From Sphingobium chungbukense (lineage in GTDB: Bacteria > Pseudomonadota > Alphaproteobacteria > Sphingomonadales > Sphingomonadaceae): a stretch of DNA of 64,000 bases. The stretch spans positions 1 through 64,000 of the forward strand of contig NZ_LBIC01000009.1 in the NCBI RefSeq assembly GCF_001005725.1. The letters are read 5' to 3'. Below are positions 1 to 64,000 of this stretch, in pieces. The notes beneath the pieces were generated by a model. That model did not search any database. It saw nothing but the letters and a program-made list of their open reading frames with translations, and had not been told where the DNA came from. Position 1 is the first letter of the stretch. The number at the start of each line of letters is the position of its first letter. Position numbers and translations under genes: made by a program.

Positions 1-237
1 GTGGCCGAGATCGGCGCCGGGCTCTGTTGCGCGGATCTCGGCCTGCCCAACGTCCTTCATGAAGGTCATGCAAGTTATGTCGGGCATTGGCTCAATATCC
101 TGCGCGGTGACAAGAGCGCCATCATCCACGCCGCCGCGAAGGCGGAGCAGGCCTTCGCCTATCTGAGGTCCTTCAGCGCCCCTGCGGCGGCTGTTGAGCA
201 TAGGTCGGTCCAAAGCGCGATGCCGATAGCAGCCTGA
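1..237 (+). CDS. ArdC-like antirestriction protein, C-terminal end (partial)
   Basis: The reading frame enters from the left edge and stops at 235-237, so only the last 78 codons are present and the first GTG is not a start. The segment VAEIGAGLCCADL followed by ASYVGHWLNIL is the pattern of the zincin-like metallopeptidase domain at the C-terminus of ArdC-type proteins, where the Glu of AEIGA is the usual third zinc ligand. The HExxH part would lie upstream of the window. ArdC proteins bind single-stranded DNA and protect incoming plasmid DNA from restriction, which fits the conjugative genes further on. The family call rests on motif recall, and the tail after about residue 60 is variable. 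Confidence 0.75.
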   Translation: MAEIGAGLCCADLGLPNVLHEGHASYVGHWLNILRGDKSAIIHAAAKAEQAFAYLRSFSAPAAAVEHRSVQSAMPIAA

Positions 238-312
238 ACGCCGACCGGGAGCTCGACGACATGCGTGGGCGGATCCCCGGTTCCCTCTCATTCTACCGAC
301 AGGAGACTTGCC

Positions 313-924
313 ATGGGCTGGCTGTTCATGCCCTTCACAGCGATGGCCGGGCATGCCTCGGCCAAATCCTATCTCGATGCCCAGTTCACCTATGACCAGG
401 CCCATGAGGACGGGACCCGTCAGGGTCTTGAGATCCTCGCCTCATCCTGCCCGGGAAACCGCGTCTATTACGCCGCCGCCCAGCTGACGACCAACGGGGT
501 TCCGGGCGATGTGTTCGCGATCATCTGTCTCGTTCGATGGAACCCGCGATCAGCCGACGGTCACCAGTTCGGTTACAAGAGCATGGACGAATCCGCCGGT
601 CCTTGCGAGGCGCAATGCCCGGCCCGCATTCTCGATCTGCTCACGCCCACCGACAGGGAATATGCCAACGATTGGCGTGCGCGTTGCCGCGCCAACCTCG
701 CCCTGCGTTCCCGCAGGCTTGCTGACGGCGATCTTGTCCGCTTTCCCGAGCCGATGACCTTTAGCGACGGCCATGTCGCCCGGGAATTCCAGGTCATCAG
801 GGATGGCCGCCGGATCATCCTGCGAGCCCCTGAGACGGGAGGCCTTTACCGGGTCAGCCGGTTCATGGAGCGCGACTGGTCCATCGTACCGAAGACCAGA
901 GTTCATGCGACGCTTTTCTCCTGA
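313..924 (+). CDS. Conserved plasmid protein of unknown function (MGWLFMP type)
   Basis: This 203-residue protein begins with MGWLFMPFTAM. I chose ATG 313 over an upstream in-frame ATG at 265 because an AGGAG site sits at 301-305 and the longer N-terminus is low in order. Near residue 25 it has YLDAQFTYDQ and near the middle the Cys-containing stretch PCEAQCPARIL. The family resembles a group that recurs beside antirestriction genes in sphingomonad plasmids (possibly DUF6927, from memory). No membrane segment or catalytic motif is visible. It lies 76 bp after the ArdC tail on the same strand and is probably co-transcribed with it. Function unknown. Confidence 0.7.
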   Translation: MGWLFMPFTAMAGHASAKSYLDAQFTYDQAHEDGTRQGLEILASSCPGNRVYYAAAQLTTNGVPGDVFAIICLVRWNPRSADGHQFGYKSMDESAGPCEAQCPARILDLLTPTDREYANDWRARCRANLALRSRRLADGDLVRFPEPMTFSDGHVAREFQVIRDGRRIILRAPETGGLYRVSRFMERDWSIVPKTRVHATLFS

Positions 925-963
925 CCCTGGCGGGTTGTCCCGGCCCATGAGAAGGGGGTAGCC

Positions 964-1170
964 ATGCTCGGCCAGCGCCCCTCCCATGCGATCTCGCCCA
1001 AGCGGGCCCTGCTCTGCAGCAGGGACAATGCCCTGCGTGTCGCCACTCGTCTCTTTGACCATGAGATGCAGCCCGTCAGCATCATTCGGACGGGCAATCC
1101 TCTCCAGCCCTACCGCATTTCGATGGCTCCGTTGCCTGACGATCATGTCGAGCTTGCGCTCGTCTCGTGA
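964..1170 (+). CDS. Small hypothetical protein, 68 residues
   Basis: The ATG at 964 follows a G-rich purine run (GAAGGGGG near 951) and lies 39 bp after the previous stop. The protein is basic in its first half (SPKRALLCSR) and shows no motif I recognise. Codon third positions are GC-rich as in its neighbours, which favours coding, but the frame is short and competing frames on both strands are open. It may be part of the same operon as the gene at 313. Confidence 0.4.
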   Translation: MLGQRPSHAISPKRALLCSRDNALRVATRLFDHEMQPVSIIRTGNPLQPYRISMAPLPDDHVELALVS

Positions 1171-1404
1171 CCAGGGGCTCAGCTCGTCGCTTCTCCGGCC
1201 GACGCCTGCTACATCAACAAGAGGGGAGAATGGCCCGACCGGGAAATTTGGCTTTTGCAAACGTCTTGCGCCGCAACGATCAACGAGGCGGGCGCAGCAG
1301 GGTGGGGCGACGTGGCCATAAGGCCAAGAAGAGGCGGGATGCGGGCGTGAGCCCGGAAGGACCTGAAAAGGTTCCGGGACTGCACTCATATCTGGAGGTT
1401 CGCT

Positions 1405-1839
1405 TTGTCCAATGCATTCGCCACCCACGACACCGGCTTTCATGCTCTTGCAACGCGCGTGCCTGATGCCCGGCGTAGCCGATTTCTGCCGAACCTCTTT
1501 GGCCGCCATCTCCTCGTCGCGGAGGCCTGCGTCTACAGCTTCATGCAATGGCTGTCGCCTGCTGACTATGCCGGTGGCTATTGGCATTTCCTCGAGCAAA
1601 ACGGCTTGCCGCTCTATCTTGCGCCCGCAGCGCCTTCCAATTTCCGGATTTGCTGCCGGACCAACGGCTATGAAGGCGAACTCACTGCGGACGCGGCAGG
1701 GATCGTCGCTACCTTGTTCGCCTTTTCGCATCTCGCCTTCGAGATAGGTGATGATCAGCTCTCCGGGAGCTTCCATCGCCTGCGCGACCATGCCGGCCGC
1801 CACGGCGAAGCGGCGAAGATCTTCAGCGCGATAGACTAG
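1405..1839 (+). CDS. Antirestriction protein, ArdB/KlcA family
   Basis: The protein has 144 residues, matching the compact ArdB/KlcA family. Hallmarks are RFLPNLFGRHL near residue 25, YAGGYWHFLE near residue 55, and the strongly conserved ADAAGIVATLFAFSHLAFE near residues 97-115. ArdB/KlcA proteins block type I restriction enzymes after conjugative entry without mimicking DNA. The start is TTG 1405, chosen because TGGAGG at 1393-1398 sits 6 bases upstream; the ATG at 1412 is in another frame. With the ArdC tail this makes two antirestriction genes at the leading end of the backbone, a usual arrangement for early-entering plasmid DNA. Confidence 0.9.
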   Translation: MSNAFATHDTGFHALATRVPDARRSRFLPNLFGRHLLVAEACVYSFMQWLSPADYAGGYWHFLEQNGLPLYLAPAAPSNFRICCRTNGYEGELTADAAGIVATLFAFSHLAFEIGDDQLSGSFHRLRDHAGRHGEAAKIFSAID

Positions 1840-2450
1840 TCAGGGACCGAGCGACGCCTGGCCTCTGTCACTGCTGGGCAAGACGGGTCACGCACGGCAG
1901 GCCCGTGGGACGCTGGACCCCTGCTCCAAATGGGGAGCGGGCCTGCCTTTCATGATGCGCGGTAGCGTCCCAAACCGGCGCTGCCGCACGATCATCGGCC
2001 TCTTGCCGTGCGCCTTGCGCATGATCGTGTTTGGCGGTCGCGGCCGTTCCCTGCCGTCCCGCCGCGTCCGCGCGGGATGAAGGGGAGAGGGGGCTGCTGG
2101 GGAGAGCAAGTCCGCTCTGCAATGGCGAGGCAAAATGCAGGCCTTCTGCAATGTGCGCTGGCGGCAGACGAGAGCGCCGGTCAGCTTGAAAGCCGAAATG
2201 CCCAGCTGGTTCGGCAATTGCGCAAATTTCGTCCGCCCGCGTCGATGAAATAGCCCCCGATCTACCGCTTCCGAGCCGGCAACATGATCGCCCCGTCCGG
2301 GTCCGCGATCCGGTGACGGCGCTTGGAGGGGAGCGGGAGGGTGAATGCAGCGAGCGAACGGTGCTGATGCGCCGATGCCGCTCATCTGCACGCCAACCTA
2401 TCAGGACGGCCTGTTTGCGCGCTCCCCCTGATCATACCGGAATCCCGATC
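1840..2450. other. Long intergenic region with nested inverted repeats
   Basis: No convincing gene lies here: the open frames on both strands have arginine- and proline-rich shadow composition. An 8-bp perfect inverted repeat (GGGACGCT 1907-1914 with AGCGTCCC 1964-1971) encloses a second dyad around GCTCC/GGGAGC near 1923-1938, so the strand could fold as a two-tier stem. Purine-rich tracts occur at about 2075-2090 and 2325-2340, resembling the leader motif seen before other genes of this backbone. The region probably carries the leader of the ATPase gene at 2451. Confidence 0.4.
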
Positions 2451-3992
2451 ATGCCACCTTATCAGGACACTTCATTGTCAACCTGTAGGCTCTTCAACAA
2501 TAGCCTCGGTGATGTGCTGAGCGCGCTTTTGCAGAACGCCCGTCGTGCAGGCGCAAAGATTGTCGACCTGGAGCTCCAGGTCGATGGCGCGGATATGTGG
2601 TTGTCGGTGACGGACGATGGCGCAGGCATAGCCGATCCTTCCGTCCTTCTTGCCCTGGGGCGTTCAGGGTGGGGCGACAGCGTTGCGCGGGGCGAGGATC
2701 CAGCCGGCATGGGCCTCTTCAGCCTTGCCGGCCGCGATGTCGCAACTCGCTCGAGCTGCCGTGAAACGGGAGAGGCATGGGAGGTGGACATTACTTCGCA
2801 GGCCTGGGAAGCAGGCACGTCGGCAACGGTTACGGCAGCGCCCCTCGCTTGTGGAACCCAGCTTCGCTTCCGGCTTGACGAGCGGTGGCGCGACGACATC
2901 GACCAGGCGGCGCACTATGCGGCTCTTTACAGCCCCTTGTCGGTTCGGCTCAACGGAGCGCCGTTGCCCCGGCGCGACTGGCTGGAAGGAGCCGAGGCCA
3001 TATTCGAGGAGGATGGTGTCCGGATCGGCCTCTTCAAGGATTACCGCGCGACGCACATGAGCCCATGCATAAATTTTCATGGTGTCATCGTCACCAGTTC
3101 AATGCCTGTAGTCGCTGAAAAGGACCGCAGCTGGTGGGCCCGGATTGATATAATCAACGCTCCAAAGCTACATCTCGTGCTGCCGGCCCGAAAGGAGATG
3201 GTTGAAAATGCCGCGCTCGAGGCGCTTCGTGCTGCCGTTCGTCGCGCGATATACCGCCATATCCGCACGCTGGGTTGCCATCGCCTCCCGTTCGAGCGCT
3301 GGAGTGAGGCCAGGGATCTGGGCATCCCCCTTCCCGAAGCTGATCGCGTCCTCATGTCATGGACCCCGCAGAGGGCAGACTGGAACTCCCTCTCGTCAGC
3401 CCGCAGCCCGGTGCGGGTCGCTGACCATCTCCTCCTCGGCAGTTTCGGCCCCGCCCTTGAGCAATGTGCTGCGCTCGCCATGGAGAAGGTCGGCGCCTTC
3501 CAGGGGCGCCTCGCCTGCCCCGACAAGGATATGGAGGGCTATTCCTGGTACGACGGCCTGCGCTGCATCTCGTCGCTGCACTTCACGATCGAGAGGAAGG
3601 GCGAGGCATTCCGGATCGACGGGTCGCAATCCTCCGAGCTCGACAGCGGGCCGGTCGGCCGGCTTTCCCTCGTGCTCACGATTTTGGGCGTTGTTGAGGA
3701 AAAAGTCACGCTGCCGGCCCCGGTCGTTATCGACTATGATGATGTCCAATGCTGCTCGCTCGACGACGCCAGGATTCTGCTGGCCTCGGGCGATCCCGTG
3801 ACGCCGGCGCAGCTCGTTGACTTGCTTGAAGGCGCCTGTTTTTTCTCCAGCGGCGACCGCGACGCCGATAGCTGGGAAAGTCAGCATGAGCGGTTCTTAC
3901 TCGACGCCCGGACAATGGCTACACGGCTGCTGCTGGGTGATGACGCTGCTCTTATGGGGCGGCTGCGCGTCATTCTGGCCGATCAGGTCTAG
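2451..3992 (+). CDS. GHKL-family ATPase (Hsp90/HATPase-like N-terminal domain)
   Basis: The 513-residue protein carries the Bergerat ATP-binding fold near its N-terminus: N box LLQNARRAG at residues 26-34, G1 box DDGAGI at 55-60 and G2 box GMGLFSL at 86-92, followed by a basic and then acidic C-terminal half without a recognisable kinase, MutL or topoisomerase partner domain. Start ATG 2451 is preferred because the 46 residues upstream are low-complexity, although no strong Shine-Dalgarno is seen. No histidine phosphoacceptor and no response regulator is nearby. Stand-alone GHKL ATPases of this size occur in mobile elements and in some defence systems, but the role here is unknown. Molecular ATP binding is well supported; everything beyond that is inference. 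Confidence 0.75.
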   Translation: MPPYQDTSLSTCRLFNNSLGDVLSALLQNARRAGAKIVDLELQVDGADMWLSVTDDGAGIADPSVLLALGRSGWGDSVARGEDPAGMGLFSLAGRDVATRSSCRETGEAWEVDITSQAWEAGTSATVTAAPLACGTQLRFRLDERWRDDIDQAAHYAALYSPLSVRLNGAPLPRRDWLEGAEAIFEEDGVRIGLFKDYRATHMSPCINFHGVIVTSSMPVVAEKDRSWWARIDIINAPKLHLVLPARKEMVENAALEALRAAVRRAIYRHIRTLGCHRLPFERWSEARDLGIPLPEADRVLMSWTPQRADWNSLSSARSPVRVADHLLLGSFGPALEQCAALAMEKVGAFQGRLACPDKDMEGYSWYDGLRCISSLHFTIERKGEAFRIDGSQSSELDSGPVGRLSLVLTILGVVEEKVTLPAPVVIDYDDVQCCSLDDARILLASGDPVTPAQLVDLLEGACFFSSGDRDADSWESQHERFLLDARTMATRLLLGDDAALMGRLRVILADQV

Positions 3993-4210
3993 TGTCGTCC
4001 CCGAGGGCCGGTAATTTGCCGCCATGATTGGACGCCATGCCATCGAGATTGCGATCGCGCTCCCGCCGCTGCCACCGCCGGGCGGAAGCCGGGAATGACA
4101 GGGCCTGCGGGCCTGATCGCGGACCATCGGCATCATGTTCGCGCCTGATTCACTTCAGGAATGAATGGAAATCCGGTGATTAATGCACTGAATTGACGAT
4201 GATTTCAAAC

Positions 4211-4479
4211 TCAGTGAAATTCAGACGATACCGCAACGCCGCGCGGCTCCAGCAAGCGATCGATCGCCAACTGCAGTTGGGGGCCACGTCGGTGTCGCCC
4301 ACCGCATCAAGTGCGGCAAGCGCTTCGCGCATCAGGACGAGCGCGAAGGCCCGCTGGATGATCGGCTCGCTCCCCTGGCCAAGGCCTATCCGTCCGCGCA
4401 ATCCGCGAACCGAGATCAGCATCTGTTCCAGGAACATGCGGTCCTGCTGCTCGCGATCATTGGGCTCTTCCACGTCCAT
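4211..4479 (-). pseudogene. Small conserved protein gene interrupted by a one-base frameshift
   Basis: ATG 4479 has a good GGGAGA ribosome site immediately upstream. The frame runs well through FLEQMLISVRGLRGRIGLG and LVLMREALAALDAVGDTD and then loses sense. At a run of five G (4279-4283, plus strand) adding one base restores a frame encoding APQLQLAIDRLLEP and ending at 4211, which would give an 89-residue protein. In the uncorrected frame the product is 99 residues with an implausible tail ending at 4180. The homopolymer makes either a sequencing error or a real inactivating deletion possible. Function unknown; it is all-helical by composition. Confidence 0.6.
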
Positions 4480-4547
4480 TTCTCCCGACCCTTGTTGCCG
4501 ACCCGTTCATGATGCAGGCGGTTCAAGCCCACGGCCCCGCGCGTGAG

Positions 4548-4760
4548 TCGGGCTGATACCATGTCGAGACATGCGCCTGCGCTTTTAGAACCGGACCGAC
4601 CGCTGGGCTCCCGGACGCATATGCAGACATTTCGGCGTGAGGTCACACCGAGTTGCCGTTCTCGACGGGATTACCAGTCCCGGCACCGCCGCAATCGAGG
4701 CGCACCAGACTCCTAGCACAGCTGTGGAATGGCACCAAGCGGCAGCGCGTTCGTCGCCCA
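4548..4760. repeat. Structured intergenic repeat, family 1, copy A
   Basis: About 210 bp that match 18717-18925 in the same orientation. The best block, 4636-4684 against 18796-18844, differs at two positions in 49. Inside it are three adjacent dyads: GTGA-N2-TCAC, CGAG-N8-CTCG and GGGA-TTACCAG-TCCC. The left end holds CATGTC-GA-GACATG (4560-4573) and the conserved GCGCTTTTAG. Neither copy contains a credible gene and the flanking genes differ in identity and orientation, so the element is independent of its neighbours. Confidence 0.75.
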
Positions 4761-4883
4761 GCGCGACTGGGACATAGCTGTTTCAAGATTCCGCTGGCGT
4801 GACCGCTAATTGATGCGACGGGCCGTTTGGTAACGACAAATCGGGGCCTCACTCGCGGCCAGAAGTTCGATCAGAGTGCCGGA

Positions 4884-5384
4884 TCACCCCCACCAGGATC
4901 GCCCCTGCTCGAAATCCTCGCTCTCAGAGACAATGGGACCGTCCGGCTCGTCCGCAATATAGGGGGAGGGCAGGGGCTGCGTATGAACCTTTCGGCGATG
5001 CATTTCACCTGCCACTCGCCCGCGAGCTTCGAGGATGATTTCCAGCCACATCAGGTCGTCCATCATATTGACGATGCCGCGGCCTGCGAGACAGAAATAG
5101 ATGCAGCGCTGGAAATCGTCGCCCGCCGGATTGCTGAGGATGGACGCCAGCTTGCGCTTTCCGCCGCGCTCGCCTTCATGAACCCAGCTTACCGCTTTAC
5201 GCAGCTCGAGGACGCAATGATAAGCATCCTCTACATGCATGCCGATCGCGGCGTTCGCGATCATACGGCGCGTCGGGGCGTTCCGTCCGTCGAGTGCTGC
5301 ATCCCGCAATGTCACATCGAGATCGAACGGAGCGAGAAAAAGTGAAGCGGAATCAAACACCAAATATCTCCATTGAAAGAACAT
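4884..5384 (-). CDS. Hypothetical protein, 166 residues, divergent from the DpdA-like gene
   Basis: The minus frame uses G or C in most third positions and gives an ordered sequence, for example MFFQWRYLVFDSASLF at the N-terminus and MMDDLMWLEIILEARG near residue 125, so I prefer it to the 172-codon plus-strand frame over the same DNA (4827-5345). ATG 5384 is 4 bp from the divergent ATG 5388; an upstream in-frame ATG exists at 5444 but would overlap the neighbour. No clear ribosome site is visible for either start, which keeps confidence moderate. No domain recognised. Confidence 0.45.
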   Translation of the reverse strand: MFFQWRYLVFDSASLFLAPFDLDVTLRDAALDGRNAPTRRMIANAAIGMHVEDAYHCVLELRKAVSWVHEGERGGKRKLASILSNPAGDDFQRCIYFCLAGRGIVNMMDDLMWLEIILEARGRVAGEMHRRKVHTQPLPSPYIADEPDGPIVSESEDFEQGRSWWG

Positions 5385-5387
5385 ATC

Positions 5388-6410
5388 ATGAACAATTCGG
5401 AGGTCAAGCAAAGGTCGATCGAGATCATGGTCGGGCTCCCGCATCTGTCGGCCGGCAAGCTGCTCGAGCGCGCGCGAGCGCTTCAGCAGCCCGTTCTGGT
5501 TTCGGCAAACGCGGTTTCCCGCTGGTCATTGCGGCAGGGCTGGCGCGACTGGTCCGGCTGGTCGACAAGGGTGCTCGGCAATGCCACCGGTCTGCATAGC
5601 CTCTGTCTCGACAGCGCCGGCTTCAGTGCGATGACATGCCTTGGCGGCTATCCCTGGACCATCGACAATTATGTCAGCCTGGCTGCATGTCATCCGTTCC
5701 GCTGGTGGGCCAGCCTGGACTATTGCGTCGAACAGGAGATCGCGGGCGACCGAGACGAGGTAGTCGATCGCATCTCGCGGACTATCCGCGCCAATATCGA
5801 CTGCCGTCAGCGCGCTGAAGATCGGGGGATTGCCGCGACTTTCATGCCGGTGATCCAGGGCCGCTTGCCGTCTGATTATGAACGCTGTGCGGATGCTATG
5901 CCTGCCATAATCGAAAGGGCTGGACTCATTGGGGTCGGCTCGATGTGCCGGCGCGCCATTCATGGGCCCGAGGGGATGATCGCGGTCGTCGACCATCTCG
6001 ACCGGGTCCTCCCGCACCGTGTGCGCCTTCATCTCTTCGGCGTGAAGGGGCAGGCTTTGCCCTATCTCATACCCTTCAGCCACCGCGTCGCGTCGATCGA
6101 CAGCCAGGCCTATGGCGTTGCAGCACGGGCAACCGCGCGCCGTCAGGGGCGATCGAAGAGCGACCTGATGGTCGCAGACTGCATGGAGCACTGGGTGCGC
6201 GTCCAGCGTGATCGGCTGCGACAACGACCGCGTCGGCTGACCCAGCCATCACCCGCTGTCGAACCAAGCGGGCCGCGCGATCCCTGGGCCTGCGCCATGG
6301 CCGAGGCCCGGCGGCAAATGCGCGAGCTGATCGAATCCGGCGATCTCGACCATGACGAGACGACTATCGGCTGGATCGAGCAGTGGGCTGCGGACCTCTA
6401 CCAGGATTGA
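5388..6410 (+). CDS. TGT-fold protein of the DpdA type (deazapurine DNA modification family)
   Basis: The 340-residue protein resembles the tRNA-guanine transglycosylase barrel in its short DpdA-like form. LDSAGFSAM at residues 74-82 corresponds to the DSGGF substrate loop of TGT, and SIDSQAYG near residue 238 places an Asp where the catalytic nucleophile is expected. The CxCxxC zinc site of tRNA-acting TGT enzymes is absent, as in DpdA. DpdA inserts preQ0 into DNA. No dpdB, dpdC or other Dpd partners are visible within the window. Start ATG 5388 has GAAAGA 7 bases upstream; an in-frame ATG at 5373 is also possible. The substrate (DNA, RNA or neither) is inferred only from the family. Confidence 0.7.
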   Translation: MNNSEVKQRSIEIMVGLPHLSAGKLLERARALQQPVLVSANAVSRWSLRQGWRDWSGWSTRVLGNATGLHSLCLDSAGFSAMTCLGGYPWTIDNYVSLAACHPFRWWASLDYCVEQEIAGDRDEVVDRISRTIRANIDCRQRAEDRGIAATFMPVIQGRLPSDYERCADAMPAIIERAGLIGVGSMCRRAIHGPEGMIAVVDHLDRVLPHRVRLHLFGVKGQALPYLIPFSHRVASIDSQAYGVAARATARRQGRSKSDLMVADCMEHWVRVQRDRLRQRPRRLTQPSPAVEPSGPRDPWACAMAEARRQMRELIESGDLDHDETTIGWIEQWAADLYQD

Positions 6411-6540
6411 ATGGGCCCAGCCTCCCGGCCGGGCGAACCCGCCTTATCCGGGTGCCGCTCCTCCGCGCAGGCGCCGCAGAAAGGGGAGGGGGAACCGGGG
6501 ACGCGGGCGGATGGGCCGCCCGAGAACCCCGGAGGATCCC

Positions 6541-7185
6541 ATGAGCTACGATGTCGCATTCCGCTACCAACTGGCGCTCGAGCCGGGCGCCTTGACCACG
6601 ATCGGCGCCACGCTCCACGCCCTTCAGGCGGCCATCGCTGATTGCCGCAATGCGGGGCTTATAATCGAGAGTGATCCCGCGGTCATCCTGCTCGCGCGCC
6701 ACCTCTCGACCCTGTGCGCAGACCGGGCCGATGACGCCGAACTTCGCCACGCTTGCGCAGCGCAAATAGCGGAGCTTCGCAGCCGCCCGATGCTCAAGAC
6801 GCTGGCGCTGCGCGGGGTGGCCTATGACGAGCCCGCCAAGCGGTTGTTCCATTCAGAGGGTCGCAGCGCGATGCGCCGCCTGGCCGAGGCCCTCGGCCTT
6901 AACGACGGAAGCTTTGACGTTCGTTCCAACAAGGCCGGCCCCGCCGTCTCGGGGGAGGTAACGCTCCATGGTGAGACCATCTGGGTCCAGATGTCGCTCG
7001 GGCCATTCGGATCCGACCGCGCGATATGCTTCCGCAAGGTTCAGGGCCGCCAGGACCATATCGGTGAGCGCAACCATTGGGCTGCGGTTCGCGAGCTTCT
7101 TGAACCCGATCGCTTCGCGGCGCGCATCCGCCGGGACTTGCGGCTCCCTTTGCCGACACCCGCCCAGCCCCGCCTGGTCGCTTGA
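6541..7185 (+). CDS. Hypothetical plasmid backbone protein, 214 residues
   Basis: ATG 6541 has GGAGG at 6531-6535; the long upstream extension of the open frame overlaps the previous gene and is rejected. The N-terminal 90 residues look helical (TLHALQAAIADCRNAG, ADDAELRHACAAQIAEL), followed by a beta-type segment with VSGEVTLHGETIWVQMSLG near residue 142. It lies downstream of a purine-rich leader (AAAGGGGAGGGGG at 6480-6492) like several neighbours. No family recognised and no catalytic motif visible. Confidence 0.65.
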   Translation: MSYDVAFRYQLALEPGALTTIGATLHALQAAIADCRNAGLIIESDPAVILLARHLSTLCADRADDAELRHACAAQIAELRSRPMLKTLALRGVAYDEPAKRLFHSEGRSAMRRLAEALGLNDGSFDVRSNKAGPAVSGEVTLHGETIWVQMSLGPFGSDRAICFRKVQGRQDHIGERNHWAAVRELLEPDRFAARIRRDLRLPLPTPAQPRLVA

Positions 7186-7222
7186 GAAGAAAGGGCCATG
7201 TCTATGCTCCTTGCGAGCACCC

Positions 7223-7363
7223 GTGCCGGTATCGGCATTCTACTGTGTGCCGGCCAAGGCTTTCGAGGCGCTTATGGACCGCCTCGAAGATCTCGAACTA
7301 AACGCTATCGCGGATGCGCACGCGGGCGAGCCCGTCATCAAGATTGCGCTCAATGACCTATGA
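7223..7363 (+). CDS. RelB-like antitoxin, probably 5'-damaged
   Basis: The residues EALMDRLEDLELNAIADA and GEPVIKIALNDL are characteristic of RelB antitoxins, and the stop codon overlaps the start of the relE frame at 7353 as in intact modules. The in-frame start available is GTG 7223 (46 residues). A better placed ATG at 7198, with AAGAAAGGG just upstream, lies in a different frame; joining it to the antitoxin frame needs a one-base change near 7215-7223, so the antitoxin itself may be frameshifted. RelB normally neutralises and co-represses with RelE. Confidence 0.5.
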   Translation: MPVSAFYCVPAKAFEALMDRLEDLELNAIADAHAGEPVIKIALNDL

Positions 7364-7632
7364 GCTGGGCTTTCTAGAGTCGGCTTTTAAAGGAATGGCG
7401 CAAACTCGATTCGCAAGTTCGGGAACAGTTCAAGAAGAAGCTGATAGAACGCCTTGAGACGCCACATGTCCCTTCGGCCCGCCTGTCCGCGGGCAAGGAT
7501 CGCTATAAAATCAAGCTGCGCGGTGTCGGTTATCGTCTCGTCTACGAAGTGCACGATGCTGAGGTGATTGTTATCGTTGTCGCTGTGGGTAGACGCGACC
7601 GTAACGCCGTCTACAAGGTGGCGCAAAAATAA
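7353..7632 (+). pseudogene. RelE-type toxin, frameshifted
   Basis: ATG 7353 opens MTYELGFLESAF, the normal start of a RelE/ParE-type toxin, but the frame breaks at 7389-7391, where TTTTAAAGG carries one base too many. Removing one A restores EWRKLDSQVREQFKKKL, then KDRYKIKLRGVGYRLVYEV and VVAVGRRDRNAVYKV, ending at TAA 7630-7632. RelE-type toxins cleave mRNA in the ribosome A site. As written, the cell cannot make the full toxin; a sequencing slip in the homopolymer is an alternative. It sits in operon order after the antitoxin. Confidence 0.75.
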
Positions 7633-7704
7633 ACTGAAACCGCGGCTGCAGTGGAATCCATGCGTCAGATACGTCAGTCAGACTGACTGCGGTGACGTCG
7701 CCGA

Positions 7705-8391
7705 CTATGATCGGGGAACGCGTCTGAACCTGTAATCACCCTTCGATGCCCTCAGGGCGCGCGCGATGGCCTTGTTCGTGGCGTCGAGATCGAAACGCTC
7801 GGGATCGAATTTCCGGCCAGCCCATCGGCGCATGGCCTTGTGCTCCTCGTGGGCCGGGTCGAGCCACGCTTCAAGAAAATCGGCATAGCCGGAATAGCCA
7901 CCCACGTCTTCCGGCGGACCTGAGCGCCTGCCCGCCACGCAGCGCGGGTAGGCGGTGCCATTCTCGCGTGGCTGGCGGCGCAGACAGATCTGGTGACGCC
8001 AGCAATCCCCGAAATCATACTCATAGATGATCGTGAGCGTCGGGTCCGCTTCGTAGGGAAAGGCCAGGTCCTGGAGGCGGACCCCGGTTGCCTCGAATGT
8101 GCGAGGCCCGTAGAGGTCATCTTCGTTGAACTCCGGTGCGCCGACGGTAAGACCTCCGACGTGGAACTGGTGAAGGTGGCTGTCTGTCCATCCAAAGGCA
8201 ACCTGCAGAACTTCGTGCAGTTGGGCGAAGTTGAGCTTGACCGGCAGTTCGAGGACGCGGCTGATCCTCGGTTCGATGCCGATGATGTGGACGTTGGCAG
8301 AGACGATGAAGCAGTCGGGGTCGAAAGGGTCGAGCATGAATCCGACCATGCCGTGGGCTTCCGGCGCCGGCAATGGTTGAGGTGACGACAT
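7705..8391 (-). CDS. Plasmid pRiA4b ORF-3 family protein
   Basis: The 228-residue product shows the pRiA4b ORF-3 (IS1096 TnpR-like) pattern: LNFAQLHEVLQVAFGW with DSHLHQFHVGG near residues 60-85, then LTIIYEYDFGDCWRHQI near residues 120-137, and a C-terminal segment with GGYSGYADFLEAW. The family is common on plasmids and beside transposons, and its biochemical role is unproven. ATG 8391 is chosen; about 100 further codons upstream are open but have shadow-like composition. It is the only minus-strand gene among plus-strand backbone genes here, so it is likely an independent insertion. Confidence 0.8.
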   Translation of the reverse strand: MSSPQPLPAPEAHGMVGFMLDPFDPDCFIVSANVHIIGIEPRISRVLELPVKLNFAQLHEVLQVAFGWTDSHLHQFHVGGLTVGAPEFNEDDLYGPRTFEATGVRLQDLAFPYEADPTLTIIYEYDFGDCWRHQICLRRQPRENGTAYPRCVAGRRSGPPEDVGGYSGYADFLEAWLDPAHEEHKAMRRWAGRKFDPERFDLDATNKAIARALRASKGDYRFRRVPRS

Positions 8392-8730
8392 TTGCGTTAA
8401 TCGCTCGGCGGCAATCGCCAGCGGTGCGCAATGGTTCGCACCCGAAAGCCGTCGATTGACGGTGGCCCTGGGACGAAACGCGATAGAGGTCGGGCTCGAG
8501 CCCGGCTCCGGGTATCTCACCGGGTGTGGCGCAGGACGATGCCTGATATCAAGCCCGCAAGTCGCCGCCGATCGCGAAGCCATTCTTGCCGCTGTTGTGC
8601 ATCCGCGGCTTGCGGGCGACCTGCTCGCCGGCGCTGCGGCCCCGCGCGCGGCAAGCGCCGCGCACGAAGCCTTGCGGAGCGCCGGAGGAGCAGCGCCCCA
8701 CATCGACTACCCTTTACGCAGGAGCCCGTC
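8392..8730. other. Intergenic region between divergent genes
   Basis: No gene is supported; open frames here are extensions of neighbours. A perfect 14-bp palindrome CGGGCTCGAGCCCG lies at 8491-8504. The right end carries CAGGAG at 8719-8724, the ribosome site of the next gene. The space presumably holds divergent promoters, but no clear -35/-10 pair was found. Confidence 0.3.
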
Positions 8731-9057
8731 ATGAGCCGCTATGATCTCAAACCCAAGGCCCACAGCGGCGCTATTGCCGTGGTCGTCGGTTGGGATCGAC
8801 CCTTGCAGACCTACTTCGCCCAGGTCTTCACCCCGACCCAAGACGAGCCGGAGGAAGGCGAGGCGATGACCTGGCTCGGGACGGAGCCGGGAGAACTGCC
8901 GACACCGGAGGCCGCGATCGCCGTTGTCGTGCGTTATGCCGAAATCCCTGCGACGCTCGCATCCGACCTTGAGGCTGACATGCGCGCGACCATCGGCGTG
9001 AAGGACGGAACGCACCAGGCCGAGGCCAAGCGCGGTCTGTTCGGCTCATTCCACTGA
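8731..9057 (+). CDS. Hypothetical plasmid backbone protein, 108 residues
   Basis: ATG 8731 follows CAGGAG by 6 bases. The protein starts MSRYDLKPKAHSGAIAVVVGWD and has a mixed alpha/beta composition with an acidic middle (DEPEEGEAMTWLG) and PEAAIAVVVRYAEIP. It resembles short orphan proteins of sphingomonad integrative elements, usually near DUF736 genes, as here. No catalytic signature is visible. Confidence 0.65.
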   Translation: MSRYDLKPKAHSGAIAVVVGWDRPLQTYFAQVFTPTQDEPEEGEAMTWLGTEPGELPTPEAAIAVVVRYAEIPATLASDLEADMRATIGVKDGTHQAEAKRGLFGSFH

Positions 9058-9204
9058 CCGGAAGACTCGCCCTCGAGGCCGCGAAGTGCGGACCTCGGAC
9101 AGGGGCGCTTGCGCGCCGGCTCGGCCGAACGGCCGAGGAGGGGAGGGGGCCTGAGGAAGGTGGTCCGGACAAGGTGTTCGAGGCCATCCTCCAGGAGAAG
9201 TCCC

Positions 9205-9681
9205 ATGAACATCGGTACGATCAGGCAGAATGACGCCGGCATCCATGTCGGCAAGATCGCGACGCTCACCATCGCGATAACGATTGCGCTGCGCGAGGTA
9301 CACTCGGCCAATCCCAAGGCGCCCAAATATGAGGTGCTGGCACTGTCGGCCTCGCGGGCCTGGGTTCACGTCGGTGCGCTTTTCGAGCTGTTCTCGAATG
9401 GCACCGGCGAGGCCTTCCTCAATGGCAAGATCGAGGATCCGAGCCTGGCAGCGCCGCTCTACATCTCCGCGTTCCGCCAGGACGACGGCAGCTACAATGT
9501 CGTCTGGTCGCGCCCGACGCGTCGCCGCGATCTCGCCTCCGAGATGACGCCCAAGGCCGATGACGGCCTGCCGCCACTGCCCGGTGCCGACGAGACCGCC
9601 GGTGCCGGCGCGGCCATGAGCGGCGAGGGCCCCGAGGCTGGCCTCGGCCAATCCTCGAGCGAACACGCCTTCGCCGGCTGA
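9205..9681 (+). CDS. DUF736 family protein
   Basis: The 158-residue product matches DUF736: GTIRQNDAGIHVGKIATLTI at the N-terminus, a central KYEVLALSASRAWVHVGALFE, and PLYISAFRQDDGSYNVVWSR near residues 90-112. DUF736 proteins are small and plasmid-associated, with unknown function. CAGGAGAAG upstream supports ATG 9205. The tail after residue 125 is a low-complexity Gly/Ala/Ser extension that is duplicated, with its terminator, at 12528-12774. A purine-rich leader lies at 9137-9151. Confidence 0.85.
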   Translation: MNIGTIRQNDAGIHVGKIATLTIAITIALREVHSANPKAPKYEVLALSASRAWVHVGALFELFSNGTGEAFLNGKIEDPSLAAPLYISAFRQDDGSYNVVWSRPTRRRDLASEMTPKADDGLPPLPGADETAGAGAAMSGEGPEAGLGQSSSEHAFAG

Positions 9682-9699
9682 TTGCCGCATCGCGCCCAA

Positions 9700-9730
9700 G
9701 GGCCTCGCTCCCCATCCCGGAGCGGGGCCC
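9700..9730 (+). terminator. Hairpin terminator after the DUF736 gene
   Basis: GGGCCTCGCTCC (9700-9711) pairs with GGAGCGGGGCCC (9719-9730) over 12 bp with one G-U, with a 7-base loop, 18 bases after the stop. A short T-containing tail (GATTTCT) follows. A homologous hairpin lies at 12736-12774. Confidence 0.65.
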
Positions 9731-9805
9731 GATTTCTCGTCCTCCGGCCGCGCGGCCGAAAAGACGGGGGGCACCGGGTCAGTGCTCACAAGGAAGGAGA
9801 AGACC

Positions 9806-10318
9806 ATGCCCGACGCCATCGATCTCGGCGGTGCGCCTGCAGATGAAGACTGCGCACAGCTTGGCCAGACGGAAGATTTTGCGCGGCTCAACCGCCTCGA
9901 GGTCGCAACCTACCGCGCGGCGATGATCGCCCGCTTCGGTCAGCCGCCTGAAGGCTGTGCCTTCGTCACTCTCGCCAACCGGCACGACTTCGGTATTTAT
10001 CGTACGCTCGGGCTCACGATCGACGCCGGTTCCGCCCACAGCGACGCCGCCGTCCTAGCCTATTCACAGGCCGTCCAGGACGGACTTTCAAGCTGGGTCG
10101 AGGCGGGCTTCGCGCCGCCGGTACGTTATGACGATGATGGCGTCCCGACCCTCGAGCGCGACAGTATCGCCGATATCGTCATGGGGGCGATTCTCGCGAC
10201 CCGCCCGAATGCGACGGGCCGCTATCCCGTCCACGACTTCGAACGCCTCCACCAAAATCTTGTCGCTGCCTATCCGGGCAGCGCCGCGCCATTCTGCAGG
10301 AGATCAGCGCATGACTGA
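9806..10318 (+). CDS. Hypothetical plasmid backbone protein, 170 residues
   Basis: ATG 9806 follows AAGGAAGGAGAAG, a strong ribosome site. The protein contains ARLNRLEVATYRAAMIARFG and then CAFVTLANRHDFGIYRTLGL near residues 50-70. No family recalled. Its stop codon overlaps the next start by 8 bp, so the two products are probably translationally coupled. It precedes the DUF6878 and DUF6915 genes in an order that recurs in sphingomonad mobile DNA as I remember it. Confidence 0.65.
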   Translation: MPDAIDLGGAPADEDCAQLGQTEDFARLNRLEVATYRAAMIARFGQPPEGCAFVTLANRHDFGIYRTLGLTIDAGSAHSDAAVLAYSQAVQDGLSSWVEAGFAPPVRYDDDGVPTLERDSIADIVMGAILATRPNATGRYPVHDFERLHQNLVAAYPGSAAPFCRRSAHD

Positions 10319-10784
10319 CTTCAAGCTCACCACCGAACAGGCTGCCACCGCGGCGCGCATCGTCGCCGAGATCGATGAACAGCTCGGCCGTGTCCGTGAG
10401 GCCGAGAGCCGCTGCAAGGCGAGCTTTCTGCCGATCCTGGCCGAACACGGCATCACCCGCGTCGAGATCGGCTATGATGGCGGCGGCGACGAAGGCTCCG
10501 TCGGCGATGTCACCGCCTATGCCGGCAACGAAACGAGGGACTTGCCGTCCGTTCTGTGCGATCATTTCGCCGTGGAATGGAGCGGCGACATGATGATCCG
10601 CGCCATCCAGCTGGAGGATGCGTTGAGCGCCTTTGCGGAAAACGCCGCGAGCGACCATCACAGGGGCTGGGAGAATGGCGAAGGGGCCTGGGGCACCATC
10701 GCGATCGACGTGGCGAGTGGCGCGGTTACACTTACGCATAACAGCCGCTTCGTCGACTATGACACGACTGAGACGGAACTCTGA
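10311..10784 (+). CDS. DUF6878 family protein
   Basis: The 157-residue protein has the signature VEIGYDGGGDEGSVGDV near residues 46-62 and ENGEGAWGTIAIDVASGAVTL with HNSRF near residues 120-145, the pattern I associate with DUF6878. The function is unknown; the GYDGGGDEG stretch is acidic and could bind a metal, but that is a guess. ATG 10311 lies inside the end of the preceding gene, after GCAGGAGATC, and the stop is 2 bp before the next GTG, so this is the middle gene of a tight three-gene run. Confidence 0.75.
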   Translation: MTDFKLTTEQAATAARIVAEIDEQLGRVREAESRCKASFLPILAEHGITRVEIGYDGGGDEGSVGDVTAYAGNETRDLPSVLCDHFAVEWSGDMMIRAIQLEDALSAFAENAASDHHRGWENGEGAWGTIAIDVASGAVTLTHNSRFVDYDTTETEL

Positions 10785-10786
10785 CC

Positions 10787-11155
10787 GTGTCGCACTGCCA
10801 TTATCATGCGCTGAGCTCGATGCGCCGCTGGGGCGGCAAGCCGGACGATTATATCGCGCTTCATCAGTGGTTCGACGAATCCAAGAAGATCATCGCCGAC
10901 CCGCGTCACCGCGCGCTGCGCCACCACGCCGAAGGTATCTTCCTGGCTGAGACGGTGTTTGGCGTCATCATCCGGAATAGCGACGGCCGCGCGGTGCCGG
11001 TGCGCCTCATCGGCGAGATGCATGTCACAGAAGATCTCGGCCGGATTCCCTCATTTGCCGATTGGGCACGGCTCATCCAGCCCATGCCGTGGGTTCTGCG
11101 GGGCAATCCGGCGGGATCGCCAGGACTGGATCCCAAGCTCGGGTCAATGGAGTGA
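10787..11155 (+). CDS. DUF6915 family protein
   Basis: The 122-residue protein matches the DUF6915 pattern: YHALSSMRRWGGKPDDYIAL, then HQWFDESKKIIADPRHRALR, HHAEGIFLAETVFG and IPSFADWARLIQPMPW. Conserved His and Asp residues (HHAEGIF) hint at metal or nucleic acid binding, but no activity is known. The start is GTG 10787, only 2 bp after the preceding stop, implying coupled translation. Confidence 0.8.
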   Translation: MSHCHYHALSSMRRWGGKPDDYIALHQWFDESKKIIADPRHRALRHHAEGIFLAETVFGVIIRNSDGRAVPVRLIGEMHVTEDLGRIPSFADWARLIQPMPWVLRGNPAGSPGLDPKLGSME

Positions 11156-11259
11156 CATTATACGCAGAACGCTCGATTTCCCGGATGGCAAGGAGATTAC
11201 GGATATCAGCAGCTATGCCAATTTGGGTGTGAGGGACACGCAATGCGCCTGTCCATACC

Positions 11260-11373
11260 ATGATCATCGGTTTTCCGGGCCAGCATGAAGGCGCGGTCTG
11301 TCCCGTTGCGTTCGGGTTCAAGACCGAGATGATCGAACTGCTCAACCGCTGGCGGGATTTCGAAACCGACTAG
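11260..11373 (+). CDS. Short open frame, 37 residues
   Basis: MIIGFPGQHEGAVCPVAFGF followed by KTEMIELLNRWRDFE is compact and protein-like, ending at TAG 11371-11373. No ribosome site is obvious before ATG 11260, and a degraded frame (TLDFPDGKEITDISSY) lies just upstream at 11166-11215. It may be a real small protein or the end of a decayed gene. Confidence 0.3.
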   Translation: MIIGFPGQHEGAVCPVAFGFKTEMIELLNRWRDFETD

Positions 11374-11421
11374 ACCTGCCACCGCTCGCGCGTTCGCGCG
11401 ATTTGCGCTATCGTCGGAGCC

Positions 11422-11616
11422 ATGGCGGATCTCGACCCCCATACGCTGCGCGTCGCCGCCTCGCTGGTGCGGGGTCGTATCGCCACGTTGAAGCTCGATC
11501 CCCGAATGGACGGGTTGCAGCGGCTCGGCGCGCACCGCACGCTGACCCAGCTGGCCATCGACCTTGAAGTCTCCGCCGACCATGTCGGGCCGCAGCGTCG
11601 CGGCCGCAAAGCCTGA
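11422..11616 (+). CDS. Small hypothetical protein, 64 residues
   Basis: ATG 11422 has GGAG 7 bases upstream. The product is helical, with LRVAASLVRGRIATLKL and LTQLAIDLEVSADHV, and has a basic C-terminus (QRRGRK) that would suit DNA or RNA contact. No recognised family. Confidence 0.45.
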   Translation: MADLDPHTLRVAASLVRGRIATLKLDPRMDGLQRLGAHRTLTQLAIDLEVSADHVGPQRRGRKA

Positions 11617-11779
11617 CAGCCCGACCGGAACGCCGGTTCATTCCTTTTTCGAATAGCGACACGCTGACTCCGCAGCCGCGCCTTGTGGGAAGAGGGAAGG
11701 GGGCGTGGGCAAATGGTCCGGGCTTTTTCCCGAGGCCGCCCCCGCGCCGGGATTGGCGCCGTCCCAAGGAGTAACACCC

Positions 11780-12475
11780 ATGGCCAACAATTTTATCAAA
11801 GCGAGCTTCCTCTTGCGCGTCACAGATGCCGAGGCCCAGGTGCTCGGCCGTATCGACGACGCCGTCGCTATCCTTGCCAACGGTGATCTCGAGGGCGCCG
11901 TGCTGGCAGAGCACTACCAGGCCCTGGGCGACGATTTCGCCCGGATCTTCCCGCCCACAAAGGCCGGGCTGTTCGAGAGCTTCCGTTCTATCTTCAGCGA
12001 TCCCGACTATCCACGTCTCGGTTTCACGCTGCAGATCGACCCGCCGGAGGGGACGGGAACACGCCAGGTCTGGCTGTCGGGCGACCAGGTCGACATCGAG
12101 ACCGCAGCGCTGCTTCTCCAGTCGGTCGCCAGGAGCGCCCTGCCGATCGGTTTCGAATATTGCCTCGACTGCGATCGCCTGCGCCCAGGCGAATTCGGAG
12201 GCGGCTATGTCGTCATCAGTGCGAACGACATAGAATTCGGCGGGTCCGCGCGACTACTCGATCGCGCGATTGCTCGCCATCATCACGCGGGCGTCGATGG
12301 CTTTGTGCTCGCAACCCGTGATCCCGAGGATGGGCTGACGTTCTGGAACAGCGAAGCCGGCTTCGGCGCGCTCGCTGCCGCGACGGTCTTTTCCGACGCC
12401 GAGGCCGCGCACCATGACGTCCCGATCACGGACGATCAGCCGGAATGGCTCGCCTTACCGGCCCCTTTGTCCTGA
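11780..12475 (+). CDS. Hypothetical plasmid backbone protein, 231 residues
   Basis: ATG 11780 follows AAGGAG at 11766-11771. The protein starts MANNFIKASFLLRVTDAEAQ and has a Cys pair in FEYCLDCDRLRP near residues 125-136, followed by GGGYVVISANDIEFGG. An upstream leader with GGGAAGGGGGC near 11690-11705 shares TGGTCCGG with the DUF736 leader. No known domain. A truncated copy of the DUF736 gene end follows it. Confidence 0.65.
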   Translation: MANNFIKASFLLRVTDAEAQVLGRIDDAVAILANGDLEGAVLAEHYQALGDDFARIFPPTKAGLFESFRSIFSDPDYPRLGFTLQIDPPEGTGTRQVWLSGDQVDIETAALLLQSVARSALPIGFEYCLDCDRLRPGEFGGGYVVISANDIEFGGSARLLDRAIARHHHAGVDGFVLATRDPEDGLTFWNSEAGFGALAAATVFSDAEAAHHDVPITDDQPEWLALPAPLS

Positions 12476-12527
12476 GCAGGATCGCGATGCGCTGCATCAG
12501 TGCCCTTTTGACTGGCTCCAGCGCGTA

Positions 12528-12692
12528 CCTGGTGCAGACCACACCGGGAGTGCCGGTGCCGACATTAGCGGGGAGGGTGCCGAGGCTGGCCTCGGCCAGT
12601 CCTCGAGCGAGCATGGCTTCGGCGAAGATTCCGAGGAGCCAGCGCGTCGCGACTGCCGCCAGCGCGCCCCTGAACCCGTCGAACAAGACTGA
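12528..12692 (+). pseudogene. Duplicated 3' fragment of the DUF736 gene
   Basis: The DNA and translation (PGADHTGSAGADISGEG, then AEAGLGQSSSEHGFGED) match the last 35 codons of the DUF736 gene at 9580-9680. No DUF736 core precedes it, so it is a fragment left after deletion or unequal recombination. The following hairpin at 12736-12774 matches the DUF736 terminator, so the duplication covered the gene end and its terminator. Confidence 0.7.
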
Positions 12693-12735
12693 CGCTATCG
12701 CCTGACCCCGCGTCCCGAGCCCCCGGCGCGGGGTG

Positions 12736-12774
12736 ACAGGGCTCGCTTCGCACCCCTGGCGAAGCGGGCCCTGT
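12736..12774 (+). terminator. Strong hairpin terminator, duplicated type
   Basis: ACAGGGCTCGCTTCG (12736-12750) pairs with CGAAGCGGGCCCTGT (12760-12774) over 15 bp with one T-G, with a 9-base loop, followed by CTTCGTTTAG. It closes the transcript that ends with the gene at 11780 or the DUF736 fragment and isolates the toxin-antitoxin pair downstream. Confidence 0.65.
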
Positions 12775-12876
12775 CTTCGTTTAGATGCTGGCCGCTTTTG
12801 CTTCTCGTGGGAAAGGGGAGCGCATCGGCTTGCCCCGTTCGGCTCGTCCCGGGTCCGCATGCGCGTTGGAGCAAAC

Positions 12877-12909
12877 TTGCAAAACTTGCCATTTTTGCTA
12901 TATTGGCAA
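12877..12909 (+). promoter_or_regulatory. Promoter with overlapping operator of the Phd/PemK-like pair
   Basis: TTGCAA (12877-12882) and TATATT (12899-12904) are 16 bp apart, a reasonable sigma-70 promoter in unusually AT-rich DNA. An inverted repeat TTGCCA (12886-12891) and TGGCAA (12904-12909) covers the spacer and the -10 box, where a Phd-type antitoxin would be expected to autorepress. The start codon is at 12930. Confidence 0.55.
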
Positions 12910-12929
12910 TATTAATGAGGAGTTCCGCA

Positions 12930-13256
12930 ATGGCTGCCGATGCCACGCTCGTTCCGACACGGAAAGAGAATGTCCCGCTGACCGATTTCCACAACCACAC
13001 CGGACAATATCTCGATCGTGGGCGGCGGTCGCCTGTAACGATTACCAAGCATGGCCGTCCCGATCTTACGATCGCTGATGCGGCTTATTTCGAGCGCATC
13101 GAGCGCATCGCGGCCGGGCAGATCCTGGCGGTTCTGGATCTGCAGGCCGTCCCGACTGCTGAAATGACGGCGGAACATGCCGCACTCTTCGAGGCGGCTC
13201 GCCCGACCGCCCAGGAACTTGCCTCGGATCGGTGGAACGATGACGCCGCTGCCTAA
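12930..13256 (+). CDS. Phd/YefM-type antitoxin
   Basis: The 108-residue protein carries VPLTDFHNHTGQYLD followed by RSPVTITKHGRPDLTIADAA, the usual Phd/YefM DNA-binding half, with a longer helical C-terminus that would wrap the toxin. ATG 12930 follows GAGGAG at 12917-12922. It overlaps the toxin start by 17 bp. Antitoxins of this family repress their own promoter, and a matching inverted repeat lies over the -10 box upstream. The partner is a PemK/MazF-like protein rather than Doc or YoeB, an uncommon but known kind of mixed pairing. Confidence 0.75.
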   Translation: MAADATLVPTRKENVPLTDFHNHTGQYLDRGRRSPVTITKHGRPDLTIADAAYFERIERIAAGQILAVLDLQAVPTAEMTAEHAALFEAARPTAQELASDRWNDDAAA

Positions 13257-13629
13257 GGTCGGCGACATCCTCCATTACGTCTTCCTCTTCACCCATGACA
13301 AAGCCGCGGGCCGCGACGAAGGAATAAAAACGCGTCCCGTGATGGTGGCCGCTGTCAAGGATCAGCGCGTATTCACTGTAGCGATCACGACCAAAGGAGA
13401 GGCGTCTGTCTCAACGCTCCCCATACCCGATGCCGTCGCCGACGCGGCGGGCCTCGTTCGCGGGACAGCCGTCGTCATCGATCAGTACAATCACTTCACA
13501 TGGCTCGGCTACGATATACGGCCGGTCACCAGTGAACCCTCCTTTGTCGCTGGACGAATGCCCCCCGGTTTCACCAATTCCATCCTGTCCGCGCTGCTTG
13601 CCAACGCCGCATCCATCAATCGCGACTAG
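13240..13629 (+). CDS. PemK/MazF-like toxin
   Basis: The 129-residue product starts MTPLPKVGDILHYVFLF and continues RDEGIKTRPVMVAAVKDQR, FTVAITTKGE and LVRGTAVVIDQYNHF, the beta-barrel order of PemK/MazF-type mRNA interferases or growth inhibitors. ATG 13240 lies inside the antitoxin frame, so translation is coupled. The Arg before PVMV and the later Thr match the expected active-site area, although the sequence is diverged and cleavage activity cannot be read from it. The pair appears intact, unlike the RelBE pair at 7.3 kb. Confidence 0.7.
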   Translation: MTPLPKVGDILHYVFLFTHDKAAGRDEGIKTRPVMVAAVKDQRVFTVAITTKGEASVSTLPIPDAVADAAGLVRGTAVVIDQYNHFTWLGYDIRPVTSEPSFVAGRMPPGFTNSILSALLANAASINRD

Positions 13630-14190
13630 CGGCGCGGCGCCCGTGATTAGCCGAAGAATGAATTGACAGCGCCGGGTGGGGCGCTGCGCCTGGCCCGGCA
13701 GCACCGCGGGCAGTTCTGGTCATGCGCGCCACGCTTGTCCCTGTCGGCCTCCTGTCGTCAGCCGGCGGCCGAACCGATCGCGCGCCTGTGTCCGCCAGTC
13801 AACTGACCCATGTTCTCGCCACCAAAAATCCCCCCGACCCGCGCCGAAGCCGGAGCGGTGAGCAGACCCGTTGCGCCGCAGCTTCGCGCCGATCGGCCTT
13901 ATCTGTGGGGTGATCTCGACCCCAACCCTTGTCATTTCTGACAGCAAGGCCTTTCGGTGGGCGCCGGTCGCGCCTCCCGCTTGAGGGGATGAACGCTACG
14001 CCCGGGCGGGTCCGTCGCAACCCCCGATTTTCCGGCCGTGTTGAGGCCTGACGGCCTCTGTCCGCACCACCCGTCAATTCGTGGGTTCCCCTCCGCTTCG
14101 CTTCGGTGCGCCGCCCCCTCGGCCCCGGGCCTTCGCGATTGTCCATCCCAGCGGGATCGGCCCGCTGGCGCATCGCAAAGGCAAAGCATC
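13630..14190. other. Intergenic region with hairpins before ssb
   Basis: No gene is supported. Two perfect small hairpins are visible: GAGGCC-TGAC-GGCCTC at 14043-14058, and CCAGCGGG-ATCGG-CCCGCTGG at 14148-14168, the second ending 22 bases before the ssb start. They may be a leader structure for ssb or remnants of terminators. The rest is GC-rich with arginine-rich shadow frames on both strands. Confidence 0.35.
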
Positions 14191-14520
14191 ATGAACAAGG
14201 TTTTTCTCTCGGGTCGGATCACCTCGGAGATCACCCGCTTCGGCACCGACAGCAAGGGCGGCGTCAGCTTCTCCCTCGTCACCTCCAAGCCCGTCATCAA
14301 GGACGGCCAGGTCCAGAAGGACGGCAATGGCTATACCGAGACCTACGACGAGTTCCACACGATCAAGGCGTTCAACGGGCTCGGCAAGTCGGTCGCCAAC
14401 CACAAGAAGAAGGGCGACAAGCTCATGGTCATCGGCGAGATCCGCTACAGCCGTAACGAGCGGGACGGCCGCACCTTCTACAACACCGACATCGTCGCTG
14501 AGGAAATCGAATTCCTCTGA
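14191..14520 (+). CDS. ssb: Single-stranded DNA-binding protein
   Basis: The 109-residue protein is an OB-fold SSB: MNKVFLSGRITSEITRF, then GVSFSLVTSKPVIKDG, FHTIKAFNGLGKSVANH, KGDKLMVIGEIRYSRNE and YNTDIVAEEIEFL. It is shorter than chromosomal SSB and ends without the disordered linker and acidic DDIPF tip that recruits repair proteins. Plasmid SSBs act during single-stranded DNA entry and help curb the SOS response. ATG 14191 lies after GCAAAGC with only a weak purine site and 22 bases after a hairpin. Confidence 0.9.
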   Translation: MNKVFLSGRITSEITRFGTDSKGGVSFSLVTSKPVIKDGQVQKDGNGYTETYDEFHTIKAFNGLGKSVANHKKKGDKLMVIGEIRYSRNERDGRTFYNTDIVAEEIEFL

Positions 14521-14572
14521 ACCCCGGACCGGCGGCCTTCGGGCCGCCCCCTCATCTTCACGGAGACGATGT

Positions 14573-14902
14573 ATGTTCCAGCTCACCAGCTTCGAAGAGA
14601 TCGCCGGGGTCACCCATGGCATCGAAGTCCTCAACCCCAGCCTCGTCGCTCGGATCCGCCGGGCCGCCGACCAGCTCAACCGCCACGAAATCGCCGCGCA
14701 TCTCGCTGACGCGATTCTCGAGGCTGCGGACGCCGCTCACATCCGGTCGTTCGAGGAAGCCCAGTTCGGCGAAGCCAGCGCCGATGCGGTCGTCGATTGC
14801 GAATATCATGACGAGCTCGCCGCCGCCTGGTCGCTGGTAGCCGCCGAGCATCAGCTCGTCAGCCCCGATCTCCTCTTCGGCCTCGACGGGTTGGTCCACT
14901 GA
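14573..14902 (+). CDS. Hypothetical protein, 109 residues
   Basis: ATG 14573 follows CGGAGACG, 52 bases after ssb, and the gene is probably co-transcribed with it. The product is mostly helical (VARIRRAADQLNRHEIAAHL, ADAILEAADAAHIRSFEEAQ) and acidic. A minus-strand frame of 123 codons covers the same DNA but lacks a ribosome site. No family recognised. Confidence 0.5.
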   Translation: MFQLTSFEEIAGVTHGIEVLNPSLVARIRRAADQLNRHEIAAHLADAILEAADAAHIRSFEEAQFGEASADAVVDCEYHDELAAAWSLVAAEHQLVSPDLLFGLDGLVH

Positions 14903-15018
14903 CCCGTCACACATACCCGGCGAGTCCACCTCTGGACTCGCCGTCGCGCGATATACCGGGCGGTGCGATCGGCGACAGGGGCAGCGACATCATCGGTGGC
15001 GCAATGCGACCGACTGGA

Positions 15019-15555
15019 TCAAGCCAATGCGGCGACAGCCGCCGCCGCGCGAGCCGGGGCCGTTGAGGGAGCCGGCCTTGCCGTTGCCGCTTTGCTTGCC
15101 GGTGTTGAATTTACCTTCTCGAGCGCACCGCAGACCTTGGTCGCGACCTCGTCGAGCGTCGCTATCAGGCGATTGAGCTGAGACAAATTGCCGCTCAGCT
15201 CAGGGCCATAACGGATCGAGAGATATTCCCGGCCTTCGCTGAGTTTACCGAGATGCTCGAGCGTGCGCTGCCGGAGGCGCAAGGCGGCGACAGCAGGATT
15301 CGCGGTGCGCTTGCGCAGGTCGTGTTGGTAACCTCGGATTTCAGCCGGCTTCACGCCGCGCGCGAGAAGCAGTGCGTTCAGGTAAAGTTCGATGGCCTGG
15401 ATCGCTGTCATCCGCGCGGGCGCCCAGCTGGAGGGTTTGCCCCGCTTGCCGCGGCCCATCAGATCATGGGCCGCGCCGCGATATTCCTCGGCGAGCTGTC
15501 TTATGTCGTCCGATGTCGCGACCTCGCCTGGATAGGCTTTTGGTTCCCCCTGCAT
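15019..15555 (-). CDS. HEPN-like domain protein, 178 residues
   Basis: Residues 14-110 form a helical block with DIRQLAEEYRGAAHDLMGRG, then MTAIQAIELYLNALLLARGV and IRGYQHDLRKR, which resembles the HEPN fold (paired helices, a growing-end HDL, and an ELYLNALLL helix). The canonical RxxxxH nuclease motif is not obvious, so it may be a non-catalytic or nucleotidyltransferase-partnered type. The last 30 residues are an Ala/Pro-rich tail. ATG 15555 follows GTG 15558; GTGGGG lies just before. It is transcribed against the neighbours and stands alone, with no MNT partner adjacent. Confidence 0.55.
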   Translation of the reverse strand: MQGEPKAYPGEVATSDDIRQLAEEYRGAAHDLMGRGKRGKPSSWAPARMTAIQAIELYLNALLLARGVKPAEIRGYQHDLRKRTANPAVAALRLRQRTLEHLGKLSEGREYLSIRYGPELSGNLSQLNRLIATLDEVATKVCGALEKVNSTPASKAATARPAPSTAPARAAAAVAALA

Positions 15556-16037
15556 CACCCCACTTTATGGTTGATGATGCAAAGTTCCAACAATGTTCCA
15601 ATGCGAAAAATAGAAAGCCGCAGCGATCGGCGCATCCGCCCCGTGCTGCGCGCCCGACGGGACCGGGGCTCTATTCGCTAAGCGGCCGCCGGCCTGCGGC
15701 CGACCCCGGCTAACCCCACGGAGCCGCGCACGCGTCTCCGCCCGTCCGGGTCACGATCCCTTGCGTGACGGTGACCTCCGGTGAGGTTTTACACCCCTAT
15801 TCCTCTCTTGTGTCTGCCTAGTGTGGCATGCGGGGTTGGCGGTCCGTCAAGCATGAGCGGTCCCCCCAATTTTCAGCCCGCGACCGCTGCGCGGACCCGC
15901 TCAGAAAATCGGCTCCCCCGCTCCCCGCGTGGCGGCGGCGACGGCAAGCCGGTCGCCGTGCCTGACCTCCCTGACCACCGCATGCCCTGAGGCAAGCCTC
16001 ATCGTGACGATGAGACATCCAAACCTTGGAGGCTCAA
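15556..16037. other. Intergenic region with structured repeat
   Basis: It separates the minus-strand HEPN-like gene from the DUF2493 gene. The only clear content is the repeat at 15664-15760 and the ribosome site GGAGG at 16028-16032. The stretch around 15783-15830 (GTTTTACACCCCTATTCCTC) is less GC-rich and may hold a promoter. Confidence 0.35.
15664..15760. repeat. Structured intergenic repeat, family 2, copy A
   Basis: It matches 20008-20112 in the same orientation. Shared blocks are GGGCTCTATTCGC near the left end, CACGGAGC in the middle and CGGGTCACGA-N-CCC at the right end. The left part can fold: CCGGGG (15664-15669) pairs with CCCCGG (15704-15709) around an inner GGCCGC/GCGGCC stem. 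Copy B keeps the outer CCGGG/CCCGG pairing although the interior differs. Confidence 0.6.
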
Positions 16038-17027
16038 ATGACCAACACTTTCCCGAACTTCGCCGATCTCGCCAGCTTCATCGCGACCGAGACCCGAGCC
16101 GATGAGCGCAGTTCCCTCTATTCGGGCGCATTTCTCGAACATGACGAACGCGCCAAACTCTCGCCGGTCGACCAGGCCGAGCAGCTCGACATGCCTGATC
16201 CCGACCAGGCTCGCGCCGCGGTCGAGATGGTGATGGCGACCTTGTTCGACGTGTTCCGAGACACCCGCCTGGAGCCCTTTGCGGGCGACCTCGCCTGGGG
16301 CTTCGTCAACAGCTTCCACGTCGTGGCGAAGCGTATCAGCGACCGCGAGGACGATGCCGCCAAGGAACTCGGCGATCTCGCACGCAGCTTCGATCCAAGT
16401 GAAATCTACGCCACGCAGATCGAGGAAGCCCAGCTCCTCTGCCAGACGCTGCAAGGATGCCGCGACGCCATGGAATGCATGCGCGACCATGCCGCCGAAG
16501 TCTACCGGATCGAGGCCGGACGTCCCTATGCGCCGACCCGCGGCAGCCGCGTTTCGCACGGTGTCACCGCCTCGATGATCGACGCCCGCGATTTCCTTGC
16601 CGCCCGGGGCCGGGAACGTCGTGAGCAGTTCAATCCCGAAGGCCCCGTCGTCGCCTTTTCGGGCGGCCAGCAGTGGGAAGATCATGACATGCTCTGGAAG
16701 GGTCTGGACTCGATCAAAGCTCGCGTTCCGGAGATGGTCCTCGCGACCACGGCGCAGACCAAAGGCTGCGACGCCATCGCCCAGGCCTGGGCAGCAGCGC
16801 GCGGCGTAAAGGTCATCCTGTTCCGCCTGGATCGCCGTCTCGGCGCGAAGGCAGCCTTCGTGCGCAACGATCGTCTGCTCGCCCTGAAGCCGGTCGAAGC
16901 CGTGGTTTGCGAAGGTTCCGGCATCCAGATGAACCTCGCTCAGAAACTCCGCCAGGCCGGCGTCCCCCTCCACATCGTCAAGCTCACCCAGCAGCGTCCC
17001 GCCGAACGGTCCGTGCGCCGGGCCTAA
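16038..17027 (+). CDS. DUF2493 (YspA/SLOG-related) domain protein
   Basis: The 329-residue protein has an all-helical N-terminal half and a C-terminal Rossmann-like DUF2493 domain: PVVAFSGGQQWEDHDMLW near residue 200, MVLATTAQTKGCDAIAQAWA near residue 235, and GVKVILFRLDRRLG near residue 256. The G-G-xxW-DH motif is typical of the YspA branch of the SLOG superfamily, thought to sense or process nucleotide-derived ligands and often plasmid-borne. ATG 16038 follows GGAGG by 5 bases. Its ligand and role in plasmid biology are not known. Confidence 0.85.
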   Translation: MTNTFPNFADLASFIATETRADERSSLYSGAFLEHDERAKLSPVDQAEQLDMPDPDQARAAVEMVMATLFDVFRDTRLEPFAGDLAWGFVNSFHVVAKRISDREDDAAKELGDLARSFDPSEIYATQIEEAQLLCQTLQGCRDAMECMRDHAAEVYRIEAGRPYAPTRGSRVSHGVTASMIDARDFLAARGRERREQFNPEGPVVAFSGGQQWEDHDMLWKGLDSIKARVPEMVLATTAQTKGCDAIAQAWAAARGVKVILFRLDRRLGAKAAFVRNDRLLALKPVEAVVCEGSGIQMNLAQKLRQAGVPLHIVKLTQQRPAERSVRRA

Positions 17028-17263
17028 CCGCCCGCGCACCGAGAGGCTCCGGCATCCGTCGGGGCCTCTCTTTCGCACTTTTCCGCTTGGCTCGCGCCGC
17101 GCCGGGCATCGAACCCGGCGCGGCGCGTCCGGGACAGCCCGAAGCTACCAGCGCGGGGCGGAGCACGGAGGAAAGGAGGGCAGGGGCAAGCCCAACAGCC
17201 TAGGGTCAGGACCCATTGATCTGAGAGGCATGATCTGATTCAGGCTCCGTAAGGAGACTGATT

Positions 17264-17611
17264 ATGAGCGACCTGTATTGGCTGACGGATGAGCAGATGG
17301 CTCGGCTTGAGCCCTTTTTCCCCAAGAGTCATGGTCGGCCTAGGGTTGATGATCGTCGCGTGCTCAGCGGCATCATCTTCGTCAATCGCAATGGGTTGAG
17401 GTGGCGGGATGCGCCCAGGGAGTATGGCCCGGCCAAGACGCTTTACAACCGCTGGAAACGCTGGGGTGAAAAGGGTGTCTTCATCGCGATGATGGATGGT
17501 CTGTCTGCCAGAGGTGCCGAGCGCAAGACAATCATGATCGATGCGACCTATCTCAAAGCGCACCGCACGGCATCGAGCCTGCGGTTAAAAAAGGGGATCC
17601 TGGACGACTGA
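17264..17611 (+). CDS. IS5-family transposase, OrfA (N-terminal part)
   Basis: The 115-residue product has the IS5 N-terminus MSDLYWLTDEQMARLEPFFP, FVNRNGLRWRDAPREYG with TLYNRWKRW, and MIDATYLKAHRTASS, whose Asp is the first of the DDE triad. The frame ends at 17611, 18 bases after a slippery A6G4 run (17587-17596). A -1 slip on AAAAAAG joins it to the second frame, giving the unbroken KKGDPGRLIGRTKGG sequence seen in intact relatives. Transposase would therefore be made only by frameshifting, which limits transposition. Confidence 0.88.
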   Translation: MSDLYWLTDEQMARLEPFFPKSHGRPRVDDRRVLSGIIFVNRNGLRWRDAPREYGPAKTLYNRWKRWGEKGVFIAMMDGLSARGAERKTIMIDATYLKAHRTASSLRLKKGILDD

Positions 17612-17631
17612 TCGGTCGCACGAAAGGCGGC

Positions 17632-18021
17632 ATGAATACCAAGTTACACGCTGTGACGGATGCCAGGGGCCGTCCGATCAGCTTCTTCATGACGGCGGGG
17701 CAAGTCAGCGATTACACAGGAGCGGCGGCTTTGCTGGACGCTCTGCCCAAAGCACAGTGGCTGCTGGGCGATCGGGGCTATGACGCCGACTGGTTCCGCC
17801 ATGCGTTGCAGGAAAAAGGTATTACCCCCTGCATCCCGGGCAGAAAATCCCGCAACAAGACCGTCAAATACGACAAGCGCCGCTATAAAAGCCGCAACCG
17901 GATCGAGATCATGTTCGGCCGCCTCAAAGACTGGAGGCGTGTTGCAACCCGCTACGACAGGTGCCCCAATGTCTTCCTCTCCACCGTCGCTCTCGCTGCC
18001 ACGGTCCTGTTCTGGCTATGA
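17632..18021 (+). CDS. IS5-family transposase, OrfB (C-terminal part)
   Basis: The second frame is open from the slippery run at 17587 and contains GGMNTKLHAVTDARGRP, LLGDRGYDADWFRHAL with the second catalytic Asp, and RNRIEIMFGRLKDWRRVATR with the catalytic Glu in RIEIMFG. ATG 17632 is an internal Met and not a likely independent start. The product is the catalytic half of the OrfAB fusion. No inactivating changes are visible, so the element may be active. Confidence 0.85.
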   Translation: MNTKLHAVTDARGRPISFFMTAGQVSDYTGAAALLDALPKAQWLLGDRGYDADWFRHALQEKGITPCIPGRKSRNKTVKYDKRRYKSRNRIEIMFGRLKDWRRVATRYDRCPNVFLSTVALAATVLFWL

Positions 18022-18046
18022 GTCCTGACCCTAGGAGGCAAAGATC

Positions 18047-18427
18047 ATGTCCACCCAGTTTCGCATCGCCGTTCCCGCCGACGAACTTACCGACCCGGTG
18101 GCCGTCGTCACCGCTCGTCAGCTTGCAGCCTTCCGGGGCCTCCTGCGCGCGGAAGGCGATCGGCTAGGATTGCAGCTCCTCGAGCCCGACGAATATCCCG
18201 GCGAAAGCTTCGAGGCGCGCGTCTGCCCAATTGCGCTTGCATCGATCACTGCCCGTTTCGACCATGACCCTGCCGTCATCGCTGTCGTGGAGGAGGCCCA
18301 GTTCCGAGCGCGGCGGGTGTCGATCCATCGTGACCGAGCGGCCGCCGAAATCCGCATACGGGTGGCACTGACGTCAGACCGCAGCCTCGACTCCATCTCG
18401 CCTGTGGGAACGCCTAAGCGCTTCTAG
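18047..18427 (+). CDS. Hypothetical backbone protein, 126 residues
   Basis: ATG 18047 lies 12 bases after AGGAGG, just beyond the right end of the insertion sequence, so the coding region is intact while its former upstream DNA is 829 bp away. The product begins MSTQFRIAVPADELTDPVAV and includes LLRAEGDRLGLQLLEPDEYP and ITARFDHDPAVIAVVEEAQF. It is acidic in the middle with an Arg-rich segment afterwards. No family recognised. Expression may now depend on read-through from, or an outward promoter of, the insertion. Confidence 0.6.
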   Translation: MSTQFRIAVPADELTDPVAVVTARQLAAFRGLLRAEGDRLGLQLLEPDEYPGESFEARVCPIALASITARFDHDPAVIAVVEEAQFRARRVSIHRDRAAAEIRIRVALTSDRSLDSISPVGTPKRF

Positions 18428-18716
18428 GAAGCCCTGGATATCGAAGCAGACAGCACCGGCGACATTGCCATGGGAGCCGCCCGCATCGATCATTATTTCC
18501 CGCGTCTGGAAACTCTGTTGTCGATGGCCAGAGACCTTGCCGTCGCGTGCTTCAGCTGTGCGTAGCGACGGACTTGGCGCCTCTCAGCATGGCGTGGGCC
18601 GCGGCCTCTAAAAGAGCGGTGACGACAGCTCCGGCAGAACCTCCCACAGCAAGGCGAGTGCCAAGACCGGTAGGACAAAACGCCCCGGAACAACTCCCGC
18701 GCAACAAGGCGCGGGA

Positions 18717-18925
18717 GCCGGGGCTGGTAACACGTCGAGACATGCGCCTACGCTTTTAGTGCCGAGGCACCTGGACATATGCGCAGGCACCCCGGCGTGA
18801 AGTCACACCGAGTTGCCATTCTCGACGGGATTACCAGTCCCGGCGCCGCAGCTTCGCAGCGCGCCCTGCCCCTAACACAGACTGAAAACGGCACCAAGCG
18901 GCGGTCGCGGCCCTTCGTTTGATGC
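18717..18925. repeat. Structured intergenic repeat, family 1, copy B
   Basis: It matches 4548-4760. Conserved segments in order are CGTCGAGACATGCGCC, GCGCTTTTAG (here with an A in the preceding pair), CATATGC, the block 18796-18844 with its three dyads, and GGCACCAAGCGGC at 18890. Both copies are followed at the right by TGATGCG. Differences between copies fall mostly in loops and linkers. The strong 15-bp hairpin at 18683-18723 abuts its left end. Confidence 0.75.
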
Positions 18926-19160
18926 GCAAGCGATCAACCCGGCGTCCCGGTGCGCGACACAGGCGATCTCCACCTGTCCGAAGGAGGAAGAGGGCGTACA
19001 TGGAACGCGCTGTTCTGTCCCGGCTCGCTCGCGTGCCGCGCGGCCCTGAGCAGGCCGCTCGCCGCTACGCCTTGCCGGACTCCACGAGAGGGAAAATCTC
19101 TCACAGTCTTCCCATGATGTCGGGCGATCGAAGCCGCCTCAAGGACGGCGGGGCCCCACC

Positions 19161-19270
19161 ATTTTCTTCGGCGGGTCAGGCGTGGCATCTCTCCTCAAGC
19201 GGCGGTGGCCGCCGAAGAAAATCGTGACCCCCACCGCCGCTTCGCGGCCCGCTCTGCGGGTCCCTGACCC
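19161..19270 (+). promoter_or_regulatory. Interlocking inverted repeats, possible attenuator or pseudoknot leader
   Basis: Three perfect pairings overlap: ATTTTCTTCGGCGG (19161-19174) with CCGCCGAAGAAAAT (19209-19222); AGCGGCGGTGG (19198-19208) with CCACCGCCGCT (19231-19241); and GGGTCAGG (19173-19180) with CCTGACCC (19263-19270). The first two have the order of an H-type pseudoknot, or are mutually exclusive stems as in attenuators. A CCCGC-TCT-GCGGG hairpin follows at 19248-19260. The next start codon is at 19329. Confidence 0.5.
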
Positions 19271-19328
19271 GGCTCCGCCCACCCGACGCGACTGCCCCTG
19301 TCATTCAAGACAGATGAGGAGCTTCACG

Positions 19329-19550
19329 ATGCAGATGATCACAGCCGCCGCCGCGCACAACGCCGCCTACTTCGCCGCCGTCGCCAACGCCACAAGCCGG
19401 GCGCACCGCAGCTACTTCGACCAGCATGTCATCGAGGACGCAGACCTTGGCTACCTCGCCGTCGATGAGGGCGACTATGGGGTGCTGAGCCAGGCGATGA
19501 TTGACCGTATCGTCTACACCGCACCGGGCGGGCTGCTCGATGAATATTGA
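19329..19550 (+). CDS. Small hypothetical protein, 73 residues
   Basis: ATG 19329 follows GAGGAG (19315-19320) by 8 bases. The product starts MQMITAAAAHNAAYFAAVAN and ends acidic (DADLGYLAVDEGDYGVLS, YTAPGGLLDEY). It is the only coding frame downstream of the structured leader at 19161-19270. No family recognised; composition and ribosome site support it as real. Confidence 0.55.
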   Translation: MQMITAAAAHNAAYFAAVANATSRAHRSYFDQHVIEDADLGYLAVDEGDYGVLSQAMIDRIVYTAPGGLLDEY

Positions 19551-19670
19551 GACCGGAACCGGGAGGGGCGCGCGTCGCCTCTCTCCCCCTTTTTTGTGTG
19601 AGGATGGGTCGGACATGGGGGGCATCGAACCCCCCATGTCCGAGCCGCGACTTGTGTCGCGGCGGGACGC

Positions 19671-19889
19671 TTACGCGGTAAGCCGCTTCTCGACCTCGTC
19701 GATTCCGAGGGACCGGATGCAGGTCATCAGACCTGCCAGGCGTTTGCCTTCAAGTTTCAGGAGACCGGCCCTGTCGACGGCCTGGATTGCCGCCTCCCGC
19801 TCTTTCTCAACAAGCCGTTGCCGGCGCTCTTCCAGCTTGCGTTCGTCCTCTGCGAGCGCAGCGCGCTCCTGTTCCAATGTGCGTGCCAT
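19671..19889 (-). CDS. Small coiled-coil protein, possible relaxosome accessory
   Basis: The 72-residue product is a charged helix with heptad character (LEQERAALAEDERKLEERRQ, LVEKEREAAIQAV) and a C-terminal GLMTCIRSLGIDEVEKRL. ATG 19889 has AGAGG just upstream. It is divergent from the ribbon-helix-helix and TraD genes across the candidate oriT region, the place where TraC/TraD-like or MobC-like accessory proteins are found on other plasmids. That role is inferred from position and shape only. Confidence 0.55.
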   Translation of the reverse strand: MARTLEQERAALAEDERKLEERRQRLVEKEREAAIQAVDRAGLLKLEGKRLAGLMTCIRSLGIDEVEKRLTA

Positions 19890-20007
19890 AAGGGCCTCTT
19901 GGTTCACGCTGATCGGGCTATGAACGACGGGCATTCTACCGAGGGCGATGGGTTGCTGGAAGGGAAAGTTGCGGTGGCGGCGCGGCGGGACAAAAAGGAT
20001 CCCCCGT

Positions 20008-20112
20008 CCGGGCTCTATTCGCCAGGCCGCCGCCCGCCGGAAGAAGCGGTTCCCGGCCAGGCTCACGGAGCGAGGGCGATGCCTTGTCTCCCCCCATTCG
20101 GGTCACGAACCC
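20008..20112. repeat. Structured intergenic repeat, family 2, copy B
   Basis: It shares GGGCTCTATTCGCC, CGGCCAGGCTCACGGAGC and CATTCGGGTCACGAACCC with copy A at 15664-15760. CCGGG (20008-20012) pairs with CCCGG (20052-20056), and GGGT-CACGA-ACCC forms a hairpin at the right end. It lies between the coiled-coil gene and the conjugation genes. Confidence 0.6.
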
Positions 20113-20567
20113 TGCCGCTCCCTGGACCTGATAGTCATCGCCAACGATCGGCCCCGATGGCCGCCGGGAAAGTCTGGATGCACGGTTCCCGGCCCGAAAC
20201 AGCGCATGTCTTTCCGTCCGCCGGACGGCCCGACGCCCCGCCGGAGGCAATAACTCACCCATGAAACCTGCGAACCCGCGACAGCCCTGGGATACGGATC
20301 AATCCTGGCGCAGAGATGCACACCGAACGCACCAAGGTGCATGGCTTTTCCAAGGAAATTCCAAGGCTTGCACAGTTTTGCTACCGTGGGCCGCTGTGGG
20401 GCATCCTGCCCGAGGGTCGAAATCTCCCTTAAATCCTTGATATCAGCGTGTTACACGAGACCACGCCCGCGCCGCCTGACGGGATATTCTTGCCTCCCCA
20501 ATCTCGGTGAGATATAGAAGGAAGCGCTTTCCCAGACCCTGCCGGCCTCCCTGCTAGGAGGCTTGGT
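20113..20567. other. Candidate origin of transfer region
   Basis: This 455-bp non-coding stretch lies between divergent small DNA-processing genes and the TraD-relaxase operon. It has several dyads: CCGTCC-GCC-GGACGG near 20215-20229, ATGCAC/GTGCAT around 20313-20342, the direct repeat CCAAGGAAATTCCAAGG at 20350-20366, and GGGCA-TCC-TGCCC at 20399-20411, followed by a more AT-rich stretch. I could not identify a nic site. The oriT call is from position and structure only. Confidence 0.4.
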
Positions 20568-20858
20568 GTGACAACTCCCAACAAACATTGCACGGTCCGG
20601 ATCGATCGGACCAAATACGACCGACTTGTTGCGCTCGCCCAAGAGCGTGGCTGCTCGGCGTCAGATCTCCTGCGCGCAGCTGTCGATAATTTCCTCGCAT
20701 CAGGTCAATTGCTGACCGCGAGCCAACGGCGGATCGCCAGGATCAGCGAGTTCCAGCAACTTGCGATCGACATCATCATTCGCGAGCGATTTCCTGAATA
20801 TCGCGACCGCATCATCGCGGAAACCGACAAGCGACTGGAGCTATATCATGGCGCCTAA
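20568..20858 (+). CDS. Ribbon-helix-helix DNA-binding protein
   Basis: The 96-residue protein opens with the RHH pattern: CTVRIDRTKYDRLVALAQE as beta strand plus helix, then GCSASDLLRAAVDNFLASG as the second helix, and a helical C-terminal extension with FQQLAIDIIIRERFPEYRDR. RHH proteins of this size beside TraD and a MobF relaxase usually bind oriT and regulate or assemble the relaxosome (TrwA-like role). GTG 20568 follows AGGAGG at 20556-20561. The last 11 bases overlap the TraD start, so the genes are coupled. Confidence 0.8.
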   Translation: MTTPNKHCTVRIDRTKYDRLVALAQERGCSASDLLRAAVDNFLASGQLLTASQRRIARISEFQQLAIDIIIRERFPEYRDRIIAETDKRLELYHGA

Positions 20859-23142
20859 GGATGACATCCGCTCCAATGGTCGGTCGATCCCTCTCGTCCA
20901 TCATAGCGCCCGGGGTGAAGTCCAGCGCAACGCTGGTAATTTCACGCGTGGTAGTCAGCTCATCACCCACGAGATGATGATGTGGTTTTCGGGCGCCAAG
21001 CTACCGTTTATCCTGTGGTTATTCGCTTTCGCCACCGCTTGGTCTATCATTGTGTCAATCAAGCTCGATGAGCATGGCTTCCAGCTCATCTGCATGAAAA
21101 CCTACTCAGGACTGTGGAACTGGATCGGCCTGGATCCGAACAAGCGGGTGAACGTCACGCTTCCAGATGGCGAGATCGTGCGAACGGTCATGCAGTCCGT
21201 CCCCTGTATCCCCGACGTCATCAAGGCTTGGGCTATTGCGGTTCGCGGGCTGCTCGGCGCCTTCCTGGTCTCGGTGTTCGTCACCATTCCGCTGGCGATC
21301 TGGTTCGTCGATCTCTCCCGCCGTCGGGGGCGGTCGATCCTTCAGGAACGGCATGAGCGAGGCGCCATGCTTGTGGAGCGTTCTATCCTCCAGTCGGAGA
21401 TCGGTGAACATAATCGCATAAAGTTCGAGGAGGAGGCACGCAGCCTGCTGCCTGGGGTGCCGGCACGACAGATATTGGCGCTTCCGTTCAGGGTCCGCAA
21501 GGACAGCGGTATCCATCACCCCTACATGCTGGCCGGTATCCCCTATCCGCATCGGACCGAGCAATCCCACACGATGGTGATTGGTACGACCGGATCGGGC
21601 AAGACCACCGAAATCAGGAGCCTGGTGGCACAGATGCGCGAGCGCCAGGATACAGCAGTCATTTTCGATTTGACCGGCGCCTATGTGGAGGCATTCTACG
21701 ATCCCGAGCGCGATACGATCCTCAATCCGATGGATGCGCGTTGTCCGGCCTGGTCGATCTTCAATGACTGCCGCAGCCATAGCGAATTCACCGCGGCGGC
21801 GGCCGCGCTTATTCCCTCGGACGGGGGGGCGTCGGAACCCTTCTGGGCGCTCGCTGCGCGCACTTTGTTCATCGAGATGTGCGTGCGCCTCCAGGAACGC
21901 GGCCTGACCAGTAATCTTGCGCTCTCCGAGAATCTAATGACCGCGGACCTCAAACGTGTTCACCATGTTCTTGCGAACACCATTGCCGATCCGCTGACTG
22001 CTCCGGAAGCGGCCCGCATGGCGGAATCAATCCGCGCCGTATTCAACACCAATGCACAGGTCCTGCGTTTCCTGCCGGACGAGGGTGAGGCCTTCTCGAT
22101 CCGTGACTGGATCACGCGCGACAAGAAGCCAGGTTCGATTCTGTTCGTGACGTCAAATTATATCGACCTGCCGATGAACCGGCCGCTGCTGACGCTCTGG
22201 ATGGACCTTGCCATCAATCGTCTCATGACCCTTCCTCGAACATGGTCATTGCGGACTTGGTTCCTGTTTGACGAACTCGGAGCACTGCACAGATTGCCCG
22301 CGATCGAGAATGGTCTGCAGACCGCGCGCGCTTTTGGCGGCGCCATGGTCCTGGGGCTGCACAGCTTCGAGAAACTGGTTGAGGTCTATGGTGAGCAGGG
22401 TGCCCGCAATCTTGCATCGCTGGCGCGCTCCAAACTCATCCTCGCGACCGCGGATCTCGATACTGCGGAGCAGTGCGCGCGCTATATCGGCAACCGCGAG
22501 GTACGCCAGATGGATGAAGCCTATAGCTATGGCTATAACAATACGCGCGATGCCTCGACCTTGACTCCGCGAAAGCAGGTGGAACCTCTTGTCATAGCCG
22601 ACGACATCACGAACCTGCCATCGATGCACGGTTTTGTGAAATTTCCCGACGGTTTTCCTGCCGCGAGAATTCGCCTTGCATGGAAGGACTATCCGAGCGT
22701 CGCGCAGGGCTTCATCCCTCGGCCGGATATCCAGCCTGTAAGGTCAAGACGCGGCGAAAAAGTCTTCGAGGAAGAGGGAGGGGAGGGTGGTGGCCGCGAT
22801 GGTGCAGGCCAGGTCGTGCAACAGGTCGTGGAACCCGGCTGCCTCTCCGGGCACGCGGCCGCCGATGTCCGCTCCGCTGAGGCCTGGGAGGAGCATCGTG
22901 GAGCAGGACGCGCGGGTGCCCTCAGCGCTGATCCCCGCCAGCCGGCTTCCTCGCGCCATTCGGTGGAGAAGGACCGTACCTCGCGTCCGGCTTCGGAGGC
23001 CCAGGCTGAGCGACAAACCCTGTCCCGAGCGCGGGAGGGTGAGAGCGCCCATCCTCCCCGCGCAGAAGACCTGACGCTGGTAGAATTGCGGCAGGCGTTC
23101 CATTCCGGCCGCGATCAGGATGGCGCGGACATGGGGATCTGA
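20848..23142 (+). CDS. traD: Type IV secretion coupling protein, TraD/VirD4/TrwB family
   Basis: The 764-residue ATPase has two membrane segments near residues 52-71 and 131-155, a Walker A GTTGSGKTT at 246-254 and a Walker B WFLFDELGAL at 471-480, with IRSLVAQMRERQDTAVIFDL following the P loop as in TraD. The C-terminal 120 residues are charged and low in order (GGEGGGRDGAG), as expected for a substrate-binding tail. It docks relaxase-bound DNA at the type IV channel. ATG 20848 overlaps the preceding gene and the stop is 4 bp before the relaxase start. No mating-pair formation genes lie in the window. Confidence 0.92.
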   Translation: MAPKDDIRSNGRSIPLVHHSARGEVQRNAGNFTRGSQLITHEMMMWFSGAKLPFILWLFAFATAWSIIVSIKLDEHGFQLICMKTYSGLWNWIGLDPNKRVNVTLPDGEIVRTVMQSVPCIPDVIKAWAIAVRGLLGAFLVSVFVTIPLAIWFVDLSRRRGRSILQERHERGAMLVERSILQSEIGEHNRIKFEEEARSLLPGVPARQILALPFRVRKDSGIHHPYMLAGIPYPHRTEQSHTMVIGTTGSGKTTEIRSLVAQMRERQDTAVIFDLTGAYVEAFYDPERDTILNPMDARCPAWSIFNDCRSHSEFTAAAAALIPSDGGASEPFWALAARTLFIEMCVRLQERGLTSNLALSENLMTADLKRVHHVLANTIADPLTAPEAARMAESIRAVFNTNAQVLRFLPDEGEAFSIRDWITRDKKPGSILFVTSNYIDLPMNRPLLTLWMDLAINRLMTLPRTWSLRTWFLFDELGALHRLPAIENGLQTARAFGGAMVLGLHSFEKLVEVYGEQGARNLASLARSKLILATADLDTAEQCARYIGNREVRQMDEAYSYGYNNTRDASTLTPRKQVEPLVIADDITNLPSMHGFVKFPDGFPAARIRLAWKDYPSVAQGFIPRPDIQPVRSRRGEKVFEEEGGEGGGRDGAGQVVQQVVEPGCLSGHAAADVRSAEAWEEHRGAGRAGALSADPRQPASSRHSVEKDRTSRPASEAQAERQTLSRAREGESAHPPRAEDLTLVELRQAFHSGRDQDGADMGI

Positions 23143-23146
23143 AAAG

Positions 23147-26100
23147 ATGCTCTCGGTCGCCCCTGTCCGCTCTGCTTCGGGTGCCGCGAATTATTTCGCG
23201 AAGGATGACTACTATACCGTCGAGGGGTCCTCCGAGATGACGAGCTGGGCCGGAGAGGGGGCGAAGACGCTCGGCCTTTCGGGGGAGGTCACCAAGGATG
23301 CCTTTGAAGCAGCGCTTAACGGTATCCTGCCCGGCGGCGAAGCCATTGCTCAGGTGGAAAATCGACGGGCCGGTGTTGACCTGACCTTCTCCATGCCCAA
23401 ATCGGCTTCGATCCAGGCCTATGTGGCTGGCGACAAGCGGATTCTCGAAGCCAACATGACTGCGGTCCGAAAGACCATGGCCTGGGTCGAGCAGAACCTC
23501 GCGCAAGGGCGTCGCGATGTGGAGGGACGAAAGGTTCCGGTCCAGTCAGGTAACCTTGTCTATGCCCTCTTCCAGCACGATACGAGCCGCGCTCTCGATC
23601 CGCAGGGGCACATCCACGCCGTCATCGCCAATCTCACGCAAATGCCAGATGGCAGATGGCAGGCGCTCCACGCTGACAAAATCTGGGCCCACAACAGCGT
23701 CATCGGCTCAATCTACCATGCCCATCTGCGTAGCGAGCTAGAAAGACGAGGATATCAGATTGAGCTCAAGGGCAGGCATGGGACCTTCGAGATCGCAGGC
23801 GTGTCCAAGGCGGCCGTGGCAGAATTCAGCCAGCGCCGTGTGGAGATACTTGAGCGCGCCACCAAGCTCGGGATCAGCTCGCCAGAAGGGTTGCGCGAGA
23901 TTACGATGCGCTCACGCGATCCCAAGCTTGGCATCGAGGATCGGGCGGCCTTGCAGCAGGATTGGATCGATCGCGCGGCGGCGCTTGGGTTCGACGGGAA
24001 GGGACTTGCCCTCGCCGCACAAGGTCGTGCTGGCCTTTCATCTCCCGACAGCAGTCTGGAACGCGGCTATCGGTCCATAGTCGATGCGATTGACGCCGCG
24101 CGCACACTGGTGGGCGGGCTGCTTGGTCCCCATGACCCGCTCGTCGACAATGCTCTGGCCCGGGCCGTCAAATCCCCCGCGCAAGCCCGCGCCCAATTTG
24201 CTGTCGCCTCGGCGGTTCGCATCCTGTCGGAACGAGAGGCAGCCTGGCCGCTTCACAAGCTTGCCAAGACCGCGCTCGACCTTGGCATGAAGGACGTAAC
24301 CATAGAGGGGGTTGAAGGACGCATTGGGCAGCTCGTGCAGAACCGCCAGCTCATTCCGGGCGTCGCGCGAGCGGCCGACAAGAACGGACCAATGGTGACG
24401 ACCCCGGAGGCCCTTCGCACGGAAGAGGCGATCCTTCGCCTCGTGGACGAGGGGAAGGACATGGCGCAGCCGATACTTGGTGCCCCAGATGCGCCGTCCA
24501 GGCTGCAGAACGTCGCGCATCGCCCGCTCAATTCAGGGCAACTCGGCGCTGCGACGATGATCCTCTCATCAGCGGATCGTACCGTTTCCGTTCAAGGGGT
24601 AGCGGGCGCCGGAAAGTCGACGATGCTCCAGGCAGTGGCGCAGGTTGCCAAGGCTGAGGGGCGTTCGATCACCGGCCTGGCGTTCCAGAACAAGATGGTG
24701 GCGGATCTTGCCGAAGGTGCGGGCATCGCGGCGCGAACGATCGCCTCGTTTGTCTGGGCGAACGAGCGATATATAACGGAGCGCGATACAGTCGGTTACG
24801 AGGCTGCGCGCGCAGCCTTGAGCGGCGTCATGCTGGTCGTGGACGAAAGCTCGATGGTTTCGAGCAGGGATATGCTCAAGCTGCATCAAATCAGCGATGC
24901 GTTGGGAGTGAACAAGCTCGTCCTGGTGGGCGACCGGCAGCAGCTCTCATCGATCGATGCGGGCAAGTCCTTCGCGATGGTCCAGGCAGGTGGCAGCACA
25001 GTGGCGCGTATGGACGAGAACATTCGCCAGCGCACCGATCAGCTCCGCACTGTTGCCGCGCTCGCAAATGACGGTCATGCGCGCACGGCCATGAAAGTGC
25101 TGGGTGAACGCGTCATCGAGCATGCGCAACCAGCCGCTGCCGCAGCCGATCTGTGGATGGCTTTGCCAGCCTCCGATCGAGATGTCACGGCGGTGTTCGC
25201 GTCTGGACGCGAAGCGCGCGCGATCATCAACGCCGCGATCCAGGACGGCCTTGTTGCGGAGGGTTCGGTCAAAGGTGCCGCTATTCAACTTACCGTCACC
25301 GAACGGGTCAATATGACGCGCGAGGAATTGCGCTTCGCCTCGACCTACCGACCCGGACAGACGCTTGAGGTGGCGCGGGGCGGAGCGCGGGACATCGGGA
25401 TCGGCGAAGGCCGCTACAATGTGTTGAAGGTTCATCGTAACGGCAAGGTCGATCTTTCTGATGGTAAAAGGAAAATTCGGATCGATCCTCAGCGGTTATC
25501 ACCGACCGAAAAGCGCGACCGGCTTCAGCTGCACGAGAAAAAGACCCTCCAGCTTCGTGAGGGAGACCGCATCCGCTGGACTGCCAATGACAAGGATCGC
25601 GGTCTTCACAATGCGGCGATCGCACGAGTGGTTGGCGTGGAGGCGGGCGGGATAACGGTTGAAACCGCAGATCGTGGCTGCCTGACTTTGGGGGCTGACG
25701 ATCCGATGCTCTCACGGCTGGACCTCGCCTATGCGCTGAACATGCATATGGCACAGGGAGTGACCACCGATAAGGCGATCATCGTCATGTCGGCACAGGA
25801 GCGCAATCTCTCGAACCAGCGGCTGTTCAACGTCGGTGTCACCCGTGTGCGCGACGTTATCACCATGGTTGTAGACGACAGAGAGAAGCTCGCTCGGCAG
25901 CTCGACATGAACGCTGGGAACAAGACCTCGGCCCTCGAAACGCTCGGGAGATTGAGTATCGACGGGACAAGCCGGCAAGATCCCCGCGGGAAGTTCGATC
26001 CCGGTTCCCGCGGACAGTTGCCTGATCTCCCTCCCTTGCCCGGCAACCTGCCCCCGCTTCCCGGAAGCGCCACAGTGCCGACGAGCGGCCGGGATGAAGC

Positions 26101-26170
26101 AGGCCTCAAGGCAGAGGAGGTCGCTCGCCCGCTGTCCCTCCCCGAACGCAGCCTTGGTCTCGATCTGTGA
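23147..26170 (+). CDS. MobF-family relaxase-helicase (TrwC/TraI/TraA type)
   Basis: The 1007-residue protein joins a TrwC relaxase domain (residues 1 to about 300) to an SF1 helicase (about 460-950). Tyrosines at 16, 22 and 23 (ANYFAKDDYYT) and the His triad H144, H155, H157 in QHDTSRALDPQGHIHAV match nicking-site and metal ligands. Walker A GVAGAGKST is at 484-492 and Walker B VMLVVDESS at 561-569. It nicks oriT, stays covalently bound to the strand and unwinds the plasmid. ATG 23147 is 4 bp after traD. The tail is Pro-rich with LPDLPPLPGNLPPLPG. Confidence 0.93.
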   Translation: MLSVAPVRSASGAANYFAKDDYYTVEGSSEMTSWAGEGAKTLGLSGEVTKDAFEAALNGILPGGEAIAQVENRRAGVDLTFSMPKSASIQAYVAGDKRILEANMTAVRKTMAWVEQNLAQGRRDVEGRKVPVQSGNLVYALFQHDTSRALDPQGHIHAVIANLTQMPDGRWQALHADKIWAHNSVIGSIYHAHLRSELERRGYQIELKGRHGTFEIAGVSKAAVAEFSQRRVEILERATKLGISSPEGLREITMRSRDPKLGIEDRAALQQDWIDRAAALGFDGKGLALAAQGRAGLSSPDSSLERGYRSIVDAIDAARTLVGGLLGPHDPLVDNALARAVKSPAQARAQFAVASAVRILSEREAAWPLHKLAKTALDLGMKDVTIEGVEGRIGQLVQNRQLIPGVARAADKNGPMVTTPEALRTEEAILRLVDEGKDMAQPILGAPDAPSRLQNVAHRPLNSGQLGAATMILSSADRTVSVQGVAGAGKSTMLQAVAQVAKAEGRSITGLAFQNKMVADLAEGAGIAARTIASFVWANERYITERDTVGYEAARAALSGVMLVVDESSMVSSRDMLKLHQISDALGVNKLVLVGDRQQLSSIDAGKSFAMVQAGGSTVARMDENIRQRTDQLRTVAALANDGHARTAMKVLGERVIEHAQPAAAAADLWMALPASDRDVTAVFASGREARAIINAAIQDGLVAEGSVKGAAIQLTVTERVNMTREELRFASTYRPGQTLEVARGGARDIGIGEGRYNVLKVHRNGKVDLSDGKRKIRIDPQRLSPTEKRDRLQLHEKKTLQLREGDRIRWTANDKDRGLHNAAIARVVGVEAGGITVETADRGCLTLGADDPMLSRLDLAYALNMHMAQGVTTDKAIIVMSAQERNLSNQRLFNVGVTRVRDVITMVVDDREKLARQLDMNAGNKTSALETLGRLSIDGTSRQDPRGKFDPGSRGQLPDLPPLPGNLPPLPGSATVPTSGRDEAGLKAEEVARPLSLPERSLGLDL

Positions 26171-26534
26171 TGGTGGCCTTGGGTCTTCATCGAACGCGAT
26201 CGCTCTGTCTTGCCTCGAGCAAGGAGAAGCTTGGATGAAAGTGCTTCGCACGCCCCGCTGCAGGGAGCGTTCAGTTGCGTCCGAGGACGCAATTCAGGCC
26301 TGGCCTGGTTCTTGCTGAGCGCTCATAAAAATTGGCGCCTGGAGGGGCTCTTATCGCGGATGGTCGCCGAGCAAGCCAGTCTGGCATCGGTCTTGCGCTC
26401 TTGAATGCTAAGTATCATACCGGATGGCGGGCATGTTCGTGATCGCGGTATCTCAAGCTGCCATTGATCAAGTCTGGCGTCGTCCGCTCTAGCATGTGCG
26501 GCCAGCGCGGCATTCTAAGGATAACCGGATCGGC
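26171..26534. other. Intergenic region after the relaxase gene
   Basis: No gene is supported. A small dyad CTTG-CCTCGAG-CAAG occurs near 26211-26225. The end holds AAGGA before the cupin start. This is probably the right edge of the conjugation operon. Confidence 0.3.
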
Positions 26535-26930
26535 ATGAAAGGATTTGTCAAAAACATCGAGAAGCTCACCGAGGAAAACGAAGATTTCCGTCGTGTGCTT
26601 TACACAGGCCAGAATCTGCAGCTTGTGTTGATGGCGTTGCGACCCGGGGAAGAGATCGGCCTCGAGGTCCACGAAGACCGTGATCAATTCTTCCGCGTCG
26701 AACAGGGCAAGGGAGAAGTCTTCATCGATGGCGTCACAACGCCGATCAGTGGCGACGACGGTATCATCGTGCCTGCTGGGGCCCGTCATAACATCATCAA
26801 CACAGGCGAAAGTCTGCTCCAGCTCTACACTATCTATGCGCCGCCTGAGCACAGGGACGGCGTCGTTCATGGCACCAAGGGCGATGCCGAAGCTGACCAC
26901 GAGCATTTTGACGGCAGAACGACCGAATAG
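26535..26930 (+). CDS. Single-domain cupin protein
   Basis: The 131-residue protein is a small cupin. LRPGEEIGLEVHEDRDQFF matches cupin motif 1 (G-x5-HxH-x3-E region, here with Glu and His), and GDDGIIVPAGARHNIINTG matches motif 2 (PxGxxHxxxN). The barrel would bind a metal near residues 50-95. Such cupins are common stress- or sugar-related cargo in alphaproteobacteria, and the substrate cannot be inferred. ATG 26535 is used; AAGGA lies about 13 bases upstream. It stands alone, with opposed transcription on the right. Confidence 0.85.
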   Translation: MKGFVKNIEKLTEENEDFRRVLYTGQNLQLVLMALRPGEEIGLEVHEDRDQFFRVEQGKGEVFIDGVTTPISGDDGIIVPAGARHNIINTGESLLQLYTIYAPPEHRDGVVHGTKGDAEADHEHFDGRTTE

Positions 26931-27130
26931 CAGCATTTCGCCGCGCCCAGCACAGCTTTGCTACTGTTCTGCGTTTTCGGATCGGGGCGCTTCCGCCGTC
27001 GCGCACTGCCGGACCACATTGGCGGTCTACGCACGGCAACGGCTGAGGCCCGCTCCCGCCAAGGATTGATCGTCAGGGTAAACAGGCGCACCCACCCTAT
27101 TGCTTGATCATCTAGTGCGAGCCGGGGCGC

Positions 27131-28132
27131 CTACAAGAAATCTTGTCCAGCGTGGTCATCGAACATCGCTGCGTCGCGGACATATTCCGCCACCGTTTCG
27201 AGTGACTTGTGTCTTGAGTGATCCTTCATCTTGAACAAATTTGCGCGATCCGCTGCGGCTTGGGTGAGGAAGCCTGCGCGCAGGGAGTGCGCCGAATAGA
27301 TAGCCTCGTCCAAGCCCGCGGCAGCGGCGGTCGCCTTGACCAGGCGGGCCACCGTTTTGTCGGTGATCGCACTGATGGTCAAAGCGTCGGACCGCGTCAG
27401 CCTTCGGAACACCGGACCGATCGGGGGCTTCCCGCTGATGGGATCAGCCCGATCGAGTTCCGCTGCCGTGAGCCAGTCTCTGAGCAGCGCAACGGGGCGA
27501 ATGAACCGACCATCCGGAATGGCAATGACTTGGCCATGGCCCTCCTGATCGCGCTTGGACTTGGGAATTGTAATGCGCAGCCCCGCTTCGACGAACTGGA
27601 GATCGGAGAGCTGCATGGCAGCGAGCTCGGAGCGTCGCAGGGCACCCGCCATCCCCACAGCCAGGATCGCCCGATCCCTTAAAGCTCGCAGGCCCTCGCC
27701 CTCAATAGTCGCGAGCATGGCCTTCAAGACATCAGCCTCCGCAGGCGCCTTCTGCTTCTTCTTTCGCGCATATTTCCGGCGGACGCCGGCCATCATTTGC
27801 GCGATGACGCCGGCACCGTCGCGCGCGATGGGCGAGGCAAAGCCGGACTCCTTGTGGTGATGGTTGATTGCCGCGATCCTGCGGCCGATTGTGACCGGCG
27901 CTATGCCTGCTTCGGCTTCGACATGCGCGAACAGCGCGACGACATCGGGATGAGCCGGCAATGCCTCGACATTGCGCGCTTCGCAAAAAGTGCAGAAGCG
28001 ATCCCAGTCCGACGCATAGGCCTTTTGGGTGGAACTTGCCTTGGCAGCTGCAAGCGTCTCCTGCGCGCCCTCGATTTCAGCAAGGAGGTCGGCCGGCAAA
28101 TTGGGGGAGAGGGGGAGCAGCGCGCGCGACAT
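27131..28132 (-). CDS. Tyrosine recombinase/integrase, third gene of an AbiE operon
   Basis: The 333-residue protein has a SAM-like N-terminal domain (KASSTQKAYASDWDRFCTFC at 31-50) and the catalytic set: Arg in GALRRSELAAMQ (166 or 167), H282 and R285 in SAHSLRAGF, His in KDHSRHKS (305 or 308) and Y317 in TVAEYVRDA. All key residues appear present. ATG 28132 shares one base with the AbiEii stop (TGATG), so it should be translated by re-initiation. Recombinases are not normally part of AbiE loci. It could mobilise the element, resolve plasmid dimers, or be an accidental fusion of neighbours. Confidence 0.88.
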   Translation of the reverse strand: MSRALLPLSPNLPADLLAEIEGAQETLAAAKASSTQKAYASDWDRFCTFCEARNVEALPAHPDVVALFAHVEAEAGIAPVTIGRRIAAINHHHKESGFASPIARDGAGVIAQMMAGVRRKYARKKKQKAPAEADVLKAMLATIEGEGLRALRDRAILAVGMAGALRRSELAAMQLSDLQFVEAGLRITIPKSKRDQEGHGQVIAIPDGRFIRPVALLRDWLTAAELDRADPISGKPPIGPVFRRLTRSDALTISAITDKTVARLVKATAAAAGLDEAIYSAHSLRAGFLTQAAADRANLFKMKDHSRHKSLETVAEYVRDAAMFDDHAGQDFL

Positions 28133-28992
28133 CACGCTGGCGCTCCCTTCGCAAGCTGATCGAGCTTTGCATGGAAGAATCGTTCGCTCCACAGGCCAAG
28201 CGACTTCGCCTCCGCCGGGCGCAGGAACCGCTCGACATCGGCCGCCGCCTCGGCCCAGTCGATCGCCGTGACCTTTGATTTCAACGTGTCGATGAGCCAC
28301 GCACCGTCGATTTCCAGCGCATCCTTGCCCAGCCATGGGCCGGCTTGCAGCAGCGCTGATCTGAGCAATGGCAGATTTGGATAGACGCGGTTTGCGACAT
28401 ACCAGGAGAAGTCGAACCAGTCGCTCCCCTTCAGATAGGGCTGGCAGAGCAAGGTGTGGATCTTGAGCGCGAAGTTGGAGCCGAGATCCTGGTGGCGAAC
28501 CTCATAATCGGCCGGATAATCGAGAAATGTCGATGCCTCGGCGGAACCTGCGGGGGGATTGGTATCGATCTCGAGCTTGATCCTGAGCGTCCGGGAGGGG
28601 CCAGAGCCGGCGAAGCTGAGGTTGAGCTGGCTCGCGATCGAGCTGTTCTTGAGGACCGCTTCACGGATGACCCTGTCCATTTTGTCTTTCGGCTGCGCTT
28701 CGAGAATCAAACCGAACTGGCCGAAGACCTCAACGAGCGTGGCGAGATAGGGCGCCCATTGAAAATCGGGATCGGGCGCGCGCAGCAGGAAATCAAGATC
28801 CTCGGAGAAGCGGGGAAGGGCGTGGAGGATGCGCAGGCTGGTCCCGCCGTGGAACAAGGCGACATCGAAGAAGTCCGCGCGCCACAAGGCGTAAAGCGCG
28901 ATCTCCTGGATGATCTCCTTGGTCGCGTTCTCTTCCTCGACGGCGTTGGTCGCCCCGTAGTCGCGGAACTTTTTCTGGAGCATCTCAATCAT
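28132..28992 (-). CDS. abiEii: AbiEii/AbiGii-type nucleotidyltransferase toxin
   Basis: The 286-residue protein belongs to the nucleotidyltransferase superfamily: FHGGTSLRILHALPRFSEDLDF carries the GG(T)S and D-x-D metal-binding motifs, and the C-terminal half includes LKIHTLLCQPYLKGSDWFDF. AbiEii enzymes arrest growth and abort phage infection, and are restrained by AbiEi. ATG 28992 follows GGGAGG by 8 bases and overlaps the antitoxin stop. It is followed directly by the recombinase gene. The motifs suggest an active enzyme. Confidence 0.88.
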   Translation of the reverse strand: MIEMLQKKFRDYGATNAVEEENATKEIIQEIALYALWRADFFDVALFHGGTSLRILHALPRFSEDLDFLLRAPDPDFQWAPYLATLVEVFGQFGLILEAQPKDKMDRVIREAVLKNSSIASQLNLSFAGSGPSRTLRIKLEIDTNPPAGSAEASTFLDYPADYEVRHQDLGSNFALKIHTLLCQPYLKGSDWFDFSWYVANRVYPNLPLLRSALLQAGPWLGKDALEIDGAWLIDTLKSKVTAIDWAEAAADVERFLRPAEAKSLGLWSERFFHAKLDQLAKGAPA

Positions 28993-29671
28993 CAATCGAG
29001 CCTCCCGACGCAGTGAGGCGACGGGGGCGGACCTCATTTTCCAGCGATCGCAGAAATGCGTTCACACCCTTGTGCTTGTAGACGCCCTTGAGCACCGCGA
29101 ACTCCTTGCGCTTAAGGACGCGAAGATGGTCCTCATCGATACGCAGGCCGCCCGTCAGCCAGTCGAGATCGGTCCACTGCTGTTTGCGCAAGGCGACCAG
29201 GTCGAGAAGAGCGCGAAGGGGGCTTGCGACGAAAGCGGTGAGGGCGCCCAGCTTGTGCCGCTCGACACCCACCAGGAACTGATACTCATGGAGGGCAAGC
29301 GGATGGAAGGTGAACCGTCCCATGGTCGGGGTATCATAGGCCAGTGACTTGCGGGCAGGGGTGACACTGGCGGTTGCATGAACCGCCTCGGGAATCCAGC
29401 CATGGTGGGCGAGGGCGGTCTCGAATGAGACATAGCTTCCGGGCAGGAGCGCCTGCGCGATGGCAAAAGGATGGATCGGGTCCGGGCGATAGGACTGGCC
29501 GAGCAGATAGCTCCCGCGCTTCAGGCGAATGAGCGAGCCGTCCTTGATCGCCCGGTTGACCAGCGCGTAGCGGCGTCCTTCGCTACCGCCAAGCGCCTCG
29601 CCGAGCTGCTGCTCGTCGAAGACGCGGCCGACAAGCTTGCCGGCAGAAAGGGCTGAGGCGAGGGCACTCAT
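28985..29671 (-). CDS. abiEi: AbiEi-family antitoxin
   Basis: The 228-residue protein has an N-terminal winged-helix segment (GRRYALVNRAIKDGSLIRLKR) and a C-terminal region with PDPIHPFAIAQALLPGSYVS and FETALAHHGWIPEAVHATAS, typical of type IV AbiEi antitoxins, which counter the toxin without stable binding and repress their own promoter through inverted repeats. A 10-bp perfect inverted repeat lies across its start codon. It is the first gene of the coupled minus-strand operon. Confidence 0.88.
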   Translation of the reverse strand: MSALASALSAGKLVGRVFDEQQLGEALGGSEGRRYALVNRAIKDGSLIRLKRGSYLLGQSYRPDPIHPFAIAQALLPGSYVSFETALAHHGWIPEAVHATASVTPARKSLAYDTPTMGRFTFHPLALHEYQFLVGVERHKLGALTAFVASPLRALLDLVALRKQQWTDLDWLTGGLRIDEDHLRVLKRKEFAVLKGVYKHKGVNAFLRSLENEVRPRRLTASGGSIDD

Positions 29672-29716
29672 AAAATTCTAGATACTTCCAAAAAATGAAA
29701 GTTTCAAGAATTTTAT
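29670..29716 (-). promoter_or_regulatory. Candidate AbiEi operator and promoter
   Basis: ATAAAATTCT (29670-29679) and AGAATTTTAT (29707-29716) form a perfect inverted repeat with a 27-bp centre that is AT-rich, unlike the surrounding DNA. Read on the minus strand, a TTGAAA element and TAGAAT/TATCTA boxes fall in the centre. The left arm covers the abiEi start codon, so binding would block both transcription and translation initiation. Confidence 0.6.
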
Positions 29717-29995
29717 GCGGGGAGGGGAGGGCACCGCTATTCCCCATTTGGCGGATGATTTATCGTGCGCGTGCCTATCATGGCCGACCCCGGAGGAAGG
29801 CAGATTGATCAAATTTCCGACAAGAATGTCTTCGAGAGGTATGTTGCCAACAGGAAAGCAGCCTGGCTTCTGGCATCTGGCTGCAGAGCACGAGCCGGGA
29901 GAATATGTGCCCAAGTGTCATCTTGGTCAGCGAGCTGAGCGAACGCTCAGGACCTCAAGCGCGTGCACGACGCTGATGCGCACGAAGTTGACCTC
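29717..29995. other. Intergenic region between the AbiE operon and DUF3800 gene
   Basis: A plus-strand frame of about 102 codons (29715-30023) is open but has no recognisable motif and runs into the end of the DUF3800 gene, so it is treated as unsupported. Nothing else is evident. Confidence 0.3.
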
Positions 29996-31045
29996 TCACT
30001 CCGACGCGAAGTTGGCCGAATAATAGTTGATCAGGCCTGCGGCTTGCGTGCCCGCACGAAACTCCCGCTGCTCGGCGAAGTCGATGGAGGGCAGCAGATG
30101 AATGAGCTGGTCTTCGGCGTAGAGGGACAATATGGCACGCGGGTCGAGGCCCGCGGAGCGAACTCCCGCCAGGGTATTTCCTGCCTCGATGACCGCCCCG
30201 ATCAAGATGTCGGCGATCTGCACCGCCGGGCTCGTCCTGGAATCGACCTGGATGAGTTGCGTGAGCTGCAAGGGAAACCGAACCCGCGCGGCCGCCGACA
30301 TTCGGAACTCTGCCGCCTCCTTATGATCAGCCAGGCGCCGGATGAGGTCATGATAGGTCGCCAGGTTCTTCGATTGGTCGTGTTCGACCCGGTAGGGCCC
30401 GGCAGCCATCTCCTCCATGCGGCTGATCAGCGATTGCAGGACTATCATGGCGATATCGGTGCTGACGCCGCGCGTCAGGATCGCCTGCAGACATTCCGGC
30501 GCCCCGACCGCAAGCGGTCCTAGCGCCTCGTCGAACTGCTCCCAATCGCAGGCGTGCACCGCTCTGATGAGCGCGTCCAGTCTCTCAGGCGTCTTGTCCT
30601 TCATGGCTTGCTGGAAAGCGGCGAGAATGCGCCGGTAGGCGCCTTTGCCGAGCAGCGTCGGCGCCGTACTATGGAGCAGCGAGGCGAGCGCGTAATTGCG
30701 GCCATCGGCGTAAAAGTCGATGCCTTGGGCGTGGTAGAAGGGCTCCACCGCATAATCGACGAACATCAGCGCGAGTAGGAAGCGCTTGTCGCAAACGAAG
30801 GTCGCGCATTTGTATGACGCGAGGACATCGCGCATGAGACCGATCAGGCGCGAATGATTGGCGGGGCGGCGGGAGAGGGCGCGAAATTTGAGCTCGGGCG
30901 CCTGGAGCTTGGGGAAATGCGCGGCGATGAGCCGCGCAGCATCGTTGTCATCAATCGCGACCGCCGTCGCGCCCTGGAAGCGCTGTTCCGCGTTCAGAAG
31001 GTCAAAGCCGGTATAGCCACTCTCGTCGATCCGGAAGCATTCCAT
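29996..31045 (-). CDS. DUF3800 domain protein
   Basis: The 349-residue protein starts MECFRIDESGYTGFDLLN, the DESG motif of DUF3800, an RNase H-like fold often encoded in phage and mobile DNA. Later acidic and basic positions (FVCDKRFLLALMF near residue 90, VQIADILIGAVIEAG near residue 290) fit the family, in which the C-terminal AD contributes an acidic residue. A nuclease role is suspected but unproven. ATG 31045 is chosen over a TTG at 31066. It sits between the AbiE operon and a VapC remnant, in a defence-like patch. Confidence 0.85.
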   Translation of the reverse strand: MECFRIDESGYTGFDLLNAEQRFQGATAVAIDDNDAARLIAAHFPKLQAPELKFRALSRRPANHSRLIGLMRDVLASYKCATFVCDKRFLLALMFVDYAVEPFYHAQGIDFYADGRNYALASLLHSTAPTLLGKGAYRRILAAFQQAMKDKTPERLDALIRAVHACDWEQFDEALGPLAVGAPECLQAILTRGVSTDIAMIVLQSLISRMEEMAAGPYRVEHDQSKNLATYHDLIRRLADHKEAAEFRMSAAARVRFPLQLTQLIQVDSRTSPAVQIADILIGAVIEAGNTLAGVRSAGLDPRAILSLYAEDQLIHLLPSIDFAEQREFRAGTQAAGLINYYSANFASE

Positions 31046-31055
31046 GGCGGCTAGC

Positions 31056-31396
31056 TCAACGCGCAACTTCTATCGCAATGCCGAGGGCGTCCAGGCCCGG
31101 TCGTTCGTAAGCGCGGTCGCGTCTCGTTCGCTTGCGAGGGCAAGGCAAGCACGATCGCCCAGCGACAATCTGGCATGACGTGTGCCGTTGCGCAACTTGC
31201 CGGCCGCGATCGCCGTTGATTCGCCAAAAGGGAGATCGAGTAACTGGAGCGTGTCGTCGATTTCTGCATCACCAGACCACCGTTCCTGAAGCGTGGTGAC
31301 CATTTCCGCCAATGGACAGCGCTGATTGATGCCGTTGAACCAGCGAGCCCAAGTTCCTTGCGGATCGGCGGGAATTTGCAGCCTGCTGCCTGACAC
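31056..31396 (-). pseudogene. VapC-like PIN toxin remnant
   Basis: The frame contains IDDTLQLLDLPFGES, GKLRNGTRHARLSLGDRACL and ALASERDATALTNDRAW, the C-terminal half of a VapC PIN domain with its conserved Asp residues. The expected N-terminal VIDTSA segment is missing or scrambled, and after DRAW a frameshift is needed to reach LDALGIAIEVAR, which ends at 31056. No VapB partner is recognisable upstream. It is a decayed toxin-antitoxin locus. Confidence 0.65.
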
Positions 31397-31480
31397 GACG
31401 CGGCCCTATATGCAGTCATGACAGGCTCCCTGATTAATCTTTCGGCATCAGCATAACGTGTCGCCACAGGCGCTTCCATA

Positions 31481-31530
31481 CATGTCTATTGGCGACATGT
31501 TATGTGTCCGAGAATCGCATTTATCGGACA
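31481..31530. repeat. Two adjacent dyads, possible recombination or operator site
   Basis: CATGTC-TATTGGC-GACATG (31481-31499) is followed after five bases by TGTCCGA (31505-31511) and TCGGACA (31524-31530), with 12 bases between the arms. The arrangement resembles a resolvase subsite or a regulator operator, but no serine recombinase gene lies next to it. It marks the border between the mobile-type patch and the stress island. Confidence 0.45.
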
Positions 31531-31719
31531 TAATGGCGTGGCGTTTCTACTATCAGTGTCCGGTCTGTCGCTGATCGGGGGATCGTCTGATGGCTCGGTG
31601 CAGATCGCCGTTTTGGCGAGACGGACCGGCCAGAGGTTTCCGATATTCTGAGAGGAACAGCCACATTTCTGAAAAAATGCCGTGCTGCTCATTTACGAAC
31701 CGAGCGTTGCCGATCCAGC

Positions 31720-32178
31720 CTACGGGACGGACGGGCTGCTTTTTCGCTTTCCCGAGAAAGAACCGAGGGTTTTTCGCCGCGGCGGAATGGTTTTAATCGT
31801 TGCCGCATATTCTGCAAACAGGACGATCAGTGCTCTGACGGTTCCGTCGGTAACCGTGCCGGTGAGCGGGACGAAAGCAGCCCCGGAAAGGAAGAATATC
31901 CAGAAGATGCCGCGGAAAAAGCCCGATGAGCGGGCCGGTCGGTCAGGATAGAGCGTGGCGTTGACCAGAGTTGCGACAACCCATCCCCACATGAAGACGG
32001 AAAAAACCAGGCCCTTCTCTGCCGTCAGGCCATAATAGGTCGCATGGCAGGCGGCAAAGAACCACAATGCGCGGTATAGCGCATATTGTGACTGCCGTGT
32101 GAGTTGGCAGACGAGGATGATAGGCGGATGGAACAATGTCGTTCCCAGCCAGACATCGAGGCGGGAAAGCATGTTCAT
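31720..32178 (-). CDS. Membrane protein, about 152 residues
   Basis: Three or four hydrophobic segments are visible (TLFHPPIILVCQL, ALWFFAACHATYYGL, VFSVFMWGWVVATLVN and FFRGIFWIFFLSGAAFV), with a basic C-terminus ending in a Lys/Arg/Ser-rich stretch. No family recalled. The frame starts at ATG 32178 and ends at 31720. It lies before the universal stress protein gene on the same strand. Confidence 0.5.
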   Translation of the reverse strand: MNMLSRLDVWLGTTLFHPPIILVCQLTRQSQYALYRALWFFAACHATYYGLTAEKGLVFSVFMWGWVVATLVNATLYPDRPARSSGFFRGIFWIFFLSGAAFVPLTGTVTDGTVRALIVLFAEYAATIKTIPPRRKTLGSFSGKRKSSPSVP

Positions 32179-32395
32179 GCCCGGCTTCCACGATGTGGAG
32201 ATGCCGATTGTCGAAATAGCTTCTTGTCTATCTGGGCCGCCACTCTTTCCGTCTTCCCAGCCATTAGATCAGTGTTTGTGCCGAAGGCGTCCAATCGCCC
32301 GAAAGCAAGGACATATCCTCGAGTGCGATGGGTGCAAGAGAGCTTTGGCGGTCCGCCATCTTTTTGACACAGCTCTGCTTGGACGGCGCAGACTA

Positions 32396-33220
32396 TCAAT
32401 GCGAAATGAACACCGGCAAGCGCGGCCCGTCCAGGATCGAACGGGTCACCCCGCCCAGGACAAATTCGCGTACGCGTGAGTGTCCGAACGCACCCATGAC
32501 GAGCAAATCGTAACCGTTCCGTTCGCAATAGGCCTGAAGAGAGGCTGCCGCATCCTGCCCCTCGAGCGGGACGTCGATGGCCTGCGCTTTGATGCCATGA
32601 TGTTCCAGGTGAACAATGGCGTCCTCAGCGGCTGCCGCTTGCGTCAAATCCTTCTCGCCGGTGATCTGCACGATGGAAACCGCTTTTGCGAGCCGTACCA
32701 GCGGCAGCGCATCGGCCAAGGCTCTTGCTGCGACACGGCTGCCATCCCAGGCGATCGCGATCCTCTCAGGATTGAGTGCCTGAACGTGCGGCAACAACAG
32801 GACAGGACGGCCTGACTCAAAGATCAGCCCCTCGGCGACAGCGACGGATCCGCGATGCCCGTAAACCGGGACCACCGACAGATCGTGGGTTCTTGCCCTT
32901 ACCGCGAATTGCCAATGGGTGACCGTGCCCGGGCAGTTGATAAGGAACGCCTCTCCCCGATGTGTCGCAGGCATCCGGGATGCAAAGGCGGTGACGAGCG
33001 CATCGGCGTTGTCAGCGCTCTTCCTGTTTTCTCCTGCGATAATGCCATCGACGTCCAGAAGCGAGTTTGCCAGCCAGTTCGAAAGCGGAGAAATATGAAC
33101 CTTGCAGACGCCGATCCCAATCTTGGCCTCGAGGCGCGCAGCAAGCTCCGCCATTCTGTCGAGGGCCCAGTCAGGCGTCGGTTCGGGATGGCTGTTGGCC
33201 TGCAGCAGAATGTCACGCAC
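32396..33220 (-). CDS. Universal stress protein, tandem UspA-type
   Basis: The 274-residue protein has two Usp-like halves. The second carries IAIAWDGSRVAARALADALP and the ATP-binding signature G-2x-G-9x-G in MGAFGHSRVREFVLGGVTRS near residue 250, while the first has lost the motif. The start is GTG 33220 after GAGAAGGG. Such tandem proteins respond to oxygen limitation or growth arrest. Together with the second Usp at 39.2 kb, TerC and lactate dehydrogenase, it fits a stress island. Confidence 0.88.
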   Translation of the reverse strand: MRDILLQANSHPEPTPDWALDRMAELAARLEAKIGIGVCKVHISPLSNWLANSLLDVDGIIAGENRKSADNADALVTAFASRMPATHRGEAFLINCPGTVTHWQFAVRARTHDLSVVPVYGHRGSVAVAEGLIFESGRPVLLLPHVQALNPERIAIAWDGSRVAARALADALPLVRLAKAVSIVQITGEKDLTQAAAAEDAIVHLEHHGIKAQAIDVPLEGQDAAASLQAYCERNGYDLLVMGAFGHSRVREFVLGGVTRSILDGPRLPVFISH

Positions 33221-33322
33221 GTCCCTTCTCTCCTCTCGTCTGCATTACAAACTGGCTGAGGTTCTCCCAGCCTTCTGTGAACAGGACCAAGCACCGCAAG
33301 CGGCTGGATTTGACTCTGTGGT

Positions 33323-34087
33323 CTAGGCCGGTTCCCGTGTGGTTGACCCGCTTGCCTGACGGCGCCGGGCGAAGATGTTCAGCGCTTCGACAGCGGCGGA
33401 AAAAGCCATGGCCGCATAGATATATCCTTTCGGGACATGGGCTCCAAAGCCTTCAGCGATAAGGGTGGTGCCGATCAGCATCAGGAATGCCAGCGCAAGC
33501 ATGACCACGGTCGGGTTCTGGCCTATGAAGTTCGACAAGGGCGTGGCGGCCAGCAGCATGACGCTTACCGCGGTCACAACGGCCACCACCATGATCGCAA
33601 TATTGTCGGTCATGCCTACGGCCGTGATGATACTGTCGATCGAAAAGACAAGATCGAGCAATATGATCTGCCCGATTGCCGCGGCAAAGCCCATGCCGAC
33701 GCTCTTGGTGTCGAAGAGATCATCGTTCGGCGCGGGATCGATATTGTGATGAATTTCCTTGGTCGCTTTCCAGACCAGGAAAAGGCCGCCAGCGATCAGG
33801 ATCATGTCGCGCCATGAGAAACCATGACCAAAAGCCTCGAACACCGGCTGCGTCAGTTGGATGATCCAGGCAATGGATGCGAGCAGCAGCAGGCGCAAGC
33901 CCAGCGCCAGCCCTATGCCGATCCGGCGCGCCCGCGCGCGATGCTCTTCGGGCAGCTTGTTGCTGAGGATCGAGATGAAGATGAGGTTATCGATGCCCAG
34001 CACGACCTCCATCACGACAAGCGTCGCGAGGGCGGCCCATGCGGCAGGCTCGGTCGCGAGCGCCGCGAAACCTTCCATCAAGGTCAT
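33323..34087 (-). CDS. terC: TerC family membrane protein
   Basis: The 254-residue protein has about seven transmembrane segments and the TerC hallmark [19 protein letters not shown] near residue 22 plus [20 protein letters not shown] near residue 145, each with the conserved acidic pair (ExxxGIDN, FSIDS). TerC proteins have been linked to metal (manganese) export and to co-translocational metalation of exoenzymes. The C-terminus is short and basic. No manganese riboswitch was recognised in the leader. Confidence 0.92.
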
Positions 34088-34566
34088 CGAGCGGCTAACC
34101 GGTTGACACGTGCGCTCATGGTGCGCGGATGTTCAGCAGGCTGGTCGGGCATCACAGCATTCCTCGTTTGACTCTGTCGAACGAGTGGCTCGCCATCTGT
34201 CCTGAAGGACTTTTTTATGGACCGGCATCGAGCGCACTCGATGCGGTCCGACATCACAGTCGCCGTAAACGACCGTCAGAGGGGCCCGGCCCGCACACCA
34301 GGAAAATTAAACCAATTGGAAGTAAATGCAAGGGCGCGCGGCATAGCCACGCCAACTTTGGCCGGCGATGTCATTGGCGCTGGGGCAAGATTGGACGCGG
34401 ATGACAGGTGGGAACCAGCGCCGCTGATACCATAAGCTAGCGTCACAATCGCTGTGCTCTCGCGCTTATCGGCCCCTCGTGCCGGGGCGTTGGGACAAAG
34501 AAGCCCCTCCAGTGAGACGGGGAGGCCGGAACTGCCTCCCCCAAATGAAGCGTCTTGCCAGGCGGC
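34088..34566. other. Intergenic region before terC
   Basis: A 72-codon plus-strand frame (34217-34435) has GAAGGA 8 bases before its ATG, but a codon pattern unlike its neighbours and no motif, so it is a weak candidate only. Hairpins GGGGAGGC/GCCTCCCC (34519-34541) and GGCCCCTCGTGCCGGGGC (34471-34488) are visible, the first placed 25 bases beyond the stop of the next minus-strand gene. Confidence 0.3.
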
Positions 34567-35124
34567 TTAGATCATGTTTGCAGGCAGCCGCCCTCTCGCA
34601 TCTGACCGCTGGCTATTCTCTGCTGGCGCAGAGCCGGCGCCGCAGTCGCCCGAACTCTGCGACACCACGCTGGGTTTCGCGCCGGATCCGTTGGACATGA
34701 TCTGTACCGATTTGCTGCAATAGCTACCGCCCTCGCCTGTCATGACATAGCTGTAACGCACCGTGCCAGAGGGCATGGTCCGCGATGCGAAGGTCATTCC
34801 ATTAGATTGTGCCAACGCAACCGTCTTCATGGTTTCAGCCTGCCGCATCATGGCAGCAAAGGTCCGGTCCATTTCAAGAGACATGCGTTCCAGCATCGTG
34901 AAGGGCGCGGAATGGAAGGGATGCAGCCAGACAGGCGTGAGATGCGCGTCTGGTATAATGCGCGCGCCCTGAGCGATATCGCCGGTATAGGTGATCTGGA
35001 TGAGAGGTTCGTCAGGAAGGTCTACGGTCATCATCCGGCCGTCATTTGAGGCTGCCATCGCCGCACCAGTGGCAAAACATGCAGCAACGCCCATCAGGGC
35101 GACTGAACGAAGCGCTTTGCGCAT
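34567..35124 (-). CDS. Secreted hypothetical protein, 185 residues
   Basis: ATG 35124 follows GGAGG by 7 bases; the TTG at 35127 is passed over. The N-terminus MRKALRSVALMGVAACFATG with AAMAA is a signal peptide, cleaved probably after residue 25. The mature part has a Met-rich helix (LEMDRTFAAMMRQAETMKTV) and two Cys (SYCSKSV, GDCGAG) that could form a disulfide. No known domain, and periplasmic location is inferred from the leader. Confidence 0.65.
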   Translation of the reverse strand: MRKALRSVALMGVAACFATGAAMAASNDGRMMTVDLPDEPLIQITYTGDIAQGARIIPDAHLTPVWLHPFHSAPFTMLERMSLEMDRTFAAMMRQAETMKTVALAQSNGMTFASRTMPSGTVRYSYVMTGEGGSYCSKSVQIMSNGSGAKPSVVSQSSGDCGAGSAPAENSQRSDARGRLPANMI

Positions 35125-35390
35125 CAATCATCCTCCGATCTGATTAAGGGGAGGTGCATGTCTATCGGTTCAAGCTGAACGCGAGATGAGCAGAAAGAAG
35201 GGGGTGCTCGATGGCTTGCGCCATCCGTCTGGCTTACGGCAGCTTATCAGCTTCACTCTTTGAATTTGGCATACAGGCAACTGGGTCACGATATCGACGG
35301 GCGCGCCTTGGACATGAGCTGCCGGCTGTGCTGGCCGGCTCAGCGCGCCTCAACGAGGAATTTCGACGAGGCCGAAGTCTACCCTGGCGA

Positions 35391-37196
35391 TCAAGCGGAC
35401 ACGGGCAGCACGATAATGTTGCGGACACCGTCGGGCAGTAGCTCGAAACTCGTTTCCGCACTCAACTGATAGGGCAGTGCGTGCTCGAGGAGCTCCAGTC
35501 CATAGCCACTGCGGCGTGGCAGCCCATCGGCAGGCGGCATTGTCACCCCGCTTTCAAGCCAATCGATATAGAGCCTGGAAACTGATCCCCTGCCCGGCTC
35601 CAGGCGCCAACAGATCTTGAGGCGTCCGCTATCCTGGGACAACGCACCATGTTTGGCCGCATTATGGAATAGTTCGTGTAACGCGAGGGCGAAGGTCTGT
35701 ACCGTTCCCGATCGCAATCTGATGTTGCGAGGCCCTGTGAGTGCGATTCTGCCCTGCGCATATTCCCGGGGAACAGTAAGGGCGTCGATTTCGTCTTGGA
35801 CGAGAGCGTCGAAGGTGATCCGGTCGCCATCTTCAAGGCGTGAAAGGAGGCTGTTGACCCGAGCCAGGGCGCCAAGACGGTCATCAAAGCGCTGCCCAAA
35901 CTCAACCAGGCTGTTGCTGCCATGAAGGGTGCGCTGCGACAGGGAGCGCACGACACCAAGCAGGTTTCGCGTCCGATGCTGGAGCTCAGCAACGAGAATG
36001 CGCAGACGTTCGGCGCTTGCCTTCGCGTCCGTTATATTTTCGCTGATGCCGCCCAATCTGACGACCTGTCCCCGGTCATCGATCATGGGGAAAATTGTGT
36101 CGCGCAGCCAACGTGTCCTCCCATCTGACCCGCTCCTGATCCTGAATTCCCAGGTCACATTCGCGCCGCCGCAGGCGCTTCGGATCGCATCAAATAGGCC
36201 GCCACGATCTTCGGGCAGGACCATCCTTGCCCATTTCCTCAGATTGGATTGCCCCAAAGCATGTGCGGCAGGCATATCATAGACATGGTCAAAGGCGGCA
36301 CTGGCATATTCCAGCCTGAGCGTCGCAGCGTCCCTGATCCAGAGCACGTCGCCAGTGGCATCGCCAAATTGCCTGAAGCGTTCCTCGCTGTGATGCAGCG
36401 CCCTTTCCGCCTGCCTTCGCGCCGTGAGATCGGCAATCACGATCAGAAGGTGGCCTGACCCATCTCCTAACGGCGTCACGTTGCTGGTCGTCCAGACTGG
36501 GCGGTCCTCTGACCTTAAAAAGCGCGTCTCGACCTGACGGGTTTCCTGGGCCGATCCTGCCTCTCCCAACGCCGCAAGAGCAGGCGCGAGATCATCGGGA
36601 TGGACGATCTGCCGTAGCTCAAGCGTCAGCAATTGGGCGCTGCTGCGGCCGAGAAGCCGACAAAATTCATGATTGACGCGAAGGATGCGCCCTGGACCAT
36701 CGACCTCCGCGAGACCCAAGGGAGACTCCCGGAACATGGCCGCCAGTCGCGCTTCAGCCTGCTCGCGCGCCTTCTGCTCTTCAAGGCGGATGGTAACATC
36801 ACGCTGAACTGAAACCCAAGCTTTTACCGTCTCCGCATCATCCAGCAGGGGATTTATAACCCATTCGACGATATAGCTGCTGCCATCCTTGCGGTAATTG
36901 ACAGTCTGGGCGGCAAAGCTTCCCTTCTCGCGCAGGGCGATCTTCAACTCTTCGAGGATGGCCCGGTCCGTCGCTGGCCCCTGGAGCAGGCGCGGCGTTG
37001 CGCCCACAAGTTCGTTGACGCTATAGCCCGTGAGCGATGCCATGGCCGAATTGGCGAAGAGGATGACGGGCCCCGGAGGATCTAGTGCCGGTGCCGTGAT
37101 CAGCACTGCATCGCCGCACGCCTCCATCGCTTGCTTGAAGAAATCCCGTTCCATGAGTGGATCGGCTGCATGCGGGCAGTCTGTGGTCGACGGCAT
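35391..37196 (-). CDS. Triple-PAS HWE-family sensor histidine kinase
   Basis: The 601-residue soluble protein has PAS domains at about 19-138, 147-262 and 272-392, and an HWE/HisKA_2-type kinase: phosphoacceptor H407 in ELQHRTRNLLGVVRSL, N box ALHELFHNAAKHG and the WLESG signature near residue 555. PAS1 has LOV-like layout (GATPRLLQGPATD), but the photoactive Cys of NCRFLQ is replaced, so flavin photochemistry is not expected. HWE kinases often feed the alphaproteobacterial general stress response. The adjacent single-domain regulator is the likely phosphate acceptor. Confidence 0.9.
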   Translation of the reverse strand: MPSTTDCPHAADPLMERDFFKQAMEACGDAVLITAPALDPPGPVILFANSAMASLTGYSVNELVGATPRLLQGPATDRAILEELKIALREKGSFAAQTVNYRKDGSSYIVEWVINPLLDDAETVKAWVSVQRDVTIRLEEQKAREQAEARLAAMFRESPLGLAEVDGPGRILRVNHEFCRLLGRSSAQLLTLELRQIVHPDDLAPALAALGEAGSAQETRQVETRFLRSEDRPVWTTSNVTPLGDGSGHLLIVIADLTARRQAERALHHSEERFRQFGDATGDVLWIRDAATLRLEYASAAFDHVYDMPAAHALGQSNLRKWARMVLPEDRGGLFDAIRSACGGANVTWEFRIRSGSDGRTRWLRDTIFPMIDDRGQVVRLGGISENITDAKASAERLRILVAELQHRTRNLLGVVRSLSQRTLHGSNSLVEFGQRFDDRLGALARVNSLLSRLEDGDRITFDALVQDEIDALTVPREYAQGRIALTGPRNIRLRSGTVQTFALALHELFHNAAKHGALSQDSGRLKICWRLEPGRGSVSRLYIDWLESGVTMPPADGLPRRSGYGLELLEHALPYQLSAETSFELLPDGVRNIIVLPVSA

Positions 37197-37227
37197 GATG
37201 GCTATCCTTGCTACCCGTGATAGCAGA

Positions 37228-37596
37228 TTAGGGGCGCTCCGGCCTGAGATATTTCGCTACCTCGTCGAGTATCGTCTGGTTGCGATAGGGCTTGTCGAAG
37301 ACCGCCTGGAAAAGTTCAGGCCGTTCGCGGGCAATCGACCCCTGCGCGCCGCTTACAAGGACGATCGGCAAATCGCACAGGGCTTCGTCGGCGCGAACAG
37401 CCTCGGCAAATTCCAGCCCGGTCATGGCGGGCATCATGAAATCCGTGATGACAAGACCCGGCCGCCTGGACTGGACAGAATCCAGCGCCGCCTGTCCGTT
37501 TGAGGCTGTCTCCACCTCATATCCTTCATCCTCAAGAATATCGGCGAGCATCATGGCGAGAAGGAATTCATCGTCGACTACAAGGATATGCGCCAT
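37228..37596 (-). CDS. Single-domain response regulator
   Basis: The 122-residue CheY-like receiver has phosphoacceptor D52 in VITDFMMPAMTG, acidic pair D8/D9 in VVDDEF, S82 and K102 in FDKPY. There is no output domain, so it acts by protein contacts or phosphotransfer. It is next to the HWE kinase (31 bp) and the KaiC-like gene on the same strand, suggesting a three-part signalling unit. Confidence 0.92.
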   Translation of the reverse strand: MAHILVVDDEFLLAMMLADILEDEGYEVETASNGQAALDSVQSRRPGLVITDFMMPAMTGLEFAEAVRADEALCDLPIVLVSGAQGSIARERPELFQAVFDKPYRNQTILDEVAKYLRPERP

Positions 37597-37628
37597 GTTC
37601 AGTTTCCCTGATTCCTCCCGTGCGGCGG

Positions 37629-39059
37629 TCAGCCTTCACCGGGTTGAGGATGAGGGGCAGCATGGCGGGTGCCGAGCGCTTCACCGATGACGAGGCCCTT
37701 GTCAGCGATGTAGGTTGCGTGGACTGCCGGATCGAAATGGCTGTCGCGCATTTTCTGGACCGAGACGGTCCTGAGGAGACTGTGATCCTCTTCGAAAAGC
37801 CGCAGGAGGATCATGTTGTCGAGAATGGCGGATATTTCCCTTGCAGGCGCTGAGACGTCGGAACCGACCATCTCGCGAATTTCCCAGGTCGCCATCGTGG
37901 TAACGCCGCTCCCCCTCAACTGATCCATCAGATTGGCAAAAAACTCCACCAGCCGGGGCCGATGCACGCAGGCTCGCTCGAAGCCGCCCAATCCGTCGAT
38001 GAACAGCCTCTTGACACCGAGAGAGCAGACCCGATCAAGCAGCTGATGCGCCAGCTTGTCGACGATATTGTCGACCAGCGGCATGCGGTCGATCGCAAGC
38101 GTTGCGCTGTCCTGGGCAGCGAGGCGGATGCCAAGCGCTGCTGCCTTCGCGCGCAGCCTGTCGGGCGTTTCGAAAAATCCAAAATGAAGCCCTGGCTCAG
38201 CCTCCTTCGCCTGGGACAGAAAGTGAAGGCCTAGCGTCGTTTTCCCGCTCCCGGTGGGGCCGGCAAGCAAAGTGATTGAACCTTTGGGAAGTCCGCCGCC
38301 GAGCATCCTGTCGAGACCCGCGACGCCCGTCGGAACCCTGACTTCAACCCTCGATGCTGCCGCGCTCGCCGGAGGAGAGAGCGTCTCGATACGCGGATAG
38401 ACTGTCACCCCGGCATCATCGATCTCGAACTTGTGCAGGCCGCCCAGAGCCTTGCTCCCCCGAGACTTGCGCACCTGGATCTGCCGGACCGTGCGTACCC
38501 CAGCGAGCGTGTCGGTGAGTTCGAGGACGCCGTCCACCATGGTATGTTCCGGGCTGATCGCGGTGACGCTGGAACTGGTCAGGAACAGCACCGTGCAGCC
38601 CACGAACGCGGCCTGGCCCTGCACCTCGGCGACGAATGTCTTGACGTCGAAATCGGTGTCGGCCCGGTCGCGGGCGTTCAGCAGCCCATCGAAGATGAGC
38701 AGGGAGGCGTCCTGGCGCTTGGTCTCCCTGCGCAGCAGCTTGACGACGGCATCGAGCCCTTCATCCCGCAGCGTCTGGAAGACGCTGATATAGGTGATTT
38801 GCGCGCCGAGCCTGCTGCGATCAAAGAAGGCCAGCGGTTCAAGGGCCTGGAACAGCCGCTCGTGGCTTTCGGAGAGGAGCGTGACGTAAAGGACGCGGCC
38901 GCCCTCTGCGACATGAGAAAAGGCGATCTGGTTGGAGAGGATGGTTTTCCCTGCCCCGGGCTGTCCCTGGATGATATAGGATGCGCCGGTGAGAAACCCG
39001 CCCGCCAGAATCTGGTCCAGGCCTTTTATCCCGCTGCGCAAACGGGCTGTTTGATCCAT
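37629..39059 (-). CDS. KaiC-like double RecA-domain ATPase
   Basis: The 476-residue protein has two KaiC domains. The first has Walker A GQPGAGKT at 32-39 and the second GPTGSGKTTLGLHFL near residue 250. The C-terminal segment with QKMRDSHFDPAVH aligns with the KMRGSWHD region of cyanobacterial KaiC. By that alignment EISAILDN keeps the first phospho-site Ser and replaces the Thr by Ala. No kaiA or kaiB is present, and a circadian role is unlikely; KaiC homologues in alphaproteobacteria are linked to stress adaptation. ATG 39059 follows GGAGG. Confidence 0.88.
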   Translation of the reverse strand: MDQTARLRSGIKGLDQILAGGFLTGASYIIQGQPGAGKTILSNQIAFSHVAEGGRVLYVTLLSESHERLFQALEPLAFFDRSRLGAQITYISVFQTLRDEGLDAVVKLLRRETKRQDASLLIFDGLLNARDRADTDFDVKTFVAEVQGQAAFVGCTVLFLTSSSVTAISPEHTMVDGVLELTDTLAGVRTVRQIQVRKSRGSKALGGLHKFEIDDAGVTVYPRIETLSPPASAAASRVEVRVPTGVAGLDRMLGGGLPKGSITLLAGPTGSGKTTLGLHFLSQAKEAEPGLHFGFFETPDRLRAKAAALGIRLAAQDSATLAIDRMPLVDNIVDKLAHQLLDRVCSLGVKRLFIDGLGGFERACVHRPRLVEFFANLMDQLRGSGVTTMATWEIREMVGSDVSAPAREISAILDNMILLRLFEEDHSLLRTVSVQKMRDSHFDPAVHATYIADKGLVIGEALGTRHAAPHPQPGEG

Positions 39060-39223
39060 CGAGATTATCTCCTCCAGGCGATCGTCCCCTTCTCCTACAG
39101 TCACAGTGCCGTCGGTAAAGAGAAAAGCGGCGCGCCCCCCGAGACATGCGGGAAGGCTCGTCCCGCCGGCCGGCGGGGCCGATCCCAGCGGATCGTCGGC
39201 TAACCGCCCGCTCGCCCCAAGGC

Positions 39224-39673
39224 TTACCGCACGACAAGCACCGGAATATCGCTGTGGGTGAGCACCTCGGATGCCTTGCTGCCGAGCATCAGGCGGCCCA
39301 ATCCCCTTCGCCCATGCGAAGCCATGACAATGAGACCGCAACCGCCTTCCCTGGCGGCCGCGATGATCGCCTCGCCCACCTCCGCGTCAGGAACATGAAG
39401 CGTTGCGGCGGTCACTCCCAGCGCGTCTGCGGCTTGCTTGGCGCCAAGAAGGATGCCGTCGGCCGCCTGTTTCTGGCCCTGGGCATATTCGCTCAGCGCC
39501 GCATCGCTCCAGGCAAGGTCATAGCCAGCGCCGCTCGAGAAGACCGGAAAGCGCTCGGTCACAGTGACGATGATGGCATCGACGCCCAGCGCCTTGGCGA
39601 GGGCAAGGCCGTGATCCACGCCCTTTTTCGCGAGGTCCGATCCGTCCGTCGAGATGAGAATCCGATCATACAT
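39224..39673 (-). CDS. Universal stress protein, single UspA domain
   Basis: The 149-residue protein starts MYDRILISTDGSDLAKKGVD and ends with the ATP-binding motif MASHGRRGLGRLMLGSKASE and the typical SDIPVLVVR strand. Residues match the ATP-binding type of Usp (G-2x-G-9x-GS). ATG 39673 is preferred over 39724. It lies upstream of the KaiC-like gene and could share its promoter. Confidence 0.93.
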   Translation of the reverse strand: MYDRILISTDGSDLAKKGVDHGLALAKALGVDAIIVTVTERFPVFSSGAGYDLAWSDAALSEYAQGQKQAADGILLGAKQAADALGVTAATLHVPDAEVGEAIIAAAREGGCGLIVMASHGRRGLGRLMLGSKASEVLTHSDIPVLVVR

Positions 39674-39924
39674 GGGCGTTCCTCTTCCTGTGGTCTGTTC
39701 ATCTTGCGCCAAGTTGACCGACATGCCGTGCCTTCGTCAAGCGCCGCCGGCGCGTCGGTTTGCGCCGATATCCGCCCGCGCGCGAAAACAGGGACGAGCG
39801 CAGCCACGCGGCAGATTGTCCGAGGGATCAATTGTTCAGCCTCGCCTCAAAATCGCCGACTGGAGGAAAGGGGCCCTTTGAGCTATCCAGTTTCACCTTG
39901 CAGGGATGGGCAGAGGACACGGGC

Positions 39925-40935
39925 ATGGAGATCGCCGTTTTCAGTTCGCGGTCCTATGATCGAAGCTTCCTTGAAGCAGCCAATGCCAAGGGCGGCAATC
40001 GGCACCATCTGCAATTTCTCGAAGCGACGCTCACCTTGCAGACGGTTTCGCTCGCCGCAGGCAGCGATGCGATCTGTTGCTTTGTCAACGACAGCCTTGA
40101 CAGACCAGTCGTCGAAGCGCTCTCCCGGCTGGGTGTGCGCCTCATCGCCTTGCGCAGCGCGGGTTTCAACCATGTCGATCTTCAAGCGGCGGAAAGCGCG
40201 GGCATCCGCGTCGCGCGTGTGCCCGCTTATTCCCCTGAGGCGATTGCCGAGCATACGCTTGCGCTCATTTTGTGCCTCAACCGGAAAATCCACCGCGCTT
40301 ATGTCAGGGTGCGCGAAGGGAACTTCGCGCTGGATGGGCTCCTGGGCTTCAACCTCTGCGCGCGAACGGTCGGCATCGTCGGGACAGGCAAGATCGGCGC
40401 GGCACTTTCGAAAATCCTTTCCGGGTTCGGCTGCCGGGTCGTTGCCCACGACCCCGTCCCCAGTCCTTCCTTGGCTGACATGGGGGTGGAATATCTCCCG
40501 CTTGATGATCTTCTGGCCGCCGCCGACATCATCAGCCTCCATTGTCCGCTGACACCTGATACCCATCATATGATCGATAAGGCGGCGCTTGGCCGCGTCA
40601 GGAACGGCGTCATGCTCATCAACACAAGCAGAGGCGCGGTGATCGATACACGAGCGGTGATCGAGGGGCTCAAGTCGGGGAAGATCGGATCGCTTGGCCT
40701 TGATGTCTACGAGGAAGAAGGCGACCTGTTCTTCAGGGATCTGTCCGGCCAGATGCTGCAGGACGACGTCTTTGCCCGGTTGCTGACCTTTCCCAATGTC
40801 TTGATTACCGGCCATCAAGGCTTCTTCACGCAGGAAGCGCTCGAGGCCATCGCTGATGTGACCATCGAAAATGCGTCCAGTTTCGAGACCTGCGGCCGAG
40901 CGGCTTACCCGGTCGGAACCGAGAGACTGGCCTGA
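39925..40935 (+). CDS. 2-hydroxyacid dehydrogenase, D-lactate dehydrogenase type
   Basis: The 336-residue protein matches the D-LDH branch: LRSAGFNHVDLQAAESAGI near residue 75, Rossmann GIVGTGKIGAALSKIL near residue 150, catalytic Arg in INTSRGAVIDTRAV near residue 235, Glu in LDVYEEEGDLFF and His in ITGHQGFFTQEA near residue 296. The FFRD-type insertion after EEE is typical of fermentative LdhA. It converts pyruvate to D-lactate with NADH and would serve oxygen-limited redox balance. A rho-independent terminator follows at 41072. Confidence 0.9.
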   Translation: MEIAVFSSRSYDRSFLEAANAKGGNRHHLQFLEATLTLQTVSLAAGSDAICCFVNDSLDRPVVEALSRLGVRLIALRSAGFNHVDLQAAESAGIRVARVPAYSPEAIAEHTLALILCLNRKIHRAYVRVREGNFALDGLLGFNLCARTVGIVGTGKIGAALSKILSGFGCRVVAHDPVPSPSLADMGVEYLPLDDLLAAADIISLHCPLTPDTHHMIDKAALGRVRNGVMLINTSRGAVIDTRAVIEGLKSGKIGSLGLDVYEEEGDLFFRDLSGQMLQDDVFARLLTFPNVLITGHQGFFTQEALEAIADVTIENASSFETCGRAAYPVGTERLA

Positions 40936-41071
40936 CCTGCCCGCTGCGTGGAGGCGTGCCGGCGAGGCCCCTGTGTCCGGGATTTCCTATCCCCATTTTC
41001 TCGATCGATTTATATCGACGCTGCGACCCGAGGGCTCTGCGGTAGTAACCAAAAGAACCCTTCAACTGTCC

Positions 41072-41097
41072 GTCCGCCGCATGGCGGGCGGACTTTT
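41072..41097 (+). terminator. Rho-independent terminator after the dehydrogenase gene
   Basis: GTCCGCC (41072-41078) pairs with GGCGGAC (41087-41093), followed by TTTT. It lies 137 bases after the stop and could also serve the converging minus-strand gene. Confidence 0.65.
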
Positions 41098-41134
41098 CCG
41101 ATCAATCGAGATCGTGGCCCCCACTGCAGATGCG

Positions 41135-41713
41135 CTACTGCGCGGCTAATTCGGAGCCGAAGGGATGTTTTCCACCGGCGGCCCCTGGGTGGAGCGCGTT
41201 TCGCACCGTTTCAGGCACGGTATAAACCGCATGTCGTCCTGCGCCACGATTTTCGTGGTCAACACGATAGCCTTGATAATGGCGTTTGATGAGTCCGGCC
41301 CGCACAAGTTCGGACACCGCGCGGCTGACGGCGGTCATGCCGCTATCTCGGATCCGTTCGCTGACCTGCGTTTCCACGAACCTTTCGGCCTCTGCGGGAT
41401 CTAAGGGCAAGGCCCCGCTGGCCGCCAGCGCGGATCGCAGCTTGCCGATGGTCGCGCGGCGCTGGTGATGCCGGGCGGCGCTGGGGGCGATCGTGGCCGC
41501 GAGCCATTCGCGGATGGGGACAAGCGCCTCGCCGTCCCGGACGAGGGGGCCGGCCTGCCCGTTTGATCGAGCGACGCGGGCGATGAGATCCAGCACCATG
41601 AAGGTGTAGCGTGGCCTGCTTGAATGTTTCGCGATGGCATGGACGACATCCGACAGCCCCGCTTCTGGAACGAGATCCGATACAGGGCGGCGAAAGAGAT
41701 TTTGTTGCAGCAT
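41135..41713 (-). CDS. Hypothetical protein with possible winged-helix C-terminus
   Basis: The 192-residue product starts MLQQNLFRRPVSDLVPEAGL, has a helical middle (FMVLDLIARVARSNGQAGP, SAARHHQRRATIGKLRSALA) and ends with VSRAVSELVRAGLIKRHYQG followed by YRVDHENRGAGRHAVYTV, which looks like a recognition helix plus wing. I think it is a DNA-binding regulator of a recurrent plasmid-type family without a name. A perfect 18-bp inverted repeat lies 76 bp upstream of its start and could be its operator. Confidence 0.65.
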   Translation of the reverse strand: MLQQNLFRRPVSDLVPEAGLSDVVHAIAKHSSRPRYTFMVLDLIARVARSNGQAGPLVRDGEALVPIREWLAATIAPSAARHHQRRATIGKLRSALAASGALPLDPAEAERFVETQVSERIRDSGMTAVSRAVSELVRAGLIKRHYQGYRVDHENRGAGRHAVYTVPETVRNALHPGAAGGKHPFGSELAAQ

Positions 41714-41788
41714 GGAACGAATCAAGCACAAAGCCCGATTCTTGTGAATCCCCGAAATGCGGATCGGTCGTTAAACAAGTCGTTTTGA

Positions 41789-41834
41789 CATCTGTGTCAC
41801 TTTACCAGGATGGCGGGGTAAAGTGACACAGATG
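41789..41834. repeat. Perfect 18-bp inverted repeat, candidate operator
   Basis: CATCTGTGTCACTTTACC (41789-41806) and GGTAAAGTGACACAGATG (41817-41834) are exact inverse complements with a 10-bp spacer. The DNA around it (41714-42039) holds no gene. TTGACA at 41785-41790 overlaps the left arm. It lies between the divergent gene at 41713 and the HU gene at 42040. Confidence 0.7.
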
Positions 41835-42039
41835 GCAGGCTGGACGCTCTTGCCCGTTCGTGATCATTCGTGAACTTGCGATAGAAAATTCATAACCAGC
41901 TTCCCGCTCAGATCTGGAGGGCGCCAGGGTTCCGCAAGGCCGCGATGTCGTGCCTGACCCGTTTCATGGGTCTAAGCGTGGCGCTGCCCGCAGCTTCAGG
42001 CTATGCAAGCGAGCATCATGACGGGAAGGATGAGCTTCG

Positions 42040-42315
42040 ATGACGAATAGCGACCTTGCAGACTATCTTGCCAATGAGACCGGCTCCACCAAGGCGGACG
42101 CCCGCAAGGCGGTCGATCTTGTCTTCGAGGCGATTGGCAGCGCTTGCGCCAGGGGAGAGGAAGTCAGCGTCGCAGGATTTGGGAAATTCAAGGTGAAAGA
42201 CGTCGCCGCGCGCGATGGGCGCAACCCGGCCACGGGCGAAGCCATCAGGATCGCAGCGTCACGCAAGCTCGTCTTCGCACCGGCAAAAGCTACAAAGGAC
42301 AAGATCAACGGCTGA
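42040..42315 (+). CDS. HU/IHF-family DNA-binding protein
   Basis: The 91-residue protein has the HU layout: TNSDLADYLANETGSTKADA helices, the SVAGFGKFKVKD turn, and the DNA-gripping arm RDGRNPATGEAIRIAASR with the conserved RNPATG, then KLVFAPAKATKD. It bends and compacts DNA. The downstream gene lies 64 bp away on the same strand. ATG 42040 follows GGAAGGATGAGC. Confidence 0.95.
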   Translation: MTNSDLADYLANETGSTKADARKAVDLVFEAIGSACARGEEVSVAGFGKFKVKDVAARDGRNPATGEAIRIAASRKLVFAPAKATKDKING

Positions 42316-42379
42316 CGCGCATCGGGAAACGGCGCCGGACATCGAACCCGACCGTACATCCGCGGCGGAGCTTGGCGCC

Positions 42380-43231
42380 GTGCGGGCATCGCCGCGCCCG
42401 TTGTTCCACATCACCGCTGACGCCATGCTGCCTGCGGCGCCGGGTATGGCTATGGTCGCGCCCCGCGATCCTCTGGCGCTGCTGCTGGAGGAACTCCTGG
42501 AGGCGGCGGATTGCAGCATCATCCCTCCACCGGCCCTCGCACCGGATGGTCCCTCAGCGACCAGGGCGTTTGCGGCCCTGCGGCGGGCGAGCGCCTTTTT
42601 CGAGGTAGCAGCCGGCGCCAGCCTCGCCGATCACTTCTGGACTCATGGCTCGGCCTTGCGGAGCGGTGAGGTTGCTGCCCGGCTTCGCGCCACTGCGCGG
42701 TGCGGGAGGCAGGTCCAGGGTTTCCTGGCCCTGTACGCCACGGATATCTGCTCACCATTGCTCTACAGCCCGAACGCGATGCCCGTTCGCGTTCGTACCC
42801 GGATATCCTTCCAAGGCGACGCAGGAGGGCCCTTTTTAGCCTTGATCGCTTGCGAAGCAGATCCGGTAGGCCGCGTGCAAGCCATTGCCGGCCATGCGCT
42901 GCCCATTTATCACGGCCGCCGTTTCATGCCGGTCCGCTCGCCGCTGGACCGGGATGTGCTGCGCGCACTCGAACATCTCCAGGTTGCGCTCGATGCCCAT
43001 GGCATTGAATGCTGGATTCAGCGCGCCCGCTTCCCTCAATCGGAAGCTGCTGCGCGGTACAACATCAGGATTTGCGTTCCCGGTAAAGCAGAGCGACAGT
43101 TCATGATCGCCGTCGATCCAGGCGGCTTGGCTGGTGACGACAGCGCCCCGCCCGCGGACTTTCTCGTCGATGCCGGCAATTGGGCAAACGGGACGTTCAT
43201 CGCCTGGCTCACTCGCACAGTTTCAGGCTAA
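42380..43231 (+). CDS. Hypothetical protein, about 283 residues
   Basis: The frame is open from inside the HU gene, so the start is uncertain: GTG 42380 or ATG 42425 are the first plausible sites after HU, and neither has a strong ribosome site. The product has a helical N-terminus (RDPLALLLEELLEAADCSI) and a mixed C-terminus with VLRALEHLQVALDAHGIE and RYNIRICVPGKAERQFMIAV. No domain recognised. Its frame and codon usage fit the neighbours, and it may be co-transcribed with HU. Confidence 0.5.
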   Translation: MRASPRPLFHITADAMLPAAPGMAMVAPRDPLALLLEELLEAADCSIIPPPALAPDGPSATRAFAALRRASAFFEVAAGASLADHFWTHGSALRSGEVAARLRATARCGRQVQGFLALYATDICSPLLYSPNAMPVRVRTRISFQGDAGGPFLALIACEADPVGRVQAIAGHALPIYHGRRFMPVRSPLDRDVLRALEHLQVALDAHGIECWIQRARFPQSEAAARYNIRICVPGKAERQFMIAVDPGGLAGDDSAPPADFLVDAGNWANGTFIAWLTRTVSG

Positions 43232-43356
43232 GCGCCTCATGTTTCTCCAGTCTCGCGCGCCCTGTCGGCCCCTGAAGTGCGCACAGGAACAGGACGCTGC
43301 CCCGCCCGGGCAGCGCTTCGGGTGGTCCGGAGTACGCCTGCGGCTCCGCTCTGGGA

Positions 43357-43767
43357 TCAACCAAGCTGCGTAAAGACTTCTGCGAGGATAGGCGCCATAC
43401 GACGAATCTCCTCCCGATGGGTGGCCGATAAGGCGTCTAGAAGCGCATAGGCTCGAGGAGTCAGGCGAAGAAGCGCCCGCCGCTTGTCATCTGCGGCCTG
43501 CTCTCGCCTGATCAGAGCCAGCGCCTCGAGCCGGTTGACAAGGCCGGTCGCGCTGTGCGGCTTGAGGATCAGCCGCTCTGCGACGTGACCCACCGTTGCC
43601 TTGTCGGGGTCGCAGCCCCTGATCGCCAGCAAGGCCTGATGCTGCTGCGGCGTCAGGCCCACAGCTGCCGCCTGCTCCTCGCTGAAGGCCTGAAATCTGC
43701 GGATGGCGTGTCGAAAGGATGCAAGCGCTGCATAATCGGCGTCGGCAAGGGTTTCGTTCTTCTGCAT
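43357..43767 (-). CDS. MarR family transcriptional regulator
   Basis: The 136-residue protein has the MarR winged helix: LTPQQHQALLAIRGCDPDKA, TVGHVAERLILKPHSATGL as recognition region, and LVNRLEALALIRREQAADDK followed by RRALLRLTPRAYALLD. ATG 43767. It is divergent from the ClC channel gene across 74 bp that contain a matching inverted repeat, so it probably represses itself and the channel until a ligand binds. Confidence 0.92.
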   Translation of the reverse strand: MQKNETLADADYAALASFRHAIRRFQAFSEEQAAAVGLTPQQHQALLAIRGCDPDKATVGHVAERLILKPHSATGLVNRLEALALIRREQAADDKRRALLRLTPRAYALLDALSATHREEIRRMAPILAEVFTQLG

Positions 43768-43786
43768 TCCGGTCTCATACTTGATT

Positions 43787-43805
43787 TATATCGTATTGCG
43801 ACATA
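43787..43805. promoter_or_regulatory. Candidate MarR operator in the marR-clc divergent region
   Basis: TATATCG (43787-43793) and CGACATA (43799-43805) form an inverted repeat with one mismatch and a 5-bp centre, the size MarR dimers use. It lies 20 bases from the marR start and 37 from the channel start, within an AT-rich pocket. Confidence 0.5.
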
Positions 43806-43841
43806 GGTGGCGGCATCAATCTTTCAGGATCAGTCCAGAAC

Positions 43842-45635
43842 ATGCATCCCACCTTTCAAAGGGCCGCTGACGCCAAACTTGCCGATCACAGTGTTGACCG
43901 GCGCATGATCATGCTTGCAATCATGGCTCTTGTCGTCGGCTCGGGCGGAGCCCTGGGCGCCTGGATACTTGTAAAGGCGATCGCGCTTGCCACCAATTTC
44001 TTCTGGTACGGCCGCCTGTCGGCGGGCGAGAGCAGCATTGCCGATGCCTCTGCAGGCTGGATGATCCTGTTCATTCCCGTTCTCGGCAGCCTCATCGTCG
44101 GGCTGATGGCACGTTTTGGTTCGGACAAGATCCGCGGACATGGCATTCCTGAAGCGATTGAAACCATCCTCTTCGGGGAAAGCCGCCTGTCGCTCAAGGT
44201 CGCGTTGCTCAAGCCGCTGTCCTCGGCGATCTCGATCGGCAGCGGCGGCCCGTTCGGCGCTGAAGGGCCGATCATCATGACCGGAGGGGCCATCGGTTCC
44301 CTCTTCGCACAATGTTTTCATCTAAGCGCGGCGGAGCGCAAGACATTGCTCGTCGCCGGCGCGGCGGCCGGCATGACGGCCATTTTCGGCACGCCGCTCG
44401 CGGCCATCCTGCTCGCCGTGGAGGTCCTTCTCTTCGAATGGAAGCCGCGCAGCTTCGTGCCGGTCGTGACCGGTGCCCTGATCGCCTACGCCTGGCGTCC
44501 CTTGCTCTTCGGGTCGGGCCCCATGTTCCCGATGACAGCAGCCCTGCCCGGCGAAAGCTGGGATCTGCTCGCTTCCGCCGGCATGGGCGTGGTCGTCGGA
44601 CTCCAGGCGACCTTTCTTTCGACATCGCTCTACCGGATCGAGGACCTGTTCCATCGCCTGCCCGTCCACTGGATGTGGTGGCCCGCCATCGGCGCCGTCG
44701 TCGTGGGCCTGGGCGGCCTGATAGATGCCCACGTCCTGGGTGCCGGCTATGCCAATATCGAGGGCCTCCTCAACGCTACGTTGCCCTTCAAGGTCGTCGC
44801 AGCGCTCCTCCTCGTCAAGGCCATCGTCTGGCTCGTGGCGCTGGGTTCAGGAACCTCGGGCGGCGTGCTGGCTCCCATCCTCATCCTGGGCGGCGCCGCA
44901 GGCTTCCTGATGGGACAATTTCTTCCGGGCGACCCGGGCTTCTGGGCGATGGTCGGAATGGCCGGGATCATGAGCGGCGCGATGCGGGCGCCCATGACCG
45001 GAGCGATCTTCGCCGTCGAACTTACCGGCCAGTTCCATGCTATTCCCTGCACGGTCGCGGCTGCCGGCAGCGCCTATGCGATCAGCGTCCTGCTCATGCG
45101 ACGGTCGATCCTGACAGAGAAGATAGCGCGGCGTGGACGGCATATCCTGCAGGAATATACGGTCGATACCCTCGATATGCTCCAGGCGGGCCAGATCATG
45201 AGCCCCGACCCGGCCACATTGCCCGGGACGATGACGCTCGAGAGCGCCATCGCCTTTTTCGAGCGCGATGCCGTTCACCGCAGCTACCCTGTGATTGATG
45301 CTCATGGGCGGCTGCTAGGACTGGTCTCGCGCTCCGACGCCCTGCGCTGGCAGCTGGAGGGCCGGCGCGACCAGACTATGCTGGCTGACGCCGTGTCGGA
45401 CGCTGCGCAACCTGTCGCCTATCCAGAAACGCCAAGCGGCGCGGTTGCGGATCTCATCGTGAGTTCCGGCATCGGTCGCATCCCGATCATCGAGAGGGAA
45501 ACGCGCAGGCTCCTGGGCATCGTCTCCCGCCAGGACCTCCTCAAGGTCCGCAGCGCAAGCCGACAGACCGAAATCGGCCGCCAGGCGCATATCCTTCCTG
45601 ACCTTCCGCTCCGGCGTGGATGGCGGCGGGAATAG
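43842..45635 (+). CDS. ClC-family chloride channel/antiporter with CBS pair
   Basis: The 597-residue protein has about ten or more membrane helices and ClC signatures: GHGIPEAIE near residue 100, SIGSGGPFGAEGPI near residue 132 with gating E141 of GxEGP, and GSGTSGGVLAPIL near residue 345. A C-terminal CBS pair occupies about residues 445-580 (AGQIMSPDPATLPG, VSRSDALRWQ, VSRQDLLKV). CBS pairs usually bind nucleotides and tune transport. Presence of the gating Glu allows either exchange or conduction. Likely controlled by the divergent MarR. Confidence 0.93.
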   Translation: MHPTFQRAADAKLADHSVDRRMIMLAIMALVVGSGGALGAWILVKAIALATNFFWYGRLSAGESSIADASAGWMILFIPVLGSLIVGLMARFGSDKIRGHGIPEAIETILFGESRLSLKVALLKPLSSAISIGSGGPFGAEGPIIMTGGAIGSLFAQCFHLSAAERKTLLVAGAAAGMTAIFGTPLAAILLAVEVLLFEWKPRSFVPVVTGALIAYAWRPLLFGSGPMFPMTAALPGESWDLLASAGMGVVVGLQATFLSTSLYRIEDLFHRLPVHWMWWPAIGAVVVGLGGLIDAHVLGAGYANIEGLLNATLPFKVVAALLLVKAIVWLVALGSGTSGGVLAPILILGGAAGFLMGQFLPGDPGFWAMVGMAGIMSGAMRAPMTGAIFAVELTGQFHAIPCTVAAAGSAYAISVLLMRRSILTEKIARRGRHILQEYTVDTLDMLQAGQIMSPDPATLPGTMTLESAIAFFERDAVHRSYPVIDAHGRLLGLVSRSDALRWQLEGRRDQTMLADAVSDAAQPVAYPETPSGAVADLIVSSGIGRIPIIERETRRLLGIVSRQDLLKVRSASRQTEIGRQAHILPDLPLRRGWRRE

Positions 45636-45725
45636 CTGAAAAGCCGCGCGCCGGGGCAGCGGCGTGGTCGCAGCACCGATCCGCTATCCCGGCTGAGCGC
45701 CCTCTCCGCTCCCATACGGCTAATT

Positions 45726-46811
45726 CTACTCGGTTCGGATGATGGCTCTGGTGACATCGCCCATCAGGCGCATGCGGACGGGGATCGGCTGGCGCGTGCT
45801 TGCGATCATGACAGAGACGGCATAGCGGTGGCCGTCAGGCGAGTTCAGGATACCCACATCATTATAGCCGGTCGACAGATTGCCAAGATCCTGACCCGTG
45901 CCGGTCTTGTGGGCAAGCGTCCATCCAGAGCGAAGTCCTGACCGCAGGCGCAATGGCCCCGTCCTGCTCGCGCGCATCAGAGAAAGAAGATGCCGGGTGG
46001 AGGCAGGTGTCAGCAATTCACCGCGCTTGAGCATCGCAAGACCAAGGGTGATGCCATTGGGCGATGCGCCGTCATAGGGCGCGGCGAGATAGCGCTTGAG
46101 GGCTCGGTCCCGCGCTGCATAGCTCATGGCCGCCCGCGCCTTGAGGAAGCCCCAGCCTCCGGCCCATTCGGGGCGCCATGTGAGACCGGCGGTCTTTGCC
46201 TGCAGCAACCGTTCACCAGGACCAAAGCCAACCCCTGAAACCCCCTTTCGCGCCAGCATGGTGCGGATCGCGCTGGGTCCGCCCACTTTCCACAAGAGCA
46301 CATCGTTGCAACTGTTGGCGCTGCGCGTCATGGCTAGCTCGAGCAGCTTTCCGATCGTTGTGTGATACCCCGATTTCGTCACCAATGGCCGGATCGGCTG
46401 GTGAAAGACGGTCAGATCGGATCGCCGTACCGTCACCGGGTCGGACAGCTTGAGCTTGCCGCGATCCACGGCATCCATGACCGCGATCGCGACCCATAAT
46501 TTGCTGACGCTCTGCTGCGGCAGCGACGCGTCCCCATTGAACGACACCGTCCATCCTTCGTCGATGTCGCGAACGGAGATGCCCACTTTTCCCTTATACG
46601 CGCTCCCCAGCCCCTGAACTGCATTGAGGAGGTCGGCTGGAGGCTGCGGCCGCGCCGGCTGTGAGGGCTGTGGCGCCTGCACGGTGGCGACTTTGGTGGG
46701 CTGTGCCGGCCTTGCCGCCTGCACGCGTTCGCCCGCCGGAACGCAGCCTCCAAGGAAGGCGAGACCCAATGCAGAACTCAGGACCATTCGGCTCGATGGA
46801 AATCTGGGCAA
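45726..46811 (-). CDS. Class A beta-lactamase-like serine hydrolase, lipoprotein
   Basis: The 361-residue protein begins at TTG 46811 after AAAGGA, with a lipobox LGGC at residues 20-23 and a Pro/Gln-rich linker. The catalytic domain has S101-V-S-K104 (SxxK), S164-A-N166 in place of the SDN triad, E200 in GPGERLLQ and K302-T-G. Replacement of the SDN Asp is unusual in active class A enzymes, so it could be a beta-lactamase with altered properties or a related peptidoglycan hydrolase-like protein. The outer or inner membrane anchoring is inferred from the lipobox. Confidence 0.8.
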   Translation of the reverse strand: MPRFPSSRMVLSSALGLAFLGGCVPAGERVQAARPAQPTKVATVQAPQPSQPARPQPPADLLNAVQGLGSAYKGKVGISVRDIDEGWTVSFNGDASLPQQSVSKLWVAIAVMDAVDRGKLKLSDPVTVRRSDLTVFHQPIRPLVTKSGYHTTIGKLLELAMTRSANSCNDVLLWKVGGPSAIRTMLARKGVSGVGFGPGERLLQAKTAGLTWRPEWAGGWGFLKARAAMSYAARDRALKRYLAAPYDGASPNGITLGLAMLKRGELLTPASTRHLLSLMRASRTGPLRLRSGLRSGWTLAHKTGTGQDLGNLSTGYNDVGILNSPDGHRYAVSVMIASTRQPIPVRMRLMGDVTRAIIRTE

Positions 46812-47038
46812 CGGGAAATCCTTTTCTTTGCAACGCGTTGTGAGAGGCAGGGCCTACCGGCCCTTCGCAATTGATCGGTTCATCGCTATAAAAGGGGCGT
46901 TCAGCGCAGAAAGCTTCATAACTGGGCCCAGTGAACGCTCTGGTCTGGCAACATGCGAACCTCGCCAGAGGGTAGCGGGGAGAGAAACTGCCTCTCCCGC
47001 CCGACCCCAATCCGATCAACCTTTGTCTGAGGATATTC

Positions 47039-47413
47039 ATGGTCAGAAAAGCTTGTTTTCCAGCGCTGCTGCTCCTTGCCGCCCCTTCTGCGCTCGCGGC
47101 CGCGGGTGCGCCCGTCCCCAACACGAACGGGACCCTTGGGACAGCCTTTTCCAACCGGCAGATCCATGCCTATGCATCGACCCTGCTTGAAATCCAGAAA
47201 ATCCGCCAGGCCGTTTCGTTTCGCATCGACAGCCTCCCACAGGACAAGGCGGACCTTCTCCAGGAGCGTGCGAAGGCGGAAATGATGCAGGCGCTGAGCC
47301 GGCACGGCCTCGATGTCGCCACCTTCAATGCGATCAGCAGTGCGGTCGACAAGCAGCGTTCCCTGCGCCGCGAGGTACGCCAGTTGATGATGGAGGAAAA
47401 GCTTTCGATCTGA
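47039..47413 (+). CDS. Periplasmic DUF4168-like protein
   Basis: The 124-residue protein has a signal peptide (MVRKACFPALLLLAAPSALA) and a helical mature part with NRQIHAYASTLLEIQKIRQA, then AEMMQALSRHGLDVATFNAI, in the DUF4168 layout. The family is periplasmic with unknown function, and often follows stress genes in sphingomonads. ATG 47039 follows GAGGATATTC. Start of a three-gene exported run. Confidence 0.75.
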   Translation: MVRKACFPALLLLAAPSALAAAGAPVPNTNGTLGTAFSNRQIHAYASTLLEIQKIRQAVSFRIDSLPQDKADLLQERAKAEMMQALSRHGLDVATFNAISSAVDKQRSLRREVRQLMMEEKLSI

Positions 47414-47445
47414 ATTCATCATGCATTCCACAGCATTCAGGAGAT

Positions 47446-48009
47446 TTGAAAATCGGCATAATCCACGATTTCCGCGTTGAAACAAGATATCGCGCCCGCA
47501 GGAGCTGGGGATTGTTCCAGGCAGCTTTCATCTTTCTGGCCTGTGGCCTGCCGGTACAGGCCCACGCCCAGCGAGGCATCATGGGCCCCGACGCACAGGC
47601 TTGCGAACAAGGCGCCGGTCCCGCTTTCCTGGTGCAGGTTCGCGGCTTCAAGAAGAGCGCGGGCGATCTTAGGGTCCAGATATATGGCAGCGATCCGCAG
47701 TCGTTTCTCGCCAAGGGGAAATGGTTGCGGCGGATTGACCTGCCCGTAAGCAATGTCCCTTTCATGCCGGTTTGCGTCAGTCTCCCCGCGCCAGGCGCTT
47801 ACGCGGTGGCTGTTCGCCATGATGTCGATGGTAACGGCAAATCGGGGTGGAACGATGGCGGCGGGTTTTCGCGCAATCCTTCCCTCTCGCTGTTCCACCT
47901 CAAGCCTGCCTTTGCAAAAGTCGTGGTCAGTGTTGGCACGGAGGTGAAGAAGATCCCCATAGTGCTGAATTACCGCCGCGGGCTCTCGATCCGGCCGATT
48001 GAGGAGTGA
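47446..48009 (+). CDS. DUF2141 domain exported protein
   Basis: The 187-residue product contains DUF2141: FLVQVRGFKKSAGDLRVQIY, then SFLAKGKWLRRIDLPV, VCVSLPAPGAYAVAVRHDVD and GNGKSGWNDGGGFSRNPSL. The signal peptide is preceded by about 20 basic residues (RVETRYRARRSWGLFQAAFI). The start is TTG 47446, 3 bases after GGAG, an unusually short spacing, so the true start may be slightly downstream. Function unknown; periplasmic by the AHAQ cleavage site. Confidence 0.75.
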   Translation: MKIGIIHDFRVETRYRARRSWGLFQAAFIFLACGLPVQAHAQRGIMGPDAQACEQGAGPAFLVQVRGFKKSAGDLRVQIYGSDPQSFLAKGKWLRRIDLPVSNVPFMPVCVSLPAPGAYAVAVRHDVDGNGKSGWNDGGGFSRNPSLSLFHLKPAFAKVVVSVGTEVKKIPIVLNYRRGLSIRPIEE

Positions 48010-48038
48010 AAGGGCCATAAGGCCCGCAAGGAGATGAT

Positions 48039-48419
48039 ATGAACCGCACGTTTCTTGTCATGACGCTATCAGCCCTGCTGTTGCCGCTCTCCCCGGCCCG
48101 GGCAACCGCGCCGCTTAAGGAAATACCCGCCTTTTTCTCGGGCGAACGCCTGTTCGAGATTTGCTCCCATCCCAATTATGGTCAGTGCTCGATGTATGTA
48201 GCCGGCGTCATCGACGGTATTTTCTACGCTGACGGAGAAGATGGACGCCAGGGCCTGTGCCGCATGGAGATGACCAATCAGGGCGCAGCGGAATTGGTCC
48301 TCAGCCGCCTGGAATCGGACGAAGCGCTGCGCGGCCTGTCCGCGGCGGCGGCCGTTCATGCCGCGGTCGCCGACAGCCTGTCCTGCGCTTCTACCCGGGT
48401 TATCGCGGCGACATCCTGA
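48039..48419 (+). CDS. Rap1a/Tai-like periplasmic protein
   Basis: The 126-residue protein has a signal peptide (MNRTFLVMTLSALLLPLSPA) and then ERLFEICSHPNYGQCSMYVA followed by GVIDGIFYADGED, the conserved Cys-containing helix of the Rap1a immunity domain family; more Cys follow in GLCRMEM and SLSCAST. In type VI systems Rap1a neutralises a peptidoglycan effector, but no type VI genes are present, so a housekeeping or orphan role is likely. AAGGAG precedes ATG 48039. Confidence 0.75.
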   Translation: MNRTFLVMTLSALLLPLSPARATAPLKEIPAFFSGERLFEICSHPNYGQCSMYVAGVIDGIFYADGEDGRQGLCRMEMTNQGAAELVLSRLESDEALRGLSAAAAVHAAVADSLSCASTRVIAATS

Positions 48420-48732
48420 CGGTACGGTCTCATCTGGAGAGCGGCCGTCCTTGCTCGGGCCAAATCGGGAGCTGGTGGTCTCCGCGTGACGCGGGGTGCA
48501 CGAGATGGCGTTCCAGGGGCGGCCGTGAATTTGACTTAGGCAGGCCCCTCTGACAGGATTGCGATCATGAGCATTTGGGTCAAATTCTGGCATTTCCGCC
48601 ACAATGGAGGGCAGCTTCTCGCGGGCGCGTAGCCCCGGGTTCTGGTGCAAATGCCCCGGGCTCGGGGCAGATCGATGAAATGATGTTCGCCGCCATTAGG
48701 CCGGCGACCCCTCACTCTCGAAAGCCAGCGCC
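48420..48732. other. Intergenic region before rnk
   Basis: No gene supported. Apart from a GCCCCGGG-rich patch near 48645-48662 nothing structured stands out. Confidence 0.3.
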
Positions 48733-50591
<1,859 letters not shown>

Positions 50592-50973
50592 AGTTGCGAT
50601 CCAATTGCATCGGCTCGACCGCCCTAGATATTTGTTTCATCTTGATTTTCTGAGTCAGCCAACAATTGGCTTCGCCGAACTTGCGTTTCCATCTGCTTAG
50701 AAAACGCTCCTGGAATATCCCGTGGAGCGGCCACGGGAGTGCGCTTGCTGCAAATCGCGTGAGGCGCCGAAAATAGGCGAAGCTTCCGCGACAACTCCCC
50801 TCGGCGCTCTCGAACGGTACGCTCCGCCGATATGCGTCGAGTGCGCTTATCGTGACCGACCCTGTTCGTCACTTGCCAGACTTCATCCCGCAGAACGCTT
50901 GCGGCAATCGCGCCCGGATACTCCTTTACTCCAGGGAGGTGAGCATCGCCCGGTCGTCTCGACCTTTGCGACG
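50592..50973. other. Intergenic region after gdhA
   Basis: A minus-strand frame of 129 codons (50624-51013) is open but overlaps the MreB-like gene and has an Arg-rich composition, so it is not supported. No terminator with a clear T run was found. Confidence 0.3.
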
Positions 50974-51963
50974 TCAGTCTTGCAGAAGCCGATGCAAGCC
51001 CTGGGCGACGCAAAGCGATGGATCGTCCGCTATCTTTACCGGCAATCCGGTGTCCTGCTCGATCATTTCGCGCAAACGGGGTGTGGCGGCACTGCCGCCG
51101 GTCAGAAGAATGCCATCCATATGGAGGTCGCGGCTGAGCTCGGGCGGCGTTCCGTTAAGCACCTCTCCTATGGTTTCGGTGATCCTGGCCGCGTGCTTCC
51201 CTATCACATGATCCAGTTCTGCAGCATCGATACGCAGCGAGTGGGGGCCCATCGAGACGAGGCTTCGGCCCTTCACTTCCAGCGCCTCTTGGCGGCAGCG
51301 CCGTTCAGTATAGCCCTTCTTTATCCGCTCGGCCGTCTGGCGGCCGATCAGCATTTTGTGCTCGAAATGCAGATAGTCGGTTATCGCTTGGTCCAGCGCC
51401 GCGCCACCGACGCGCACAGAGCGCGTGACGCACATACCCCCAAGCGAAAGCACCGCCACCTCGGTAATGCCCGCACCACATTCGACGATCAACGCGCCGC
51501 GAGGTTCATGAACACGAATCCCGGCGCCTACGGCAGCGGCAAAGGGTTCGGGCACCAATTGGGCAGCGCGGAGCCCCGCATCGTCCGCCGCGGTCAGCAG
51601 CGCACGGCATTCAGCCTGGGTTGCGTCGGCGGGCACGCCGATAAGCGCGCGCGACTTGCGCGAAAGCCTGCGTCCAAGCGCAGCGCCAACGGCATAGCGC
51701 AAAAGCTCGCTGGCGGTGTGAATATCCTGGAGCACGCCGCGCCGCAAAGGGCGCCTGACCCTCATCTTGCCAGGCGTCCGATCAACCATGGCTTGCGCCG
51801 CGGTACCCGCGGCGACCAGGCGCGGCATCGTTTTGAAATCCGCAAAGCAGCACAAGGACGGTTCATTGAATATAAGGCCGGCGTCGCGGCGGACGATGCG
51901 CAGATTGGCGGACCCGAAATCTATCGCGATTTCCGGCCGCTTCCATGATGCAATTGAAAGCAT
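50974..51963 (-). CDS. MreB-like actin-fold protein, diverged
   Basis: The 329-residue protein has the MreB phosphate loops: EIAIDFGSANLRIVRRD near residue 11, ALIVECGAGITEVAVLSLGG near residue 160, and LLTGGSAATPRLREMIEQD near residue 285. It is shorter and more diverged than the chromosomal MreB (usually about 345 residues), lacks mreC or mreD neighbours, and starts at ATG 51963. Possible roles are a second cell-shape protein, plasmid segregation (ParM is a different branch) or a stress paralogue. Confidence 0.85.
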   Translation of the reverse strand: MLSIASWKRPEIAIDFGSANLRIVRRDAGLIFNEPSLCCFADFKTMPRLVAAGTAAQAMVDRTPGKMRVRRPLRRGVLQDIHTASELLRYAVGAALGRRLSRKSRALIGVPADATQAECRALLTAADDAGLRAAQLVPEPFAAAVGAGIRVHEPRGALIVECGAGITEVAVLSLGGMCVTRSVRVGGAALDQAITDYLHFEHKMLIGRQTAERIKKGYTERRCRQEALEVKGRSLVSMGPHSLRIDAAELDHVIGKHAARITETIGEVLNGTPPELSRDLHMDGILLTGGSAATPRLREMIEQDTGLPVKIADDPSLCVAQGLHRLLQD

Positions 51964-52105
51964 GCCGACGCCATAGCAAGCCGCGACGGCCTTGTCTTGC
52001 CGCTTGCGTGTCCTGGCGCCGTGCTGTCAACTGCGTCTGGCGCGGCCGACTGCACGCGCTCCAGACTTGTATCACGCATCTTGGTTGGCGCCGCCTCGGC
52101 GAAGT

Positions 52106-52366
52106 TCAGCTTCGCGTCAGGGCCCAGCCAATCGCAGCGCAGGTCAGAACCAGAAGGACGGGCCCGGCGAGGCTGGAAACTGACTGGATGATATGTTCCA
52201 GCGTGTCGAACCTGTACTTCATTCGGGGGAGATCGGCATAGGTCAAGGGAGGCCAGTCCGGATCTTGCAGGAAAACGACATTGTCCGTTTCCTGCGGGCG
52301 TGGCCGGGCCGCGTGGAGAGGCCCCTCAGCCTGCCAATTCTCACCCTGAGAGTCAGCCTTCATCAT
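52106..52366 (-). CDS. Small protein with C-terminal membrane segment
   Basis: The 86-residue product starts after GGGAAG and has a soluble N-terminus (VFLQDPDWPPLTYADLPRMK), an amphipathic stretch, and a terminal membrane helix (SLAGPVLLVLTCAAIGWAL) ending a few residues before the stop, as in tail-anchored proteins. No family recognised. It lies 142 bp upstream of the MreB-like gene on the same strand. Confidence 0.5.
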   Translation of the reverse strand: MMKADSQGENWQAEGPLHAARPRPQETDNVVFLQDPDWPPLTYADLPRMKYRFDTLEHIIQSVSSLAGPVLLVLTCAAIGWALTRS

Positions 52367-52559
52367 TATTCGCGTCTTCCCTGTTTGACTGCACCTGGCA
52401 GACCTTCATCGCCGCCTCCCACCTTCGGAAATAGAGGTCACCGCTCGCGAGGGGCGTCCTGGAACCGCAGATCTCCTGTAGAATTTCACAAAGCAGACGA
52501 TGGATGACAATGCAGCCCGCCCCAAAAGCGCCCTCGGACGCTGCTGCCCCAAAAAGCCA

Positions 52560-52810
52560 ATAGGAAGCACGGTGTCTCCTGTCTTGGCAGACACCGTGCT
52601 CCTCCCTTAGTGCGACCCGAGGGAGACCTGCGCATGCGCGGAAAGCCAAACTCCTCTCGGGGAGCCTGCGCTGATCTGCAAATGCTGAATCTGTTCGTGA
52701 AGGACTGAATGCGTTGAACGGATTAAAATCTTTTCTGAACTAGCGCTTTCGAGTCGTATAGCAAATATCCGCATGATTCGGAAAGACATAAATGCATGTC
52801 TATTATAATC
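52560..52810 (-). ncRNA. Candidate small RNA or tiny transcript
   Basis: On the minus strand a perfect TATAAT (52807-52802) is followed by AGACAT-GCATTT-ATGTCT (52801-52784) and, about 200 bases later, a perfect 12-bp hairpin AGCACGGTGTCT/AGACACCGTGCT (52600-52589 and 52577-52566) with a T5 run nine bases beyond its stem, in the form of a terminator. The frame between has no convincing gene. No -35 box was found. Confidence 0.4.
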
Positions 52811-53352
52811 CATTCCTTCGTATTTATCTGCCATAAGGCAATCGCCAAGGAATGACGGCTTCCTCCCCCCTCTCCTGGCTGCCCTGGCTGCAAACGAAGC
52901 CACTCCGGAGCGAGCCGACCATCGCGCGGGGGTCTGGCGTCCGAAGGGCGGTGGGCTCAGTGCATTGCGATCCGCAGCAACGCTTCTGCCTTTTTTGCAT
53001 GCCCAAAGCCATGAACAGAGCCTGCCAGTTCATTCTGGATGGCGCCGGTTCTTCGCCACCGGCCCTGGACACATCGTGCGCCCGCCTGACCCTGATCAAG
53101 CGGCGCTTCTATCGCGGAAGGTATCGCTCGCTGGCGCCCTGAATCCGCTTTTCCCAGGGACGCGCCCAAAAGCATAGGGGGCGTGATGCCGTCAGGCTCT
53201 TCTCCATGCCGTCCATGACCGATCCCTGATCTTGCGCGTCGCCGCGATCCCTCAGAGCGCGCCTTGCCGCATGCGCGCGCCAGATGCGAAGCCGCAAAGC
53301 CTGCAATCGCCGGCGGGCGCTCCCTCACAATATGGCCTGCCGATTGAGGTCA
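52811..53352. other. Intergenic region before the M48 protease gene
   Basis: No gene is supported. Several short frames exist on both strands, for example 52852-53142 on plus, but with Ser/Arg-rich composition. The region opposite to the candidate RNA promoter lies at its left edge. Confidence 0.3.
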
Positions 53353-54279
53353 TCAGGGAGCGGAACCAAGCCTTTTGAGTTCCAGGGCCATGAGCGCCGC
53401 TCGCGCTTTTGCTCCCCTGTGTGTGGCGGCGTGAAACAGCCCGCCGCCGATCGCGCGTCCTTCGCCACGCCAGAAGTCGACTGCCGTCATGGGATTGATG
53501 CCGGCGGCCGAGAGAAGATGAACGCTGAGCCGGTCCGCCTCGTCTTCGGCCTCCCGCACGAGACGGGCGCTTCTGCCAAACGCTCCGGCAAGGCCCCGCT
53601 TGACCTTTTGGCCCTCAAGCCTTGCGCGATGGCCAAGGATATTATGGGCAAGTTCATGGGCGGCTACGACGGCAAGAGCGGTGTCGCCGAACCTGGCGAG
53701 AAAGCGCGCGGAGAGCTGGATCGTTTCCCCGTTGGAGATCGCCCACTCGCCAAGACCGGAACTTACCTCGAAGCGGGTACGGCAGGCTGGCACAGGCCGG
53801 ACTTGAACAGGAAATTCCTGGCCGCCTCGCCGGATCGAGAGGCGGATCGCTTCTGCAGGCGGCTGCGCGGCGATATAGCGTTCGATTTCGTCCCTGCGCC
53901 TGCTCGAGCCTGAATCCTTGCCGCCTGCTTCCCGAACCGCGATACCGTTGATGCTTGTTATGCCGTCGCCCGGCGCAAGGCCAGCGTTGCTGGCAGGACT
54001 TCCAGGCACGACTGCCATGATCGACAAGGTTGCCGGGAAGCCAAAGGTCGCGCGGGCTTCTTCGCGCAGGTCAGGCGCATATTGTTCGAGCGCGTGAACC
54101 ACCATGCCGGTGGCAGGCATCCTGTGAGGGCATGACGAGACATTCCCCGTCGTCAGACGGAACATGATGGACGCAAGACGCATATCCATGTCGCGCATTG
54201 TCTCGAGAAGACCTGCCTGCGCTGGCCATGACAGCGTGACTGCCAGTCCAAGAATGAACGCACGGATTGCAGGCAGCAT
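53353..54279 (-). CDS. M48-like metallopeptidase with PDZ domain, exported
   Basis: The 308-residue protein has a signal peptide (MLPAIRAFILGLAVTLSWPA with QAG), a PDZ domain at about residues 85-160 (MAVVPGSPASNAGLAPGDGI with TSINGIAVRE), and a zinc site H208-E-L-A-H212 in VVAAHELAHNILGHR, with the third ligand in EAEDEADRLS near 243-250. This combination resembles YfgC/BepA-like or other periplasmic M48 proteins with an unusual N-terminal PDZ. ATG 54279 follows GGAGG by 8 bases; the TTG at 54285 is rejected. Confidence 0.85.
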   Translation of the reverse strand: MLPAIRAFILGLAVTLSWPAQAGLLETMRDMDMRLASIMFRLTTGNVSSCPHRMPATGMVVHALEQYAPDLREEARATFGFPATLSIMAVVPGSPASNAGLAPGDGITSINGIAVREAGGKDSGSSRRRDEIERYIAAQPPAEAIRLSIRRGGQEFPVQVRPVPACRTRFEVSSGLGEWAISNGETIQLSARFLARFGDTALAVVAAHELAHNILGHRARLEGQKVKRGLAGAFGRSARLVREAEDEADRLSVHLLSAAGINPMTAVDFWRGEGRAIGGGLFHAATHRGAKARAALMALELKRLGSAP

Positions 54280-54293
54280 GTTCAAAACCTCCA

Positions 54294-54328
54294 GAATGAA
54301 GGATAGCTATATCTTTCCTGCTTCATTC
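54294..54328 (-). promoter_or_regulatory. Inverted repeat over the M48 gene promoter
   Basis: GAATGAAG (54294-54301) and CTTCATTC (54321-54328) are exact inverse complements, 19 bp apart, immediately upstream of the ribosome site on the minus strand. The AT-rich centre (GATAGCTATATC) may hold the -10 box. Suggests a dimeric repressor or activator. Confidence 0.5.
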
Positions 54329-54936
54329 AAAAGGAATGGATGAACCGGGATCGCTCGAAACGATGCTGATTACCGTCCCGTTCCTGTAAAAGCTTGCTTT
54401 CATCGAAAAGCGGGAGTTGCGCCTCAGGCATCCGATGTTGTACCGCGGCGCGATAAATTCACAGGAGCCCCATCATGTCTCTGGCCAAAGGATGGCGGCG
54501 CGCAGGGCATTGGCACGGGATCATTGAAGCTCATCGGGATGATTGGAGGGCCAGCATGAACTGGCGTCACCCCATTGGTACTCTATCCAAATCTAAGAGG
54601 GGCTCGAAATCCTTGGAATCTGGCGCGGCATGGTGGATCGTTGACCCTGACCATGCCTCCTCGGATTTCTGGCAACAAAGGTGCCTGCGGCCTTCTGCGC
54701 GTGCCTGCATGTCCACAGGCCCATTATCCCGATCATCACAAATGCCGTCGCTTTCACCTGGTCAAATTAAACAGCCATAATCCGATGGATCCCTTCCCCA
54801 CCCCCTTTCCCATTCACCATGCCGTCATCTTTCGGTTCACCCGAGCTGGGCATGGCCTCTTGCAAGCGCGACTGCTCCGGCATGCAAAGTCGCTATGCGC
54901 CGGATGCAGCCGGCCCGACGGGTCGGGAGGAAAGGC
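54329..54936. other. Intergenic region before the phosphatase gene
   Basis: A 101-codon plus frame (54475-54780) starts after ACAGGAGCC, but its composition (Ser, Trp, Arg) and codon use do not look like a gene, and no motif was found. GGGAGG at 54925-54930 serves the next gene. Confidence 0.3.
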
Positions 54937-55701
54937 GTGATATTTCGGCGATGGTTCTGGCGAGGAAAGGTGGAGCAATGGGACAGCCTCGCTCCACAGG
55001 GCGAGCGCATCTATGCCATCGGCGATGTCCACGGCCGGTTCGACCTGCTCGAAGACATGCTCGGCCAACTCGAAAAAGACTGTCGGGACGCGGATGCCGA
55101 CGTCATACGCCTCATTTTGCTGGGGGATCTTATCGACCGGGGTCCCGCTTCACAGGCCGTTGTCGAAAGGGCCATGCAGGCAAGCGGTCAATTTCGCCCG
55201 TTTCATTGGCTGACGGGCAATCATGAAGAGATGCTTCTCGCCGCCCTTGACGGCAATATCCCGGCCCTGCGTCAGTTCATTCGTGCTGGAGGCCAAGCCT
55301 GCCTGATCAGTTATGGGCTTGACCCGGTCGAATATCAGCGCGCCTCGCTCGAGCAGCTGAGCCTTGCGCTCCCAGACCTCATCCCGCCTGCCCATCAGCA
55401 ATTTCTGAGGCGCGGGGAAGACCTCATCATCCGCGGCGATTATGTCTTCGCGCATGCCGGTATCCGGCCGGGATTGCCGATTCAGCGGCAACGGCAACAA
55501 GATTTGCGATGGATCAGGAACGACTTCCTGAGCGCGGGGCATTTTGAGGGTCTCACTATCGTCCACGGCCATACGATCTCCCCCAATCCTGTGAACCTGC
55601 ACCACAGGATCGGCATCGACACAGGAGCCTTCCAGACCGGGCGGCTTAGCGCGGTGGCCCTGGAGGGCAATCGACGCTGGTTCCTCGAAGCCCGGGCATA
55701 G
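54937..55701 (+). CDS. PPP-family serine/threonine protein phosphatase
   Basis: The 254-residue protein contains the three metallophosphatase motifs GDVHG (29-33), GDLIDRG (63-69) and GNHE (94-97), then FAHAGIRPGLP and IVHGHTISPNPV with the metal-binding His. It resembles PrpA/PrpB or bis(5'-nucleosyl) tetraphosphatase-like enzymes, so the substrate may be protein or Ap4A. The start is GTG 54937, 6 bases after GGGAGG. Two dozen open codons upstream are passed over. Confidence 0.9.
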   Translation: MIFRRWFWRGKVEQWDSLAPQGERIYAIGDVHGRFDLLEDMLGQLEKDCRDADADVIRLILLGDLIDRGPASQAVVERAMQASGQFRPFHWLTGNHEEMLLAALDGNIPALRQFIRAGGQACLISYGLDPVEYQRASLEQLSLALPDLIPPAHQQFLRRGEDLIIRGDYVFAHAGIRPGLPIQRQRQQDLRWIRNDFLSAGHFEGLTIVHGHTISPNPVNLHHRIGIDTGAFQTGRLSAVALEGNRRWFLEARA

Positions 55702-56086
55702 CGGCAGGCTGCATACAGGCATTCCAGGGCAAGGCGGCTTGCCAGTGCAGTCCGCCTGCCGTGCCTCGCCAGATGTCAATGCAGCATTGCGGATCCGATT
55801 CCTTCATTGAAGGACGGCCTAATACCATTATCCCAAAGGAATCCTGTTAGCATAAGCCGGATCGGGTTACGCCAATACATAAGCATCCATTTGGTTCCAT
55901 GAGTCTTTTATTCGTGATTCCTTCCATACCGGACTATACACAAGCATTCAAGAAAGCTATCGATTTGCCGATTCTAAGGCTTGCCTGTCACAGGTTAGTC
56001 GCGGGTCGATGCTGTCTGGGGTCAGGGCATTTCGCGGCCCGTGGCTGACGCGGGCGCATGCGGTCTGTACGAACAGGGGAAACGAC
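55702..56086. other. Intergenic leader of the autotransporter
   Basis: An AT-rich segment (about 55800-55975) contrasts with surrounding GC content and probably holds the promoter of the autotransporter gene. No gene is supported. CAGGGGAAACGAC before the start gives the ribosome site. Confidence 0.4.
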
Positions 56087-59000
56087 ATGAAAATCGGTGC
56101 GCTTCAAACGGTCAGTTCTGCGGCATTGGCCATCGCATTGGCAGTATCCCCTGCCCAGGCGCAGGTCACGACATGGCTCGGCGGAACGGTGGGCGCCGAG
56201 CAGGATTGGTCGACAGGGACAAATTGGTCCGGCGGCGTTCCGGCCAGTGGCAGCGACGCCCGGATCGATGGCGCAGCGTCGCCGAGCGTCAGCCTGAGCG
56301 CTGGAGCGGGACAAGCAAATATTCTGAGGATCGGAACCGGGGCCAACGGCCTCCTTCAGATCAGTAATGGCGCGAGCCTTGAAACAAACACCGGCATGAT
56401 GGGGAGCAACGCCGGAAGCGCGGGTGTCGCGTCCATCACCGGCGCCGGAACGAACTGGACGAGTGAGTGGCTGTTTCTCGGTCTCCAGGGGGCAGGCACG
56501 CTTGACGTCTCGGATGGCGCGCACGCTGAGAGCGCGATCCTGGCTCTTGGAGCCAATCCCACCGGGAGCGGATTTCTGACGATAAGCGGCGGCGGCTCCG
56601 TCGCGACGAACTCCGCGGTCATCGGGGATCAGGGCATTGGCAACGTGATCGTCAATGGCGGCGCTCTTACGGCGGCGGCACTGTCGGTGGGCAATTATGC
56701 CGGGGCGACAGGGAATGTGATCCTCGTCGGGCCGGGCTCATCCCTGACGTCATCCTCGGCCACCATGGTGGTGGGCGGATCGGGCTCTGGCTATGTCAAT
56801 GTGTGGAACGGGGCTTCGGTGCTCTCGAGCGGCACCCTCAATATCGGCACTTACGCCGGCTCCCATGGTGAGGTTGTCGTCAGTGGCGCCGGCAGCTCGA
56901 TTGATGCCGCGTCGACGACAAGCGCAGCCATGATCCTGGGAGACCGGGGCACAGGCGTGCTCAACATCTCCGATGGCGGCACTGTCAATGTCGTGGGAGG
57001 TTCTGGAACGCTCAGAATTGCATCGCAATCCGGTTCTGCAGCTGAACTTCGCATCGGCGGAAACGGCGCTGCGGCTGCCGCAGGCTCGCTCAACGCGCAA
57101 AACGTCGTCTTCGGCGCCGGTGAGGGCGCAATCCTCTTCAATCACACCGACGCAGATTATCAGTTCGCCGCCAATATCCTCGGCAGCGGCAGCATCCAGC
57201 AGCTGGCTGGCACGACGAGGCTTCTCGGGCTCAATAGTTATACGGGAGGGACTACAATCACCGGGGGCAGGCTGATCGGCGACAGCGACAGTCTGACAGG
57301 ATCGATTTCATTGAATTACCCTGGTCATCTCGAGTTCGATCAGGCCAGTGACGGGATCTTCGCCGGACAGATTACGGGATTTGGCGATGTCACCAAGAGC
57401 GGTGCGGGTCAGCTGACGCTGGCGGGCGGCAACAGCGTGCGGTCCTTGTCAGTCACCGAGGGCAGCCTCCTGGTGAGCGCAGATCTCTCCAGCAACAGCG
57501 GAAAAATTGATGGCGAGCTCAATCCGATCGTTAAAGTCAGCGGGAGCGCGGCCAGCTGGGCAAGCAACGGGCTCCTCAACGTGGGCGACGCCGCGCAGGG
57601 AACCTTGCAGATCAGCGGCGGCGGCCAGGTTTCAAGCCGCGCGGGCGTGATCGGCGGACTTGGTGGATCGGTCGGCCATGTCACCATCGAAGGCGCCGGA
57701 TCGCAATGGTCCTCCGTCCCCGGTAGCGGCCCGCTCACCATCGGTCAGCTTGGCGCTGCCTATGTGGATATCGAGGATGGCGGCGCGCTTTATACCCAGG
57801 GCGCCAATATCGCCACTTTCGGCTCAGGCAAGGGCGTCGTCACGCTGAGCGGGGCAGGTTCCACCTGGCAGAATAATGGTTCGCTCGTCGTTGGCCAGGT
57901 CGGCGCGGGCCAGGGCTCGGGCAATTTCGTGAATGTGCTGGACGGGGCCGCCCTTGCAACAGACCAGCTCCTGATCGGTGGCGACGATAATTTCAACGGC
58001 AGCGGCATTGTGCAGGTGAGCGGCGCAGACTCCTCGCTGGTGGCGCGCACGGCAGCGAGCGTCGGTCATGGCGGCGTCGGCACGCTGGTCGTGGCGGACG
58101 GCGGCGTCGTGGATGTCGAGGCGGCCGGTATAAGCGGCGCAGGCATTTTGTCGGTTGGCCTTCGCCCAGGGTCTGTCGGCACCCTGGCGATAGGAGCCAT
58201 GAGCGACGAGGCTGCCCAGGCGGCGGGCCTTGTGAAGGCCAGCGCGATTGTCCTTGGGAGCAGCTTCGACCGGATCGTTCTCAATCATACCGATGACGCC
58301 TATGTGCTGTCATCGACGATCGCGGGAGCGGGCTCCCTCAACGTCTATGGCGGGACGAGCAGCCTCACGGGCAGCAACAGCTATACAGGCGGTACGTTCA
58401 TCCGCGGCGGCGTCCTTGAGATCGCGTCCGAAGGCGCCCTCGGCACCGGAGCGGTGGAGATCGGAGGTGGTTCCACGCCAACCGCGACGCTGCGCTTCGC
58501 GGCCGACACCGACTTCACCCGGGACATTCATCTTGCCACCAACACGTCGCGGCTCGACGTAGGGGATCATGACGTCATCCTCTCGGGCGACATTTCAAGT
58601 GGCGCAACTGTCAGCCTTCAGAAAAATGGTGCAGGTTCGCTCACTCTTCGCGGCGCCAACAGCTATCTTGGCAATACATGGCTCAATGAGGGTTCGCTGA
58701 TCGGCGATGCCGACAGCTTTGCGAACGGATTCATTGTCACCGCAGATGACACCCGCCTCATCCTTGACGAGGGCTCTGACACAATTTTCGCCAATCAGAT
58801 CCGGGGCACGGGCACCTTCGTAAAGCGCGGCCTGGGAACCGTCGACCTGACGGCAGAGAATGGCTTTTCGGGCGGAATGGTCGTTGAGGCAGGCATCCTC
58901 ACCACAAGCGTCACCGGCGCCTTTGGCGCGGGAACAGTCGATGTGCATGCGGGCGCTGGCGCTCGTGTCGGCGGTGTCGCGGAAGCTGGTCATATTCGCG

Positions 59001-62000
59001 TTTCCAACGACGGCGATTTCAGCTTTGAGGGCGAAGCCACCGGCGCGCAGGCCCGTATCGTCAATGCCGCTACCGGCCAGCTCTTCATTGATGACCTCGC
59101 CAGCGCCGGCACCAGCATCGGCAGCGTATCGGGCGAAGGCAGCGTCGTTCTTGGAAGCAAGTCCCTGACCCTGGGCGGGCTCAACCAGGATGATGTGATT
59201 TCGGGCGTCATATCCGGTTCGGGCGGCTCGCTCGTCAAGACCGGTTCCGGCGCTTTGACCTTGAGCGGCGCCAACACCTATTCCGGTGGCACGACGCTCC
59301 TCTCCGGCACGCTGGGCCTCGGCCATAGCGGAGCGCTGGGATCGGGCGGTCTCGTCATGGCAGGCGGCACGACACTCGACTATCTCGTGAGCGGCGACTT
59401 TGGCGATGAGGTCCGCCTGGTTCTTGACGGCAATGCGAAGCTGAACGTCGGCTCGGGCCTCACCGTCAACCAGAATGGCGCGCTCTTGGGAACAGGAGGA
59501 TTTGAAAAGACAGGCGCAGGCACCCTGCATCTCTGGTCGCCTGTCGCCTATGGCTTCGCGCCCAGCGAGCCAGGCAACTCCTATGAGGGTGACACGACCG
59601 TCTCGGCCGGACAGCTGGTTCTCCACGGCCCCAACGCGATCAGCGACCTCTCGGGCGTCACGGTGGCTTCCGGCGCCGGGATGCTGCTTTCGAGCGACTA
59701 TTATGGCAATGGCGAAACGATCGGCTCGCTCGCTGGCGCCGGCCTCGTTGATCTTGGCACGCGCGAGCTGATCACCGGCGGTAATGGCCGATCGACGATT
59801 TTCTCCGGCAATATCCAGGGAACTGGTACGCTCGTGAAGACGGGCGCGGGGGCGATGACCCTTGCCAGCGACCAATCCTACACAGGTCCGACCTTCGTCG
59901 AGGGCGGCCGCCTCACCGTCAACGGAGCACTGGCCTCTGGCTATGTAGGGGTCGATGACGGCGCGAGCCTGGGCGGGGCGGGAACGATCGCCGGGGACGT
60001 TTTCGTCAACAGCGGTGGCCGAATCCTGGGGACTTCGGGCCAAACCCTCACAATGAACGACCTGACGCTTGGCGCAGGATCGATGATCGACGCTAATCTT
60101 GCCTCGCCAAGCGAAACCGGTCTGCTTCGCGTCAATGGCGATCTTCGTCTCAATGGTGCCACGCTCAACGTCATCTCAGCGGGCGGGACTGCCCTTGATG
60201 CTGGCGTCTATCGCGTCATCGAATATGGCGGCGCGCTGTACAACAATACGCCGCTCGGCATCAGTTCCTACCCTTCGTCCATGGCGCTTGGTGACCTTGG
60301 CATCCAGACGGCTGTTGCAGGCCAGGTCAACCTTGTCAGCGCACAGGGTCTAACGCTCAATTTCTGGGACGGCAGCGCCGCTGCCAATCTCAACAACGGC
60401 ATTGTCGATGGAGGCGATGGCCTCTGGTCGGCGTCAGCGCATAGCTGGACCGATATGGACGGCGCCGTCACTCTCACCAGAGCCACCAATGCGATGGCTG
60501 TCTTCCAGGGCGCAGCCGGTCATGTCACAGTGGACGGAACGATCGCGACAAACGGCATCCAGTTTGCCGTCGATGGATATGATCTGGCAGGCGGCATCCT
60601 CGACATCGGCGCTGGCAACACCATCCGCGTGGGCGACGGCACCGCGGAGGGTGCCGCCTATGGCGCTGTGATCGGATCCACCATCCAGGGCAATGGCACC
60701 CTGGCGAAAACCGACCTTGGCACCCTGACGCTGACCGGTGACAACAGCTATGAGGGCGGCACCGTCATCTATGCCGGTACCCTTGTGGGATCGAGCGGCA
60801 GTTTGGGCAGCGGAGACATTCTCACCGCCGGCGCCCTCGTTATCGATCAGGACGACAACGGCACCCTTGCCCAGGATATCAGCGGCCTTGGTACATTGAC
60901 CAAGACCGGATCGGGCACACTCGCGCTCACAGGCGCCAACAGCTATCATGGAGGCACGACGCTCAACGGCGGCGGTATCGTCACGAGGACGACTGGCGGG
61001 CTTGGCACCGGCAATGTGAATGTCCTCTCGGGCCTGCTGAGTTTTGAAGAGGGCGCTACGGCTGGATCGCTCGGCATCGCCAATGACGGAACGGTCGAGT
61101 TTACCGACACAGCTTCTGCTGCAGACGCACAGATCGCCAATCGCGGTCAGACCAGTTTCTGGAACGAAGCGACCGGCGGCGCTGCGCTGATCGTCAACAG
61201 CGATGGCGGCGACACCAACTTCTTCGACACGTCCTCGGCCGGAACGGCGCGCATCAGCAACAGCGGCGCGGGCAGCGAGGTCTGGTTCTTCGACGCCGCA
61301 ACCGCCGGGTCGGCCAGTCTCACCAACGATGGTGGCCGCCTCATCTTCCGCAACACCTCTTCGGCAGGGCAGGCCTCGATCAACAATGTTGCAGGGACGA
61401 TCATCTTTGCCGATGCGTCGAGCGCCGATGAAGCCACGATCACGCATGGCGGGGGCACCCTCTCCCTTGCCAATCTCACCACCGGAGGACTTGCCATCGG
61501 ATCGCTCGATGGCGCGGGCGCGGTAAATCTTGCTGACAAGACCCTGACGCTAGGTGGCCTCAACGCCGACAATCTCCTCTCAGGCGCCATTTCCGGCGAG
61601 GGCGGTTCGCTCGTCAAGATCGGGACGGGAACCCTTACCCTTGAGGGCGTCAACGACTATTCGGGCACGACACTCGTCAGCAGCGGCAGCCTCAAGGTCG
61701 ACGGTTCGATCGCGACAGGGGCCACCGTCGCGGATGGGGCGACACTCTCAGGCACCGGTACGCTCGCAGGGACTGTCACGATCGCCGATGGCGGACATCT
61801 TGCCGGTCGTGCTGGCCAGACGCTCAATCTGGGTGCCCTTGCCCTTTCGGCGGGCTCGATCGTCGATCTCGAGATCGGTGCGCCAACCCAGGTCGCGGCC
61901 TTCGATGTTGCCGGGGACCTCACGCTCGACGGCACGCTCAACATGACCAGGGCTCTCGACTTCATGCCAGGGGTCACCCGCCTCTTCGACTATGGCGGCG

Positions 62001-64000
62001 CGCTCGTGGACAATGGCCTTGAGATTGGGTCGGTTCCCGAAGGTCTGTCGAGCCATTATCAACTTCAGACCGCAGTCCTCGGCCAGGTCAACCTCGTGAA
62101 CGCGGCAGGTCTCACGCTCAACTTCTGGGACGGCAGCGCGGTCGATCATCTGAGCAACGGCCAGATCGATGGCGGCGACGGCATCTGGTCGCTCGAACAT
62201 GCAAGCTGGACCGACGCAGACGGCCTCGTGAGCAAGTCGATGCAGCCGCAGCCGGGCTTCGCCATCTTTGGCGGCGCAGCCGGCACGGTCACCGTCGATA
62301 ACATCCAAGGAGCGGTCGTGACCGCCGGCATGCAGTTCGCATCCGACGGCTATCTGCTGCAAGGCGATGCGCTGACCCTGGGCGAGGCTGCAACCGTGGT
62401 GAGGGTCGGGGCCGGTACGGCTACGGACGAGACCATGGTCGCCCGCATCGACGCTCAGCTGACCGGCAGCGGTGGATTGACGAAGACCGGCGCTGGAACG
62501 CTGCTCCTGGCATCCTCCAATGATTTCACCGGCGGCACGACCATCGGCGAAGGCACGGTCGTCGGCACAGGAGGCAGCTTTGGCAGCGGCGCGATCGTCA
62601 ATGAGGCTCGTCTGGTCCTGGCGCAGGACAGCGACGGGACGCTCGCCAATGATCTTTCCGGTTCTGGATCGTTCGTCAAAGCCGGAGCAGGCACGCTCAC
62701 CTACTCAGGGGATGGCCATGCCTATGATGGCACGACGTCCATCGAAGAGGGCACGCTGCTTCTGACCGGTTCGCTTGGAGGCAGCAGCCAGATACTGGCA
62801 GGCGCGACGCTCCAGGTCGGCGACGGCGCAGCCGCTGGCGATTTGCTTGGCGCGACACGCAATGACGGCACGCTCATCTTCGCACGCTCGGACGATTATG
62901 ACTATGAGGGCGCCCTCTCAGGTGCAGGATCGCTGATCAAGCGCGGGGATGGTCTCCTGACGCTGTCAGGAGAATATAGCTACACGGGTTCGACGGTCGT
63001 TGAGGCAGGAAGGATCGCGCTTAACTCCGTACTCGATCCGGCCACGAATCTCGTCATGACCGGCGGGTCGTTCGAACTGGGCGATCAGCATCAGGAAGTC
63101 TCGAGCCTCAGCGGAACGGACGGCACCATCGCCATCGGCTCATCTGGCCAACTTACCGTCAACCAGTCGGTCAACACCGAGTTCGCCGGTGGGTTCACAG
63201 GGTCGGGAACCTTCGTCAAGACCGGCGATGGCCGGCTCAACCTGACAGGTGACAGTCAGACTTTCACCGGCTCGACCCTGGTTCAAGGTGGGCGCCTTGC
63301 GGTCAACGGCACCCTTGGCGGCCTTGTCGGCGTCTCGGGAACAGGCAGCATCGGAGGCAACGGCACGATCGGTGGGCTCGTCGTCCAGAATGGCGGCACG
63401 GCTGCACCGGGCAATTCGATCGGTCTTCTTCATGTCGCCGGCAATGTGACCTTTGAGGCCGGGTCCATATTCGAGGTCGAGGCGAGCCCGGATCTGGGCA
63501 CGGATGGATTTGGCATCGCCGACCGGATCGAGGTTGCCGGAACGGCCGCCATCGAGGGTGGGACGGTCCAGGTGGTTGCAGAGGGCAGCAATTATGCTCC
63601 CGAGACGACCTACAAGATCCTCTCTGCCAATGGAGGCGTTATCGGCACATTCGAAGGGTCGGCGGACAATTATGCCTATCTCGACAGCTGGCTGAGCTAT
63701 GACCAGAAGAATGTCTATCTCAGCCTGATGCGCAACGATATCGACTTTGCGGCGGCGGTTTCCACGCCCAACCAGAAGTCGACCGCGAGCGCTGTGGAAG
63801 CATTGGGCTTCACCAATGAAATCTACCGTGCGGCAATCAGGCTGAGCGAGACCGAAGCCGGCAACGCCTTCGACCAGCTCTCGGGCGAGATCCACATGTC
63901 GGCGACGACGGCTCTCTATGAAGACAGCCGCCAGTCGCGTTCGGCAGTCCTGGGGCGCTTGAGCAATGCTCACCAATCGGGCGTCGGCTTCTGGATGCAG
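56087..64000 (+). CDS. Giant type V autotransporter, passenger and start of beta domain (partial)
   Basis: An unbroken frame of 2638 codons runs off the window. It begins with a signal peptide (MKIGALQTVSSAALAIALAV with SPAQAQ). Up to about 58.1 kb it has repeats of the form GAGSxWT / LxVGxxGxGxLxIxxGG, like T5SS/PEP-CTERM-associated repeats; then many GTLTKTGSGTLxLxGxNxYxGGT beta-strand repeats, including SGSGGSLVKTGSGALTLSGA and TLNFWDGSA with VDGGDG. Large modules recur (60.0-60.9 kb with 61.7-62.6 kb). The end (VEALGFTNEIYRAAIRLSET) is the region just before the barrel, which lies outside. Likely surface-exposed adhesion or biofilm protein. Confidence 0.85.
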   Translation, partial: MKIGALQTVSSAALAIALAVSPAQAQVTTWLGGTVGAEQDWSTGTNWSGGVPASGSDARIDGAASPSVSLSAGAGQANILRIGTGANGLLQISNGASLETNTGMMGSNAGSAGVASITGAGTNWTSEWLFLGLQGAGTLDVSDGAHAESAILALGANPTGSGFLTISGGGSVATNSAVIGDQGIGNVIVNGGALTAAALSVGNYAGATGNVILVGPGSSLTSSSATMVVGGSGSGYVNVWNGASVLSSGTLNIGTYAGSHGEVVVSGAGSSIDAASTTSAAMILGDRGTGVLNISDGGTVNVVGGSGTLRIASQSGSAAELRIGGNGAAAAAGSLNAQNVVFGAGEGAILFNHTDADYQFAANILGSGSIQQLAGTTRLLGLNSYTGGTTITGGRLIGDSDSLTGSISLNYPGHLEFDQASDGIFAGQITGFGDVTKSGAGQLTLAGGNSVRSLSVTEGSLLVSADLSSNSGKIDGELNPIVKVSGSAASWASNGLLNVGDAAQGTLQISGGGQVSSRAGVIGGLGGSVGHVTIEGAGSQWSSVPGSGPLTIGQLGAAYVDIEDGGALYTQGANIATFGSGKGVVTLSGAGSTWQNNGSLVVGQVGAGQGSGNFVNVLDGAALATDQLLIGGDDNFNGSGIVQVSGADSSLVARTAASVGHGGVGTLVVADGGVVDVEAAGISGAGILSVGLRPGSVGTLAIGAMSDEAAQAAGLVKASAIVLGSSFDRIVLNHTDDAYVLSSTIAGAGSLNVYGGTSSLTGSNSYTGGTFIRGGVLEIASEGALGTGAVEIGGGSTPTATLRFAADTDFTRDIHLATNTSRLDVGDHDVILSGDISSGATVSLQKNGAGSLTLRGANSYLGNTWLNEGSLIGDADSFANGFIVTADDTRLILDEGSDTIFANQIRGTGTFVKRGLGTVDLTAENGFSGGMVVEAGILTTSVTGAFGAGTVDVHAGAGARVGGVAEAGHIRVSNDGDFSFEGEATGAQARIVNAATGQLFIDDLASAGTSIGSVSGEGSVVLGSKSLTLGGLNQDDVISGVISGSGGSLVKTGSGALTLSGANTYSGGTTLLSGTLGLGHSGALGSGGLVMAGGTTLDYLVSGDFGDEVRLVLDGNAKLNVGSGLTVNQNGALLGTGGFEKTGAGTLHLWSPVAYGFAPSEPGNSYEGDTTVSAGQLVLHGPNAISDLSGVTVASGAGMLLSSDYYGNGETIGSLAGAGLVDLGTRELITGGNGRSTIFSGNIQGTGTLVKTGAGAMTLASDQSYTGPTFVEGGRLTVNGALASGYVGVDDGASLGGAGTIAGDVFVNSGGRILGTSGQTLTMNDLTLGAGSMIDANLASPSETGLLRVNGDLRLNGATLNVISAGGTALDAGVYRVIEYGGALYNNTPLGISSYPSSMALGDLGIQTAVAGQVNLVSAQGLTLNFWDGSAAANLNNGIVDGGDGLWSASAHSWTDMDGAVTLTRATNAMAVFQGAAGHVTVDGTIATNGIQFAVDGYDLAGGILDIGAGNTIRVGDGTAEGAAYGAVIGSTIQGNGTLAKTDLGTLTLTGDNSYEGGTVIYAGTLVGSSGSLGSGDILTAGALVIDQDDNGTLAQDISGLGTLTKTGSGTLALTGANSYHGGTTLNGGGIVTRTTGGLGTGNVNVLSGLLSFEEGATAGSLGIANDGTVEFTDTASAADAQIANRGQTSFWNEATGGAALIVNSDGGDTNFFDTSSAGTARISNSGAGSEVWFFDAATAGSASLTNDGGRLIFRNTSSAGQASINNVAGTIIFADASSADEATITHGGGTLSLANLTTGGLAIGSLDGAGAVNLADKTLTLGGLNADNLLSGAISGEGGSLVKIGTGTLTLEGVNDYSGTTLVSSGSLKVDGSIATGATVADGATLSGTGTLAGTVTIADGGHLAGRAGQTLNLGALALSAGSIVDLEIGAPTQVAAFDVAGDLTLDGTLNMTRALDFMPGVTRLFDYGGALVDNGLEIGSVPEGLSSHYQLQTAVLGQVNLVNAAGLTLNFWDGSAVDHLSNGQIDGGDGIWSLEHASWTDADGLVSKSMQPQPGFAIFGGAAGTVTVDNIQGAVVTAGMQFASDGYLLQGDALTLGEAATVVRVGAGTATDETMVARIDAQLTGSGGLTKTGAGTLLLASSNDFTGGTTIGEGTVVGTGGSFGSGAIVNEARLVLAQDSDGTLANDLSGSGSFVKAGAGTLTYSGDGHAYDGTTSIEEGTLLLTGSLGGSSQILAGATLQVGDGAAAGDLLGATRNDGTLIFARSDDYDYEGALSGAGSLIKRGDGLLTLSGEYSYTGSTVVEAGRIALNSVLDPATNLVMTGGSFELGDQHQEVSSLSGTDGTIAIGSSGQLTVNQSVNTEFAGGFTGSGTFVKTGDGRLNLTGDSQTFTGSTLVQGGRLAVNGTLGGLVGVSGTGSIGGNGTIGGLVVQNGGTAAPGNSIGLLHVAGNVTFEAGSIFEVEASPDLGTDGFGIADRIEVAGTAAIEGGTVQVVAEGSNYAPETTYKILSANGGVIGTFEGSADNYAYLDSWLSYDQKNVYLSLMRNDIDFAAAVSTPNQKSTASAVEALGFTNEIYRAAIRLSETEAGNAFDQLSGEIHMSATTALYEDSRQSRSAVLGRLSNAHQSGVGFWMQ

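Follow-up and report, generated by a model that had tools for sequence, protein, structure and literature searches.

The window analysed here, a stretch of 64,000 nucleotides of Sphingobium chungbukense (contig NZ_LBIC01000009.1, positions 1 to 64,000), contains two similar segments in the same orientation, designated copy 1 (4514-4718) and copy 2 (18680-18877). Two families of direct repeats cover these segments (4606-4692 / 18766-18852, 84% identity, and 4550-4593 / 18721-18764, 86% identity), and only two differences were counted in the 49-nt core, with similarity fading outside. The repeat is beyond chance, since the element recurs in 24 plasmid records and was also found in the same genome on the sequences labelled C10 (196 bits) and C12 (128 bits). 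Plasmid pTK1 of Sphingobium sp. TKS carries a 100% match to copy 1. The features assigned to both copies, all on the minus strand of the window, are the following:

18892..18897 (minus strand): -35 element TTGGTG of the promoter directed into copy 2
18870..18875 (minus strand): -10 region of this promoter (TTAGGG, weak)
18680..18877 (minus strand): copy 2, complete leader RNA (205 bits with covariance model R1)
18843..18862 (minus strand): P6, 5' hairpin, seen in alignments but not included in the pair count of the covariation test
18826..18842 (minus strand): hairpin Ha, CGGGA[CTGGTAA]TCCCG, whose loop pairs with 18725-18730 (pseudoknot)
18815..18825 (minus strand): A strand, which pairs with the loop of P8 (helix P2, pseudoknot)
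18793..18810 (minus strand): hairpin P5 (GTGA-N2-TCAC), whose 3' end shares 4 nt with the P7 strand
18789..18796 (minus strand): P7 5' strand GCCGGGGT, which pairs with 18717-18724
18781..18788 (minus strand): P3 5' strand, which pairs with 18746-18753
18771..18780 (minus strand): internal loop J1, ATATGTCCAG
18759..18770 (minus strand): hairpin P4
18754..18758 (minus strand): internal loop J2, TAAAA (YAAAR in the family)
18731..18744 (minus strand): hairpin P8, CATG[TCTCGA]CGTG, whose loop is the P2 3' strand
18725..18730 (minus strand): PK strand TTACCA, which pairs with the Ha loop
18717..18724 (minus strand): P7 3' strand GCCCCGGC
18694..18717 (minus strand): hairpin P0, directly after P7; inferred to be a possible weak terminator or other platform hairpin, some relatives having terminators at this place
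18675..18688 (minus strand): CCGGGGCGTTTTGT, which can pair with the P7 3' strand and has a T-rich tail (candidate alternative terminator of copy 2)
4733..4738 (minus strand): -35 element TTGGTG directed into copy 1
4514..4718 (minus strand): copy 1, diverged leader RNA (106 bits), with P7 broken, J1 changed and an insertion at P4
4180..4479 (minus strand): small ORF directly downstream of copy 1, kin of the small proteins (58-105 aa) that follow many copies of the window's own type (group A)

The observation made in the preliminary description, namely that two segments 14 kb apart align in the same orientation with 47 of 49 core bases identical, was confirmed. Of the three inverted arms named there, GGGA-TTACCAG-TCCC corresponds to hairpin Ha and is supported by covariation, and GTGA-N2-TCAC corresponds to hairpin P5 and is supported by double changes in a 17-sequence alignment, although P5 overlaps the P7 strand and was not part of the fixed-column test described below. 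On the contrary, CGAG-N8-CTCG is not kept in relatives, as judged by eye, and its TCTCGAC letters belong to the long-range helix P2. The two copies are not equally conserved: copy 2 (18690-18872) folds far better than shuffled sequences (z -6.22, 0 of 200 shuffles), whereas copy 1 does not (z -0.55, 55 of 200). It has to be noted that the minimum-energy fold of copy 2 is a long nested stem without P7, calculated with a program that cannot make pseudoknots.

To determine the distribution of the element, family and class genomes were searched with covariance models, and hits were obtained in 147 of 397 family genomes and in 41 of 385 class genomes. In a first model (R1) a long nested helix P1, formed by the 5' arm of Ha and the CCCC strand, was used; this helix was replaced in model R2 because relatives keep Ha and P7 instead. 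The fold was then examined in an alignment of 60 copies, taken from 77 non-redundant cores and leaving out copy 1. At fixed columns, seven helices including two pseudoknots gave 92.6% paired cells against 76.8% in shuffled alignments, and a covariation score of 0.455 against 0.178 (0 of 500 shuffles), with slid controls reaching at most 0.086.

The helices were also counted copy by copy in 87 copies (of 89 rows one, L101, could not be placed, and duplicates were removed). In helix P3, placed by anchors only, 624 Watson-Crick, 59 G.U, 2 A.C and 11 other cells were observed, indicating that the folding strand is the minus strand of the window. A plus-strand RNA was rejected on the basis of this wobble asymmetry; reverse-strand model hits of 20-36 bits occur because the element is nearly self-complementary. 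Helix P2 comprised 6.46 bp in native copies against 3.98 in shuffled ones (0 of 500). In this count the places of P7', P8', Ha and PK were picked by best complementarity within each copy, which favours native over shuffled sequences for those helices. One control, the Ha loop with the P8 loop, was not clean (4.02 vs 3.72, 1 of 500), whereas the other was (354 of 500). The J1 motif AUGUCCA was present in 82 of the 87 copies; however, the J1 and J2 motifs were needed to parse the copies, so that their conservation is partly built in, and a few mis-parsed rows (for example L084, L096, L107, L131, L133, L139 and copy 1) were kept.

Analysis of the sequence 5' of the first hairpin revealed a promoter pointing into the element. 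A TTG was found at -19/-20 in 37 of 38 sigma-type copies, at -20/-21 in 14 of 15 group A copies, and at -19 to -21 in 24 of 35 others. With regard to the genes that follow, 40 of 80 fetched family loci have a FecI-like sigma ORF directly downstream on the RNA strand, and 37 of 37 called proteins match sigma-70 ECF models; the other copies precede varied genes. The 80 loci were picked from the higher-scoring part of the model hits and are not a random draw, and the ORFs are six-frame ORFs rather than annotated genes. No common function of the downstream genes was found beyond the FecI-like sigma group: a Pfam search gave 13 families among 40 proteins, 12 of them in one protein each, a GIY-YIG match remained below its cut-off, and a PADLOC search gave four families with one protein each. 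Within the window, copy 1 is followed by the small ORF on the same strand, whereas no recognised ORF was found downstream of copy 2.

We next investigated whether the element belongs to a described RNA family. In an Rfam scan of the window only terC reached a cut-off, and no Rfam family reached its cut-off for the element. The 3' half of the element, however, corresponds to RF02221 (sRNA-Xcc1). Sub-cut-off RF02221 hits were found inside the element in 8 of 24 loci scanned (E 0.015 to 4.1), six places in four genomes were hit by both models, and model R2 hit 9 of 20 RF02221 loci at E at most 0.2. On the other hand, RF02221 gave no hit to copy 2 even at E up to 5 and none in the family loci; its scores at the six shared places lie below its cut-off, and relatives reached at most 35.1 bits in the loci scanned, below the gathering score of 53 bits. 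The P7 closing stem around the P3/P4 arm and the P8 hairpin is shared with sRNA-Xcc1, and the 5' half of the element was found to stand upstream of RF02221 loci as well.

To get insight into a possible switch, the complementarity of a 3' strand (S3) was examined in 33 RF02221 loci of 25 genomes, out of 40 loci from which seven cut-short ones were left out. S3 can pair with either the 5' half (24.6 vs 18.8 in shuffles) or the downstream 83 nt covering the gene start (19.5 vs 15.2), both with 0 of 2000 shuffles. Five of the 33 loci (L192, L203, L205, L206, L207) showed no downstream preference and four (L175, L197, L202, L206) no upstream one. Pairing of S3 with the gene start was not supported in sphingomonad copies, where S3 was not more complementary to its own downstream region than to foreign ones (170, 483 and 261 of 1000 shuffles reached the observed value in the three groups), so the window copies lack the platform shown for sRNA-Xcc1. 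The P7 strand alone was raised only in the mixed group (12 of 1000 shuffles, against 516 and 630 in the other two). In 37 other alphaproteobacterial copies, leaving out the cut-short loci L155 and L160, S3 complementarity to the downstream region was only slightly raised (18.3 vs 17.2, 15 of 2000). In 11 of these 37 copies, from five genomes, a terminator shares exactly 3 nt with the closing stem P7; any terminator-like hairpin was found there in 13 of 37 copies, against 12 of 222 control windows, and 24 of 37 showed none. For the window's own type the evidence of alternative pairing is only suggestive: 8 of 14 group A copies carry a 6-mer able to pair with the P7 3' strand, a number reached by 11 of 500 shuffles. 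In addition, tandem hairpins near the start codon were seen, by eye only, at loci L105, L109, L113, L120 and L121.

Altogether, we consider it fairly likely that the element is the gene for a cis-acting leader RNA on the minus strand, with its own promoter just 5' of the first hairpin, a compact core of about 130 nt with the closing stem P7 and two pseudoknots (Ha loop with PK strand, P8 loop with A strand), a strongly conserved internal loop (AUGUCCA / AAA) and a 3' hairpin before the next gene, belonging to a large proteobacterial superfamily whose 3' half was named sRNA-Xcc1. The family looks like a cis-acting attenuator, perhaps a riboswitch. In this view, the RNA would choose between a compact fold, in which the 3' switch strand is held by the 5' half and P7 is closed, and an open fold, in which the released strand would cover the start region of the gene (sRNA-Xcc1 branch) or the released P7 end would form a terminator (some other alphaproteobacterial copies), and a ligand or protein bound at the internal loop would set the balance. 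The strand, the fold, the covariation, the promoter, the leader position, the relation to sRNA-Xcc1 and the alternative pairings in two branches rest on sequence comparison in this work, whereas transcription of the window copies, switching itself, the binding of any ligand and its nature, and the use of an equivalent platform by the window copies are inferences. Copy 2 is intact, and copy 1 is probably decaying.

The interpretation given in the preliminary description, a conserved, structured non-coding element that behaves as a stand-alone unit (a small RNA, a protein-binding array or a mobile miniature element) and is not a recognised family, is thus supported only in part. It holds in outline, but the folding strand is the minus one, the element is in relatives a leader upstream of genes rather than a stand-alone or mobile miniature element, it is related to sRNA-Xcc1 although below the cut-off of that family, and the apparent decay of copy 1 means that two conserved copies is an overstatement. 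Sequence decay without conserved pairing, which had been set beforehand as an observation that would speak against the element, was not what we found for the family, but it fits copy 1.

Among other explanations, a free trans-acting small RNA with its own promoter and the P0 hairpin as terminator, the nearby gene being incidental, is unlikely but remains the strongest alternative. This is how sRNA-Xcc1 was published, as an RNA of about 100 nt on Northern blots and of 88 nt by RACE in Xcc 8004 (PMC2996969; see also Chen 2011, RNA Biol, known to us by title from reference lists), and it would agree with the promoter, with the few T that follow P0 and with the lack of a recognised gene downstream of copy 2. 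The same-strand sigma ORF in 40 of 80 loci, the covariation of the switch strand with the adjacent gene start in the 33 sRNA-Xcc1 loci and the terminators sharing 3 nt with P7 in 11 of 37 copies argue against it, and a 2025 survey also places sRNA-Xcc1 upstream of symE (PMC12444791). None of the literature passages on sRNA-Xcc1 that we consulted, which cover part of the papers on this RNA, describes a cis switch.

A single-stranded DNA promoter of the Frpo/ssi type, folding on the transferred strand of the plasmid leading region and firing early genes on entry, was our initial hypothesis. In four of five plasmid records viewed the element lies upstream of TraD and a relaxase, as in the window (these genes were not on the stretch seen in the fifth), the two same-orientation copies recall Frpo1/Frpo2 of F (PMC9849209), and the folding strand is the one expected to be transferred, an inference made without a located oriT. 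This hypothesis was set aside as very unlikely, since the element is not confined to leading regions of conjugative elements: 38 of the 80 fetched family loci lie on contigs over 1 Mb and 40 of 80 precede a FecI-like sigma ORF. Furthermore, an ordinary promoter points into the element in the direction opposite to that needed, and the related sRNA-Xcc1 is an RNA. A miniature mobile element or a protein-binding array (operator) would be consistent with the presence of the element on plasmids and in varied gene neighbourhoods, but it is the least likely of these readings, because compensatory changes in seven helices, with G.U tolerated on one strand only, are not expected of an operator or a transposable end, and because the geometry of promoter and downstream gene is fixed.

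The data turn an unexplained plasmid repeat into an entry point to a broad regulatory RNA family. They offer a reason why sRNA-Xcc1 travels with integron and plasmid genes, as it would be the control leader of those genes, they suggest that work treating sRNA-Xcc1 as a trans-acting regulator or as an RNA exported in vesicles should test a cis role first, and they provide a candidate sensor for FecI-like sigma-factor genes of sphingomonads. A bolder possibility, which we regard as tentative and less likely than not, is that the element represents an undescribed, proteobacteria-wide class of ligand-sensing leader RNAs of which the annotated sRNA-Xcc1 is only the 3' half. Each copy would carry its own address, with the A strand, the P8 loop and, in one branch, the gene-start region varying together, so that copies in one genome need not cross-talk, and the two forms of the internal loop (AUGUCCA/AAA and AUACAA/GAAU) would mean two ligand specificities.

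In comparison with known systems, the element shares with the Xanthomonas integron-associated RNA sRNA-Xcc1 (RF02221) the P7-P3-P4-P8-P7' core at the same place, the PK strand and the P8 loop, and hairpin Ha and the A strand are also present upstream in RF02221 loci. It differs from sRNA-Xcc1 in the lack of an RF02221 hit to copy 2, in the internal loop (AUGUCCA/AAA instead of AUACAA.../GAAU) and in the lack of gene-start pairing of the switch strand in sphingomonad copies; moreover, Rfam models only the 3' half, typed as a gene and not as a leader. With metabolite riboswitches and transcription attenuators it shares the position as a 5' leader, a compact pseudoknotted core, a conserved unpaired loop and, in two branches, mutually exclusive platform pairings, for which the evidence in the window copies is only suggestive, but a ligand is only hypothesised and the downstream genes share no evident pathway beyond the FecI-like sigma group. 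Finally, the plasmid setting near transfer genes and the two copies in one orientation resemble the Frpo/ssi single-stranded DNA promoters of the F plasmid (PMC9849209, PMC11541004), from which the element differs in the many copies on chromosome-sized contigs, the ordinary promoter directed into it and the RNA-type covariation.

We first investigated whether the two related segments proposed in the preliminary description, with 47 of 49 core bases identical, could be recovered independently. Both segments were present in the window, at 4548-4760 (copy 1) and 18717-18925 (copy 2), in the same orientation. A repeat search reported them as direct-repeat families D3 and D6, with identities of 84% and 86%, respectively, and pairwise alignment revealed a core with two differences and fading similarity outside, so that the observation itself held. 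On the other hand, its interpretation as a stand-alone, conserved, structured non-coding element was only partly supported by the analyses presented here. A blastn search against plasmids retrieved 24 records (10 from Sphingobium, 9 from Sphingomonas, 3 from Rhizorhabdus, 1 from Sphingopyxis, and 1 from Novosphingobium); one match lies under an annotated gene, and the other 23 under none. Inspection of 5 of these 24 records revealed in each case a small minus-strand ORF next to the element and an ssb and/or DUF2493 gene nearby, and in 4 of the 5 records TraD-type and relaxase genes follow on the stretch displayed. A similar arrangement follows copy 2 in the window, where the following features were recorded:

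4180-4479, minus strand: small ORF following copy 1
9561-9676 and 12509-12624: a 116-nt direct repeat at 77% identity
20761-23142: TraD-type protein, following copy 2
23120-26170: MobF relaxase, following copy 2
34239-34297, minus strand: terC leader RNA (RF03067), 64.3 bits, the only Rfam match in the window above its cut-off
57755-63009: several diverged direct repeats of 35-126 nt (families D1, D4, D5, and D7), perhaps of a long repetitive protein gene

To elucidate which strand encodes the folded molecule, relatives of the element were aligned and the nature of the broken pairs was examined. Pairs broken on the plus strand were often A.C, that is, G.U on the minus strand. In the first minus-strand alignment (14 sequences) there were 63 G.U and 19 A.C cells. 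In the final set, helix P3, whose place is fixed by sequence anchors, showed 624 Watson-Crick, 59 G.U, 2 A.C, and 11 other cells. These data indicate that the functional molecule is the minus strand.

The distribution of the element was determined with two covariance models. Model R1, built on 14 sequences, identified four strong copies in the same genome, two in the window and one each on contigs C10 and C12, plus a fifth copy on C12 that was weak with R1 (27.9 bits) and stronger with the second model, R2 (57.9 bits). R1 hit 147 of 397 genomes of the family, in 57 of 96 genera, at E 0.001, although the weakest hits need care, since the near-palindromic element gives reverse-strand scores of 20-36 bits. 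Eighty of the better-scoring loci, all with 47 bits or more, were retrieved for further study, and 38 of them lie on contigs over 1 Mb. Model R2, built on 60 diverse cores, hit 41 of 385 genomes of the class and 38 of 398 genomes of the phylum, the genome under study being included in both counts.

The predicted anatomy of the RNA comprises, from 5′ to 3′, the promoter; hairpin P6; hairpin Ha, with a loop of 7-8 nt; strand A; hairpin P5; the P7 5′ strand; P3, the internal loop J1/J2, P4, and P3′; hairpin P8, whose loop contains strand B; strand PK; the P7 3′ strand; and hairpin P0. The loop of Ha pairs with PK, and A pairs with B to form helix P2. In copy 2, P5 and P7 share four letters, so they may alternate. 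In a MAFFT alignment of 60 copies, made by sequence and not fitted to the structure (which was derived from a single row, L075), the seven helices Ha, PK, P2, P7, P3, P4, and P8 gave 92.6% paired cells against 76.8% in shuffled controls, 394 double-changed cells against 127, and a covariation score of 0.455 against 0.178, with 0 of 500 shuffles reaching the native values and a score of at most 0.086 when the 3′ partners were slid; P2 was the weakest helix in this test (72.3% paired). In 87 copies divided by sequence anchors, native helices exceeded partner-shuffled ones, with 0 of 500 shuffles reaching them, for P2, the pairing of the Ha loop with PK, Ha, P8, P7, and P3. It has to be considered that in this second comparison the places of several helices (P7′, P8′, Ha, and PK) were selected by best complementarity within each copy, which favors native over shuffled sequences. 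J1 holds AUGUCCA in 82 of the 87 copies, and J2 reads YAAAR, although the conservation of these motifs is partly built in, as they were needed to parse the copies.

Analysis of the region 5′ of the element revealed a TTG at positions −19/−20 relative to the element in 37 of 38 sigma-type copies (those followed by a FecI-like sigma ORF), at −20/−21 in 14 of 15 copies of the window's type (group A), and at −19 to −21 in 24 of 35 others. A TA-led −10 box follows after 16 nt in most sigma-type copies and is weaker in the rest. Regarding the downstream genes, 40 of the 80 retrieved loci have a FecI-like sigma ORF opening within about 100 nt of the element on the RNA strand, whereas none has it on the other strand, and 37 of 37 called proteins matched ECF sigma models. 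The other loci have varied genes, few of which were named by Pfam, among them SHOCT (2 proteins), one HSDR_N, and one Mrr_cat restriction-type protein, and for some loci no downstream gene was called. Group A copies are mostly followed by small proteins without Pfam or NCBIfam match among those scanned. Another recurrent small protein, with similar starts as judged by eye, seems to follow one sub-group of the leader RNA (loci L095, L106, L108, L111, L122, and L147), with no Pfam match for the two proteins scanned (L106 and L111).

The two copies in the window differ in their state of conservation. Copy 2 is complete and folds far better than shuffled sequences (z −6.22, 0 of 200 shuffles), yet no gene of the small-protein family follows it. 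On the contrary, copy 1 precedes such an ORF but has lost P7, has an altered J1 and an insertion at P4, and folds no better than shuffled sequences (z −0.55). In addition, the ORF at 4180-4479 differs from its homolog on plasmid pTK1 in the last third, as if shifted in frame, whereas intact relatives exist. Copy 1 is most likely decaying.

To get insight into the possible expression platforms, we examined the complementarity of the strand from P8 to PK (S3, the putative switch strand) and the hairpins following P7. In 37 alphaproteobacterial copies outside the family, S3 was complementary to the 5′ half of the element (25.3 against 18.8, 0 of 2000 shuffles) and only slightly to the downstream region (18.3 against 17.2, 15 of 2000 shuffles). 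A terminator-like hairpin follows P7 in 13 of these 37 copies, and in 11 of them, from 5 genomes, its stem uses exactly the last 3 nt of the P7 3′ strand; control windows gave 12 of 222. In the sphingomonad copies examined, pairing of the switch strand with the gene start was not found. In group A, P0 directly abuts P7, and 8 of 14 copies have downstream a 6-mer able to pair with the P7 3′ strand, a number reached in 11 of 500 shuffles, which is only suggestive. A further conserved hairpin-like stretch, GCGGGGGCGYACCGC, lies between the element and the gene in one sub-group (loci L171, L172, L173, L226, L233, L129, and L134, by eye), and is perhaps a third expression platform. The mode of action of the window copies is thus inferred from their relatives, in contrast to the strand and the conserved pairing, which rest on the comparisons themselves.

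Finally, we studied the relationship of the element to sRNA-Xcc1 (RF02221). The window copies matched no Rfam family at cut-off, and copy 2 gave no RF02221 hit at E 5. However, RF02221 gave sub-cut-off hits at the element in 8 of 24 further loci scanned (0 of 5 family loci and 8 of 19 from elsewhere in the class; E 0.015 to 4.1). R2 and RF02221 hit the same six places in four genomes, with RF02221 below its cut-off there, and R2 hit 9 of 20 true RF02221 loci, at E at most 0.2 and at the right place. RF02221 itself was found in 46 of 200 genomes of the phylum, 30 of them above cut-off. Inspection of those loci revealed the 5′ half, Ha and strand A, upstream of the annotated sRNA. In 33 RF02221 loci (25 genomes), the strand from P8 to PK was complementary to that upstream half (24.6 against 18.8 for foreign partners) and also to the next 83 nt downstream, which in most loci hold the ribosome-binding site and start (19.5 against 15.2), with 0 of 2000 shuffles in each case. 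Locus by locus, 21 of 33 preferred their own upstream partner, and 21 of 33 their own downstream partner, over all but two of the others at most. As both pairings use the same strand, they exclude each other.

In the literature, sRNA-Xcc1 is described as an 88-nt RNA seen on Northern blots and mapped by RACE (PMC2996969), it is listed upstream of symE in integron cassettes (PMC12444791), seven homologs are reported in Xylella (PMC12189769), and two covarying pairs were added to it in Rfam 15 (PMC11701678); a cis switch was not proposed in the parts of these reports that were examined. Altogether, the data indicate that the element is a real, minus-strand leader RNA, well conserved in relatives and in copy 2, and probably a cis-acting switch, this function being inferred by comparison, and that it represents a variant branch of a superfamily to which sRNA-Xcc1 belongs.
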